From Protula sp. h YS-2021 (Eukaryota > Annelida > Polychaeta > Sabellida > Serpulidae): a DNA stretch of 64,000 nucleotides. Where the stretch lies: assembly GCA_949752745.1 (NCBI GenBank), contig OX457024.1, positions 107,681,787 through 107,745,786 on the forward strand, read 5' to 3'. Position numbers and translations under genes: made by a program. A model generated the notes under the pieces. It saw only the letters and a list, made by a program, of their open reading frames with translations, was not told where the DNA came from and did not search any database. Of this stretch, positions 1 through 64,000 are shown in pieces; position 1 is the stretch's first letter, and each line of letters begins with the position of its first letter.

Positions 1-1395
1 GACTACTGCGCAAGTTCATTTAACTTGCGTTTATGCGCTGTAGGAGGAGATTCATTCAATTTTTTTTCAAAAATTCCGAAAAAGCCGTATGCATGACCCC
101 CTAGAGACGGCTCATATCGAAAATAAATGAAATCTGATAAAAACTGTAGGAGGAAATGCATTTTGAATTTTTTTCTTCAAAAATTCTCTCATCGACTGAA
201 AAAGACAGGCTATATTCAAGACACCCTAAGCATGCCTCAGCCACAAAATAAATGATGTTTGATTAAAACTGCAGGAGAAAATGCATTTTGAGGTATTTTC
301 ATCAAAAATTCCCCCCGAAATCAAAAATTCCCCAGTCGAGTCAAATATTACAAGCCGTATGCGAGACCTACCTAAGGATGCCTCATAGCAAAAAAATAAA
401 TGAAATCGGATAAAAACTGTAGGAGGAAATGCATTTTGAAGTTTTTCTTCAAAACTTCCCAAAAAATACAGAAATTGTCGGATCGATTAAAAAGGGCAAG
501 TCGTATTCTCAACCCCTCAGGGATGCCTCAAACCAAAACAAAAAAAAAAACAAAAAAAAAAACAAAAAAAAACTGTAGGGGGAAATGCATTTTGAAAAAA
601 ACTCCCTAAAAATACAAAAAATGCCCGATCGACTAAAAAGCACAAGCCGTATCCACTCACACCAAAAATAAATGACATCGAATCAAAATTGTATGGGTAG
701 ATGCATTTTGAATTATTTTCGAATTTTTTGCTTCAAAAATTCCCCAAAAATACAAACTAAAAAAGCACAAGCCGTATGCACGACCCTTTAGGAGTGCCTC
801 ATGCCAAAAATAAATGATATCGGGTCAAAAATGTAAGAGGAGATACATTTTAAAATTTCTTTAAAAATTCGCCAAAAATTCAAAAATCACCCGATCGACT
901 ATAAAAGCACAAGCCGTATGCACGACCGCTTAGGAAATCCTCACACCAAAAATAAATGACATCGAATCAAAATTGTAGGAGTAGATGCATTTTTTTCAAA
1001 ATTTTTGCTTAAAAAAATCCCCAAAAATACAAAAATTGTCCGATCAACTAAAAAAGCACAAGCCGTATGCACGACCCTTTAGGGGTGCCTCATACCAAAA
1101 ATAAATGACATCGGGTCAAAAATGTAGGAGGAGATACATTTTTAATTTTTTTCTTGAAAAATTCGCCAGAAATTCAAAAATCACCCGATCACCTAGAAAA
1201 GCACAAGCCGTATGCACGACCCCTTAGGGATGCCTCACACCAAAAATAAATGACATCGGATTAAAATTGTAGGAGTAGATGCATTTTGAAACAAAGTTTA
1301 CAGCGAACTAACTAACTAACTAACTAACGGACGCCACCCGCAAACCGATAGGAATACCCCAGCTTACGTGTAACGTAAGCTGGGCTAAAAAGTCA
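1..1395 (+). mobile_element. Helentron/pearl-like element: satellite core plus 3' hairpin
   Basis: Ten copies of a 107-154 bp unit are recognised by TGTAGGAGGAGATGCATTTTGA-like and CACAAGCCGTATGCACGACC-like segments. After 689 bp the copies alternate between two subtypes. The array is followed by a (CTAA)n tract at about 1308-1328, GGACGCC, and a perfect 12-bp stem hairpin (1358-1384) ending CTGGGCTAAAAA. This layout (tandem core, short microsatellite, terminal hairpin) is that of non-autonomous Helentron/pearl elements. The left end lies outside the window. Confidence 0.6.
1358..1384 (+). repeat. Terminal hairpin of the pearl-like element
   Basis: A perfect inverted repeat CCCAGCTTACGT/ACGTAAGCTGGG with a 3-nt loop, followed by CTAAAAAG. 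Confidence 0.75.
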
Positions 1396-1443
1396 CAAGC
1401 AAACGCATAAACATTTTTTTTATTTGGCAATTTTATTTATTTG

Positions 1444-1475
<32 letters not shown>

Positions 1476-2951
1476 AGGCATTCTACAAATTTGAACTCAG
1501 ATGTTTACAGCCCGGAATCTATAACATTTGGTCCAAAGCAAGTTAATTAAGGAGAGAAATCTGCAGGTTACGCCAAAGAATCAATTGTCGCACGCAGCAA
1601 ACTTAGACCAATAATCACCGTAACACTTATCTAGATACATAAACTCAGATAGGAAATCATATAAATTTTACACCCCCCCCCCTCTCAAATCTCGCCTCTG
1701 TCCCCGGCACTGCCGCCAATGACCTCACACAACCCTAAGAACGAAGATAACGCCGCCTTCTATCACAAAACAACACGTTCTACCCCAACCCCCTCCCCCC
1801 TCCAAACCAACCTCAAATCTCGCCTCAGCTCCGGCACTGCCGCCAATGACCTTGGACAACCCTTGAACCAAAATCAACAAGTGTTACCCCCTCAACTCAA
1901 CATTATAAAAATTAAAGCCAAAAACAAAAAAATAAATAAATAAATAATAATAAAAAAACATACTGATCTACCTAACGTCTAAAGGCAATCTCGAAAAATA
2001 AGGTCACTTCTTTTCATGCGTTTCCTCCGAAAGAAAGAACTCGTTCAAGCTTTATCTGTATATTCAATAAAGCAAAAAACAAACAAAACCGCTAACTTCT
2101 GTTCAAAAAACTCAATGAATAAACAAACGCTTCTTGACTTATCCGAAAAATCCGAGTACCCGATACGTAATTTTCGAGACAGCCGAGCGATTTGCCTAAA
2201 TTCGGGACGAATTGTCTGGCGCCATCATGACGTTTCGTCTGGCCATCTGGCTGACGTCAGCACGATTTGTCTGACTTTGAGCACTTTTTGATGTTCACAA
2301 ATATCAAGCAAGAAACGTAATGGCTGGTGAAAAGAAATGTAGCGATAGTGATGACGTCTGCGTGAACAAGCACTTTACTTAATAGACGGCTACCGCTTTA
2401 CCTTGGCCATCAGTTAACGTAAAAAAAAATAAATAAATAAAAAAAAATAAAATCTCTCACGTTGCGGTCTGTTTCATGAAAGGATTACTTTTTGCATGTT
2501 TTTCAAGTTCGAGCTACATTTTTTTAACTGAATAACCCCCTGGCTTGAACTGTGATATTATCATGAAATGTAGGTGTGCATCTGTACTATACAAGTGCAA
2601 GGTAAATTCCAGATAGGAAACTGAGTTACTGTAATACCGCGCGTGAAAGTGTGGAAGTCAGCCATTTTGGTGCTTCGTGAAAGGGTCACCCCGCGCCAAA
2701 ATGTTATTCTTTCATGGAGCAGGACGTCCATGGAAATTTCAGGCTGGAAATGCATTGAACTACGCGGATTCCACGACCACCAGGTGTAAATACCGTGTAT
2801 AACTTGACTACTTTTATGTTTACGTACGTGACCCCCACAAGGTGACCATTTTAACGCATTTAACTCACGTTTTGGTGAATCAACAAATAAACACACAATT
2901 CTCCTCCCAACCCCCCCCCCCCCCCCTCCCAACTCCAACACAAACACCCCC
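1396..2951. other. Intergenic, downstream of zfyve26
   Basis: Holds a (GATT)n run (about 1447-1472) and an imperfect direct repeat of about 50 bp (1685-1735 and 1808-1860, sharing GGCACTGCCGCCAATGACCT). AT-rich low-complexity DNA and a poly-C tract (2911-2932) follow. The zfyve26 3' UTR must start here on the minus strand. No other gene is supported. Confidence 0.5.
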
Positions 2952-3134
2952 TCATCCTTTAGTGTCATTTTTCTCCGCTTTTTGGCGCAACCATTTATCA
3001 CAGATATGCTTGACTGCACTTTGGCCCAGTAATTCTGCCTTTTGAGCAATGGCCTTGACCACATCCACGCGCTGGGTTTTCACCGCAATGAGGTAAGCCG
3101 ATTTCAATTTATTGCATTGCATGTATGCATTTAT
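2952..3134 (-). CDS. ZFYVE26: zfyve26 exon 45 (stop codon)
   Basis: Residues 3169-3228 and stop. INAYMQCNKLKSAYLIAVK equals human VQAYLTCCKLRSAYLIAVK. The end is shorter than human after the final CDKWL (human CAQWL). The downstream 3' UTR begins with a poly-G run on the transcript; no obvious AATAAA lies nearby. Confidence 0.95.
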   Translation of the reverse strand: MNAYMQCNKLKSAYLIAVKTQRVDVVKAIAQKAELLGQSAVKHICDKWLRQKAEKNDTKG

Positions 3135-6100
3135 CTGCAAAACATAAATAATTTCACACAGTGAACACAGGGATACACATCATAAATATGAAGACAGGTC
3201 ATTTAATTTCCAGCCCCTCGCCCACTGACACTATCCACTCCCCACCCCCACCTCATCTCCGCGCAGTGTTTTTCACGGCTCGGTCTTGCATTATTATTCC
3301 TTATTACTTAATAAAACCCACAATTTGAAGGCATAGCTTATTTTCTTTTAGTCATGGGCGCGCAATAAAAAGTTTTACCTTGTTCACATCGCTTCTCATC
3401 AGCCTGATAAACTCCTCCACTTCTTTGGTCATCTGATCCTCCCTGGCCATGATCTCCACGCAAGGAATGATGACGTCATCGAAATGGTGGTCGGTGCACA
3501 GGCCCGAGTCCTTCATGCAGGCGAGCAGCTGGTGTATGTACTGGTAGCGGTGCAGACGGGCCAGGGTCACGCCTGCCCGCGTGTAGATGGAGCCACTGTC
3601 GAGCTTGAAGTCCTGAAAAAAATACAAACGAATTTTTATCAATAATATCATCACACATTATAATATCCTGACAAACCCACTTCAAATAATACGCGCTATT
3701 AAGTACAAACAAGTCACAGTTTTCAGCTATTATACGAAACACCTTGTTATTTAAAATAAGAAATATATGAAACAAATAAGAAGGTAGATATTTTTTTTTT
3801 TTGGGGGGAGGGGGGGGGGGGGGAGTGAAGCACCTTCGACACAGTGTGTAGACATAGACTGAAGGCCGTAAAACCCCTTTTATATTCCATATATATCAAT
3901 GAGACCGGGCATTTTGAGTCTATTCCGGAACAGACTGAGTCCAAGTGCTTTATTTCGCCCAAGAGAAAAAATAAAAAAAAATGTGAACTTCTATTTGCTT
4001 GATCTCATTCTTGTCTTAAAACATAACGATGTGTTTCGAAGCGGCTCTTACCTGGATTATCCTGAATGCCAGTCCAAATCCGTCGTTGACATTATTGCCA
4101 CAGAGCAGGACCTGAAACAAATACTCCAGATATCAAATGCCGCAGATATCAAACAGAGGATAGGTATCAAATACCGCAGATATCAAATACAAGACAGATA
4201 TCAAATACAAGACCGGTATCAAATACTACACATGGAGCAAGCACTGGACAGGTACCAACCAGATATTTTCTTGAACACACGAAATCATATTGACCACCGG
4301 AAGTACTCACCAAGGAAGTGACGTCAGCCTTCATCCGGGTGCTCCCAAACAGCGTCGGTAGTTCCGGTGGCGCCACCTGCCGCGATTTACCCGGCGACGG
4401 TCCCTCGGGCGGGGCACCTGCACCCCGCTCCCTCTGGGGGCTCACAGAGGCCGGACCTGTCAGAGATTGGATCGTTCTCAGGTTCTCGCTGTAGTGGTTC
4501 AAATATTTTGTCACTTCAACTTGGAGTTCTATTGTGTGAATGTATCTGAAACCAACACGCAGTTTTCTCCCAAACTGATTATTTTCAAAATTGTAGAAAA
4601 CCAGATCGTCAAGGCAGTCTGTCCTTAGTTTTCACTGAAATCAGTAATCCTTTATTTTAAAACCATCCTAACGCCTGTGCCCCTTAAAAATTTTCATCCT
4701 TTTTTGTCCAGCCAAAATCTATGAATTAGTAGATTTCCTTTGCACAATATCTGCACTACTTTAATTAAGTTTCTGCATCCACAAATTCTTCTAGTAAAAC
4801 ACACTTCAAAAATGTTCAGTAACAAAGATCTTAAGACGCAGTTGTTCATGTGACGTCACAACGAGGTTTCAGCGTACTTGGCTATTTCTCTGGGTGTCAT
4901 GATGAGTCTGCTGAGCCTCTCGGGCTGGGAAGTGCCCGGGCGTTTGGGCGAGGCGCTGTCATCCACCCACAGGCGCCCGTCCAGGTAGCTCTCCATGTGC
5001 CGCCGGGCTTCGCTCAGGTGCTGCAGTCTGTGGGCACAGGACCGGGCATGTGAGCACAGGACAGGGCATGTAAGCACAGGACAGGGCATGTAAACACAGG
5101 ACAGGGCACGTAAGCACACGACAGGGGATGTAAACACACCTCAGGGCATGTAAGCACAGGACAGGGCATGTAAGCACACGACAGGCCATGTAAGCACATG
5201 TGAGCACATACAAGCACAGAACAGGGCATGTAAGCACACGACAGGCCATGTAAGCACACGTGAGCACATACAAGCACACGACGGGGCATGTAAGCACACG
5301 ACAGGGCATGTAAGTACACGTGATGGCATGTACGCACGCGTTGAGACATGGAAGCATACGACTGGGTATGTAAGCACATGTGACCACCCGTCACCGCATT
5401 TTAGCACACGTGAGCGCACACAAACACATTGGTGCAGGTTAACACATGTTTAAATTTCATTTATGTACTGGGTACCCCTTGACGAATTAATGTCACATTC
5501 CGTTTGGAAACAAATTTATTTTTCATTAAACTTTTGATGGTTATTGACCAAATCTATAATTTTTAATCAGCTTTAAAGACAATTACTGTGACGGTTTGCA
5601 CACGACACCTCACCTGTCGTAGAGGTCGCTGTATGACGTGGCGTCCTTCTGGTAGAAATACGTCACGCACGTCATGGCGGCTCTGATGAAGTCCTACAAT
5701 TGTCATGACTCTCAGTCTGAGCTCATACATTCGACTTTAATGTTTTAGCAGGCCGCTTTTAAGGGCTGTGCCGCCTAGCTACAGAGCGGGCAAAATAACA
5801 ATCACGCCTCGTGGCAAAATGGTTAAAATAAAGCTATTCTCATATAATGGCGTGGACGTACTTACTTTCAATAAAAACTCAGTGCGGTGTAAAGAATATG
5901 TGTAAGTTTTACGTTTTAGCTGTCGGCATTTGTGAAAAAAAATGTATCTACGAATTTTGTTGGCTAGTTACAGGGCAGGCAAAATAACATTATAGTTAGT
6001 AAGAAAAGATATTCTCACAGTGCGGTGTGGAGAGTAACTTGCCTTCATAAATAACTGAGTGCGGTGTAAGGAATGAATCATCTTGTTCTTGTTGAAATGC

Positions 6101-9100
6101 CGGCACACAGCAGTGAGGTGGGAGCTCCACCTGTCCAGCGAGCTGTCGAGGGTAACCATGGCGTCCTGGAGCTTCACAATCTCTCCGCTATGCAAGGCTG
6201 GTATCACAAGGTTCTCTATGAAAATGTCACTGCTGCATTTCTGAAAGGACGAAGTAAAATGTTGTACTCCCAAACAGCGTTAATTCTTGTGTTTGTGCAA
6301 AAACAAGTGTTAGAAGCTCTTAAAGATTGAAGATTTCCGGAACAAGATTGTCTGTGTCCACTGGTCACTGGAACGCGACATGTGCCAGGGAAACTCCGAT
6401 GAAGGCACAAGGATTAACACACCACTAAAACAACGCCGAGAAAAGCGACGAATCAGGATAATACCGTGGGGTAGGCACTTACCTCTCAATGGACGAGTCT
6501 CAGCACTTACCTCTCAATGGACGAGTCTCAGCACTTACCTCTCAGTGGGCGAGTCTTAGCACTTACTTCCGAGTAGACGAGTCCCAGCACTTACCCCCGA
6601 GTAGACCAGTCCCAGCACTTACCTCCCATAAGACGAGTCCCAGCACTTACGTCCGAGTAGACGAGTCCCAGCACTTACCTCCGAGTAGACGAGTCCCAGC
6701 ACTGACCTCCGAGTTGACGAGCCATAGCACTTACCCCCACCCACCAAGTAGACAAGTTCCAGCACTTATTCCCCGAGTAGACGAGTCCCAGCACTTACCC
6801 CCGAGTACACGAGTCCCAGCACTTACCCCCCCCCCCCCTCCCCCACCGGAATATGAGTACCAGCACTTACCTCCGAGTAGACGAGTCCCAGCGCTTTCAC
6901 GTAGAGCCCGCGGCGCTGATAGAAATTCAGCAGACTGGCGTACGTGCCGTACGTGCGCAGGTAGTACAGACACTCCTGCATGCACGTGCTTTCCAGCGCA
7001 TCGTCATCGTGCGCGCCGGGCACCTGCTCGAAAAACAGACCCGGATGTAAACAAAAACAATGACATGTGATGCCATTTTCGCCCATCACATTATTCAGTA
7101 CACGCTGATTGCGAAAGATCACGCTCTCACAGCCTTGAGACAATCCGTCGCCAATACGCCCCCCCCCCCCCCAGCCCGCCCCTCCCAACCCACCCCGACC
7201 CGCCAACATGCAACACACAGGAAATGACAATATCACACACACATCAAAAACATATCAAATGCCACCAGGAGAAATCAATAACCATTTCATTTTTACAAAG
7301 CGTTCAGACACATCCCCTCCTCGCCCCTCTCACTAATTTTCGCACCATCCTTCGAACATTCCTGCTTATCTGTCAATCCTGTGACACAAGATTTAATGGC
7401 ATCTTACTTGTGGTTCAGCCAGGAGATCTTTCACAGATTTCAGCTGTGTTAGAAGTCCAGCAGTCTGTAATGAGAAAGCAACCCGTTTATACGCCACTCC
7501 TCATCTGGTATACAAGAAAACGACTGCATGCGGAAACTTTATTACACAAGAAAACGACTGCATGCGGAAACGTTTCACGGTGTTTCTCGTCTTTCTTCTT
7601 TAAATGAATGAAATATTTAATAGGGTGCGCAAATCACAAGATACCCAGACTGTCAAATTCTCTCCTAGCACAGGAGCTTATATTTTATGGTATGGTGTAG
7701 ATTCAAGATCTTACGGTATGATGAAGAGCTCAGATTTTACGATATGGTGTAGATATTTAGATTTTACGGTATGGTGTAATACTTAGATTTTACGGCATGG
7801 TGTAGAGCTTAGATTTTAGGGTATGTTGTGCATCTCAGATTTTGCGGTATGGTGTACAGCTCCGATTTGACGGTATGGTGTAGAGCTTAGATTTTAAGGC
7901 ATGGTGTCCAGCTCAGATTTTACAGTATGGTGTACAGCCCAGATTTTACGATATGGTGTAGAGCTTAGATTTTACGGTATGGTGTACAGCCCAGATTTTA
8001 CGGTATGGTGTAGAGCTTAGATTTTACGGCATGGTGTACAGCTCAGATTTTACGATATGGTGTAGAGCTTAGATTTTACGGTATGGTGTACAGCCCAGAT
8101 TTTACGATATGGTGTAGAGCTTAGATTTTACGGTATGGTGTACAGCCCAGATTTTACGGTATGGTGTAGAGCTTAGATTTTACGGCATGGTGTACAGCTC
8201 AGATTTTACGATATGGTGTAGAGCTTAGATTTTACGGTATGGTGTACAGCTCAGATTTTACGATATGGTGTAGAGCTTAGATTTTACGGTATGGTGTACA
8301 GCCCAGATTTTACGGTATGGTGTAGAGCTTAGATTTTACGGCATGGTGTCCAGCTCAGATTTTACAGTATGGTGTACAGCTCAGATTTTACGGTATGGTG
8401 TAGAGCTTAGATTTTACGGTATGGTGTACAGCCCAGATTTTACGGTATGGTGTAGAGCTTAGATTTTACGGCATGGTGTAGAGCTTAGATTTTACGGTAT
8501 GGTGTATAGCTTAGATTTTTGTATAGTGTAGAGCTTAAGTTTTACGGTGTGGTGTAGAGCTTAGATTTTACGGTACGGTGTAGAGCTTAGATTTTACGGT
8601 ATAGTGTACAGTTCAGATTTTACGGTTTGTTGTGCAGCTCAGATTTTACGGTATGGTGTACAGCTCAAATTTTACGGTATGGTTTAAAGCTTAGATTTTA
8701 CGTCACGGTGTAGAGCTTAGATTTTACGGTATAGTGTATAGCTTAGATTTTACGGCTTTGTGTAGAGCTAAGATTTTTGCGGTATGGTGTAGAGCTTAGA
8801 TTTTACGATATGGTGTAGAGCTTAGATTTTACGATATGGTGTAGAGCTCAGATTTTGCGGTACGGTGTAGAGCTTAGATTTACGGTATGGTTAGAGCTTA
8901 GATTTTACGGTATAGTGTACAGCTCTGATTTTGCGGTATAGTGTACATCTCAGATTTTGCGGTATGGTGTAGAGCTCAGATTTTACGGTATGGCGTAGAG
9001 CTTTGCAACGATCACAGACATTTACTCGCAACTGAAGTAGCCAATTACCATGTCCACGGAAACGACGCTGTTTTCGAGAATTCCGAGAATGTCAGTTAAC

Positions 9101-12100
9101 ACCTTGGAGCCGCTCTGTGGTTGGTTCTTGTCTAGCGGAGCCTGAAACACCAATCATATAATCCATCACAAACCCTTCGTCAAAAACCAGAGATTCTTCT
9201 TGTTCCTTTTTTATCTTTGGTTGGTTTTTTTTTTTCAAGCAAACTATAGGCACATAACGAGAGTGGTATGCTTGGGGAGGTCCAGTAATATAGATTTAAA
9301 AAAAAAGAAAAAAAAGACCTTCTCCAGAAAAATATTGCGACCAGTTTCCGAAAGATGACAAATAGAACATTTTAGCATTTCTGCTGCGCATCACAAAGTT
9401 CCTTAGTTTATGGACAAAGATTAAAAAATTCGGTAAAATACGGAGTAAGATACGACAGATAAATGCCGGAAACTAGTTTATGAATTCTCCCTCTCCCCCT
9501 CTCCCCGTCCCTCCCCCACCCCTACGTTGTCACAGACGGGGCAGAACATCCAAACCTTCTTTTAGAAGTGCTCGACAATTCCCCTTATCCCCGCCCTCAA
9601 CCCCCCCCCCCCCCCCCCTCCTCCACTAATCTCCTCCAAGGTCTACTCCGAAATGCCGCGATACCTTGAGACATCTCGCGAACTTCTCCCTGGCCGCGGG
9701 CAGGTCACCGTAGCACAGAAGCGCCTTGCCCCAGGCCACCCACACCCCGGCCGCGTCAATGCCGCACTTAGTGGAGACGTCCTTGGCCAGCTCCCAGTGC
9801 TCGCTCTCAATCAGTTTATCCCGCAAACGCCTGTGGGGATTACCACGCACACTTCTGTACTGCTGTTAGCATTACCGTAATTTTTTTAAAACCCACGACT
9901 ATGTCTATGGATATGCAGTATTTAACTGAAAATTTGAACCGCTTGAAAGAAAATGAAGGCGCCAATAACAAACTTACGGGACAACGAAATGACAAATCAG
10001 CACCAACTATACCATGGTGGAGAGCCGAGGGATCGAAGACGGGAGTACGGGTGGGGGCTAGGGAAGGGGGGACGGGGGTAGGTGGGGTGGAATTACGTTC
10101 AATAAGAAACTGCTGAGACAAGGAAATGACACACCAGTACCAACTATACCGAGGGATCGGGGGGGGGGGGAGTGGGGGTTGAGGGGGAGGAGGTGAGTGC
10201 GAGGAGATGAGGAGGGGGGCTGGGAAGGAGTGTGGGGGAGGGGGGAGATGAGTGGGGACTAGGGAGGAGTGGAGGAGATGAGTGGGGACTGGGGAAGAGT
10301 GGGGGAGATGAGTGGGGATTAGGGAGGAGTGGGGGGAGATGAGGGGGGCTGGGGAGGAGTGGGGGGAGATGAGTGGGGACTGGGGAGGAGAGGGGGAAAT
10401 GAGTGGGGGCTGGAAGGAGAGGGGGAGATGAGCGGGACTGGGAAGGAGTGAGGGGAGATGAGTGGGGCTGGGGAGGAGTGGGGGGAGATGAGGGGGGGCC
10501 GGGAAGGAGTGGGGGAGACGAGTGGGGGCTGGGGGGGACTGGGGGTAGATGAGGGGTTGGGGGACGTGAGCTCTGACCTGAGCACGTCCATGCGTGTCAG
10601 CTGCTGGATGGAGGGAATGTAGGCCACGTTGCTGGCTACGAGCAGATCGACGATCTTCACCCTATCTAGATAGAGCTCGCACTTGCTGATTCCCGTGACG
10701 TCACCGATCCTGTCAAACTTGACCTTGGCGTTAAACAACAGGTTCTTCATCATGCTGTTAATGAATAAAACATGGCGCTTGATCATGGCACTGATTTGTG
10801 TTTCAAAAGAACATCTTTTAAATTAAAAACAGTCTATTCGAACAAGCATAAGACTAACCCGGGACCGCCTTAAAATTGTACAAATGCCATAATGCAGCAG
10901 TAATGATTGCTCTTTTATTTACATCTACCTGTTTAACATTTAAAGATGATCAATTTTACATTGTTCATCCCGAGAAAACGATCAGTTTTTATTGCACTTC
11001 AGACTTGACAAAAACGTATGTGCAAAGTGTCCCATCTCGGTAAGATCAAATTTTACCTCTCCCTAACGAAGCAATCGGCTCGTGAGCGACATACCTGATT
11101 ACTAGACCATAGTCCACTTCTGGGTTTTTCACCCCGGGAGCGATGGGCTGTAGATACGTGGAGATTTGATCACACATCTGCAGCAACACGTCGCCGCACT
11201 GCCTCGCGTCGCTGTGCAGATCCAGGATGGAGAGACACAAAGACGCGCTCGGCGCCTGGCGCGGAGTAAACAAAAATACAGGTGACATATCACGTGATTC
11301 ATCATGTCAACAAATAACAGACACGTGACATATCACGTGACACATCACGTCAACAAATAAACAAAACACAATGTGACTCATCATGTGACGCATGCCAACA
11401 AGCTTTTAAAGACACAGCACGTCAACAAGTAAACAAGACACTTGACATACCACGTGACGCATCACGTCCACAAGTAAACAAAACACACGTGGCGTATCAT
11501 GTGACGCATCCCGTCGACAAGAAAACAAACACGCGTGACACACCGTGACGCATCATGTGCAAAGCATAGGATCGGTACTTAAAAGTCAATACCAGTGCAA
11601 TCGTGTAGTGTAAAAGATAGCTTAACTTTTCAACCAAACTGTTTTAAAATACATAATATCTGCACCGTCTTAACCGCCCAACATGACCAAAAACGAAGAA
11701 AGCTCACCAAAAGAGTATTCGAAAACATCGTATTCTATTCGACAAAGCATGACGTGTTACATCCACTTCATTTGCCATAATTTTCTAAAAGGAATAGTTA
11801 TAATTTTACACACCACAATGTGGTTAACGGGTTGAGTTTATATACAAACATGATCGTAATAGAACTCCTCTCTGGTGTCGTCATTCAGGTTTTCGTCAAG
11901 GCTCAGAATGTACTGGTATTCCACGCCAGTACCCGATAAATGCACGGTACCCTGTCCTGTCAGCTCCAGGTTAGCCGAGCTACCCAGCCGTGACGCACCT
12001 GAAATAGAGACGCCCTATATTCTACCAATGACACCAGTGCTAGATTCCAACGCAGCCGCTAGCAAACCTCTGTAAGTCTCCTAGCCAAGATAATTGTTTT

Positions 12101-15100
12101 TATACACGGCTGAAAAAAGCTCACAAAATATCCAAAAAACATAATTTAATTTTCACTTTGTCAGCGCTGAATATTTAACACACTTGTGCCGCACAGCACT
12201 GCCAGTCTTTTACTCCTTCCAGCATGATGGCCACAAAGTTACCAGTGACTTGACGGTCACCTGCCCTGTGACGTCACGCCACGTGCTTTACCTAGGGACT
12301 CGGGAGAGTCACGTGTCCCTGACAGCGTCTGACGCATGCGCTCTACGCGCTCCTTGCTCGTCAACACCGCAGGCTTCGGCTAGAGGGCGGAAAAAAGAAG
12401 AAAAACTCACATTTTACTTTCGCCTTTAATAAAAAATTTAAAATTTATAAATTTTCAAGATGTGAGCCGATAAGCAACGAGTAGAGATAAAGACAGATAA
12501 GCGGTGTAATACACAAGTATCTCGCCTAAAAAATTGACTAATATCACCCACATATAAGCTTTTGTTGGGAAAAGAAAATCACTTTTCAATGTTGCCTTCA
12601 AAACTTAGGCAATATCTTCAATGAGGTACATTGTTCTGCAATGCGTTGAGAATGTCTGTGCCTGATTGAGGACAAGGCATTTGCAACATGACAACAACTC
12701 CTTTCAGAGATCATGAATAAGAACTGTTCGTTTATTGAATATAATCTTCTGACATACAGCAGTGAGAACAACTCTCCTTTTACTACTACGGATCTGCCGT
12801 GCTTAAGTAGCTCAAAGCCAGGTTAATCCTAGCGTGGTCAAAACCGCGCCTTCCCATGCTGCTGATTTGGTTAGGGGCCATCCATACAGTACGTACCGAC
12901 AAACGTGTCAATTTTTGACAACCCCCCACTCCCCCCCCCCCGTACCCAGTGTGTATGCAGTGACCTAGACCCCTTCCCCTGTACGCACGTACGCAATATA
13001 TTGTGCCATATTAAAAAAATATCAATTTATTTTAAAAACTAAAATGCCCATTAATCAGTGACCAAACTGAAAGTGTACATGCCAATATACATTAAAACGG
13101 AACCCTCCATCTCCCCCTTGTACGAAGTGCGTACGCACCGACCGTGACCCCCCCCCCCCCCCCCGCCCCTTCCCCCCTCCCCCTCTCTATGCGTACGTAC
13201 TTTATGGATGATTCCTTAGGGTTAGCTTACGCACTGTGAACCAGAAACACGAAGTTACTCTGCGCTGTTACGTCATTACGATATCGAGGATCGTACACTA
13301 CGCAAATCCTGTGAGTGTTCAAAATGCGGGCTTTACTCAGGATTAAGTTATCAATCCTCTATACTGGAGTGTGCCCGTTGGCGTGGGGGGTGGGGGCAGG
13401 GGTTTTGGGCGGGGTGGGGGGGGGGTACCTTGTAGCTCTGTTGGTAGCAGTCGTCACAGGCCCGCACGGAGCTGCCGCGCACACTTAGCGTCATTGTCGA
13501 ACATTCGCTGCAGACGACCCGACCGCAACGCCGGCAGTGGTGGCGTCGGTTGAACATGCTAAACCTCTCCACATTGCAGCACTGGAAATATAAACGCTAA
13601 ACCTCTCTACACCGAAGCACTGAAAATGTACGCACTTAAACCTCTCTACGTCGCAGCACTGAAAAAAAAAAAACAATTGCAAACCTCTCTAACGAAACAC
13701 TGCAAATATATGCGCTAAACCTCCCTATTTTGCAGCATAGAATATAAACACCAAACCTCTCCACATTGCATCACTGAAAACGTAAACGCTAACCCCCTCT
13801 AAATTATAGTACTTTCTAGTGACATCCCCAGCATTTAATTTATGAACGAGGCCTATTCTCACCATACAGACGCTGGCAGCTTGATCGGGGACCCAGTCAC
13901 TTCTGTCGGGCGCTTCCGCCGGCATGACGAAGACGGTTGGAAGCCCGTCCTTGACCTGCGCCTCCGGACTGCCCAGAGTGAACCTGGGAGAGCTCCTGGC
14001 CGGCACGCTGCTCGGGTACGGCTGTGGCGGCGTCGATGCCTTCACTCCTTGATTGGAAAGCTGCCCAAATGACGACACCTAAAAAAGGTTAGCAGAGGCA
14101 ATGAAAGATTGTTTCCAGCGGACGGCTAAAGGACAACGGTGTGAGATCTCCCGACCCCCCCCCCCCCCCAACACACAAACACGACATTTTAACCCCCTTG
14201 CCCCCCCCCCTCCCCACACACACACACACATACACACGACACTTTTACCCTCTTGCCTCCCCCTGAATACAAACCCATTGCCTCTCCCACCCCACCCCTC
14301 CCCCCTCCCAACACACACCTTGGGGATCCGGCTAGGGGAGGGTGTTGTTTTCGTCGCCACGGTCACGGCACCTGCCCGGCGGGTCTGCAGCGAGGACATG
14401 CTGCCCAGGGACCTGCTCGTCAGGATGCTCAGCCTCCCACCGCCAGCCACTTCCGGCTGTACGACCGGGAATTCCAGCGCCTTGCGGGCGTAAGTCACGA
14501 GCAACTGATTGCAGTCCGCCAAGTCCAAATCCAGGGCCACTCTCCCGCCAGACGAGTCACGTGACTGCAGCCTGGCGACAGGAAACGGGGCGCTGATTGG
14601 TCCGCTGTTGGTGGGAGTGTTTGGCTCGTTGCCAGACGAGTCACGTGAATGGAGCCTGGTGACAGGAAACGGGGCGCTGATTGGTCCGCTGTTGGTAGGA
14701 GTGTCTGGCTCGTTGCCACAGTCGTCCGCGGACGTGTGATGCTCCTTGTTAGGTTCATAGTTAGTTGGCGTGTTTGGTTCCGACGATTGATATTTAGCCA
14801 TTTCGTCAGTGATGCACCTCAATACCTTTCTCGAGAGATCCACCTGAAAACGGAAGCACGTGTTTTCTTGTTTTCTAATTTGATAAGACTGGATGCCCTT
14901 TGCCCGAGTACACTAAAATGTGGCGGAGAAATAAGGAGATTTCTATTTCAAAGGTTGTGCATGGTTTCCTCAAATATTCAGGCTTTAAAACTGATATAAA
15001 ACTTGAATCAACTGAAGTTTTCTATGTTGAAAATAATTAAAAATGTGATATTATATGTCATAAACTGAAACAGATATTGTTCGAGATGAATCTAAACAGT

Positions 15101-18100
15101 GTGTGTCTATATATATATATATATAGTATACATTGATTTCTTTATATTTTATTTTATTTATTTATTTATTTTGCTTTCACTCTGTCCACATAAATCCGCA
15201 TTTTAAGGTGATCCAGTGCTAAATTACTATCTCAAAATACAATAACAATATCCACCTGATTTCCGCGCACGCCTTTCTCACAGCGAAGTCAAATACAACT
15301 TCTTTTCATACTGTTGCGGACAAGGCTGACCCCTTCCCCCCCACCCCCCCCCCCCCCTCCCACCCCCATATCGGATCGTCCGCTTTCTGTAATACGACAA
15401 ATGAGTACATGCTCCTTCATACCCCCCCGCTCCCGGCATTACAAAATTTTCCACAATACAGCAAATAACACGTACCTCGAACCAGACCCGCCATTTTGTA
15501 TAATACAGCCAATAAGCACCTGTACCTTCCCACCCCGCCACCACTCATCCTCGCATCACACCCATGTGGTACAGTACATACCCCAACATACCCCAACCCC
15601 ACCAATCCCAGTATCACAACCGCCATGTGATATAAATACAAGAACGGGAAGGTACCTTCTTGCCCCAGTCCCCCCTCCCGCCCCCACCCCCAACATCCCA
15701 CATCACAACCGCCATGTGATATAAAACAAGAACGGGAAGGTACCTTCTTGCCCCAGTCCCCCCTCCCGCCCCCACCCCCAACATCCCACATCACAACCGC
15801 CATGTCATATAAATACAAGAACGGGAAGGTACCTTCATGCCCTCCCCCCTCCCCCGCCCCCACCCCCAACATCCCAGCATCACAACCGCCATGTGATATA
15901 AAACAAGAACGGGTACCTTCATGCCCCCCGCCCCCCTCCCGCCCCCACCCCCAACATCCCAGCATCACAACCGCCATGTCATATAAAACAAGAACGGGTA
16001 CCTTCATGCCCTCCCCCCTCCCCCGCCCCCACCCCCAACATCCCAGCATCACAACCGCCATGTGATATAAAACAAGAACGGGTACCTTCATGCCCCCCGC
16101 CCCCCTCCCGCCCCCACCCCCAACATCCCAGCATCACAACCGCCATGTGATATAAAACAAGAACGGGTACCTCCATGCCCCTCGCCCCCGCCCCCACCCC
16201 CAACATCCCAGCATCACAACCGCCATGTGATACAATAATACAAGAACGGGTACCTTCATGACCTCCCCCCTCCCGCCCCCACCCCCAACATCCCAGCATC
16301 ACAACCGCCATGTCATATAAAACAAGAACGGGTACCTTCATGCACCCCCCCCCCCCCACCCCCAACATCCCAGCATCACAACCGCCATGTCATATAAATA
16401 CAAGAACGGGAAGGTACCTTCATGCCCCCCTCCCCCCTCCCGCCACCACCCCCAACATCCCAGCATCACAACCGCCATGTGATATAAATACAAGAACGGG
16501 TACCTTCATGCCCTCCCCCCTCCCCCCCCCACCCCCAACATCCCAGCATCACAACCGCCATGTGATATAAATACAAGAACGGGTACCTTCATGCCCCCGC
16601 CCCCCCCCCCACCCCCAACATCCCAGCATCACAACCACCATGTGATATAAATACAAGAACGGGTACCTTCATGCCCCCCCCCAACCATCCCACATCACAA
16701 CCGCCATGTGATATAAATACAAGAACGGGTACCTTCATGCCCCCCGCCCCCTCCCCACCCCCAACATCCCAGCATCACAACCACCATGTGATATAAATAC
16801 AAGAACGGGTACCTCCATGCCCCTCGCCCCTCCCCCGCCCCCACCCCCAACCATCCCAGCATCACAACCGCCATGTGATATAACACAAGAACGGGTACCT
16901 TCATATTCATAATCAGCTGTTCCAGCAGCAGAACGGGTTCCGCGATCACGTGGTCATAATCTGCTTGCATATTTTGCGGCAAACAGCCCAATGCCTTACA
17001 GCCTATATCCAGCAGCATCAAGCGCTTCATCTCGCCGTCCGCGAGAACTCCACTGAGTTTCCGCATCATAAATTCAGTCAGAATCGAAGTATTTTGTTTG
17101 TTTGCGAACTGGTCGATAAGGCTATAGCACAGCGTTTTACACTCTGCACTACTTTTTGCGTACACCTTCTCAAGGATTTTCATGGCTTCTGTGATTTCTT
17201 TCGGACTACTTTTCTCCAAGAGAAATTTTATATGCGCTTCATCCACGAGCTGGCTGAACTCGTGATGCCCGTGAATCTCAATCCACTTCCGAGTTAGGTC
17301 ATGGGCGCTGACCTTGAGCAAAAACTCGAGAATGACATCGGGAGACGATCTGGAAAGTTCTGCCACTTTCTGCCACATTTTGAGCTGCATTAATACTGAA
17401 ACAGTGTGTTGTCTGATGCAGTCGGATATCCCCTCCATCCCCGCGTCGTCTTGACTCGTCTCCTCAATAAAGAACTGGTTCGAATTTGACTCGTAATGTA
17501 ATTCAATTGTCGGGCCAGTATTCAGCTGTGTATCAACGCACTGGCATATCTGCAGTACACATAAACAAAACAACGCACTGGCATATCTGCAGTACACATA
17601 AACAAAACAACGCACTGGCATATCTGCAGTACACATAAACAAAACAACGCACTGGCATATCTGCAGTACACATAAACAAAACAACGCACTGGCATATCTG
17701 CAGTACACATAAACAAAAACAACGCACTGGAATATCTGCAGTACCCTTAAACAAAAACAAACAGTTTAACTAATCACTGAAATATGTATGTCACTGGCAA
17801 AATCTCAAATCAGGCAGTTTACAAAGTGCCTGAAAATTTCACGTAGTTTGTAAACTGTTCGGTTGGGCCAACCATCTTTTAAATTGCCTAAGTTCCAGGC
17901 ACTTTTAGGCAAACTGCCAAATGTTGGAGCCTAAAAGAACCAGGTAGTTTACAAAGATGCTGAAAATGTGAACTGCTTGATTTGAAAGTCTGCCGGTAAC
18001 ACACATACACAGTTCGTGAGTGAGCAAGCCTGTTCGCGAACAGTCTGACCAAGAATAAGCAAATTGTTCCAAATAAACTGATAATTTGAACAACTGCGTA

Positions 18101-19029
18101 AAACAGCAGTGATCTGGAAATACTCTAAATCGTTCGTTTCTATATTTTTTTAAAAGAGTTACAAACTATGCACCAAATTATGCACCAATCTTTGGTTAAA
18201 CTATACCTGCATATAAACTTGCATAACATCCAGTTCTTCCAATATGGCCGCTCTCATGACGTCATTTTCACCAATGGCGTGCAGATACTCCTGCAGGTGC
18301 CTGACACATGTGAGCGCATCCCACAATTCCAAGCAGCCAATAAGCAGACGACTTCTCGCATTGCCCTCGCACATACCCATGAGAAGTTTCCACACTAAGG
18401 CACCGCCCTCAGGTGCTTGAGAGCTTTCCTCCGCCCCTTCATGCAACTCAGTTTCACTGCCCTTGCTTTGCCTCACGTGATCCAAAATGACACCCTCTGC
18501 CGCCCTGTCTTTAAGGAACACCACCTCGGGATGGGTGCAATTTATCAAAGCAGGGCAGCCTAATAGCAAGTCGCTGAGAACACGCCACTGCTTGCCGCCG
18601 ATGAGGCTGCGTAATACGTCACAGATGACGTCACGAAATAAGGCGGAGTTAGGCGAAGCTAGACACAATACTGTGCTGTTAGGAATACTGTGTTTGTCCC
18701 AAATATCTTCCAAAAATTGAGTATCACATTGGTTTGAGCTGCTGATGGTTGAACACAAGGGTAACACGTGACTGGTCACGTGTGTCCACAAAGCCGGACA
18801 CGTGCTCTCCGTCACGCTTCTGACCTTGGCAAGGTCCGAAGCAGACGACGGAATGCTCGAGTTGAACAGAATAGCAAGGTTGGCGAGGACATGGGACTGG
18901 CTGTGCAGGTAGGACTCTACAGCCGGCGTGAGGCTGTAGGCTGAAAAATATATGCAACTAGAGCGGTTGTTTCCACATCAATGAGTACAGGTAGTTCATT
19001 GTAAAATACACTCATTTCTATTACAACAA

Positions 19030-19068
<39 letters not shown>

Positions 19069-22000
19069 ACACTTTTGTCATGTTATCGTAACTTACCGGG
19101 TTTCCGAAGCTCAGTTCTCCTGCTGCATTTCAAAACACTGGCATCAAACCTCAACATTCCTGTTGAAAAAAGAACCATGAAATCGCTGATCTGGTGTAGG
19201 ATCTACACCAACATTCTCACTCGGCCACTGCCTTTATTTTCGCCAACTTATTTATCATTACATTTAAAAAAATATTCAATAACTGAAGTACATATTAGTT
19301 GATGAAGAGAATGGAATATGAGGTGCCTTGTTGTCCACGCGTTGATGACTTGCTTGGCAGACTTAGGCAGATGACGGAACTAACCTCCTAATTTTATAAG
19401 AAATATCCCAATATTACCAGTACTCGTTTAGTCGAAGCATTACCATACCAATATCTTTTACTTTGTTACTTTAGCTGCTACAGTTAGGTTATTGTATGCA
19501 TGTGATGCGTTTTTTTTTTTTTTTTTGTATTCGTCCAACATATATATGTACTCATATTTCATTGCAAAAAAAAAAAAACCGCTTCTCTCTCTCTCTCTCT
19601 CTCCATCCCCTCCCTTGTTATCTCTCCCTCCCTTTCCCTCCATGCCTCTTTCTTTCCCTCTCTCCACCCCACCCTCTCCGTGCATTTTTCATAATCAGCC
19701 CTCCCCCCTCCCCACACACCTGTATGTCACTATTTACATTACAATAGAGACCACACCTGAAAAAGAAGCCCTTCTTCGCGTCATCCCATCCCCATATGGC
19801 GCGGAATGCACGCTGTCCCCGGATGACGCGGAATGCACACTGCCCCCGGATGACGCGGAATGCACGCTGTCCACCTCGCTGAGCCTCACACACACGGCGA
19901 GGTGTCCTTCCTCATAATCACCATAACCCGATTCCATTCCCTGCAAATATAAATGCTCAAAAAGAAGTCCAGAAACAAAGCCCCTTGTGTTCCTACATTT
20001 TTATATGTTTTAATTACCTAAACGCGTTTCTTGCATTATAATTAGGAATTTTGGCTGATGAATTATTGTGATAAAATCAATCAATCAATCAATAATCAAT
20101 CACCATTCTGATCAAGACATCTTAATTTAAATTGTTGACGCAAGTCTTAAATTTCAGTTTTAAAAATACCATGATTCGTTTCAAACAATCTGGGTACCTT
20201 AATTTCGAGTGCGCAACTTTGTCGCTTCCGGTGGTGCGCAAGCAACTCCGGATAGAAAACTTGAACCTGTAACAAAATGTAACCAAACAATTAAATAAAT
20301 GTGCGCTGTCATGAAAAGCATTCCGCCTGGAACTAAATACTACAGGGTTCATAGCAAAAACCAGACGTCAAATTCCAGGATTTTCAAGGACATATGGAGG
20401 TAAAATTCAAGGTTTTTCAAGGATATTTGCAGGTCAAATTCCAGGATTTTCAAGGATATTTTAAAATGAAATTCCAGGATTTTAAAGAATTTTTCAAGAA
20501 CTTAAAAACATTTTAAATTCAAGAATGTCGTTTATTTGTACTTCTAAACCAAATCATTTGATCATCTATTTGCACGTTATATTTTTAAATCATACATACA
20601 GGAAAAATTGATATACTGTATTTCATAAATTAGAAAAAAAATAATTAGGAATTCCGGATCCCAGGACTTTCAAGGATTTTTTTGTTAGATTCCAGGATTT
20701 TCCAGGATTATGGAAGGATTTTGCCGAATTCGAGGGATTTTCCAGGATTTCAAGGATCGCTCTGAACCCTGTACTAGTTTTGAATTAATTAGTTAACTAC
20801 GTAAAATATTTGCAAATCTTATTTCAATCAACAAATATTAGCAGATTTATTTTCAAATATAACGAAACTTGTTCCCCCAAATGTGAGGTAAATTTATACA
20901 GTAACATTCAGGAAGTACCTTGAAGAAAGGAGGATGAGTATCGACATCAGTACCAATACTCTGTGCGAAGTACCGGGCGTCTTCGCTGGACACTAGAGGG
21001 CAGTACAGCGACCAGGGGTCCTTGCCTCCTGACAGTTATCCAAAGATAAAAAAATCTTTAAAATATGCAGTGATTAAAAAATAAAATAACACTGAACATA
21101 ACCAGAAGAATGCAACGTTTAAAACCTATGCACTGAAACAAATATATTGATGTTCCTCAATGCTTTGGTTTCTAAACAGAAAACGATACTTGTCTTAACA
21201 CGGTAAAATAGTGTTTTTTTTTTTCACTTCTCCATCCGTATTTTGTTATTGACTACCGTTTTAACAGAGGCTTACCTGCTCGCTGTGAAGTACGACTATT
21301 TTCACTCAACACCATCCGCCTCAGATCTCCCAAACTGAATGCGAAAGAAGCAAAAATTACTCCGCCATACGACAAAAAATGTAGTACCTCCAAGGTTATT
21401 TATATACAATTATGGTGAGGTGACTGCCGACTGTTTTACAAACATTTTATACATAAAACATTTCCAACATGTTAATCTGGACCCAAGTTCTTAAACATTT
21501 TAGAATAACATTCATAAATAATAAGAATACGATTCCCGTTTTAGCCTCGACACACTCGTTCTAATTTTCTTTTCTTTTTTTTTTTTTTTTTTTTTTTTTT
21601 GGCATTTAATTGTCGTACAAGACACAGAACATTTTGAAACTGTACTGATATACTTTAAATATCGCGGTACTTGGAGTAGCACGGTACTGATGTTCTTCAA
21701 ATACTGCGTTACGAACAGTATCACAGTACTGATATACTCAAAATACTGTGGTACTTAGAGTATCATCATCTATAACTAGGGTTCACAATCGAAGTCCGAC
21801 CGAACGGGTCCCGATCGAAGATACTGAGCCCTAAACCGAAATTTCGGGTGTTTCGGTTGTTTTTAGCCCCATTTGAGTTTCCACGGAAAAAAATGCACGG
21901 TATATGTTCAGGAATAACATGCACCTTGTGTAATCACGGTCTCAATTATTCGGTGCCTGGGGTAAAACAAATCATATTGCTTGCTACAACAGGAGTTACG

Positions 22001-25000
22001 CATAACAAGTGTAACATGCCGTGACATTCATTTGGTGTTTTAGAGTTTGGTTGGGCTTCTGTTAAAAAAAAACATTCTGAATAAAAAGCAGAAATTTATG
22101 TTCAGCGACGGTAAATTTAAAGATTATCCCATCCAAGCACATAACTGGGGGGAGGGGGGAGGGAGGTAGCCAGGTGGGGGTGGGACTGTACCTGGGAAAT
22201 CTCGTGCCCCTCGAGCCCCAACCGAACAAACAAAAATGCGAGCCCCGAACCGAACATTTCCGCGAACCTTAGTTATAACCCTACACTAGGCGAAGGTACC
22301 TGACTAGACCAAGCTGTCCCACGCGGTAACAGTACTTCTGTAGCAGAAAGCTAAATCTCTCGTCGCTTACGCCTCTCATGAAACGTCTCAGCTCGTGCGG
22401 GCAATTCTTCAACAAGGCCAAGAAAATGTGTGGTTATCATCACGAATAATTTATCGAATACTTAATTTTTGGTGGTTCTTAATGAAGGAAATTTGTCCCA
22501 GGTTTTTCTTTCAAGACTTCGAGGGATGAAGCAAGTATGGGTGCACCCCCCCCCCCCTCCTCCAGCGCACTCACCGGGCGCACCTCCCCCCCCCCCCCCC
22601 CACCCGGCAATGATCTTATTTGGAGTCCCCGGCCTTGCTAACGAATGGGGCACACCCCCCCAATCCCGCACTTACCTAACAAAGGGCGTAAATGAGTGGG
22701 GCGTACCCTCCCCCCTTCCTCCCGCACTCACCCAATTCCCTGGCCTTGATCACGAATGGAACACACTCTCCCCTCTCCCGGTCCTTACTCGGGACCCCGG
22801 CCTTGTTATCGAATGGGGCGCACCACCCCGTCCCCCCCCCCCCCGCAACCCCCGCAACCCCCGCAATGACCTTACTCTGGGCCCCGCCTTGTTAACAAAT
22901 GGGCTACTTTCCCCTTTTATTTTTTATGTTTAACGAGTATTCACATCCGCTTATAAACAGGTCAAATTGACAAACTAAGTCTGTATGCTATTGACGCATG
23001 GATACTGATCCAGGCCCGGTGGTCTCACCTTGACTATAAAGCACACGGTATGCAACAGCAACAGCTGCAGTAGGTTGCCATGGAAACACAGCTTGTCAAT
23101 GCCAGTGGTTAATATTGACAAATCAGCGTCGCGGAGCCTCGTTGTGAGCCTGGTCACGTGAGCATACCGTGGACCGGAGACAAAACACTGCACGTCATCT
23201 CTGGTGATTTTCCACGGATGCGCATGTCTTTTAGAAGAGCATTCTGGAAAAGAAACAGAGTACATAAAATGTGACTCTACGTGACCTTTTCACCTTTTGT
23301 AAATAAAGAAACAATTTTTGTTCATTTTATTCAACGACAATTTTTTTTTTCAAAAATGTACAATAAGTAATAAAATACAATATGTAAATATGTAGACAAG
23401 TGAAAGTATACCTCTCAGCTCGTGCAACCATAGCAACAGAATACCATGGATACTCGTAAATCCAGAGATCACACTGCGCGGTCTTTTCTCATTTAAGACG
23501 ACGAGACCTTGGTTATCTGAGAGCGGCGGCGTGTCTGAAAGGACAGTGTGCAAAATGCACAGAAATGAATGCCACCAGCACACAATGACATGTTTGATCT
23601 GACCTCTACGGAAACCCAACGATACATTACAGCACTTGTCAACTGATCTGATCAAGTTTTCTTATTATCTGATTTTGTTGATTTTGACTTCCAGTTCACA
23701 AAATGTATTTGTCCCGTTGTAAGAACTGACACTTATTCTGATGCTCTTGTCAATCTAAAATATTTGGCTTAATGAGCGTCATGGTCATAAAGTACCACTG
23801 GATTCAGAGCACAACACTGCCCCTCCCCCCCCCCCCTCCACACACACCGTTAAAAAAAAAATAGATAACAGCAAAAAGTATTTGGTTTCTTTTTTGGATA
23901 GGTTGGATGATGGTGTATTCCATGGTCTGTTTCCCCCTCTCCGGAAGGGCGTGCTGTTAACTTTCCTGGTGTGCATCAGAGCATATTGTGACTGTTCCTG
24001 GTGTGGATTGGAATAGAATGGTTTACTATGACTGTACATGGTGTGGATCGGACTAGATGGGGGGCGTATTGTAACCCGTACGTGGTGTAGACTGTAGCAG
24101 AAGAGCATACTGTGACCGTACCTGGTGCAGACAGGAGGAGAGGAGAGCGCATTGTGACCGTACCTGGTGTGGACTGGAACGGAAGCTTCGGGCAGCAGTT
24201 GTGTAGCAGAACATCCGTCAGCTCTATCCCAAGCTCACTGACAACCTTCTCTATTCTAGAAGTAACATACATTTTGAATGTTTTTTTTCACAGCAGTGAA
24301 ATACTCTCTTACATAACAGCTCCTACGTGCAGTAATTTTTCTCACAGTTTTCTTCTGTTATAATCTTGTGTTGCATGGATAATCATTCTATGGGATTTCT
24401 GGGCTGTGACATATTTCCGATTTCAATTTGTGCAAAAGTTTAAACGACTGTATAAAATAGAAAGCCTTTACAATTGAAGGGATCCAGCACCACTGGCTTC
24501 AACCATAAACAGCTGGGTTTTTGAAAATTTGAAGTCTTACTTAGTTGGCTCTGTTTCATGTTCAAACACCATTTTCCCTATTGTGGACGTGGCGCTGACA
24601 CTCATCTGCTCAAAATACTCCATCTGACTCATCCATTCTGCCAAAGGTCAAACAAAGGTCAGGCAAAGGTCAGGCAAAGGCTAAAGCAACAGAAGCATTT
24701 AAACAGTAAAATCTGAACAACGCAACGAAAACATCGTGTTGCCTAAATTTTGAAAATCCAATTATTTTAATATGCCAAATTTCTTCAATAAAATTACACC
24801 GAAATTAACTGAGAGATGCGATAATAGACAATAACTTGCGTTCACTGTCCGCCAAAACCTCCCGCACACGATGATCAAAGAATAACCAGATTTATTTACT
24901 GTTTTGAGTTTTTTTGTTTTTTTTTTGCACCGCCTCACCTTTGCTCTGGCCGGCTATTTCGGCGCTGAGACAGGACAGGGTTTTCATGTACTCATACAGT

Positions 25001-28000
25001 ACTTTGGTGTAATTCACACTGTCTTCGTTTGTTTCGTTTAAATTCCTGCAAACGAAAAAAAAAGTTCCCTCACAATCGCTCCCTTTCTTCATTCCTAATG
25101 GCCAATTTAATTCTATTCTATTCTGTCAATTCACATAATTTCGGGGGACTCCATTTTGCTCTGATTCTTCACTTGAGTTCCCCGACATTACATAAAACAG
25201 TTTGTGCAGCAAAAGCACCCGCTTTCGCAATCAACAGTGCCCACGCACACGCAGATACACCGTCACTGGCTTACGTCACAACGACGGCCGCTGCCACATG
25301 ACGTGACGTCACTTTTTTGCCGTTTCAACTCGACCAATCGAAACGAACCTTCAGCAGACTGCTGTTCTTAAGTATTTCATCAATCTATTGGAAATAAATA
25401 TTTCAACAAGCCCAGGCTTTTAAATTAAATGTCTGTCTATACTGATTCAGATATGGCTTATCCCGACTCAAGCCTTCCATCCAACCTTTTATCCTGACTT
25501 TTCAGGTTTACAGCCACCAGCTTAGTATTTTGAACATGACGTCATCATGTATTCGTATGACGTCATCACGTATACATATGACGTCATCACGTATACACAC
25601 CGTGCGATGAACTAATATACGCAGACGCCATGACGTGTCATAATAAACCCACCCGAGCGTGTGGACAGATCCGAAACCCCTGCCGTAGGCTGGGTAGCAC
25701 TGGTGGCACCAGCCTGACAGGCGGGTGCGTAAACAGTGCGCAATGCTAAGGGAGGATTTCTGAGATCAGTCCAAACAAGATTGTCGGCATTATTTTTATT
25801 TCATGACTTCTTGTGCACTTATATTATCTTATAAATTCTGTTCTATTTTTTTCTGCGGCTCAGTAACACTATGGCGATGTCAAGTACACATTTACAGTAC
25901 TTGATACTGAAAGCGCGGGAAATATGGCTGTCTTTATCTACTCGTCATAAACACTACATAAATACTATTGTTGTATTTGTAAATAAACAGCTCCTGACTG
26001 GTCGAGAGATGCATAACAAATATGACTGTTACATGGTTCAGCGTGACGTGTTAGGTCAATAAAACGTTTTAAAAAATATTACTAAATACAGCCATATACA
26101 TTCTTTTTACCTTAAAAATGTGTGGTTTCGTTCAACATCCGACATCTTTAGAATGTTTGCGAATTGTTCAGAATTCCATAACTCTTTTTAAACTACGCTT
26201 TGAATATCCCACCAAACTAATAAATTAAAATAAAATAACCAACCGATTTACAAGCACGAAGCAATGTTTACAACCCATGAACAGTATAGACAGTACTTTT
26301 TAGCGAGTACTGAAGTACTCAAGGCCATGACGAAAACCAACGACGTAGTGGGCGTCAAGTACTGGATGATTGACAACATGGCACGAAATCGTTGATTTAA
26401 GCTCCTGCAGCTATAAAATTGCAACAAAGCAATTATGATACAGTTAGGAGGGTGACATGCAGTTTTATTACTGCGAGTTGGAATGTTACACGAGGCTTGT
26501 CCGCCCTCGGGTGAACAAAAACTACAAGTCACTCGCCCAACTATGCCACAATTGTATACTGTTTCCTTCGTACGCGAACTGGCAACCAGACAAATAAACA
26601 AACCGTGCGATGTACTGTGCGAGGCCACGCTTGTTGCCATCTCTGGCCAGAAACAGCACGAGTTGTTTCAACGCCTGCCTCACACCCGCCCTCGCCGGGG
26701 GATTCCCGTCCGTGGTGAGGCGGCGTCTCGATGTACGTGCTTCTTGTTTCTCAGTCAGATCCAATAATTCTGCACGTGCCTGGAAGCACAATGATAGGAA
26801 AAAGCAAACTGTCGGGACGTTGGTCAGAACAGAGGAGTTGTCACACGGGGGCCACGGTTTTAGAGATCGTGCCAAAACAATTCCACCTTTCTCGGGAACA
26901 AAGCAGTCACATTTTTATGATAAATTTACAATTGTTGCGACTATAGTTCACCTTCTGATAACTTAAAACTAGCAACGGTTTTTTATTCATTTTTTGTTTG
27001 TTTTTTTTTCGTTCATTAAATTTAATTATTTATTGTTATAACGTTACGTTTTTCTTAAAATGCAACCATAATCATGAACAGAGATTTAAAGATTCACACA
27101 GATGTCTCTGTTTTGCTCTAGGGTCCTTGATTAGGTGCAGCCACACAGTCACACACACACACACACAGCCTGGTTGCAGCCACACACCTTGCTGAGTAAA
27201 TCCTGCAGCTCCTCATCGAAGGCAGTCTCCATCCTGAAGATATCTGCGCGCAGACTCAGCACCCCGTGTGTAAGCAGGCTATTCGCACCCGACACCAGCG
27301 TTGCAAGCCCGCCTTTCCCTCTCTCAAACCCGCCGTCAATACTCTCCCCTGACTGGCGTCTATTTCGACATAGACTCAGCTGGCCCATGACAGCTGCCAT
27401 TCCATGGAGAAATCCCACAATGCCGCTAACCGGAAGTGGCTGTGAATTTCCCGCGCTTTTGCTCTCCACTCTCTCGTCTGCCACGAGACCTTTTCCGGTG
27501 GCACTCCCGGCAGTTTTACGCATTTCCAACGGCACCAGTTTCAATGCCTGGTCGATCAAGCTATTGGACGAATCAATCGTATTGGAACTGGAACACGCCA
27601 GATCTAAAACAACCATAGCGGGGACCAGCCTTGCGTTGATACTCTCCACAATGCTACTGCACGCAGAGTGTGGCGACACAGACAGAGCTGGCTGGAGACT
27701 GAGACCCAGCAGCTGGTCCACAGCACTCGTCACCGACACGGAAGCTAAGCCCCTCGCCGCGGTGTTCGCCACATTCGCCAGTGCTGTCTTACCAAACGCC
27801 GCCAGCCCGCCTCGCTTCTGTTCTTCTGAACAACAACAAAAAAACGGAATAAGACAAAACACGGTAATTGCTGCACTTAAACAATCTTGCAAGGGACCTT
27901 TACGTTGACGCTTGGTTCTATTTTATTTCACAACTGTTCAGTTACTCGTTCATGTATTGTTTTTTTTCAGCGAATCAGAAAGCAGCTTACTTTTAGCTTT

Positions 28001-31000
28001 GGTCAGTGGCTTGGTTACAGAGCTCGCATCATGTGACTGGATTTTACTGATAGCGGACCGGAAGTGCTCGGCAAATAGTACTTCCGCTTCCTGTTGGCTG
28101 TCCTCCAGGCTGAACAGCTGCGAAAAAAGTCAAACAGCTATAAGGTAACCAAACAGCTCCAAACGTAACCAAACAGCTCTAGTAAAAGCTGTAAACGTAA
28201 CAAAATCTCCAGAAAAAAATAACAAAATTCTCGGACTTGCAGTACATTGTCATTTGTTCGAGAAAATACAACAGGCAAACTTATATAAACAACCAAGCAA
28301 CAGAAATGTAAAAACAAACGTCAGTGTCCTCAAGGACAAAACCCAAAGACGAGTCCAAAATGGTAATCTTCACAGTGAGGTCCCGTAAAGTAGGCATCCT
28401 TATCTCTTTGGTATTTATTTCTTTTCCTGTAACCTTTAATCCTCTATCGACATGCCGCATGTACCACGCAGTATAAGGTAATTACCTTGACAACCTGCGT
28501 TGCCTGGGCGATTCTACCCCTTCGTAAACACATGGCGAGTAGCGTCTCCTTATCGGCCAGCATGCGGCTCACAATGTCGTCATTCCGCGTGAGAACTCCC
28601 CTCACGTACGCCCTCTACAACACAAAAACACCTCACGTACGCCCTCTGCAACACAAGAACACCTCACGTACCCCCCCCCCCCCCCACACACACACAACAT
28701 AAAGCACCCCTCCCATAGGCCCTCTGCAACACAGGAACACCTCACGTACCCCCCCCCCCCCCAACACAAAGCACCCCTCACGCACGCCGTCTGCAACACA
28801 AAAACACCTCACGCACGCCGTCTGCAACACAAAAACACCTCACGTACGTCCTCTGCAACACAAAAACACCTCACGTACGTCCTCTACAACACAAAAACAC
28901 CCCCCGTACGCCCTCTACAACACAAGAACACCTCACGTACGCCATCTACAACACAAAAACACCTCACGTACGCCATCTACAGCACAAAAACACCTCACGT
29001 ACGCCCACTACAACACAAAAACACCTCACGTACGCCATCTACAACACAAAAACACCTCACGTACGCCCACTACAACACAAAAACACCTCACGTACGCCAT
29101 CTACAACACAAAAACACCTCACGTACGCCCTCTACAATACAAAAACACCTCAAGTACGCCATCTACAACACAAAAACACCTCACGTACGCCCTCTACAGC
29201 ACAAAAGCACCCCTCACGTACGCCGTCTGCAACACAAAAACACCTCATGTACGTCCTCTACAGCACAAAAACACCTCACGTACGCCATCTACAACACAAG
29301 AACACCCCTCACGTGCACCCTCTACAACACAAAAGCACCTCACGTACGCCGTCTGCAACTAAAAAACACCTCACGTACGTCCTCTACAACACAAAGACAC
29401 CGTTCACGTACGCCCTCTACAATACAAAAACACCCTACAATACAAAAACACTGGCTGTAACCCCATTGTCTGCCTACCTTGCCTCGTCGCTAGAGGCTGC
29501 ATTTCCCGTGGTCAGTTTTTTTACCACGTGTATTTACTTGCATTTTTTGTTTATCTTGCCTCGTCGCTAGACACTGCGTTTCCTGTGGTCCGTTTTTTGA
29601 CCACGTGTTATTTGTTTACGTTTTGTGTTTACCTTACCTCGCCGCTAGAGCCTTCGTTTCCTGTGGTCAGTTTTTTTTTTTTTTGACCACGTGTTATTTG
29701 TTTACATTGTGTGTTTACCTTGCCTCGCCGCGTGGGGCACTGTTTCTTTTTGGTGGGGTTTTTTGACCACGTGTTATTTGTTTACATTTTATGTTTACCT
29801 TGCCTCGCCTCTTGAGGCGGCGTTTCCTGCGCCGGGACAGCGAGCCCTTGGAGTCGTCCGTGGTCGCTGCCTGGCTGTCGCTCGTGTGTCCAGACAGCGA
29901 GTCCGCCATAGCTGTGAACGAAAACCAAAACACCTAACATACCCCTCCTCTTGTGAGACCTCCGACACAGAGGGAGCACCCGACGTACCAACGCGAAAAT
30001 AGATGCGCGGTTGACAGTGGGTCACATCTCCCGTTACCAGCATAGCCGCACCACACCCCCCCCCCCCATAAATTCCATGGCGCCCACGCATTTGCACTGG
30101 CTGTAACCCCTACCATCCGCGGAACCAGCCCTGAATTTTTATAACTAGCCAGTTCCTAACGAAAAAACGCAAGAATAAATAAAGCTCCTTAATTAATGGT
30201 TATTATTAACTAATTATATGTAGATCTATATATAAACAGCAGAAATATATAGAAATCAATATGTAAATCCATGCACATTTATTTTAAAAGAATGGAATTT
30301 TATGGATCACATAATTTCAATAAATTATCAAATTGCGGAACATATTTCATTACAATACTGAAATTTACGAGATTACCTACGCCAGTATATGCCCAGGCAA
30401 GCAAAGCGAGGCTTCAAAACCTTTCAATATTCAGTATGACTCAGCAAGATCAAGGAGAAATCGACTTATTGGGACATTTTTTGCAAGAAATAAACCCTTC
30501 TTATTTTACTTCCCTTTTCAATTCTTGTGCGTGCCGTGTGCAAAGTTGTCTTCTTAGACGGAAAATTTGAAAGTTAACTTCTTGCAAAAACGTCTGTTTT
30601 CTCAATCCTCAATCCGACCGAGTACTCGCACCAAATCGATCCCAACTATTTATTACTCACTACAGCCCTACATGCATAGATATAGAAGCACCCAAGAGCC
30701 AATAAGATCGATCGCAGAGTGACCGCAGTTATTCACATTCCACACAATACAAATGAATTAATACACATCTTAATTGGAGCATATTTAGAAACAATTCATC
30801 TCGAGGAATTTCACGACGGACCGACCGCAGGGTACCACGAATGACCATACCCACTGGACACCATTTGACCCACAGGTAAAAGGGTAATAATTTCCCCTCA
30901 CGTCTTTTGAGGGGAAATTTACCATATTGTGTTACTCAGTACGATAGCTACATTTTACATACGACAACATGGTGTTTATACTAAATATTTCTAGACTAAC

Positions 31001-31493
31001 CAGACGAACCAGTCGAGTTTTTTTATTATTTTTGTCAGCGGGGATAGTTGCGACTAGCTGCCAGCAAAAGTTTATTGGTCGACTGATCTCAGATTTAAGA
31101 TTAAAAGCCACTTACCAATTCGCACAAGTGGCGTACTGTGAGGCTTAAATTTAAATTCAATCTATTTATATCAAGAAAACCACAACAGTATAATAAAGTG
31201 AAGAAAAAAAATCGCTGTGGGTTAAAACACACACACGTATTACGTACGCTGGCGCTTCTTGCGTTTCTCACACGTTTGCGGAATATCACTTTCATCGCTT
31301 GAAGACCAATCTAAAAAAACAGAAAGACACGTGACCACTTCCACCGACATTGAAGCTCCATGTGGAAACTCTGAGACCCAGCGCCCTTCATTTGGCAGGA
31401 AAGACCTGACGCGAAAAGACGTAAAGCGAAACATAAACATATGTTTATGACTTGCCAAACGTTATATCTTTTGTTTGTTTTTGTTTTGTTTTT

Positions 31494-31524
<31 letters not shown>

Positions 31525-34500
31525 TTTTGTTTTTTTTTTAAATTTCAACATTACGTTTTCTCGTCGTTAAAGGTACACATCCCATGTCCAGCAGGTTTTT
31601 CAAAAACTACGGTGAGGTGTAATTTAAATCCATGTCTCCATTTCTGTGAAACTTCCTTTTGCGGTGCAAGCAGTAAGGTGTCCAAATACATCCCGTAAGC
31701 TCAAAGATGACAGAATAACACCGTTTTGTTTAAAATAAGAATTCTGAAGTAAACAAAAATAAAACATACATTTTTTCATAGGCTTTTCCAGAAACGATAA
31801 ATGCAAGGTCGCAGAAATCGAATGAAAGTTAGCCGAGAAAGGAAAATTCTTTCTTTTGGCAAGCGGAGAGTAAACAATTTAATTCATATTCGGTTTTTGT
31901 TTTAATGTCGGCTGTTCAGTGTTGAATAGCGCACCGAAATTTTAAGACGTTATGAGATATATATCTATATATAATTTTTGTTTTTCATTTCTAAGGCAAT
32001 AATACCAATAATAATACAGGTTCAATAACTAAAATAATGAAGAAGAAATGAAGAAGTTTTGATTTTGTGATGTTCGACTTGTCGTTCCGCTACTCTGGAA
32101 TAGCCCACCAAAAATATCTGGTTTCTTATTTTCTTCAGAATTCATATTTTGGACAACACAGTGTTATAACTGAAATACCAGCAAGAAGTTTAAGCTGTTC
32201 GCAAGATGACGTTAAATTAATACTTGGGAATGTTTTCTTTATCTGACTAAACGGCTGAATGCGACGAAAAAGCGACTACAAGCCACATTATATATGTATG
32301 GTCATTCTTATGCAAATACTCTGGTCACGTTATGCAACTGTGGTCATTTTATGAAAATAACCTTATCATTTTATGCAAATAATTACGTAAATTTCATTGA
32401 AAATGATTTGATAACTTTTTACAAATTACTGATCTAACCCCATGAACTGGGCCTAGATATAGCAAAATAATTTTTTTAATATTTTTTTTTTTTCATATGT
32501 AATGCACATAGTATATGCACATACTATACTTATTTCAAAAATCAACTGCGTGGTGGGGAGTTACATGGGAGGTATAATATATATATTAATGAACGATTGC
32601 ATACAATGACGCTCTCTCTGCCCACATAAATACCTTGTGATCCCAATCTGTGTATCTACCCATTTTTTGTCCGGGTTAAACAACCGTATATTTCAACTTT
32701 TGCAGATATTTAAAATTATAAATAACTACTTCTTTCAATTTCTTTAGGCGTCTGCTGCAGCCGTTTCTCATAACTGACGACGCATGGTTTTGTATAAATT
32801 GATATACATGTTTATAATGAAATCTCCTACGTACTAAGCTACGGGCAGTACACAATGCAGTCAGGAAAAAACCCAAATGAACAATGCATGGTTTTATGTA
32901 ACAAAAAGACTTCTATTGAACTGCCAAAGTAGAAAAAACAAAACGATAAGAACTTTTTTTACCCTGTTTAAAAATCGATAAGAAAACTGTCAAATATTTT
33001 TTTTTAAAATATTTTCCACTTGCATTTGCTTTGGTTCTGAGTATAAGAAAATTTGGCAACGTTTCCTCTTTGATTTCTTTCATTTTCTACGTGGTCAGTC
33101 TGCAGTCGAAACGCCAAAATACTTGCGCATTTTATTCGAAAAAAAAACAAGTGTGATCAGGCGTACGACAGCAACTTGTATCGCTTGTATCTCGAACGGA
33201 CCAAATATGAATTTTACAACAATATCAAAGCGTCGTGTTTAAAGATGGGAAAAAACTATGAAATTCTATTCGCACCGCATATATTAGTAGATATAGATTT
33301 GTTTATATGTAAATAAGCCCGTAAAAAAGAACTAGATGATGCATTCAGCTGTGATGGTGCGAACAGCCAATCTGAAGTCAGGGGTGCACATAAGACCTTC
33401 GCATTTCGCCATGGCGAAGGTGAAATCCATTTGGCGAAGGTGAACAGATTCAACTTTGCCAATTTGGCGAAGGTGAATTTTAGGCAAAATTATTATAATA
33501 AAAGCAAAGTATGTTTTGTTTTTGATTTAGGTGAACGTGAAATGAATGCACAGCTATCCTATTGACAAACGCAAACAGTGACGACGCATATCAATTTATA
33601 CTTAATAACAGATCACCATACCTGCAATAAACATTAAATTACAGTTTTAGTAAGAGGGTTAATCTGGCGAAGGTGAATTCGATTTGGCGAAGGTGAAATG
33701 AACGTCCTTCGCCAAATTGGCGGAGGTAAAATATTCCTTATGTGTACCACTGTGAAGTGCTTCTATTAGCAATAACAACGAGCCTCGTTTCCACTTACCG
33801 ATGGCGTCATCATCAGAGCTGGCCTCTTCAGTGAGTCTTGCACTGCTCAGGATTTTACTGAACTGGAACGGTACGAAGTCATGTGACACGAGCTGGAAGC
33901 ACCACAGCGCCTCACTTATATGCTGCGTCAGTGTCACAGCCCGCATTTTCGCCTCTTTCTCCGGGATACTGCACTGCATTGGTGGTGGAGTCTTTCGGCT
34001 CACCGCCCCATCGGGAACCGCGATTTTCACATTGTGACCTTTAGCATTGGAGGACGAAAGCGTGGTGACGTCCGTAGCATCAAGGCACTGCTTGAGCAGG
34101 ATCAAGGCATCCCTCATGAAATACTCATTACAGAGGAAGCCACCTCTCTCCCTGACGCCCGCCAAGTTGCTCGCTACACTGGAACCACTAAAATGCCCAC
34201 TGCGCGATTCCCTGGCCTCTTTTTCAGACAACCGCTGTTCTTTGGGCTCGTTTTCGGGCTCAGCATCCTTGTTTACATTATTAGTTTTACCTGAAGATTT
34301 CTCGTCGTACATAGTGGCACCAAATAAATCATGGTTTACTTTCTTCTCTGTCCGTCGTAATTCTGTTCCATTTGCATCAGTCCCAAAGGCGGGTGTTTCA
34401 AACAGAGGGGGTGTAATGGGCGAAACAGGGGTCCTACAGACAGGTGTCTCCACACCCAAGCAGCTCTCTCCATACAGAGTCAAGCTAAAGTCGGCGCCAT

Positions 34501-37500
34501 CTTCGCCGCTGTCTGACTGCGCATGCGTATTGGCTATGTCCTCTCCCCGTAGAAATAAGAGCGAGAATAAATTCTCCAACATCTCAATACGAAACGGAAA
34601 GCTTTCCAAGGCCATGACGCTGGCTTTAACTTGCTCCAAGAGCTTGATCACGTGCTCGTTGTAGCGGGTCTGCAGTTCTTCCATTTCAGCTGCTGACGCC
34701 GTTGACGTGGCAACGCTGACGCTGCGAGACATCCGGGTACTTTCTGGCGGCTGTCGGCTATGTGACGTTCTTGACACCTGCCGTGGCTTGCTTCCTGAAA
34801 CAACGGCCGTAGATACTTCATCGTTGGACGAGGACACATGGGTACCTCGAGTTCTCAAAGTATCGCATTACTAAGAAACACAAACATAGCAAAGGAGGTA
34901 ACCCCGATACAACCGTCCCCATAGTTCAAGGGCAGCTGTACATTTTTCCCTTTTATGATTTCATATTTATTTATCTTTGCTAAATCTTCGCTGCAAAATT
35001 ATGCCCAACAATCATTCGTAGGCTGCAGTACATGCTGCTATACACACCACTGACACGTGTTGCCAGAGAAGCTATTCACACAATCATATGTGTTATTTGT
35101 GCTATCACTCATGTGCCATCACTCGTAATCCACGTGTGTTACCCAGCAATCACTCACTGAGCAGTAACACGTGTTACCTTCACTGACTCACGCCACGTTA
35201 CCCGAGCTGTCGTTCACACGTGTCCCCTGCGCTGTCACTCATGCTAACACATGTCGCTCCCTGCATCATCACTCATGCTGCCACACATGTGCCTTGTGAT
35301 ATCACTTATGCTGACAGACGTGTTCTCTGTGCTATCACTCCTGCTGACACATGTGTTCACCTTCCTATCACTCATGCTGAGACATGTGCTCCATGTGCTA
35401 TCACTCCTGCTGACACATGTGCTCCATGTGCTATCACCCACATTAACACATGTTCCATGCGCTATCACTCATGCTGACAGACGTATTCCCAGTACTAGCA
35501 CCCACACGGTAACACGCGTTACCTGCACACATGTTACCATCATTTATATGTCGGCACGTGCTGCCTCCCTTACCGTCCATGCGTCACACGTTACCTATCG
35601 CTTTATCTGCCACACGCGCTACTTACACTATCGCTCACGCTGTACCACGTGTTACCTGAGCAATCATCCAGCTGTAACATGCGTTACCTGAGCGCTCATC
35701 CACGCTGTTACACGTATTACCTGATTCTCCCAAACACGTTGTCCGCGTGTTACCTGCACCACCGCGCGACACGTGTTACCTCATCCAAGCCGTCCTCTTC
35801 CACGTTGCTACACGTGTTACCTGAGCTCTCAGCCACGCCTTTGCACGTGTTACCTCAGCCCTCATCCACGTTGTTACACGTGTTGCCCCAGTCCTCATAC
35901 ACACTGTTGCACGTGTTACCCGAGCCATCATCCACGCTGTTACACTGTTACCTCAGCCCTCATCCACAGTTACATGTGTTATCTCAGCCCTCATCCACTG
36001 TTACACGTGTTACCTGAGCCATCTTCCACGCTCTCCGCCCGTAATGTCGTCAACGACGCGGAATCGCCCGCCGAGTAGCTCCCGCTCTGCAGCGACAGTG
36101 ACGTCAGTGGGCTCCAGCTGAGCATCTCCATGGAAGCAGTGAGCGCCTCGGTGAAGCATCGTACAGCGCTGAAGGCCTTGAATAATTCCGCGCTGTTCTC
36201 TTCTGGCAGACAGAGTCCATGTGCCGCGCACTCTGCAAGATTGTCATCAAATACACTTCTTCTGATTGAAATAATTCAAGCCTCGAGCTGCTGATAAACA
36301 GTGCTCCCTTTATAGAAAAGATAAGGCGTAAGATCAGCGGTATGACACACTATCTCAAGTTTATGCCACATGAGAAGACCAGATTCCACATGAGAAAACC
36401 ACTGATTTCACATGAGAAAACCACAGATTCCACATGAGAAAACCACAGATTCCACATGAGAAAACCACAGATTCAAGTTAAGTTTGATACAAGCTAACTC
36501 AAAACTGATCAACACTGAATGCATTAACACGTTATAAAGATATACCGCGTCTAACCTCGTTCTAGCTGCTGAAGGAACTGGAGCACCTGGGAAGGGTCAA
36601 GGTCGCCCAGCGTAGAGCACCTGTGTAGAGCCTGCAGGGCCGAGTACAGCTGTACGCCCGTGTACAACTTGCTGTGTACAGCGTACTGGAATGCCTCCGA
36701 CTCCGCCGGCAAAGTGCGTCTGAAACGCCATTGGCTCAAAGATTCAAGGGCAACTTTTTCGCAAGCACGAATGAACCGTGGGATTACTGTATACTGAAGG
36801 TGTCAAACTGACTCCAGACTCTAGCAGCACTCCCCCAACAGTATAGCATTGTAAAATGAACAACATTACTACAGGAAGGATTCGATCGTGCTCACAAATT
36901 TCAAACGACCTTGACTTATTCGTATTTTTAACACGAATGCACTTCATTATATATTTCTATTTCTTTTCCAGACAATTTTATGTTATTGAGGTCAACTGGA
37001 CAAAAAGGCCTAGGGAATTTATGGGCAGCTCTAGCCTGGTTAACGTAAGATGCCGGCATCACTTACCGAGCTACGTCACAGCACGTGTCAAGAAGCCTGG
37101 CCTTGACCTTCAGTCTCTCACACGCGTCTTTCAGGTCAGACTGTACCTATTTTAAAAAAAATGGTGGCCATTTTCTGGGTCATATAGTTATCAAACACAA
37201 TTCTACATTTGTCAAAAGGTGAGTTTATGAGTTATATCATGAAAATATATACTTACATCTTACTGAGCTCAGCTAGTGTCACATTCAACAACTAACCATA
37301 GAATGACAGACAGACAAACAGAGAGTCAGCGAGAGAGGGAGAGAGAAAAAAAAGATATATATATATATATTGTAAAGAATAACGTAACTGTGAAAGCATG
37401 TTTGAGAACTCGTGCCTATAATTAGGCACGGCATGCCTTGGGCGGACCGGGTTGACTATGACTATATATATATATATATATATATGTGTAGATACCCTGG

Positions 37501-39153
37501 ACTGTTTATGGGAAGCCACCAGTCTAAGCGCTGAATCTAGGTCTGAACACTGATCCCATCCAATTATAAATAGCAGCGGTTTCAGGGGTTCAAATTCCTC
37601 CACATTCCAGAGTTCACTGAGATGCTCAAACTCTCCATCCTTGATTAGCTTCACACCGACTTCCTGAAAAAAAATACAAACAAAAAATTACAGGGTATCA
37701 CGTGAACATTCAATATAATGCAACAGTTACAAATGTAAACACACACATACAACTAACTTACGATGACTAGATCCAGGAAATGCCTTTGTTGCTCCTGAGT
37801 GAGATTAAACAGCTCTTTCCAGGCCGCTTGTCGGTCACTGTCTTTTAAGACACTCAAACAAAACCAATCTTTTTCGCTCATATACGAACTACCGTCCACA
37901 GAAGCCTGGCAGCGGTAAGCTTTTCTCTTGTGCGTCGCTTCGGCCTCGCTGAAGATACGCAGCAGGTCATCACAGCGTTGGCCAACCAGGCACGAGTACA
38001 GCTCCGCCAATGACACACAAACAGAGCCGTCACGTGACCTGCTAGTCGCCACGTGATCGACTAACTCCTCACAGACAGACACGTATCGCGATCTCTCTTC
38101 GTCCCTGACGCCTCCATCATGACTTGAAAACAAATCCAACAACCTGAGCTTTATCCCCTCGGTTCCATTCCTATCACAAGATGGCGCAGTACGTAATTCG
38201 GCCACTAGCTTCTCAAAACACACCAAATATACATCTTTCAACTGCACCTCTAGCTCTGACAGCTTAGACCCGGAAGAGGCCTCCTGCAGTTTCAATATCA
38301 CAGAACGTCCCAGCGTGGGATTCTGAAGAAGAATCTTCTCCAAGGCCGGCGAGCATGCGTCTATGTCCAGGGTTCCCCCTTCGTTTTTCTGCAATGCTCG
38401 GTACAGACAGTAGAAACCCTGAAACAAAAGCAAACTGGGTATAAATAAACAAAAAAAAAACCTGTCAGCACTCGAACCGTATTACCAGTTGAAACTTACA
38501 GAAAAATCATTAATCTTCAATAGAATTTTTACACACACAAGGCATGGTTTATCTTTTGATATTAAACTACGAACGCGAATCATAGAAAATAACAACACTG
38601 CCAGTGACTACAATGAATAGATTTCACAAAAATATATACTCTACAAAAAGGCAACGTAACAATAAAGTCATTCTCACATATCCGACGGCGACTTTCGCTT
38701 ACGCTTACTTCGATTTCCGACGAGTCAATGCCGGAAACATCACAACATTCCACAAGCAGTAAGCGGAACTCTGCATCCTGCCTCAGGAACTCTGCATCCT
38801 GCCTCAGGAACTCAGCATTGTGCCTCAGGAACTCTGCATCCTGTCTCAGCCCCTCTTTATTTCCCTAACGAGTACAGAGAAAGGAAAAAAAATCGGTTAT
38901 GCACGGAAAATATAGAGCGGAGCAAAAAAATTTCTCTTTACCCGCCACCCCCTCCTCTCAAGTCACAGAGAATTCTTTATTTATTGTCCAAAAGAAAAAC
39001 ATTGACCCATTTTTTTTCTTTGTAAATTTCACTTACTTGTGATGACAATGCTTTGAAAAAGAACAAAATACTCCATTGTGTAGTGCGGAATAAAATTAGT
39101 GTTCAAACTCAAATTTTGTAATTTTTCAAAAATACAGCGCACAGCTTGTATGG

Positions 39154-39218
<65 letters not shown>

Positions 39219-42200
39219 TGTTAAGTCCGAATACAAAATCTGACACACGGAAGCAGTCCTTGGGCCTGACAAAGCCCTGAAGGAATTTTAATCCCTGTCA
39301 CTTCAACCCTTCCAGTGCCTTATAACATAAACAAAGAGAAATCGATACCACGCATTGGTCAATTTCCTCAGCACAGAGCCACGACAGAAGGTGCGGATTT
39401 GACGCTCCGTCCCGGGCAGACCCAAAACTGAAAAGAAAGTCAATAAACTAAAGCCATGGCGGAGCACAAACTTTAGCCATGAGTAGTGAACAGAATAAAT
39501 ATTGCCAACACAAAGAGAAAAAATGTCCGAAAGGTCCCGTACAACTTCAAGATACTCTTTAATTACGGGAACTCGCATTTATGCAGAGCAATTACGTCTT
39601 CGCACTTGCTCTGTGTAAGGTTGGGAGATTAACACTCTGACAAGTTCGACAATACTTCTGTGCACCAATAATATATTTTAAAACGGGGCTTTGAAAATAT
39701 TTAAACATAGGCATCACAGAGGCAAAGTCCGATAGCAATAGCCCTCAGCCAAAATTTGGCTGGGGGCTAAAAACGGGGCTCAAAATTCTTCTTACAGTGA
39801 GATTGGCCCAGGAATGTATGTCAATTTTATTTTAGCACATCAAAAAATAATTATAACCCTCACCCAAAGAAAAAAACAAAAACAAAACAAAAAATATTAC
39901 AGTGTTGCCACGGAGTCGTCAAGAAAAAAAAAGATAAAAAAAAAGGATAAAAAAGGATAAATTTGAGAAAAAAAAGTATGAAAAAAGGATAATTCATATT
40001 TTGCTGAAGATCGAGAAAACATTTTTTTGTAATTTCAAGGTTCGGGCCTGGTTCTCAGGAAAGTGAGTCAAAAAGGGAAAATGTGACTCAGTTAGGTCCA
40101 GAAAAACTCGGTGGGTTCCGAAAAAGTGAGTCATTTCGTAAAAAATATCCAAAAAGTGGACAAAAACCCGCCAACGCGAATCCTGAATTTATAATGCTCG
40201 TTTTCACAGCGATTAAAAAAATATTTGCATACCTGATTGTACTTTACAAATTTATAAAGGAATCCGGTCAAATTGTGCCAAAAGAAAAGTTTTGAAAATT
40301 GGTACTAAATATTTTTAAATGCCCCCATTTAGCCAATTTTTTAGCGGATCGCCAAAAAAAAGCAATTTTTCAAGACAGGCCTACCTAGAGAATGAATGTT
40401 CAAAATTGGAAAGGAATCCGATCAAAATTGTGGGACAAGAACCATTTTGAAAAAAAAATTAAAACACAAGCACATCTTAAAAGTTTTAGAGTAAACAAAG
40501 GCATAAAATAGTTAAATACTGTAAAACTAATTGCAACTAAACTTTAAGTGAAGGAAATAAATGAAAAACCTATTTTCCTATCCTTTACAATGTAAGAGAT
40601 TGTAGAACCGTTGCAGGCGCGTAGTACAGCAATTATCTTAAATTATTATATTTTACTATTTTAAATAAATTGAAAGAAACCAAAAACAGGATTGTCCATG
40701 GACAATGCCCCAGCCCACGAATGCTGATGTCAAGATTATGACATATAAGTATAACCCGTAACCCACATTTCAAGACAGAGAAGTTGGCGTCATTCAAGAT
40801 TTTTATACAAAACGGTTTATCGTCAATATATCCGCCAATTCTTGGCGAAATAACAAAAAAAGTAACAGCCACGTGTTTCGGTCAATTTTTTTTTTCGAAT
40901 CGTCGAACAAGAAAAGTAATAGCCAGGTAGACGTATATACCACTATATCCATCAAAATTTTAGGACGTTTCCATTTAAATTTTACGAGGAGATACGTTGT
41001 CATGAACATTGTTTTTGGTTAATATTTCCACCAATTTTATCCGAATCATGAATAATCGTAATAGTCAGGTGGGTACCAAAAGCCTGGTATCTTTGATCAG
41101 ATTTCAAGAGATCAAGGCCAAATACCCAGGGTCAACTGCGTTTTCAATAATATTTTTGGCGAATCACCAAAAACAAGCATGTCCAAGGACATGACCCAGC
41201 CGAGTTACCAAAGAAGGAAAGAGAGAAAAACTCTGAAACGAATACTGTTAGGCCAAAAACTGAAGAACTTTGTTTCTGAACATAACTTTTTCATAATCTT
41301 AATACACAAAAACGTGTTTCTCCGGGAGGAAGCTGCCCGAAAAGAAATGTTGGAGAGGTTGGGTTTTGATGATTCACGTATTTATCGACATTTACACAAT
41401 GTTACAAAAAATTTATATATTTCACCATTTGGGCATTTTTTTGTCATTTGCGAAAAAAGCAAAGACCAGGTGGAGAAGCACCTAAGAAACTTTTTATTAA
41501 AATTTTATAAATGGAATAGTTTGACAATTCAGTTATTTACTACCATTTATTCCAGTTTTTGCCAAACTTCAAAGTTCCGCCATTTCGGCAGTTTTTGGCC
41601 AACCGCGAAAAAAATAATAGCCTGGTAGGCGAACCCCTGGGGAACATCCCTTCGTAACATCTAAACGATTGGAGTAAAACTGTAGGAGGAGTAGCATTTT
41701 TAAAATGGGTCAAAACGGACACAAAAAGTGCCGCCATTTTCTCAGTTTTTCGTCACTCGTCAAAAAAAAAATGTAATAGCCAGGTGGGAGACCACCCAGT
41801 GAAGATTCCTGCATAATATCAAAACGATTGGAGCAAAACTGTAGGAGGAGTAGCATTTTAAAGAAAAAGTTTAACATACGCCCATAGATGCAAGCCCCCT
41901 ATGGGGATACGACTAACCCAGTTCGACAAAGTCGGCTGGGTTAAAAAACCACATAGGTACCAATTTCCGCTCCCATAATTCTAAATTTTAAGAAGGTAAC
42001 ATTATGTTCCTAGCGCTGGTAACGATTTTAGTAAGAATTGGTTTTTCACCAATATTTCCGCCATTTTTTCCGAATAACGCAAAAACAATAACCAAGCAAG
42101 TACCAATGACCACTATCTTTAACATAATTTCAAGACAGTACCAAAGACTGTTAATACTAGTAGTTTAGTCTTTGACAGCACGGCCATTTCTGTAGTATGA

Positions 42201-45200
42201 CTTTCATTTTTCGTCAATATTTGCGCCAATTTTTCCTACTTACGAAAAAAGTAATAGCCAGGTAAGTACCAATGATGGCTATCTTTATCTAAAATTGGAA
42301 TACAGTAGTAGCCAGTTAGACAGTAGTTTATGTTACTTTTACTTAAAATTACAATGCAATGAGGCTATTTTCCCGGAGTTCGTTAAGATTTCACTGAGAT
42401 TTTTTTTTGGTTGTTCGCCAAAATTTTCGCCGATTTTTTTGCCAATCACCAAAAAAGTAATAGCCAGTAAGTCAGTAATATTGCCTGCTACCTTTCCTTG
42501 AAATTTCAAGAGTAAGACTATTTTCCTGGAGATCAGATTTTACTGGAATCCTCTTAGTTTTTCGCCAAAATATTCGCTAAATAGTCAGGCTTGCTGTCTT
42601 TACTTGAAATCTAAAGACAGTCAGACTATTTTTATGGAGTTCGTCAAGATTTTATGGATTTTTTTCTTTTTAATTTTTTGGTTTTTCGCCAATTTTTTTA
42701 GGAATTTTTTAGTCAATCACCAAAAAACGTAACAGTAGGTAGTAAGGCTTCCAACCGTCACTTACAATTTCAAGACATTAATACTATTTTCTAAGAGTTA
42801 GTTAAGGCTTAACAATTTTCAAAAAAAAAAAGTTTTTCTCCAATATTTTTGCTAATTTTTTTATGAATCCCTTAAACAACTAATAATAATGCACCCTACC
42901 TCCCACCAAAATTGTAGAATGTTTCCATGAAAACCCTAGGAGATACTTTTTACAGAAAATTGGTTTTTGGGCAATATTTCTGCCAAGTTTTGGCAAATTC
43001 CTAAAAAAGCAACAACCACTTAGGTAGTAATGTGTGGTACTGCTATTGAAAATTACAATGCGGAGACTATTTTCCTGAAGTTCTCCAAGATTTTACTGAA
43101 ATGTCTTTGGTTTTTCGCCAAAAAATCGCCGCATTTTGCCAACCACTAAAAATTCATAGCCAGTTAGGTAATATTGATTACTGCCGTTACTTAAAATTTC
43201 AAGACAGTAACGTTACTTTCCTTGAAATAGTCACGATTTTACGAAAAAACGTTTTTAAGCCAATATTTTCGCTAATATTTGGCGAGGGGGCAACTCCTGC
43301 TACCTTTATTTTAAATGCCACAAGACTATTTTCCAGCAGTTAGTTAAGATTTTACAAATTTATTTTTTTTTTGCCTTTCGCCACAAGCTAAGCCAATGTT
43401 TGGTCAATCGCCAAAAAAGTAATAGCCAGGTAGGTAGTACCTCCGGCTACCTTCACTTTAAATGTCAACACAGTACGGCTATTTTCCAGCAGTTAATAAA
43501 GTTTTTAACGTTTTTTTTTTTTTTTGTTTTACGCCAAAATCTGCATCAGTTTTTGACCACTCACCAAAAAAAGTAATAGCCAGGTAGGCAGTAACGCCTG
43601 GTACCTTCACTTAAAATTTCAAGACTGAATGCTATCCTATATGGTTAAGACGTTACGAAAAAAGTTTTTCAGCAATAGTTTCGACAATTTTTGGCGAATC
43701 GCCAAAAAAGTTACAGCCAGGTAGGTGGTAACTCTTGCTACCTTCACGTTAAATTCCAACGCGGCAAGACTATTTTTCAGCAGTTAGTTAAGATTTTACT
43801 GAAAAGTTTACCTCGTTGGCCAATCACCAAAAAAAGTAATAACTAGGTAGTAGTAAAGCCTGCTAACTTCACTTAAAATTTCAAAACAGTAAGATTAATT
43901 TCCCAGAAGTAGTTCAAACTTTACGGAAAGGATCTGGTTTTCAGCTAATATTTTCGCCAATTTTTGGCGAATTGCCAAGAAAGCAATAGCCAGGTGGAAA
44001 CTTATGCGCCTTACCTTCCACCAAAATTTCAAGACATTCAGGCCAAAATCCTGGGAGAATATACGATTTTTCAACTTAAAAGCGTTTATTCGCACATACT
44101 TTCAAAAACTGTTATATTCCTGCTTCTTGAAAAAGCTGGGGCTAAAAAAAAGAACAATAAAGAACGCTTGTGAAAAAAAGTCCGTTTTGAGGCAAAAAAA
44201 AGAACGATGCGAAAATAAAGACTAAATCTTTAAAAAAGTACGATCCGGCAAGCCTGAAATTGGCAACCGAAAAATTTTAAATGCCCCCCATTTAGCCAAT
44301 TTTTGGCGGGTCGCCAAAAAAAAATTTTTTAAAGAGAGGCCTACCTGGAGAACATTCGTTTAAAATTTGAGAGGAATTCGATCAAAACTGAGGGAGAAGA
44401 AAAATTTTAATTTAAGTAAAAGTTTACACACGTAAATACGTACATACAGACGACGGATACCCCTCTTTTGATGTGATAAGACCAGCCCGACATGGTCGGC
44501 TGTTCAAAGAAAAGGTGCGTACGTACTTTATCGATGGTCCCTAGGGACATGCAACTCAAACTTACAGAATGAAATTATTGAAAATCATTCAAGAAATAAA
44601 AACTACTCAACATCATTTAGAATACTGGATATTTTACAGTGTGATAAGATATTGAATACGTTTACAGAATATATGTTTCAATTCCATGACAAAAATACCC
44701 TTTCTCTACAGATGTATTGATTTTAACAATAGACGCTGCCAAAAAGTTGGAAATTACATACACATACAGTGTAAGAGCGGTTAATATTATGGCCTAATCA
44801 TGGGTTATGACTAGGGTGAGAAAAAATTATAGCAGAAAAAAACATATAACTAATTAGGAAAAAATGATATTTTGAACGAAAAAAGAAAATGAAAAAAAGT
44901 ATCAAAACAAAAAAAAAAAGGATGAAAAGCGAAAAAAAGTATAAAAAAAAGGATGAAAATTAAAAAAAAGTATAAAAAATAGTATTTAAGGATAAAAAAA
45001 GGATAAAATCGGGCTTTTTCAAAAAAAAGGATAATCCTTTTAAAAAAGGATGATGTGGCAACACTGTATTAATAAAACAGATCAGTTGTCACACCGTGCC
45101 CATTTAGATCGATTGTCAATTAACATCTGGCACTAGATCAATTGTCGTTAGACTGGTTCTCGGGAGACCGTCAATTATGGTTTCGCAACTCTGATGGGGA

Positions 45201-48098
45201 AATATTCTTGAGGACAAGTTCACGTCACAACCTTTCATCCACCAATGAGAATTAACATTTTCAGCACGTGATCAAAAAGTGCCAGTGCTTGCATCGGGGC
45301 AAAACGCATAGTTCCTCATTGTTTTATACCAAATATAACAGGGTAGTTTTCTTGTTTTTGGCCGATTGCATACATTTTGGCCCACTTGTCAAATGCCAGG
45401 AAATTAGTTCTTTAAATAGTTTTTGCCGTTTAGAAAAATTTTATTACTTAGCTTAAATATCGAAGAATCTGTAGTGGTATAAAACGGTGTGATAAACTCA
45501 AAACATCGCTCATGATGCCCTCCGTTACCCACAATGCATTGCATGAAGGTGTCCGCAAGAATACGGAGCAAAAGTAAGAAAGAGCTGACTGGCAGCTCTA
45601 ATTCAACAGGCTCCAAAGAACGGAACGCCACAAGGTTTCCACGCACAACTTCAACTCGTCGCTAAATCCGACATCCTCGGCCTCTCCGTCCTCAGAATAG
45701 TCAAAGAGCTTCGTAGCTCTAACAGAGAGATATACGAAGTTATTTAAGTCAGAACAGACTCGGCGCTAGTCAGATCTGACTTGGGAGTAGTCCCAGACCT
45801 ACGAGGGGGAGGAGAACGAATGGTTACAGTAGATCCAAATTGGTTAAATGAAAAAGAATATCTTCTGTGGTTCAAAGCAAATTTATTTTGTCAAATACCA
45901 CAAAATGATGTATATTTAATTCGATAGGGTTGCAAAACTTGCAGCAGACTTATTTAGCGGAGTTGGAATTTAGCATTTTGTTGTCACCAATTACGATCTA
46001 CTCTAACCAATTCTATCTCCCCTCCCTCGTAGATGACTCCTGCGGTCTTAGTTCCTATAACAGAACTTGTCATTGATGTAAATTTTCTAGTCTCGGCGCA
46101 CGACTCGAGCCAATGGCGTTATTTTATATAGAGTGCATCACATAAATGCCCCAATTATAAATTACGGCGCACGTTATTCTATGGTCAAATAACATTTTTG
46201 TACTGAGAAAATAGATGTTTTCTTGAAATCAGGATAAAGAATCCCCCATTACCAGGGTTGGCATGTTTCTTCCATGGAGGGTAAAAACCATGGTTTTTTC
46301 CGGGTTTTTTCCCATAGGCAAGAAATACTTTCTTCCCTCCAATTTCAGGGAAGAAATGGAAGAAACCTTAAAAGGTGTAATATTTGGAATTTCTTTCAAA
46401 ACATTTGCTTAAGCTGCACTCGGAGTAATTCTTAAATAGGTGCGAATTCACATATCAAACTTCTATGTAATAAATAGGATTAATAGGATTAGATAAAGGG
46501 TCTTGGTTGCCATCATCTCCGCCTTTTATGCACTCCGGAAACATGTGTAGTTCTGCACACCGCGAAGTGGAAAGGGACCCGAATCCACATCTTTTTCTTT
46601 CATGTAAATAAAACAAAGGGAACACGAATCCACACACAAACTGGCCAATGACAATTATAGAAATTTAGTCTTGAGTTTTAATGTGTTTAAAAGCTGTGTA
46701 CGCTGTAATAGCCTGAGTACTTTTGGTCAAGTGTTTAAACTTGAACTTTGTGCATGAGAAATTAGTGTATCATTTTGTTTGCCCTTAATGTGCCAGTGAA
46801 AACAAAAGACAAAGGCTGTGTTTACCTTAAATGGGAGGATTAAGTATTAAGATTAAAAGGGGGTGATAAGAAAAGGGAGAAACCAGCACATTTGCAAACG
46901 CATGGTATAAGATCATTATTTCTCCATTGTGTGTTTGGTGTTACCTTGTGTTTGTTTTTCGTTTCTTTCTTTTTCGTTTCTTGTTTGATAGTACATTAGA
47001 AAACACTAAATACTGGTTCTGTAAAATCAATAAATAGGTAGTACGTTGCATTGATGTTTTCTTGACAAAGTAGGTTTCTTCTCATTTTCTTCCCATTTTC
47101 TTCCTTTTCTTCCGAGAAGAAAGGTATTTCTTCCCGTTTCTTCCCTATTTCTTCCCAGGGAAGGGAAATAATACCTTTCTTCCCGGAAGAAAACCTACCC
47201 TGCCCATTACCACCCACTACAATGATTGTACAACTGCAAAACCATTCTTTACTCAAGTTTGATAGTTTCGCTGTGGCACTGTGACTCTTTCTGTCCTGGG
47301 AAGATAGAAAAGTTCCGCTGGGACTGAATCGGGAGCAGTCATTCAACTAGTCCCAGCGGACCCTTTCTATCTTCCTAGGACAGAAAGGGTCACAGTTCCT
47401 ACAATAGAAATGGCCATTGGTCTCAATTTTCGAGGCTCTGGATATTTCGGCGCACGTTCAAGGACAACGAGGCTCGAACTGGCAGGCTTTTTCCTTAAAA
47501 GCACACTGAGGAGCACCTGGCGCGCATTATTTTCGACCTCAGCAAAACTCCCAAACTAGAGTGAAGCGTGGTTTTGCAACTGTGGATTCACTGTTGTTGT
47601 GGGCGATAATGAGGGATTCGATATCCTGATCTCAAGAAAACACATTTTTCTCAGTAAAAAATTGTTATCTGACCATAAAACTTGTGTGCCATAATTTATA
47701 ATTGAGCAATTTATGTGATGCACCCTTTCTCAAATAACACCGTTCGCCCCAGCCGTGCGCCGAGATTTGAAAATTGACATCAATGACATTTCCTATTATA
47801 GGAACTATGACTCTTGCTGCCACAGGAAGACCGCAAGAGTCATCTAGGACTATCATTCAACAACCACGAAACGTTTCATCCTGGCTACATACCGTCTAGA
47901 ATAAGGATTTCGCGCAACATCTTTGAGGACATCATTTATTTTTACTGTGGTTAACTCATTCTGCTCCACAAGTTCTCGAATGCAGGCTCTTGCACACTCC
48001 CACTGACCGATACTTAAATGGTTGCAAAAACTTTGAAACAACTTCCGCACCGACACTTCGTTTTCACGCCCGAAAGGGTGCTCAAACGGAACTGACAT
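2952..48098 (-). CDS. ZFYVE26: zfyve26 (spastizin) ortholog, complete gene of 45 coding exons
   Basis: The product is a very large cytosolic/endosomal protein. In vertebrates it binds PI3P through its FYVE domain, partners spatacsin (SPG11) and the AP-5 complex, and acts in autophagic lysosome reformation and cytokinesis (family knowledge). Seen here: 45 exons whose phases all close, totalling 9687 nt, or 3228 codons plus stop. The N-terminus reads MSVPFEHPFGRE, against HPFGKE in human. The FYVE domain spans about residues 2430-2495, with WVPD, RRHHCRRCG and RAC (usually RVC) motifs. Downstream blocks such as APSASLC, EVSTK/DVSTK, FARCLK and KSAYLIAVK match the human C-terminal half. The extra length over human (about 2540 aa) lies in acidic/Ser-rich linkers and tandem repeats, notably exons 3, 9, 25 and 28. 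Exon coordinates are listed separately. No frameshift or stop was found, so the gene appears functional. Untranslated ends were not located. Confidence 0.95.
3379..3612 (-). CDS. ZFYVE26: zfyve26 exon 44
   Basis: Residues 3091-3168. DFKLDSGSIYTRAGVTL aligns with human DFQLDAAMTYCRAARQL; YIHQLLACMKDSGL with IQQLLKCVSESGM. Acceptor TTTTTTTCAG, donor AAG|GTAAAA. Confidence 0.95.
4052..4111 (-). CDS. ZFYVE26: zfyve26 exon 43
   Basis: Residues 3071-3090. VLLCGNNVNDGFGLAFRIIQ equals human VMLGGKNVEDGFGIAFRVLQ. Phase 0 at both ends; donor GTAAGA. Confidence 0.95.
4311..4545 (-). CDS. ZFYVE26: zfyve26 exon 42
   Basis: Residues 2992-3070. IELQVEVTKYLNHYSEN equals human LQLQMEVTRFLHRCES. A Pro/Gly-rich insert absent from human follows, then LPTLFGSTRMKADV (human LPTLFGNNHMKMDV). 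Donor TTG|GTGAGT. Confidence 0.94.
4860..5027 (-). CDS. ZFYVE26: zfyve26 exon 41
   Basis: Residues 2936-2992. LQHLSEARRHMESYLDGRLW is the counterpart of human LSWLLKAKDHLKIYLQE; LIMTPREIAKYAETS is the counterpart of KKMTAADVSRHMNT. Two donors fit the same phase, GTGACG (4859) and GTTGTG five bases inside; the first is preferred. A 22-bp minisatellite abuts the acceptor. Confidence 0.88.
5028..5420. repeat. 22-bp minisatellite beside exon 41 acceptor
   Basis: About 17 copies of a GGGCATGTAAGCACAGGACA-type unit. The intron end just before exon 41 (CATGCCCGGTCCTGTGCCCACAG on the transcript) is itself a diverged unit, so the pyrimidine tract of this acceptor belongs to the array. Long open frames across it are repeat artefacts. 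Confidence 0.85.
5614..5693 (-). CDS. ZFYVE26: zfyve26 exon 40
   Basis: Residues 2910-2936. DFIRAAMTCVTYFYQKDATS equals human DQVRAAMTCIRFFSHKAKS. Acceptor CAATTGTAG, donor AG|GTGAGG. Confidence 0.94.
6043..6240 (-). CDS. ZFYVE26: zfyve26 exon 39, followed by GC-AG intron
   Basis: Residues 2844-2909. SDIFIENLVIPALHSGEIVKL matches human PEVFIEGIFQPSYKSGKLHTL. The only donor in phase is GAAG|GCAAGT, a classical GC-type donor. Confidence 0.92.
6474..6870. repeat. Array of copied exon 38 donor sites (about 28 bp x 15)
   Basis: Each unit contains the last 15 or so bases of exon 38 plus its donor (transcript ACTCGGAG|GTAAGTGCTGG). Most copies keep GTAAGT or a near match. The array lies downstream of the real donor at 6870, in intron 38. 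One copy is expanded by a poly-C run. Confidence 0.9.
6871..7023 (-). CDS. ZFYVE26: zfyve26 exon 38
   Basis: Residues 2793-2843. MQECLYYLRTYGTYASLLNF equals human YQECLFYLHNYSTNLAIISF. Donor GAG|GTAAGTGCT is strong and has been amplified into the adjacent array (6474-6870). Confidence 0.94.
7408..7464 (-). CDS. ZFYVE26: zfyve26 exon 37
   Basis: A 19-codon exon (residues 2774-2792, TAGLLTQLKSVKDLLAEPQ). Acceptor CTCATTACAG and donor CAA|GTAAGA. Found by phase and position. Confidence 0.83.
7650..9005. repeat. 27-bp minisatellite, about 50 copies, in intron 36
   Basis: Unit TTTTACGGTATGGTGTAGAG plus CTTAGA, with two main variants (GAGCTTAG and CAGCYCAG) that alternate in the central part. It begins about 45 bp from the exon 36 donor but does not itself contain the junction. 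Confidence 0.92.
9049..9141 (-). CDS. ZFYVE26: zfyve26 exon 36
   Basis: Residues 2743-2773. PLDKNQPQSGSKVLTDILG aligns with human PFDLNQLNHGSRLVQDVVE. Acceptor GTGTTTCAG, donor ATG|GTAATT. Confidence 0.92.
9665..9830 (-). CDS. ZFYVE26: zfyve26 exon 35
   Basis: Residues 2687-2742. LAKDVSTKCGIDAAGVWVAW and AAREKFARCLK match human LGVEVSTKTGLD and AAREKFSRCLK. Acceptor ACCCCACAG, donor AAG|GTATCG. Confidence 0.95.
10160..10565. repeat. G-rich minisatellite beside exon 34 donor
   Basis: About 12 copies of a GAGATGAGTGGGGACTGGGG-type unit of 30-34 bp, purine on the plus strand and C/T-rich on the transcript. It ends about 12 bp from the exon 34 donor. Strong strand asymmetry could form G-quadruplex or triplex structures. 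Confidence 0.85.
10578..10754 (-). CDS. ZFYVE26: zfyve26 exon 34
   Basis: Residues 2628-2687. MMKNLLFNAKVKF equals human IMKQLLFSAKMMF; VDLLVASNVAYIPSIQQL equals VLNILVAAAYRHVPSLDQI. Acceptor CATTAACAG, donor AG|GTCAGA. Confidence 0.94.
11095..11255 (-). CDS. ZFYVE26: zfyve26 exon 33
   Basis: Residues 2575-2628. It starts APSASLCLSILDLH (human APSASLCIAILNLH) and contains NPEVDYGLVI (human NPEVDAGLLT). Donor AG|GTATGT. Confidence 0.94.
11270..11560. repeat. Tandem repeat of TCACGTGACRCATCACGTCAAC units in intron 32
   Basis: Four to five diverged copies of a 50-60 bp unit made of CACGTGAC and CATCACGTCAACAAGTAAACAA segments. It starts close to the exon 33 acceptor. Contains many CACGTG E-box palindromes. 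Confidence 0.8.
11850..11998 (-). CDS. ZFYVE26: zfyve26 exon 32
   Basis: Residues 2525-2574. VEYQYILSLDENLND and REEFYYDH equal human VEWILDLKEEEN and RSEFYYEQ. Donor CAT|GTTTGT, acceptor CTATTTCAG. Confidence 0.92.
12292..12379 (-). CDS. ZFYVE26: zfyve26 exon 31
   Basis: Residues 2496-2525, a charged linker directly after the FYVE finger (PKPAVLTSKERVERMRQ). The other frames contain stops or break phase. Acceptor CCCTCTAG, donor CTAG|GTAAAG. Confidence 0.82.
12876..13215. mobile_element. MITE with CATCCATA-GTACGTAC inverted ends, TTAGG duplication
   Basis: The left end GGCCATCCATACAGTACGTAC mirrors the right end GTACGTACTTTATGGATGATTCC. TTAGG flanks both ends (12871-12875, 13216-13220). 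Internal C-runs and a second GTACGCAC stretch. It lies in intron 30. Confidence 0.75.
13429..13581 (-). CDS. ZFYVE26: zfyve26 exon 30, FYVE zinc finger core
   Basis: Residues 2445-2495. The finger shows the spacing C-x2-C, the R(R)HHCRRCG PI3P-binding signature, GRVVC-x2-C and C-DD-C. The third signature is RAC rather than the usual RVC. The exon start and acceptor are duplicated upstream in intron 29. Donor AAG|GTACCCCC is followed by a C-rich tract. Confidence 0.96.
13582..13815. repeat. Array of copied FYVE-exon (exon 30) acceptor sites
   Basis: Six diverged copies (about 37-39 bp) of the exon 30 start with its acceptor (transcript TTTCAG|TGCTGCAATGTGGAGAGG, followed by TTTAGCG). They lie upstream of the real acceptor. 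Several keep CAG, others have lost it (for example GAAACACTGC). Confidence 0.85.
13863..14078 (-). CDS. ZFYVE26: zfyve26 exon 29, start of FYVE domain
   Basis: Residues 2373-2444. A Pro/Ser-rich linker is followed by DWVPDQAASVCM. It holds the WxxD membrane-binding motif and the first zinc-binding Cys of the FYVE finger. Acceptor TTTTTTTAG, donor ATG|GTGAGA. Confidence 0.94.
14319..14843 (-). CDS. ZFYVE26: zfyve26 exon 28, with 28-residue coding repeats
   Basis: Residues 2198-2372. It starts VDLSRKVLRCITDEM (human VDWATVAVQTLQQL). Two 84-bp tandem copies follow, encoding NEPxTPTNSGPISAPFPV-type units, with a partial third. LLVTYARKALEFPVVQPE matches human LLSRYAEKALDFPYPQRE. Acceptor TTTTCAG, donor AAG|GTGTGT. 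Confidence 0.93.
14548..14725 (-). repeat. In-frame 84-bp coding repeat in exon 28
   Basis: Two near-identical copies, about 95 percent by eye, encoding 28 residues each, with a third partial copy (EPNTPTN) at the N-terminal side. Confidence 0.88.
15560..16898. repeat. Array of copied exon 27 donor sites (about 60-90 bp x 15-18)
   Basis: Each unit contains CATGAAG|GTACCCGTTCTTG (transcript), the end of exon 27 (ATGAAG) with its donor. A CATGGCGGTTGTGATGCTGG segment and a variable C-rich filler follow. The minus frame stays open over long stretches, so retention would extend exon 27 by a Gly/Val-rich peptide. Confidence 0.9.
16899..17549 (-). CDS. ZFYVE26: zfyve26 exon 27
   Basis: Residues 1981-2197. 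It contains HDLTRKWIEIHG, EAMKILEKVY and EPVLLLEQLIMNMK; the last equals human NPLFMLEQLLMNMK almost residue for residue. It is flanked on both sides by arrays of its own acceptor (37-bp units) and donor (about 60-90-bp units). The exon-proximal sites are used here by phase. Confidence 0.94.
17530..17765. repeat. Array of copied exon 27 acceptor sites (37 bp x 6)
   Basis: Unit AACGCACTGGCATATCTGCA plus GTACACATAAACAAAAC. On the transcript each copy has CTGCAG|ATATGCCAGTGCGTT, the acceptor and first 15 or so bases of exon 27. Copies are nearly identical, so the expansion is recent. All three minus frames are open. Confidence 0.92.
17796..17994. mobile_element. Candidate MITE with 27-bp imperfect inverted ends
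   Basis: The left end GGCAAAATCTCAAATCAGGC mirrors the right end TGATTTGAAAGTCTGCC with a few mismatches. Length 199 bp, in intron 26. No clear target duplication. Confidence 0.5.
18207..18940 (-). CDS. ZFYVE26: zfyve26 exon 26
   Basis: Residues 1736-1980. It starts AYSLTPAVESYLHSQSHVLA, aligning with human CERLLEQFPLFEAFLLA. LLIGCLELWDALTCVRHLQE follows and the exon ends DVMQVYMQ. Human has LELTEVY and ELAELQVYQ here. Acceptor ATTTTTCAG, donor GTATAG. Confidence 0.93.
19032..19068. repeat. (ATT)n microsatellite in intron 25
   Basis: Twelve ATT units between exons 25 and 26. Confidence 0.95.
19757..19940 (-). CDS. ZFYVE26: zfyve26 exon 25, with 9-residue coding repeats
   Basis: Residues 1675-1736. 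Three copies of a 27-bp unit encode DSVHSASSG-like nonapeptides. They are followed by a basic stretch TRRRASFS, a possible phosphorylation site. Acceptor ATTTGCAG, donor TTTTCAG|GTGTGG. Confidence 0.87.
19793..19875 (-). repeat. In-frame 27-bp coding repeat in exon 25
   Basis: Three copies of GACGCGGAATGCACGCTGTC-like units (plus strand), encoding SVHSASSGD-type nonapeptides. Confidence 0.88.
20198..20266 (-). CDS. ZFYVE26: zfyve26 exon 24
   Basis: A 23-codon exon (residues 1652-1674, beginning VQVFYPELLAHHRKRQSCAL). Acceptor TGTTACAG and donor AAG|GTACCC, phase 0 at both ends. Confidence 0.86.
20343..20771. mobile_element. 429-bp element, CAGGGTTCA ends, TACTA duplication
   Basis: Ends are CAGGGTTCATAGC and GCTCTGAACCCTG, flanked by TACTA at 20338-20342 and 20772-20776. 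The inside is mostly short repeats of CCAGGATTTTCAAGGAT. Intron 23; non-autonomous, perhaps hAT-like. Confidence 0.8.
20919..21028 (-). CDS. ZFYVE26: zfyve26 exon 23
   Basis: Residues 1615-1651 (GKDPWSLYCPLVSSEDARYF...). Only one frame is open; it completes the Gly codon of exon 22. Acceptor AACTGTCAG, donor AAG|GTACTT. Confidence 0.88.
21276..21334 (-). CDS. ZFYVE26: zfyve26 exon 22
   Basis: A 59-nt exon (residues 1595-1615, LGDLRRMVLSENSRTSQRA). It is too short for a long ORF and was found by phase. Acceptor TTCGCATTCAG, donor GTAAGC. Confidence 0.85.
22300..22406 (-). CDS. ZFYVE26: zfyve26 exon 21
   Basis: Residues 1560-1595 (NCPHELRRFMRGVSDERFSF). The acceptor TTGTTGAAG is weak, but it is the only AG that fits phase and keeps the upstream block. 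Donor AG|GTACCT. Confidence 0.82.
22540..22925. repeat. Diverged C-rich tandem repeat in intron 20
   Basis: Five to six units of about 60-70 bp with the core CCCCGGCCTTGTTAACGAATGGGG and variable poly-C runs. It lies in the intron between exons 20 and 21. Confidence 0.75.
23029..23243 (-). CDS. ZFYVE26: zfyve26 exon 20
   Basis: Residues 1488-1559. WKITRDDVQCFV and ILTTGIDKLCFHGNLLQLLL are followed by LHTVCFIVK. Acceptor TTTTCTTTTCCAG-type, donor GTGAGA. Confidence 0.9.
23412..23534 (-). CDS. ZFYVE26: zfyve26 exon 19
   Basis: Residues 1447-1488 (DTPPLSDNQGLVVLNEKRPR...). Donor AGAG|GTATAC, acceptor CCTTTCAG. Confidence 0.9.
23940..24163. repeat. Array of copied exon 18 donor sites
   Basis: Four to five diverged 40-55 bp copies of transcript CAGTCCACACCAG|GTACGGTCAC, lying downstream of the real donor. 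Copies vary in the GT (for example CATGTACA, CACGTACG). Confidence 0.8.
24164..24255 (-). CDS. ZFYVE26: zfyve26 exon 18
   Basis: Residues 1416-1447 (IEKVVSELGIELTDVLLHN...). The exon end CACACCAG|GTACGGTCAC is repeated downstream in the intron (23940-24163). Acceptor ACTTCTAG. Confidence 0.9.
24541..24637 (-). CDS. ZFYVE26: zfyve26 exon 17
   Basis: Residues 1384-1416 (WMSQMEYFEQMSVSATS...). Donor AA|GTAAGA. Just upstream of its acceptor, the pyrimidine tract is built of four copies of an 11-bp unit (24640-24683). Confidence 0.9.
24939..25045 (-). CDS. ZFYVE26: zfyve26 exon 16
   Basis: Residues 1348-1384 (NLNETNEDSVNYTKVLYEYM...). Acceptor TTTGCAG, donor AAAG|GTGAGG. Corresponds to the human QMDYLGTFFSYCSTL area. 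Confidence 0.9.
26526..26779 (-). CDS. ZFYVE26: zfyve26 exon 15
   Basis: Residues 1264-1348, starting ARAELLDLTEKQEARTS and containing ALKQLVLFLARDG. The donor is placed at TT|GTAGTT to keep phase with exon 16, just before an in-frame stop. Confidence 0.86.
27188..27825 (-). CDS. ZFYVE26: zfyve26 exon 14
   Basis: Residues 1051-1263. It includes MVVLDLACSSSNT, equivalent to human MAAFDLACSQCQL, and DEELQDLLSK at its end. Ala/Ser-rich helices. Acceptor TTGTTCAG, donor GTGTGTGG. Confidence 0.92.
27991..28117 (-). CDS. ZFYVE26: zfyve26 exon 13
   Basis: Residues 1009-1051. LFSLEDSQQEAEVLFAEHF matches the human FNLKSSPSSGELMFMERY region. Ends in split codon A|GTAAGC; acceptor TTTCGCAG. Confidence 0.9.
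28486..28614 (-). CDS. ZFYVE26: zfyve26 exon 12
   Basis: Residues 966-1008; ETLLAMCLRRGRIAQATQVVK aligns with human ESLLASCILRGNFAEAHQVL. Acceptor TTGTAG|AGGGCG is the exon-proximal member of a 31-bp array of the same acceptor. Donor GTAATT. Confidence 0.9.
28615..29455. repeat. Array of copied exon 12 acceptor sites (31 bp x about 27)
   Basis: Unit AACACCTCACGTACGCCCTC plus TACAACACAAA. On the transcript each copy reads TGTTGTAG|AGGGCGTACGTGAGG, identical to the exon 12 acceptor and first 15 bases. The array lies upstream of the real acceptor. Two units are interrupted by poly-C plus CACACA. Confidence 0.93.
29460..29798. repeat. Array of copied exon 11 donor sites (77-86 bp x 4)
   Basis: Each unit contains about 40 bp of exon 11 3' end (GAAACGCCGCCTCAAGAGGC-like) and the donor CAAG|GTAAAC. 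Copies have junctions at 29477, 29554, 29632 and 29718. The second has AT in place of GT and so has lost its donor. Confidence 0.88.
29799..29911 (-). CDS. ZFYVE26: zfyve26 exon 11
   Basis: Residues 928-965, Ser/Thr-rich, then a basic tail RRRKRRLKRRGK. The human protein has a similar basic stretch (RRGRRTRRS) followed by a Ser-rich segment. The exon end and donor GGCAAG|GTAAAC are duplicated downstream in the intron. Confidence 0.88.
29912..33372. other. Introns 9-10, low-information DNA
   Basis: Apart from exon 10 I see AT-rich intron sequence, a poly-C run at 30055-30068, a poly-T tract (31480-31545), and nothing that supports another gene. Confidence 0.5.
31248..31310 (-). CDS. ZFYVE26: zfyve26 exon 10
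   Basis: A short acidic-to-basic exon (residues 907-928) with WSSSDESDIPQ followed by EKRKKRQ, a possible basic signal. Acceptor TTTTTTTAG; donor GTACGT is favoured over a nearby GTAATA by phase. Confidence 0.82.
33379..33752. mobile_element. 374-bp element, CAGGGGTGCACATAAG ends, TGAAGT duplication
   Basis: The left end CAGGGGTGCACATAAG mirrors the right end CTTATGTGTACCACTG. TGAAGT flanks at 33373-33378 and 33753-33758. Subterminal repeats are TTTGGCGAAGGTGAA. It ends 46 bp from the exon 9 donor. Confidence 0.8.
33799..34794 (-). CDS. ZFYVE26: zfyve26 exon 9, largest exon
   Basis: This 996-nt exon encodes residues 575-907. After a Ser/Thr-rich start it carries a helical block with LEQVKASVMALESFPFRIEM and LENLFSLLFLRGEDI, the equivalent of human LLENIFSLLLITSADL. 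An acidic linker follows, then a second helical block ending EEASSDDDAI. Acceptor GTTGTTTCAG, donor GTAAGTGG. The open frame continues upstream of the acceptor, but phase supports 34794 as the boundary. Confidence 0.92.
35040..36013. repeat. Array of copied exon 8 donor sites (31-35 bp x about 28)
   Basis: The transcript unit is GATGAGGGCTCAG|GTAACACGTG-like, the 3' edge of exon 8 with its donor. Copies nearest the exon are closest in sequence and those near 35100 most diverged, showing directional growth. Contains many ACACGTGT palindromes. Confidence 0.9.
36014..36232 (-). CDS. ZFYVE26: zfyve26 exon 8
   Basis: Residues 502-575 (CAAHGLCLPEENSAELFKAF...). The frame was picked over a second open frame because only this one joins both neighbours in phase. 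Its 3' edge plus donor (GGCTCAG|GTAACACG) is the source of the tandem array at 35040-36013. Confidence 0.9.
36366..36478. repeat. 23-bp tandem repeat in intron 7
   Basis: Five copies of CACATGAGAAAACCACAGAT plus TCC. Not at a junction. Confidence 0.85.
36556..36719 (-). CDS. ZFYVE26: zfyve26 exon 7
   Basis: Residues 447-502. The segment FQYAVHSKLYTGVQLYSALQ is followed by QVLQFLQQLER, matching the human DLLYHLHGGDSHSVLYTLHHL area by helix pattern. Donor G|GTTAGA; acceptor GGCGTTTCAG. Confidence 0.9.
37067..37140 (-). CDS. ZFYVE26: zfyve26 exon 6
   Basis: Residues 423-447. It encodes SDLKDACERLKVKARLLDTC and ends with a split codon CG|GTAAGT. Acceptor TAGGTACAG. Confidence 0.9.
37496..37663 (-). 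CDS. ZFYVE26: zfyve26 exon 5
   Basis: Residues 367-422 (EVGVKLIKDGEF... to HKQSR). The LKPLLFIIGWDQC segment aligns with human LSCLLVLLGWTHC. Acceptor TTTTTTTCAG and donor AGG|GTATCT; phase 0 at both ends. Confidence 0.92.
37762..38418 (-). CDS. ZFYVE26: zfyve26 exon 4
   Basis: Residues 148-366, phase 0 at both ends, acceptor TTTGTTTCAG and donor GTAAGTT. Begins GFYCLYRAL and ends RHFLDLVI. Predicted helical, with a charged linker in the middle; corresponds to the human region after about residue 110. Confidence 0.93.
38709..38864 (-). CDS. ZFYVE26: zfyve26 exon 3, with 7-residue coding tandem repeats
   Basis: Residues 96-147. The first half is four imperfect copies of a 21-bp unit giving (F)LRQDAEF-type heptads. 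This is followed by RLLLVECCDVSGIDSSEIE, which matches the human LEFLLLSEDL region. Acceptor CTCGTTAG, donor GTAAGC; phase 0 at both ends. Confidence 0.9.
38760..38850 (-). repeat. In-frame 21-bp coding repeat in exon 3
   Basis: Four copies of GAACTCTGCATCCTGCCTCAG (plus strand), one with a 4-base variant. Length is a multiple of three. Confidence 0.9.
39155..39216. repeat. (TA)n microsatellite in intron 2 side of exon 2
   Basis: About 30 uninterrupted TA units between exons 2 and 3. Confidence 0.95.
39349..39427 (-). CDS. ZFYVE26: zfyve26 exon 2
   Basis: This 79-nt exon encodes residues 69-95. The acceptor is TTCTTTTCAG and the donor GTATCG. It completes the split Arg codon of exon 1 and ends in phase 0 for exon 3. 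The peptide contains SNPHLLSWLCAEEID, resembling NPQRVAWVW of human at the same place. It was found by phase and similarity rather than as a long ORF, so it is the least certain exon. Confidence 0.72.
40300..44510. repeat. Diverged satellite array inside the intron 1 element
   Basis: At least a dozen units contain GTAATAGCCAGGTRGG. Near 41650 and 41830 the units carry AAAACTGTAGGAGGAGTAGC, the same motif as in the 1-1290 array, so the two satellites are related. A direct repeat (40320-40440 and 44276-44405) brackets the array. Open frames here are not genes. Confidence 0.75.
44513..44548. mobile_element. Stray MITE end
   Basis: GTGCGTACGTACTTTATCGATGGTCCC equals the right inverted end of the 12876-13215 MITE. 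No matching left end was found nearby, so it is a solo terminus or a nested truncated copy. Confidence 0.5.
45791..46033. mobile_element. Short foldback MITE in intron 1
   Basis: The left arm has CCTACGAGGGGGAGGAGA and GGTTACAGTAGAT; the right arm has ATCTACTCTAACC and TCTCCCCTCCCTCGTAG, forming inverted arms of about 45 bp with a loop of about 150 bp. Confidence 0.65.
46029..47869. mobile_element. Large foldback element in intron 1 with about 210-bp arms
   Basis: The left arm (46029-46240, GATGACTCCTGCGGTCTT to CTTGAAATCAGG) is the inverse of the right arm (about 47625-47850, CCTGATCTCAAG to CCGCAAGAGTCATC). The arms differ by small indels. The interior (46250-47240) is AT-rich with a GAAGAAA-rich stretch that recurs inverted (46270-46370 and 47060-47205). 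It ends about 25 bp from exon 1. Confidence 0.65.
47265..47398. mobile_element. Near-palindromic MITE nested in the foldback element
   Basis: GTGACTCTTTCTGTCCTGGG followed by AAGATAGAAA and CCGCTGGGACT is mirrored by AGTCCCAGCGG and TTCCTAGGACAGAAAGGGTC, about 45-bp arms with a loop of about 25 bp. Confidence 0.75.
47893..48098 (-). CDS. ZFYVE26: zfyve26 exon 1 (start codon)
   Basis: This exon encodes residues 1-69 and ends mid-codon (CG|GTATGT). The ATG at 48098 is chosen because the HPFG motif follows at residue 7, as near the human N-terminus. A further in-frame TTG upstream is not needed. The block matches the human N-terminal helix by pattern (LFxxFCxxLxxGxWExAxAC). Confidence 0.9.
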
Positions 48099-48230
48099 TG
48101 TGCTGTATACTGACAATATCTGTGTACGTCATTTCTCTATTACATGCAAGCACGAGAATGGCACGACATAAAATTAATCTTGTCGTCGTCGTCGTCGGTT
48201 TACGCTTTCAGAGCAAAGCTCTATACGTTT
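48099..48230 (-). promoter_or_regulatory. Candidate zfyve26 5' flank / 5' UTR
   Basis: Only about 130 bp separate the start codon from the 3' end of a LINE fragment. A CRE-like TGACGTAC lies at 48124-48131 on the minus strand and a CGT/ACG trinucleotide run at about 48180-48197. No TATA box was seen. An unseen upstream non-coding exon is possible. Confidence 0.3.
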
Positions 48231-49148
48231 CTATACAGATTCTCTCCACCTAGTACGGTTTTGTGCTAATATTTTGGCTTGTGAGATTGAGTAGATTCCT
48301 TTATTTTGTAGATCGCGCTTTATTGTTGATAGGTATGTTGTTTTTTGTCTTCCTCGAGGTCTTTTTACTGTTTCCATTGCTTCTTTAAGAGCTCTACTTG
48401 CTGGTGTCGTTTCAGGTAATCTGCAGACGTGTCCAAAGAAATTCCAACGACGTTTTCTGATCAGAATAGACCACGGTATTTGGTTTGTCTTTTTATACAG
48501 TTCTTCGTTGCTAATCCAGTTTCCAGCACTATATCTTATTGATAGTATAGTTCTTAAGAGTTTGCGGTGAAAAATGTCTATTTCTTGTTCTTGGCATTTG
48601 GTAAGACCCCACACTTCACTGTTATATAAGAAAATTGATTCGATTAATGCGTTGAAGACGCGGATCTTAACATGTAGATTTAGTTGTTTCGAGATTAATA
48701 CAGTTTTCAGCTTTTTAAAAGCATTATTCGCTAGTGTTTTTCTTCTTTTGATGTCTTCTTCTGTTCCAAGTAAGCTACCTACTAGTTTACAGCTTTTCCA
48801 ATCGATGCTCCCGTCTTTGCAAACAGTGTATTTTTCTGTTTTACTATCATTTATTTGTAGATTTCTGTTTTTGAGTGATTTTGTAGTTTCATTTTCAATT
48901 TTATTTATTTCACTTTTAAGCGTAGATCCATAGCTGATGTCGTCGGCAAATTGTTGATCTAGTAGAAAGTGAAGATTACTATAATTGTCAAATACAAAAC
49001 CAGGTTGTCTTTTCATAGAATTGGCTAGGTAAGTTAAGAAGAGTATAGCTGAAGCTCCATCTCCTCGTGGTGAGCCAATTGTGCTTGAAAAGAATTTTCC
49101 ATATTCCTTTCCTATATTAATCTTGTTCTTTCGTAAATTATATTTCAA
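48231..49148 (-). mobile_element. 5'-truncated non-LTR retrotransposon (LINE) reverse transcriptase
   Basis: One open frame of 305 residues. It carries GSPRGDGASAILFLTYL, the catalytic FADD block (QQFADDISYG), a KLVGSLLGTEEDI segment and the C-terminal LRTILSIRYSAGNW and RRWNFFGHVCRL signatures of LINE RT tails. The N-terminal RT fingers and any endonuclease are missing. The frame is intact over 900 bp, suggesting a fairly recent insertion. It ends about 130 bp from the zfyve26 start, oriented the same way. Confidence 0.85.
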
Positions 49149-49309
49149 AACGAAAATTCGTAGGTAGTCACATGATCAGTCACATGATTTTTTTAACAAA
49201 GAAGTGTCTATAGGAACAACAGTGGTGCAGAGAAACCAACGTTGTTATAAATAGCTGACCTCTGATGGGATTTATCTGTTATATAAAACACTGAGCGGAT
49301 ATATATTTT

Positions 49310-49562
49310 AAGAAGTAGTTAATCTCTTTTATGAGTGCTATTTTCGTGGAATCCTCAGTGGCTCTGCGGAATAAAAAGCTATTATACACGATAGACTGAA
49401 CCACGTAGAGGTTGGTTGTTGAACATATTTTAAAAAGAAGTCCCTCTCTTTTATGAGTACTGTTTTCGCGGAATCGACATTGGGCCTGCGGAGTAAAAGG
49501 GTGTTACAGAAAACAGACCGAACCTTCGAAGAGGCTGGTTGTTTGACAAAACGGAGAACCAC
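49310..49562. repeat. Two-copy tandem duplication (about 125 bp)
   Basis: Two diverged copies start with CTCTTTTATGAGTRCTRTTTTCG and end in a RAGGYTGGTTGTT motif. They lie between the LINE and Gypsy remains and may be part of an LTR or spacer. No protein is supported. Confidence 0.6.
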
Positions 49563-49799
49563 ATACATATTATTACTCAAGAAACGGTAGTTTTGATTTT
49601 CAGGATAAGGATTGGAATGAAATTCAACATGCATTATTTTGACACCATTGATGTGTTCTCAGTGCAATTAATGTAAATTTCAGTCAAGATGGTTTTTTTA
49701 CAACTTGGGGATGGGGCAAACTGTGTAACGTGGGTTGGGGCCGAAGGATACCATGGCCTCTACCAAGAAAAGTGGGGAGCGGGAGCTGAGTCACTAAAT

Positions 49800-50142
49800 A
49801 TGACTTAAGCATATTCATTTCCTATTTGACAAAAATTTACACTCACTTCGTCCGACGGTTTCTGTGGTAGTTTTGACATTTTCAACGGCTCACTCACATT
49901 TTGTGGTGTAGCCACCTGACAAAGTAAGCAGCTCTTTACAGCATTTTCACACATTCTGTCAATTCTTGGAAACCACACCTTGCTGCAAAGCAACATTTCT
50001 TTTTTACTTGACCTTGGAGCCCCTCATGTGCTAGTTCTATCACCAGCTCCTGTAATTTCTCTGGAATCACAATTCTGTCACCCCTTTGTACAAACTTACC
50101 ATATACAGAGGTCACGCACTGTTTCAATAATTCTATGTGCAT
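49800..50142 (-). pseudogene. Integrase N-terminal (HHCC) part of the Ty3/Gypsy element
   Basis: VIELAHEGLQGQVK in one frame and VWFPRIDRMCENAVKSCLLC in the next form the His/His-Cys/Cys zinc domain. No DDE core follows. Confidence 0.7.
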
Positions 50143-50830
50143 TGTGATTCACATTTGCGGAAGAGAAATTTTCGAAATCCCATTTCCTTGAGGTGATACA
50201 TTTCATTGCACATTGGGGAGTGTCATCTTCCAATGTGGCTTGAGCAATTTCCTCAACACTTAACGCTTTTGGTTTTGAGGTTTCAATAATCATGTTCACA
50301 TAATGCTCCCTACTTTCCGAAACTATGCAAGAACCACCTGATTGTGTATGCCTGGACATATAATCGGCCGGATTATCGATGCCCTTTTTGAACCTTACCT
50401 CAAACTCAAAACCCTGGAGTTTTAATAACCAATTTTCAATCCTAGCAGAAGGCTTGGAACTTTTGTTATTAAACAAACTTAACAGTGGGTGTGATCTGTG
50501 AAAACTAAGAAAGGTCTTCCCAACAAAAATAACCGGAAATGGTGGCATGACCATGCAATTGCAAATGCTTCCCGTTCTATTTGACTATATCTCTGTTCTG
50601 TTTCCATCAGCGATTTGCTACCATACACAGTGACACGACCCTCTTGCATCAAAATTCCGGATACATCAAACGGACTGGCATCTACCAATATTTCTGTACA
50701 TTTATTTGGGTCAAAATACGCCATAACTTTGTCTGACGTGAGGCTGTCCTTTATGTTTCTCAGTGCCTTTTCTTGCTGTTCTCCCCATTTGAAAACAACG
50801 TTTTTCTTTATCAACTCCCTGATAGAAGTT
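50096..50830 (-). pseudogene. RNase H domain of the Ty3/Gypsy element
   Basis: ILVDASPFDVSGILMQEG and QIEREAFAIAWSCHHFRLFL are the standard Gypsy RT-RNase H connection blocks. A second frame contains LLKLQGFEFEVRFKKG and NPADYMSRH. A frameshift lies at about 50480-50550. Confidence 0.8.
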
Positions 50831-50859
50831 GTCAGAGTTGATTAATCCGGAATAAACCT

Positions 50860-51600
50860 TGAGACATAATTTGTCATCCCCAACAAGCTACGGCACTGAG
50901 AATATTCTCGGGCGGACTGACATTTTTGATTGCCTCAACCTTTTTCGGATCTGGTAAAAGACCTGACTCATTGAAAATCATGGCATAGAAACTGGTAGAT
51001 GACTGATAAAACTGACACTTGTCAACATTAACAGTTAAATTCTTTTCATGGAACCGTTTCAGGACGCAGTGCAGAGCTCTGTCATGCTCCTGCACGTTTT
51101 CACCGTACACAAACAAGTCATCACTGATGTTGATCTGATTGGGAATGTCAGCCTTTCTCCTGAAAAATTTCAGCAGCTGAGCTAACCCCAAAACACAGAC
51201 GCTTATATCTGAACAAACCTTTATGTGTGCTAAAAGTACTAATGTCCCTTGAAACTTCGTGTAGCCCCAACTGCTTGTACCCACAGTTCATGTCAATTTT
51301 GCTGAACACTTTGGCCCCGTTCAGTTGATGAATGATGTCATCAAGCGTAGGCGTGATATGACGTTCTCGTTCAATTGCCTTGTTTGCTTCACGCATGTCG
51401 ATACACATCCGGGTGGATCCATTTGGTTTTGGCACTAATACGATTGGATTGATCCACGCTGTAGGACCTGTGGCTGGTTCAATGATATATCACGCAACAT
51501 CTTTTCAACGCACTCTTCTACGGCCTGTCGCTTGTGAAACGGGATACGGCGATGAGACTGATTGACAGGTTTCACAGTTCTGTCAATGTGTAAGATGGCA
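50860..51600 (-). pseudogene. Reverse transcriptase of the Ty3/Gypsy element
   Basis: It carries the RMCIDMREANKAIERE and FSKIDMNCGYKQLGLHE blocks of Gypsy RT. A further frame has the active-site block ending SDDLFVYGENV and a CQFYQSS thumb segment. Frameshifts lie near 51150-51200 and 51440-51500. Confidence 0.8.
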
Positions 51601-51699
51601 GTCCTTCATCTTTCCATGCCAGTAAACACACTTGGGTACTGTTTGGCGATTCTGTCTTTTGCATTTTCGAGAGTGTTTACTATCTTAAGTACAGATAGG

Positions 51700-51945
51700 T
51701 CAACAGCCGTAGCTTAGCAACGGAATCTGTGCATGTTTGACAACAATAAATTTTGCTGTCACTATCTTCCGCTTAGATTCCACTGTTTCTGTGAATTGGC
51801 CTACAACTGCTAATGGAGTTTGTGACGCATACGGAAATAGTTTGGTGTTCGCCCTTGAAATTTCAACACTCACAGCGTTAACACTGGAGCCACTATCAAC
51901 CACGGTTTGCCAAACGTCGTTTATCTTTACACGGATGTTTGGCAC
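51700..51945 (-). pseudogene. Aspartic protease of the Ty3/Gypsy element
   Basis: The catalytic motif appears as VVDSGSSVNAV, followed by the flap-like region and an ILS-like LLSYG end. It sits between gag and RT as expected. Confidence 0.75.
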
Positions 51946-52019
51946 TGTTATTGCAGAAGGGTTCAGGGAAAAAGAATAGCTCTAGTTAGGCATCGCGATT
52001 TCCTCATTGCCTTCGTCAG

Positions 52020-52330
52020 CAGTAGAGCACACCTGATTTACCACCATCTTTGCGCGGCAACATTTCGCTAAATGATTTTTCTTTTTGCAGAAGTTGCAAG
52101 TCTTTCTTTTTGCTGGACAAGGAGTATCACTATGTGGAAAGTTGCCTCCACAGTTAAAGCAACGTTTGTGAGTTGTTTTATTTGTTTTTGCACTGGACGT
52201 TTTTTTACCGTATAAACAACCTCACCTTCTATTTCTTTGGCCTGTTGTTCAGAAAGTTCGATGGCCCGTGCCTCATCAAGGAGTCCTTTTAAGTCCAGTG
52301 AGTGGTCTTTCAGCGCCTTTCTCCTCAAAC
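52020..52330 (-). pseudogene. Nucleocapsid zinc knuckles of the Ty3/Gypsy element
   Basis: A short frame encodes LKGLLDEARAIELSEQQAKE. A second frame (about 52030-52175) encodes two Cys-rich knuckles beginning CFNCGG and CNFCKKKNH. The frame change between them is a lesion. Confidence 0.7.
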
Positions 52331-52346
52331 GTTGTAAGCTACAATG

Positions 52347-52751
52347 CTAGATAATTTGATTTTTGATTTCGTTATCCACATCTGCGAACTCACAGTTCTT
52401 TGAAAGTTGCCGGAGTCTTGTGTGAAAACTATCTGTGGACTCTGTTTCGGACTGTTTAGACTGTCTAAACGAATAAACGGCGAATGCTTTGTTCTTTTTG
52501 GGTTCAAAGTATTCCCCCAGTTTTTCTTTCGCTGTTGCAAAATCGTCACCTGTATTGTCCAAAGCTGAGAAAACATCGTATAGATCGTCCCCTGCGTAGT
52601 GGAATAGCAAAGCCCGTTGACGCCTGCCATCCTCAATGTTCATTACGACAAACAAATTCTCCAGTTTTCCTATCCATTTGTTCCATCTCTGGGCGGTAGC
52701 ACCATCTCCATGGACATCAAAACTTGGAAAACTCGGCAATGCTTCTGCCAT
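52347..52751 (-). pseudogene. gag fragment of the Ty3/Gypsy element
   Basis: Starts at the ATG at 52751, soon after the LTR. The peptide has FDVHGDGATAQRWNKWIGKL and a LLFHYAGDDLYDVF segment, typical of retrotransposon Gag of Gypsy elements. The frame stops near 52347; the next part lies in another frame. Confidence 0.75.
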
Positions 52752-52784
52752 ATTTGTTTCTATTCTATTTATCCTCATCGCCAA

Positions 52785-52949
52785 TGTGAAGACTAATAAT
52801 TAGTAAGACTGTTATGCTTGTTAGATCACTACTTTATTAAATCTTGAATGTGACCAAGCGGCAGTGGTTTATATATGACCACATGAGTAATAAGAGGAAA
52901 TAGATTCAGAAGCATCAAAAGAAGCTTATATTAATAAAAGGACATAACA
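52785..52949 (-). repeat. Solo-recognisable 5' LTR of the Ty3/Gypsy element
   Basis: On the minus strand it starts TGTTATGTCC and ends TTCACA (TG...CA). It holds a TATATAAA box and an AATAAA signal, and is followed at once by TTGGCGATGAGG, a likely primer-binding site. Length is 165 bp. Confidence 0.65.
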
Positions 52950-52999
52950 TACCCCGCCTATGTCGATAATGGGTTACTGTTTGTACGTTACTGCCCCAA

Positions 53000-55900
53000 A
53001 TGGTAACACGACTCACACAAAGATGAGCTTTTCCAGCCATATATCAGATGCAAAAGAGTTGAAAAATTTGAACTCCTTGCCAGAATAGAAAGTGTACTTT
53101 TTCTGAATTGTTTCTTTCGAAAAACCTTATGCCTTATATAATCATGAATAAAAGATAAAAAGCTTAATTGTATCTAAAATTTTGTAATTTATTTCAGTAT
53201 TTATCTGTAACTAATTTTGTCATAAATCGGGTGTTTCAAACACTAAGTTAAATTTACCTCCATCTTGTGTTGACCACCCCGCACTACGTCAGAGAACAGG
53301 TTACAGTGTCAAACTTTCTCAATTTTGTGATGAATTCTCCAATTGCCAAACATAAAGTTTATACTGGAAAGTTGAAAAATCATAAAAATTAGTACTTTGT
53401 GGGAAACGTGAGCCGTGATGCCTTGATAAGTGAAGAAATACATCATGCAACGGAGACGTTGTAAATACAGCCCTGACCACGTGGTAAATTGCGCGGACAT
53501 TTAATGCTCCATGCGCCACGCGGATTATTGCTCGCATTTGATGCATTATGAAGAGAATGCTGAAGTAGATATGAATGACACACAGACAGGCATTATGTAT
53601 CGAGGCACAATAAACCATTTTCTAAATAAAATGAACCATGAAACCGTATATTGCTCCATATGCAGTCTACACTTTGCCCCCTCCATGGAAGCTGCAGGAA
53701 CACCACTGCATGAATCACAGACGCCTAAATGTAATTTGTGGAGAATATATAATAATAATAATAATATAATAAATATTTTACCAATAGAAATCTTCTCGAA
53801 CATCACCGATTAGTGTGTGGCGTGAAAGAAAGGAACATACGCGTACATGTACCATAAATGGGTCGTTGGTATCGAAAAAGCATAAGACCATGAGCAAGAA
53901 AGCATGTTTCAGTACAACCATGGACACAATATTTTAATGACCTTAGAGGAATTCGATCCTGATATTGAGCGTCCTTACCACAGGAAGAGAATAGTTGAAA
54001 AGATATGAGATTTATCAAATTAGTGAAATATACACCACATGACAATCAGAAGAAATTCCAGTTGTATTACCTGAAATGTTTCGAACATTACATACAAACT
54101 TTAAAGTTTGAGCGTGACGGTTCAGATTGTATTTAGTTAAAGAAGACAGTAAAGAAGTGCATACTGCTACATATATGAAAATAAGTACCACTACCTAAAC
54201 AAATAGTGAGAACAGGAGCAATTATGAAGATTAAAAACAGCGACAAGAAGTGTTTTCTGTCAAGTCTTTGCACGTCTCCATGTGAAATATCAAAATGCCA
54301 ATCAAGTGGCTTATTACACAGGTTATGAGACTGAGCTTAGTGTTTAAGGGATGTCCTTTCTGACACCTACATGTGAAATACCAGCCTTTGAGAAGAACAA
54401 CAGCTTATTCGAAAATATGTTTGGTGTGAAGATAAGATAACAAAGTGGAACCTATTTATCTGAGTAAATATAATTATGCGACACTTGTTAATTTATTACT
54501 CTTCAGAAAGAGAGAGTACAATCACTATTGTTTGATTTTTTATTTTAATGCTCTTATGTGCACGAAGCATGAAGAACTATCTCATTGCTTTGGGTTGAGT
54601 AGATTTTAGTCGCTTTGACATGTTGCTTCATTTTATGTATAAGCCAAAAATGCTATCAACATAACCTTATTTACATAACGAAAACCCACAAATACCAATA
54701 CAAATACCAGCTGCTCTTCTGTGTTTGGTTTAGGCCAATAAGCAATTACCCAAAAGGTTTGGTTGTAGTATCTAGACTTGTGTAAAAGTTGACATGCAAT
54801 ATACAGCCGGTGGTTATGTTGTGGAGGTGGATTAATTAGTATGTATTCAATAATAACTTTAGCAAGGGATTTTCTTCCACGACCAGCTAGTCTAAAGCAT
54901 AAACGTGTTAACAGGTGTTAGAATTGCATGTTAACGCCCATTGTATGATTTGTTTTTTATCACACTATTGAATTGTTTTAGTCTGCCCATCCATATGAAA
55001 AAGTTTTTGGTTTGCCATTCTCATGCGGGACTTAAAGGCCTTTTCCACTTTGAATAAAGAATTAACATCTTTTAAAACGGTTGGTAATTCATCTACAAGT
55101 GGCAGTCTCTAGGCTAACTCATAAAGTCTTTATCAGTTTATTTGTCTTTATATGTTTTTCATGTTTGAAAGACGTATTTCAGCTTTTTCTTACAATTTAT
55201 ACACTTTGACTTTAAGAAAGTTTAATGGTCTCCATGTACATACGTTTCCATACTTTTGCCGTATTTGTTTTAATGATACCTGCAGGTGAAAAAGGCACCT
55301 CAAGTGATGTAGGAGGTTCATTGTTGTAAGTGGCTACGAGTGGTTGTAAGATATTAGTGTACTGGCATGTTTGATTTTGAAGAAAATAACGGTTTATGTT
55401 GAGGAAAATAACGGTTTATGTTACGCATGCCAGTTTGCTTTGATTTCGTGTTTACTTGTGATCAAAGATCTAGTGATAGATATCAGAAAAAAGTGCATCA
55501 ATGGCAACCAGCAGAAAATGAACAACTTCACTGTGTGCCGAAAGACTGATGGCGTCAGCTAAATCCACATTTCATTAATCATTTATACCGTGCGTTATGC
55601 TACACTATCGTTCTAATGTTTACTTGACTGATCGCAATATTATGAACACCTCTTGATTATGAATTCCTTTTTAAGGTTGGAATAAGATGTCGGTTTTTCC
55701 GTTTCTTTCACAAGCTGATATAATATATGTATGGCACAGCAAAAGCACCAGGATAACTTGAATCAAGCTCCATTTGATTTGAATACTCTTTTACTGTTGC
55801 CATGTTGTTGTAGAAAACTCACCAAGGAACAGTAAGACCATTAATGTTGCATTGATACAATGGCATAAAGAATATTATAGACATTCTATATGCTTAGTAT

Positions 55901-58900
55901 AGCAACCATAGCATGGCTATCAGAAAACCATTCGTTCTCAGCTTTATACTATGGTAATATCCAGATACAGCATTCTTCTCGAGGCTAAATACTTCAGGCC
56001 GTTTGCAGAGTTATTTTGTAACATCAGAAGTATGCTTGTATACATGTAACCATTTCTTTAGCATAAGGTTTTTTTATGAAAAGCCTTTAAGTGGACCTCT
56101 TTCCATTATTTTAAATGTTGCTTTATTAGACTACCTATCTCCTTGGTCTTTTTCCACTCAGCTGGTGTCAACATTATGCCTCGTTTAGTGGTGTAACTAC
56201 ACCAATCCTTGGTGGTAAGTAGTCGTTGATATTTACATAGAGATTTTGCTTGTATCGACGCAATTTCATCCAAGTCCAGCTATGGGAACTCATTGTTTGA
56301 CGCGTTGGTGTTGTGGTGAAGTACCTTTTACTATCGCACTTTGAGTTTCTTGCATGGTATCGCACCCACATATTTATAATTGCTTCTATTAAATTAATTT
56401 TAATGTTAATTCCTCGAAGATGTCTGGTAACCAGTGATAATCAGCCTTTTGTGATTGAAGTCCTAACAGAAATCATTTATATGGTACACTAAGACAGTTA
56501 CACTGTTTTGTAAATTCCACCAATTTTTGATAAACTGGTTAAGTTAAGTTGGTTGGTTTTTTAGTTTTTCCAGTGTGTTTTAAAGTAAATAAACACGGTT
56601 TTCTTTTTAGTGGAGCTCCTAGCACCATAGCTCACCACACATCTTACAAAAATTGTCTGGTTCACAGTCTTTACAGTTATACTTATGACAATGGCACTTG
56701 TCTCCGAAGAACTCAACAGTAGTCATACAATAACACCACAGTAGTTCCAATTGTAAACAAGTTGGTTGTTTGTTGTAATTTCTCATAATATTTCACTGGT
56801 TTTCCATTCAACAGTTGAGAAAGCTTTGATATGATTACCAAACAGTTTTCCTATTCCTCATCATTTAGGTTGATTTAGTTGTGCGATTTACGTGTCTTTT
56901 TCGCTGACATGATTACTGTAATGCCTTGAGTATATATCTAACATTATGTGGTAACTATTTAATCCTTACTTATCTCACATAGTAGTTGCGAGAACAATCC
57001 TCACCCGTATTAGCGTCCAAAAAGTCAAAATTTGCCACCTTAGTGTTTGCCTTCCTATCCTTTTCTGTCTAAATTTAACGTCTTTGTCGTTGATTGTACA
57101 CTTATTCATTTCTGTGTTTATGATTGTGACTCTTGACTGATGCTAAAGTAGTACCTATTTCTACATGACGTCACAGAATTTTCAACCAGTCATATTGTAG
57201 CAGTTGTTCAACTGTTGAAATAGCTTTGTCCTTAAACCTTTGTAAAGAAGACTGTGGTCTTCACTTTCATCCTTAAATCCTAGAAAAAAGTGTCTATAGA
57301 AATTGCTGCATGCGCACTTGGCCACTTTTGCTCGAATTCATCCCATCATCGATCTGGGTGAATAATACGAACGATTGAAGACATCCATGTAGTGTACCAT
57401 TGCTTAAATATTTTCTCCATAGTCCTGTCTTCTTTCTTACTTAACTGAATGCCATATGTCATCCCTTTTATACCCTAAACACTAACACAGCTTCCAAGTG
57501 ATAAAACTAGAATTTGATTGATTGAGAAGTTGATGAGGGAATTGATGCAAAATAAAACAAAGATTTAAAGTCAATACTACCGATTTCGTTTTACAAAGAG
57601 CATTTTTAGTCTCAGCATTAAAAAGGCCCTTTCCAGTCAACATATTTTTATACCAACGTTCACACAAAAGACTGGGTTCGAGAAGTAGAAACGGTTACTG
57701 AAACAAAGATTAGCAAGGCAACTTTTTTATTTATTTATTTTTTATTTTTTGTGCTGGCAGGCTTCTGGGGCGCCACCGTCACAATTGACTTCTTCCATGT
57801 GAGTTGTGCCTTCTGAAGTTTCGGGAAGGAACGCAACAAGTCCAGCTGAGCTGAAGCAATGTCTGTATCATTGGTTGTCCCTATCTTCGTCCACCTCATC
57901 GTTCCGTCTTTTTAGACATTGAGTTCAGGTGTAAATTCAAACCACACTGAAATGACACTTGATTCAGTGATCAGCCGCCAGGTATGAATATGATTTGTAC
58001 TTCTCATTTTTGTTTTTATCTCATAACTTTCAAGATCAACACTTTTTACATATAAAAAACTTTTTGTTAAAACATGAAGATAATTTCTTCATAAATTTCA
58101 GCCTTGTTTGATAATAAGCATCAAAGCATCAATACACCTGCTGTTTAAACAAATTTTCTATTTTCTTTTGTGTCCTGGTTATTTATGAAGCTTGGAATAA
58201 ATAACTTATGGAGAAAATAGGGATAATGATAATGGTCTGTGCCTTATTTTTGTCACAAATAAAACATCAATGTTTCATAATTATCCAGTCACGTATTGGC
58301 TCAATGCGGATATTTCTTTATTTCCTGCGTATAGGGCATAGTATACCCCCAGGAGAAAGTAGAATAAGACTCCTGTTCTGTATTCTCCCATTTCCAAGGC
58401 TTGCAGGAGGAAGCCGGTGTCGCATTCATAAAGTCTACCTTATTAGGGCTCCATCCTCGCTAGAGGCCCACTGAGAGCTCCCTGTCTGCCTAGCGTCTAA
58501 TAAAACCTGATAAAAGGGCCCTGTCAGCCTGGCTTCAAAGCTGCCTGTCAAGTCATGTCATTTGGTTCTCTCCAACCTGATTTGTCCACAAAACCACCTG
58601 CTCAAAACTCAAATCTCAAGTTTTTTTTTCACTCGCATAACGACATGATGTTTGATTCTGTTTGACGTTACGTCAGTGTACTCTTGCCGTGTTGAAAATA
58701 GTAAAAATGTGCTTCAAGGTAAAGCAACTGCTCCTGTCCATTTCAATTGCATATGGTTGACTTCTAATTGATATTCGGATTTTTGTTTTTAAAACTTTTA
58801 GATTGAGGTATAATACATGGTGTGTGTATGTGTGTGCGTGCGTGTGTTTGAAACAAGACGTTTGCAAAGGAAGGGTGGAGCAGAGAGAAAAAAATTGAGA

Positions 58901-60591
58901 AGTCAGGTTATTTTCAGTAAGGACCCTGCAAGTGAGTGAGATAGACATAGGGAAAAATAAGAAGTAATTTGTTTTATTATTTATTTCCAGAGATATCAGT
59001 TTGCTTATGGTTTAATTCTAGTTGTTCAACTAAATAATAAAATGCTCTGTGAATATATTAAGTTCGGGGCGGTAAGACCGTTCGGAGAGAAACTAATTGG
59101 AATAATGTTGGAAACAGTGCTATCAAGGCGTCCTAAAAATACTGGAAACATGAAACTATGTCTTTTTGGTTATCTTTTGTGTTTTTAACAACTCATTCCT
59201 TTGTCTCCTCTCACACTAAGACACATTTGCTCATTTCTTAGGAAGAGGTGGCTCTGAAAAGAGTCCAAGATTTATTTGGTTCTCAAAACTTACATTTCTT
59301 CGTTTCTTCCGGTAAATTACATCTACATTGGTACGTATAGAATTCTTTTATTGTAAAGGGGCGGACTTAAGGCGGCTAAAATATCCCATGTTTTTCATGC
59401 TGCAGCACACTTGAAAGTAACTATACCACAGCAGCCCACCACACTTTTCTCCGCAAAATCCCTTTGGCACGGGTAGCACTTTTCCCTCTACCCTTTCTTA
59501 TATACCTCGTTTTTACTTGGAGGTTATTTCATTCACCGATAGTTGTGAAATACGATTTGCTAAACTTTTACGTTACCTTAATGTGCTCTGTATTAAATTT
59601 GGGACTGAGTGGGGCCGGGGGATGGGTGACGAAAGTTCATGTGTACTTGAACAAATGTGACTTAATTAGGGGGAGGCGGAAAGTACAAGTTTTTGCATGC
59701 GTTCTTTGACGAACGTCCCCTGAAGATTGAAGGTCAAAAGTACAGGTGTACTTTAACGAATGGGATGTAATGGCGAAGGTAAAAAGTATATGTGTACTTA
59801 CAACGAGTTTGGAGGGAGTGAATGTGAAGGTAGAAGTGTACTTCCATGAGCATGCCTGGAAGAGATCAGGGAAGTTCATGTATACTTGTAAGCACATCTG
59901 TAGATTAACCAGTTAACAGGAAATACCGATTTCAAACACTACAGTCGTAATTGTATGTTAATTAATAGTGGTGGAACTTGTTTACTTACGAGAATGTATT
60001 ACAAAATATAAACATTAACTTTGTTGCTGATACCGCTGTGGTGTGAATGATATTTTCCGTTAATACTTCTATTGTCAAAATAACAAATAAGATTTTTTTT
60101 TGTCTACAAAACGGCGACTAAAGTATATTTCAGCTGGAAAATATAACGTGAACATAAACATGAAAATAAGCATAAACATAATATCTCCATAGATAAAAAT
60201 CCTAAATAAAGTAATTTGATCCTTGATTTTTGAAGAAGTCGACACACCATCTGACATGGCTCACAAGCTGAAGCACCACGGATATTAATCATTCTATTTT
60301 CACCACTAAATACTTAACAAATCCACAGATCTACTCCCACAAATTCATGTAATAAATTGAGTACTTCATTCATACTCTATTTGATAAAACTCGTTGATCA
60401 ACTGTTCCATAAATCATATCAACAAGTCAGTCACATTCCATCAATTTTTAATTTTAAAAGAACATCATACATCTATTATTACATTACAATAAGCATTACA
60501 TTTCATTACGAAACATGACACCTAGAATACAAAAGACATTTTCCAAGTATAGTTTCGTACCGTAAATATGTCTATATTGCTTTAATGCATG
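53000..60591. other. Gene-poor AT-rich region
   Basis: Only short ORFs without recognisable domains. One GC-richer patch at 57745-57930 reads on the minus strand into an AATAAA-rich tail and may be a retroposed fragment. An (AAT)n run lies at about 53748-53775. Downstream exons of the DEG/ENaC gene would be expected here but were not recognised. Confidence 0.4.
59625..59890. repeat. Diverged tandem repeat of about 60 bp
   Basis: Four units contain GTGTACTTRAACGAATGKGA-like and GAAGGTNAAAAGTAYADGTGTAC segments. No coding support. Confidence 0.55.
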
Positions 60592-60720
60592 TATACTGAA
60601 GAACAAAAGAAAGTTGCATATAATGAAAAATTGTATTGTTACTCACTTAATCGCTCGATTGGCTTCAAATTTGTACCAATGATACCTCTCAGATAGGTTT
60701 TTCTTTTGTTCTTCAGTATA
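60592..60720. mobile_element. 129-bp MITE with perfect 21-bp inverted ends
   Basis: TATACTGAAGAACAAAAGAA at the left equals the inverse of the right end TTCTTTTGTTCTTCAGTATA. TA at the edges suggests a Tc1/mariner-type target. Confidence 0.8.
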
Positions 60721-61422
60721 ATTAAATTATCATGACGTTATTTAATTGTATATGATATTTATTATGCTTAGTATCCCATTTCGGGTTACCTGATCATTTT
60801 AGCTCGAAATCGTTTGGCCATATGTTAGGCCTGTTGGTCATATGGTTTGGTTTTGGAACTGTATCTCAGCACTTTTTTACATAGACTTTTAAGGAAATGA
60901 GCAGCATAATCTAAGCATTCAGCCATAGTCAATAAACTTGCTCCAAGAAACAACCTAAGCTGGCCAAGTTCATATCTGAAACAAATCTTATTCAGTAGGT
61001 TGTCGAAAAAATATAATCCAGTGTATTTTTAAAGTAACGAACGAAATTCTCGAATGGTCCTTAATCTGTAACTATGTTCTGACTACAATGGGCCAGATTC
61101 GAATAATTAGTAGTGCCAGCATAACACCAATGTAGAATGAAGTTGAACACAAGCTAAAAACAATATTCGATATTCGAGCTTGGAAGTAATATATATAAAA
61201 TATATATAAAATGTAAAAATTATGGTATGTTAATACTATCCTGATTTGCTTTCACTATGATACATGATAATACAACATATACAACACATAATACAACATA
61301 ATACATGATAATACATGATAATACAACATGCATATAATAGCCACGCCGAGGAACTGTTTTGTGTAATAAAGGGTTGTAGCTAGCAACATATATACCTTTA
61401 TCCCTAAAATTTTTTCACTTAC

Positions 61423-62002
61423 TTAAACCAAAGGTGTGTCCCGGCCGCTTTGTCATCTTTGCACCAACGCGTTTTTGGATATCCTTTGCCATGAATGTGT
61501 TACACAGACCTGCTTCCGACATTTGTTTTTTAAAAAGTTCCATACAATCAAACCATTGACTGTCGAACAAACAACCAAAGAGAAAAGGATTGGATACGTG
61601 ATGAAAAAGTTCCATTATTGATTCTTGTTTAAGAACAGCTCTGGCATTCTGTAATTCTTCTTCTGTTAAATTGAAATCTGCAAGTGGACGATGTTCCATA
61701 TAATTTATCCAATATTCTAGTTCTGGTTTGTCTTGAACAGCAGACTTTGATATTTTATTCATGTTGCAAATGGACACCGCAGGATATTGTAAACTTGATG
61801 TACTGACAACCGATATTTTTGTAGAACTGTCGAATGCAAAGAAATTTACTGTTGATATTATGGCTATTGTTATATAGCTAGTCAGCATGGATAGCACAAG
61901 TACTATCCATATAAAGCGCTTTATAATGTGTGATTACATGTCACAAGCATATTTTAGTCCATGCAGAGTGGTGGAATTAGCAAAGTCCGATACAGTCTTC
62001 AT
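61423..62002 (-). pseudogene. First exon of a DEG/ENaC (amiloride-sensitive) sodium channel with in-frame stop
   Basis: The ATG at 62002 opens MKTVSDFANSTTLHGLKYAC, which carries the intracellular His-Gly gating motif of the DEG/ENaC family. Codon 23 (61934-61936) is TAA. The same frame then continues through IKRFIWIVLVL and a TM1 helix (LTSYITIAIISTVNFFAF), a YPAVSICNMN segment typical of the post-TM1 FPAVTIC region, and the start of the Cys-bearing extracellular domain (GCLF, GLCNTFM). The exon ends with a good donor A|GTAAGTG at 61422. Later exons should lie at lower coordinates, but I could not recognise any down to 53 kb. The gene is either a pseudogene or carries a nonsense allele or sequencing error. 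An ATG after the stop (61897) would lack the His-Gly region. Confidence 0.75.
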
Positions 62003-62406
62003 TTTACTCTGTTCCGTAATTGTTTTTATACCCTTAATAAAGCGTCCAGTTTTAAAGTTTACCTTGTTTATTTGTTTGATGTTTAGTCTATTTTAATTTG
62101 TAGTTTCCTTGGTGATCTCGATCATCAAATTTATACATGAAATATGCTCTGGCTTGATGTTCTACCCATTTTTGGTATTTTGCAAATGTTTGTTGATCTT
62201 TTATCGGAACTGTGAGTTATTCAACTCATCACTTACTTCTATTATAACACTGCAAAAACAACTTAGCGTTTCCAAATATTATATTAACATATTTGTTGAA
62301 TGATTTATTGAGCTTTGAAACTAACCCATTAGCGTTGCATTCTCTTTTATTCTAACAAGTAAGCTGTTCCGTGCAATTTATACAATTTATACATTTTCTA
62401 TTCATA

Positions 62407-62706
62407 ATGGGCTCATTAAAATTATTTGGATTGACAGATGTCGTGTCGAGAGTAAAATCTTCGGATGCACAAATGTTAAGTGGAGAAATAAAACGCATTA
62501 TCTTACAGGAAAGTGTTTCAAACACTGTTTACGTGAGCTTTTGTTTGGTATGTTTCTACCTGCTTACCCAACGACACTTCCTAAAGCCCAATAGAAAAGC
62601 TACACAAATTAATCGGCATTTTGTAGTGCAGATGAACCACGAAAGGGTTGCAATGTATCAAGGCCATGGCCATTTCCGCAATTTTAACCGAAGTTTTAAT
62701 AAATGA
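62407..62706 (+). CDS. Unrecognised 99-residue ORF (low support)
   Basis: Starts MGSLKLFGLTDVVSRVKSSD, has a hydrophobic stretch (VYVSFCLVCFYLL) in the middle, and ends with a His/Asn/Arg-rich tail. It could be one exon of a membrane protein or chance. No homology recognised. It lies upstream of, and divergent to, the DEG/ENaC exon. Confidence 0.2.
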   Translation: MGSLKLFGLTDVVSRVKSSDAQMLSGEIKRIILQESVSNTVYVSFCLVCFYLLTQRHFLKPNRKATQINRHFVVQMNHERVAMYQGHGHFRNFNRSFNK

Positions 62707-63054
62707 TTGATACCTTAACAGCATAATTACCAGTATTTTTAGTTATGCAGATACTTTTGTAGCAGAATTAAATTCCTATAAAGTCAAATGGTAACCACGG
62801 GTCTAATATGTGTATACTATGAAATACTCTCTAAGCTACTATGTGTGAAGATAGATCCACATAAATATATTATATAGCAATAACTAATCACTTTCACAAA
62901 AATGCGTCATTATGCGGACTTCATATATTTATAGGACTACACATAAAACAAATTTTAAACCAATCCAACAGAAAATGCAGAACGGAAATCATCCGGGTGA
63001 CTACATTTTCTACTTTTGTGACCATTCTAAAAAACGAATCGGTCTAAAAACAGC

Positions 63055-63334
63055 TTTAATTTAAAATTAATCGAGTCTGCCGAAGGCAGGTGATGACTGA
63101 TAGAAATTAAAATCGAATTAACATCGAACGGACGAGCGAGAATGATGGGAGATGCAGTGCACACCTAATTGATCATTCTTTAACGCAGAGAAATGGAAAC
63201 CTGAGTGAGAATAACAGGTGAAGAGGCGGGCTTGGGTGCGGCCCGTTATTCTCGCTCGTCCGTTCGATGTTACATTTTAATTTCTATCAATTATCACCTG
63301 CCTTCGGCAGGCTCCATTAATTTTCAATTAAAAC
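63055..63334. mobile_element. 280-bp MITE with about 95-bp inverted arms
   Basis: The left arm (TAATCGAGTCTGCCGAAGGC, AGGTGATGACTGATAG, CATCGAACGGACGAGCGAGA) is matched inversely by the right arm (TCTCGCTCGTCCGTTCGATG, CCTGCCTTCGGCAGGCTCC). CTGCCGAAGGCAG is a small palindrome inside each arm. Confidence 0.85.
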
Positions 63335-63744
63335 GCAACTATCGAACTTGTCTCGCTATAGAATAACGGGAGATTTTAACGTTTCCATTTCTCAATGCAA
63401 AGAGAAACAAGAATAGTTAATATGAATGTATTTACATTCTTCATGCAAAGAATTAACACAAGGCAATAGCATAATGAAAGCCAGGCAAAAATCAGCACCA
63501 TTACAAAAGACGGTCATACAAGCCCAAGTTAATAATTGAACTTATCACATCCCTATGGGTTGTTGCGATAACACAGCTGATACATATGCACTTGCTTTTA
63601 CAAGAAGTTTATCATAAAATTGTCGCCAAATAGCTCAGTTGTGTAAACGGGCCCTTTATAGATTTCCCTCCAAAATTTTGATGTCCGAGTTCAAAGGGGA
63701 TGTATAAAAATAGACGTTGTAAAATTTCCCAGGAGGGGGGCGGT

Positions 63745-64000
63745 CAAAAACCAAAAATGTTCAGAATTGTCTGAAACGTGTAAATATGTAAAATCACATT
63801 TTTGAGGGAGTACAAAAACCAAAAATGTTCAGAATTGTCTGAAACGTGTAAATATGCAAAAAAAATCACATTTTGGAGGGGTTCCAAAAACCAAAAATGT
63901 TCAGAATTTTCTGAAACGTGAAAATATGCAAAACTCACAATTTGGGGGGAGGGTCCAAAAACCAAAATGTTCAGAATTGTCTGAAACGTGTAATATGCAA
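63745..64000. repeat. 68-72 bp tandem repeat, running off the window
   Basis: Copies start at 63745, 63813, 63885 and 63956 with CAAAAACCAAAAATGTTCAG. Each has GAAACGTGTAAATATGCAAA and a G-rich end. At least 3.6 copies. Confidence 0.9.

Follow-up and report, generated by a model that had tools for sequence, protein, structure and literature searches.

Exon edges of a ZFYVE26 gene, and of other genes in the same genome, have been amplified into intronic tandem arrays. These arrays are 'mirages' of a known kind in a new lineage, that of a lophotrochozoan. We consider it probable (roughly 0.75) that they arose from random short tandem duplications that were tolerated across exon-intron junctions, and that splice sites exert no strong attraction on the process.

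Exon-edge arrays in the ZFYVE26 gene

The window (the whole stretch of DNA analysed, 64,000 nucleotides) contains a ZFYVE26 (spastizin) gene on the minus strand at 3002..38418. It was identified by the Pfam family TPR_ZFYVE26, a sequence match to human ZFYVE26 in the PDB (8yad_C), a gene model and ortholog searches. The model has 39 exons and 78 edges, which were fixed by the gene model with corrected edges and by homology to human ZFYVE26; its 5' end and terminal exon are incomplete, and exons between 33.8 and 29.9 kb, if any, lie outside it. Protein similarity and a tree group the protein with lophotrochozoans, outside Mollusca, and Branchiostoma was rejected as the host. Ortholog search identities are 48% over 67% for Owenia, 41% for Lottia and 39% for Branchiostoma, with 47% for Lingula in a separate search. 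Raw identities in the alignment are close (Owenia 48.0%, Lingula 46.5%, Asterias 44.0%, Lottia 43.3%, Branchiostoma 43.3%), so what carries the placement is the tree, together with the absence of any near hit. An Rfam scan gave no matches. An ortholog search with one divergent ZFYVE26 exon as query returned nothing useful, as did a PDB search with the N-terminal exons.

Eight edges of this gene seed tandem arrays, all on the minus strand. Among the donors, 36014/36013 is the seed of a 33-bp array (35636..36032; 19 exon bases alignable to a copy), 29799 of an ~80-bp array (29475..29826; 31 bases), 24164 of a 42-bp array (24064..24178; 16 bases), 16899 of a 66-86-bp array (15591..16904; 6 bases) and 6871 of a 28-bp array (6475..6895; 25 bases). 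The acceptors are 28614, with a 31-bp array (28600..29451; 23 bases), 17549, with a 37-bp array of near-perfect copies (17534..17756; 16 bases), and 13581 in the FYVE zinc-finger exon, with a 38-bp array (13558..13801; 21 bases). Both 5' and 3' boundaries, five donors and three acceptors, have thus been duplicated. At every one of these edges the unit combines 6-31 exon bases with the splice site and a piece of the neighbouring intron, into which the array extends; exon phases in the gene model agree across all eight. The intron 29798-28615 consists to ~94% of its two edge arrays, those of donor 29799 and acceptor 28614. Tandem Repeats Finder (TRF) reports an array at 8/8 edges, and the listed row crosses the junction in seven. 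The exception is donor 6871, where the TRF array (6475-6834) ends 37 bp short of the junction and a G-rich insertion separates the junction copy. The preliminary description, according to which at least eight exon edges seed minisatellites that always extend into the intron, is borne out by these results. We also scanned all edges with a 24-base junction window, counting as a tandem copy at least 18/24 matches within 220 bp. The scan picked out nine of the 78 ZFYVE26 edges: the eight described above, with 2 to 5 tandem copies each, and donor 6050, with one single 18/24 match.

Frequency at exon edges and in intron interiors

The comparison sample consisted of kinesin and myosin genes from this genome, picked by protein family and compact match clusters before their repeats were viewed. 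As anchors we used 102 of the 139 kinesin matches and, for myosin, 35 of 87; widely spaced matches are among those left out. Four of the 274 anchor boundaries lacked a splice site and two of the remaining 270 edges were of low complexity, leaving 268. A border tandem copy is present at 14 of these 268 edges (~5%; 8 donors, 6 acceptors), and such arrays are therefore not peculiar to ZFYVE26. The count is 12 once two single 18/24 matches (L037 and L064), perhaps due to chance, are set aside; L052 is also a single 18/24 match, yet TRF finds a 153-bp unit there. The gene finder had extended six edges into arrays (at L033, L038, L041, L046, L048 and L055). These were placed manually by protein homology once the arrays were known, and four of the loci (L033, L041, L048 and L055) count among the 14. 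The L055 donor was taken as the neighbouring site 4088 in the edge count and as 4005 in the enrichment statistics. Two more border arrays were found by eye at exons without an anchor (L038 donor 4233 and L041 donor 4031); they stand outside the 14 but inside the 22-junction comparisons given below. Arrays that lie near an exon but exclude exon bases also occur, at the L046 donor, at the L038 acceptor 3654 and at positions 5027 and 10578 of the window.

The preliminary description had proposed that tandem duplication starts preferentially at junctions, and that a genome-wide lack of excess there would argue against this. The comparison sample gives the proposal no clear support. The 14 edges compare with 8.7 expected from matched intron interiors, or 9.9 after GC matching (P 0.06-0.13), and the bootstrap median ratio is 1.63 (0.94-2.35), or 1.44 (0.87-2.08) GC-matched. 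In ZFYVE26 alone, a gene picked for being striking, 9/78 edges are covered where 3.6 would be expected (P 0.011; 4.3 with GC matching, P 0.030); pooling both sets gives 23/346 against 12.2 (P 0.004; 14.1 with GC matching, P 0.019). The kinesin and myosin genes thus come close to showing no excess, and a mild one is still compatible with them. Interior points with any tandem copy nearby amount to 13.3% in the anchored genes (85,464 bp) and 26.7% in the ZFYVE26 introns (22,080 bp). A cruder interior rate, the median unit multiplied by the number of runs, comes to 6.0% for each set and would leave zero excess in the kinesin and myosin genes.

The density of array boundaries is a second method that agrees with junction coverage being close to that of intron interiors. 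In the kinesin and myosin genes it is 0.75 per kb across junctions and 0.19-0.72 per kb from 20 bp inward; in ZFYVE26 it is 1.3-2.1 per kb within 60 bp of the edges on both sides and 0.5-1.6 per kb deeper. A profile that is uncorrected for intron length shows, for both sets, a higher density of nearest array edges at distances of up to 60 bp from a junction than farther inside. The junction excess is at most mild, and up to about twofold remains compatible with the data. Coverage statistics and boundary density led us to reject strong junction-directed duplication, although the uncorrected profile leans the other way.

Register and state of the cloned splice sites

Across 22 junctions, the copies contain 6-58 exon bases and the first offsets range from 23 to 161 bp, so that the position of the junction within the unit varies from array to array. 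In this list donor 6871 is entered as 72 despite its TRF period of 28, and the alignment of the L041 donor covers more than one unit. The first offset is a multiple of three at 8/22 junctions, about the chance third, and inner copies would therefore usually shift the reading frame. The consensus windows of the 22 arrays all differ, and each resembles its own exon edge.

Of 195 copies, 166 have retained an intact splice dinucleotide; AG or GT is kept in most but not in every copy. This rules out a purge of the cloned sites. Mismatches affect 31/390 dinucleotide positions (8.0%), compared with 12.9% of exon-side and 12.0% of intron-side positions (Fisher P 0.007). Here the dinucleotide was scored against the junction's own and other positions against the array consensus, and the L041 donor row is shifted by one base. 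At acceptors (52 copies), AG mismatches are 0.06 and 0.04 and those of immediate neighbours 0.10-0.19, but several other positions are equally low. At donors (132 copies), GT mismatches (0.06 and 0.11) resemble those at positions +3 to +6 (0.07-0.09).

The seven displayed junction rows cover all eight ZFYVE26 edges. In four of them (16899, 6871, 17549 and 13581) the exon-proximal copy aligns gaplessly across the junction to six or seven orthologs; the remaining three are poorly conserved. Comparison of the predicted protein with orthologs revealed no added segment at these four well-aligned junctions.

Origin and significance of the arrays

In the mechanism we favour, a random short tandem duplication would happen to have one breakpoint in the exon and the other in the adjoining intron. 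It would be tolerated because the exon-proximal splice site survives; with that site and the reading frame spared, it would be nearly neutral. The array would then expand through slippage or unequal exchange, as intronic minisatellites in general do, and the intron would become longer by the added repeats of the exon edge. Splicing would probably proceed from the exon-proximal copy. Mirages would be frequent here because minisatellites are abundant in this genome's introns, and not through any strong attraction exerted by splice sites. Tolerance, on the grounds that one good site always remains, had been offered as an option in the preliminary description and fits the data.

Duplication could instead start preferentially at splice sites through transcription-linked pausing, R-loops or spliceosome-related breaks. 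The ZFYVE26 and pooled counts, the boundary density in ZFYVE26 and the uncorrected profile speak for such a process, but the kinesin and myosin genes alone show no clear excess, the breakpoints fall at varying distances from the splice site and some arrays merely lie near an exon. We regard it as quite unlikely. In a milder form, a transcription- or splicing-linked process would direct duplication to exon edges about 1.5-2-fold. Exon-edge amplification would then contribute constantly to intron growth across the genome and would supply spare splice sites for intron sliding or gain; this, too, is unlikely. It is improbable that the extra sites have been kept for splice-site redundancy or regulated alternative splicing. 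The lower mismatch rate of the dinucleotides, with acceptor AG below its immediate neighbours, would agree with such selection; the donor GT behaves like the positions that follow it, several acceptor positions are as low as AG, and most inner copies would be frame-shifting.

Tandem duplication can create introns, as potato RdRp shows for a duplication across an intron-exon boundary (PMC4974935), and the globin paper proposes such a gain for mirages (PMC3087553). That our arrays are traces of new introns is nevertheless very improbable, as their units carry one junction rather than both intron ends and the four well-aligned junctions have no added protein segment. The potato case shares with ours a tandem duplication that crosses the boundary; the product there is a new spliced intron, whereas ours are multi-copy arrays inside existing introns, as judged by protein homology. 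Tandem repeats are difficult to assemble, and we worked from one assembly. An assembly or sequencing artefact is hardly credible, however, and was rejected: copies differ by ~12% outside the dinucleotide, and equivalent structures with different units occur at unlinked loci on several chromosome-size contigs.

The random duplications that we favour can be compared with other repeats related to splice sites. Introner-type dispersed introns are such repeats, with one sequence family at many introns; no shared dispersed family exists among our 22 arrays. In a human interferon-induced transcript (6-16/IFI6), a minisatellite reportedly supplies multiple splice donor sites. The repeated donors are common to both cases; the donors there reportedly serve the transcript, whereas the inner donors of our arrays are known from sequence alone. 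The closest parallel, to which the preliminary description had rightly pointed, is that of the lancelets. Two papers describe mirages as tandem duplications across exon-intron borders, donor or acceptor, in Adh3, the globins BflGb6 and BflGb9, TnC and PGBD5 repeats of amphioxus, with AG/GT signals in many but not all copies (PMC3087553, PMC3902484). Lancelet mirages are further characterised by regular splicing that stays undisturbed in RT-PCR and by array lengths that are unstable between haplotypes or somatically. Border-spanning minisatellite units, both boundary types and AG/GT kept in many copies all recur here. Our case differs in its lophotrochozoan host, in a frequency measured against intron interiors and in splicing judged from protein homology only.

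In these two papers, the lancelet mirages come from a small number of genes (PMC3087553, PMC3902484). The presence of mirages at ~5% of kinesin and myosin exon edges in a lophotrochozoan suggests that introns can routinely grow through amplification of exon edges where minisatellites are plentiful. The arrays also amount to a natural experiment, in which a row of near-identical splice sites is offered and protein homology indicates that the exon-proximal one must win. This outcome would point to exon definition, more than to the mere strength of a site, as what decides splice-site choice.

Arrays at the exon edges of the ZFYVE26 gene

The preliminary description placed minisatellites at eight or more exon edges of one gene, identified here as ZFYVE26 (spastizin), their units combining exon-edge bases, splice site and adjoining intron. 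Both claims hold. TRF reports an array at all eight edges, with rows that cross the junction at seven and end 37 bp short of it at donor 6871, and in the sequences read, the copies contain all three components at every edge. On the minus strand, the copies include 19, 31, 16, 6 and 25 exon bases at donors 36014, 29799, 24164, 16899 and 6871, and 23, 16 and 21 at acceptors 28614, 17549 and 13581. When a 24-base junction window was compared with up to 220 bp of intron at all 78 modelled edges, tandem copies were found at nine: these eight and 6050, which has one 18/24 match only. The most extreme case is intron 29798–28615, where the donor and acceptor array rows (TRF coordinates) fill 1118 of 1184 bp. 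In the 31-bp units at 28600–29451, an acceptor is followed after a few bases by a donor-like GT, and in this stretch the gene finder predicts a series of micro-exons. An intronic minisatellite at 7674–9003, with about 51 copies of a 26-bp unit, touches no modelled exon edge. Two short-unit arrays without exon bases lie 5 and 7 bases before acceptors (TRF; 24642–24680, exon starting 24637; 5034–5383, exon starting 5027).

The gene occupies ~38.4 to 3.0 kb of the window on the minus strand, on a 114 Mb contig (C1) of an 863 Mb assembly in 218 contigs. It was identified by a Pfam TPR_ZFYVE26 match and, by sequence, through human ZFYVE26 in PDB entry 8yad; a protein database search found full-length orthologs. 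The model, from a finder using splice sites and codon usage, with edges corrected by homology and phases inspected, has 39 exons and covers neither the 5' end nor such exons as may lie in the 33.8–29.9 kb interval. For the C-terminal part, the best matches are Lingula anatina at 47% identity and Owenia fusiformis at 48%, the latter covering 67% of the query; identity to Branchiostoma is 39% in the database search or 43% in the alignment for the tree. Maximum-likelihood analysis of 13 proteins, with midpoint rooting only, places the window protein, on a fairly long branch, in one group (99/99 support) together with Lingula, Owenia and four molluscs. It falls outside the molluscs, which form a group of their own (100/99), and is separated from Branchiostoma. 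Inside one coding exon, an in-frame 84-bp tandem duplication (14547–14718) repeats a 28-residue segment (94% match). The annotated ZFYVE26 of the sea urchin Lytechinus pictus (P0021) repeats a 25-residue segment ending at the position of an exon junction in the window gene (exon 11998–11850); the annotation looks as though it had taken a copied exon edge for coding sequence. Elsewhere on the minus strand of the window are an exon of an amiloride-sensitive sodium channel (ASC) gene (61415–61933), a reverse-transcriptase-like frame recognized by eye (48231–49175) and a retroelement RNase H frame (50479–50841).

Border arrays in other genes and in lancelets

Kinesin and myosin genes of the same genome, chosen without regard to repeats, contain the same kind of array. 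Anchored by 102 of 139 kinesin-motor and 35 of 87 myosin-head exon matches, at 24 kinesin, nine myosin and five single kinesin loci, they provided 268 usable exon edges. A tandem copy of the edge's own junction lies in the intron at 14 (8 donors, 6 acceptors), or 12 of 268 once two single 18/24 matches are removed. Read by eye, the units are 23, 30 and 92 bp at donors (loci L033, L038 and L055), and 74 bp (L041, about 11 copies) and 34 bp (L048) at acceptors; a donor array at L057 has a first offset of 34 bp and 31 copies. One L041 intron has arrays at both ends, as does ZFYVE26 intron 29798–28615. At L058, a myosin exon is tandemly duplicated (2128–2281 and 2408–2561) with near-identical 51-residue translations; the two are possibly mutually exclusive exons.

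We compared 22 border arrays: the eight in ZFYVE26, 12 of the 14 kinesin and myosin matches and two more found by eye. Between 6 and 58 exon bases are included, the first offset is 23 to 161 bp, and no fixed register of unit to splice site was found across the 22. The first offset is a multiple of three at 8 of 22 junctions, close to the chance third. Of 195 copies, 166 keep an intact splice dinucleotide; its mismatch rate is 8.0%, compared with 12.9% on the exon side and 12.0% on the intron side. Donor dinucleotides mismatch about as often as adjoining intron positions; acceptor dinucleotides mismatch less than their neighbours, some other positions being equally low. The cloned splice sites thus escape purging.

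The parallel drawn with lancelets holds: two papers name such border minisatellites mirages, describe them in Adh3, globins, troponin C and PGBD5, and report regular splicing of the genes (PMC3087553, PMC3902484). All structural mirage features tested are present in the arrays described here. Among the matches listed in the openly licensed literature, border mirages outside lancelets were not found, which is weak evidence of absence. In potato RdRp, an intron-exon border duplication produced a new intron (PMC4974935).

Frequency at junctions and in intron interiors

Because a junction can only fall in an array's terminal unit, the fair comparison is with the proportion of intron positions that such units occupy. 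This proportion is 3.15% (5') and 3.17% (3') of 85,464 bp of interior in the anchored genes and 4.6% (both 5' and 3') of 22,080 bp in ZFYVE26; any tandem copy lies near 13.3% and 26.7% of interior points, respectively. The other genes show 14 junction copies against 8.7 expected (P 0.06), or 9.9 when GC-matched (P 0.13), with bootstrap median ratios of 1.63 (0.94–2.35) and 1.44 (0.87–2.08). ZFYVE26, a gene picked as striking, shows 9 against 3.6 (P 0.011) or 4.3 GC-matched (P 0.030), and the pool, which includes it, 23 of 346 against 12.2 (P 0.004) or 14.1 (P 0.019). In a second method, TRF array boundaries were counted with correction for intron length. Their density in the stretch of exon 60 to 5 bp from the junction is 0.75/kb in the other genes, against 0.19–0.72/kb from 20 bp inward, and 1.67/kb against 0.47–1.60/kb in ZFYVE26. 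If intron length is left uncorrected, the density of nearest array edges seems higher within 60 bp of a junction than farther in, for both gene sets. On the matched counts and boundary densities, therefore, junctions differ little from other points in introns in their array coverage, with a possible excess of up to about twofold.

Proposed origin of the arrays

Most likely, short tandem duplications arise at random, and some happen to break in the exon edge at one end and in the intron at the other. Because these spare both the exon-proximal splice site and the frame, they would be tolerated, and the array could then extend into the intron by slippage or unequal exchange. By exon definition, the exon-proximal copy is presumably the one spliced. 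Three of the junction rows displayed in the ortholog alignment are poorly conserved; at the remaining four, 16899, 6871, 17549 and 13581, the exon-proximal copy has gap-free junction homology with six or seven orthologs, which supports the tolerance mechanism.
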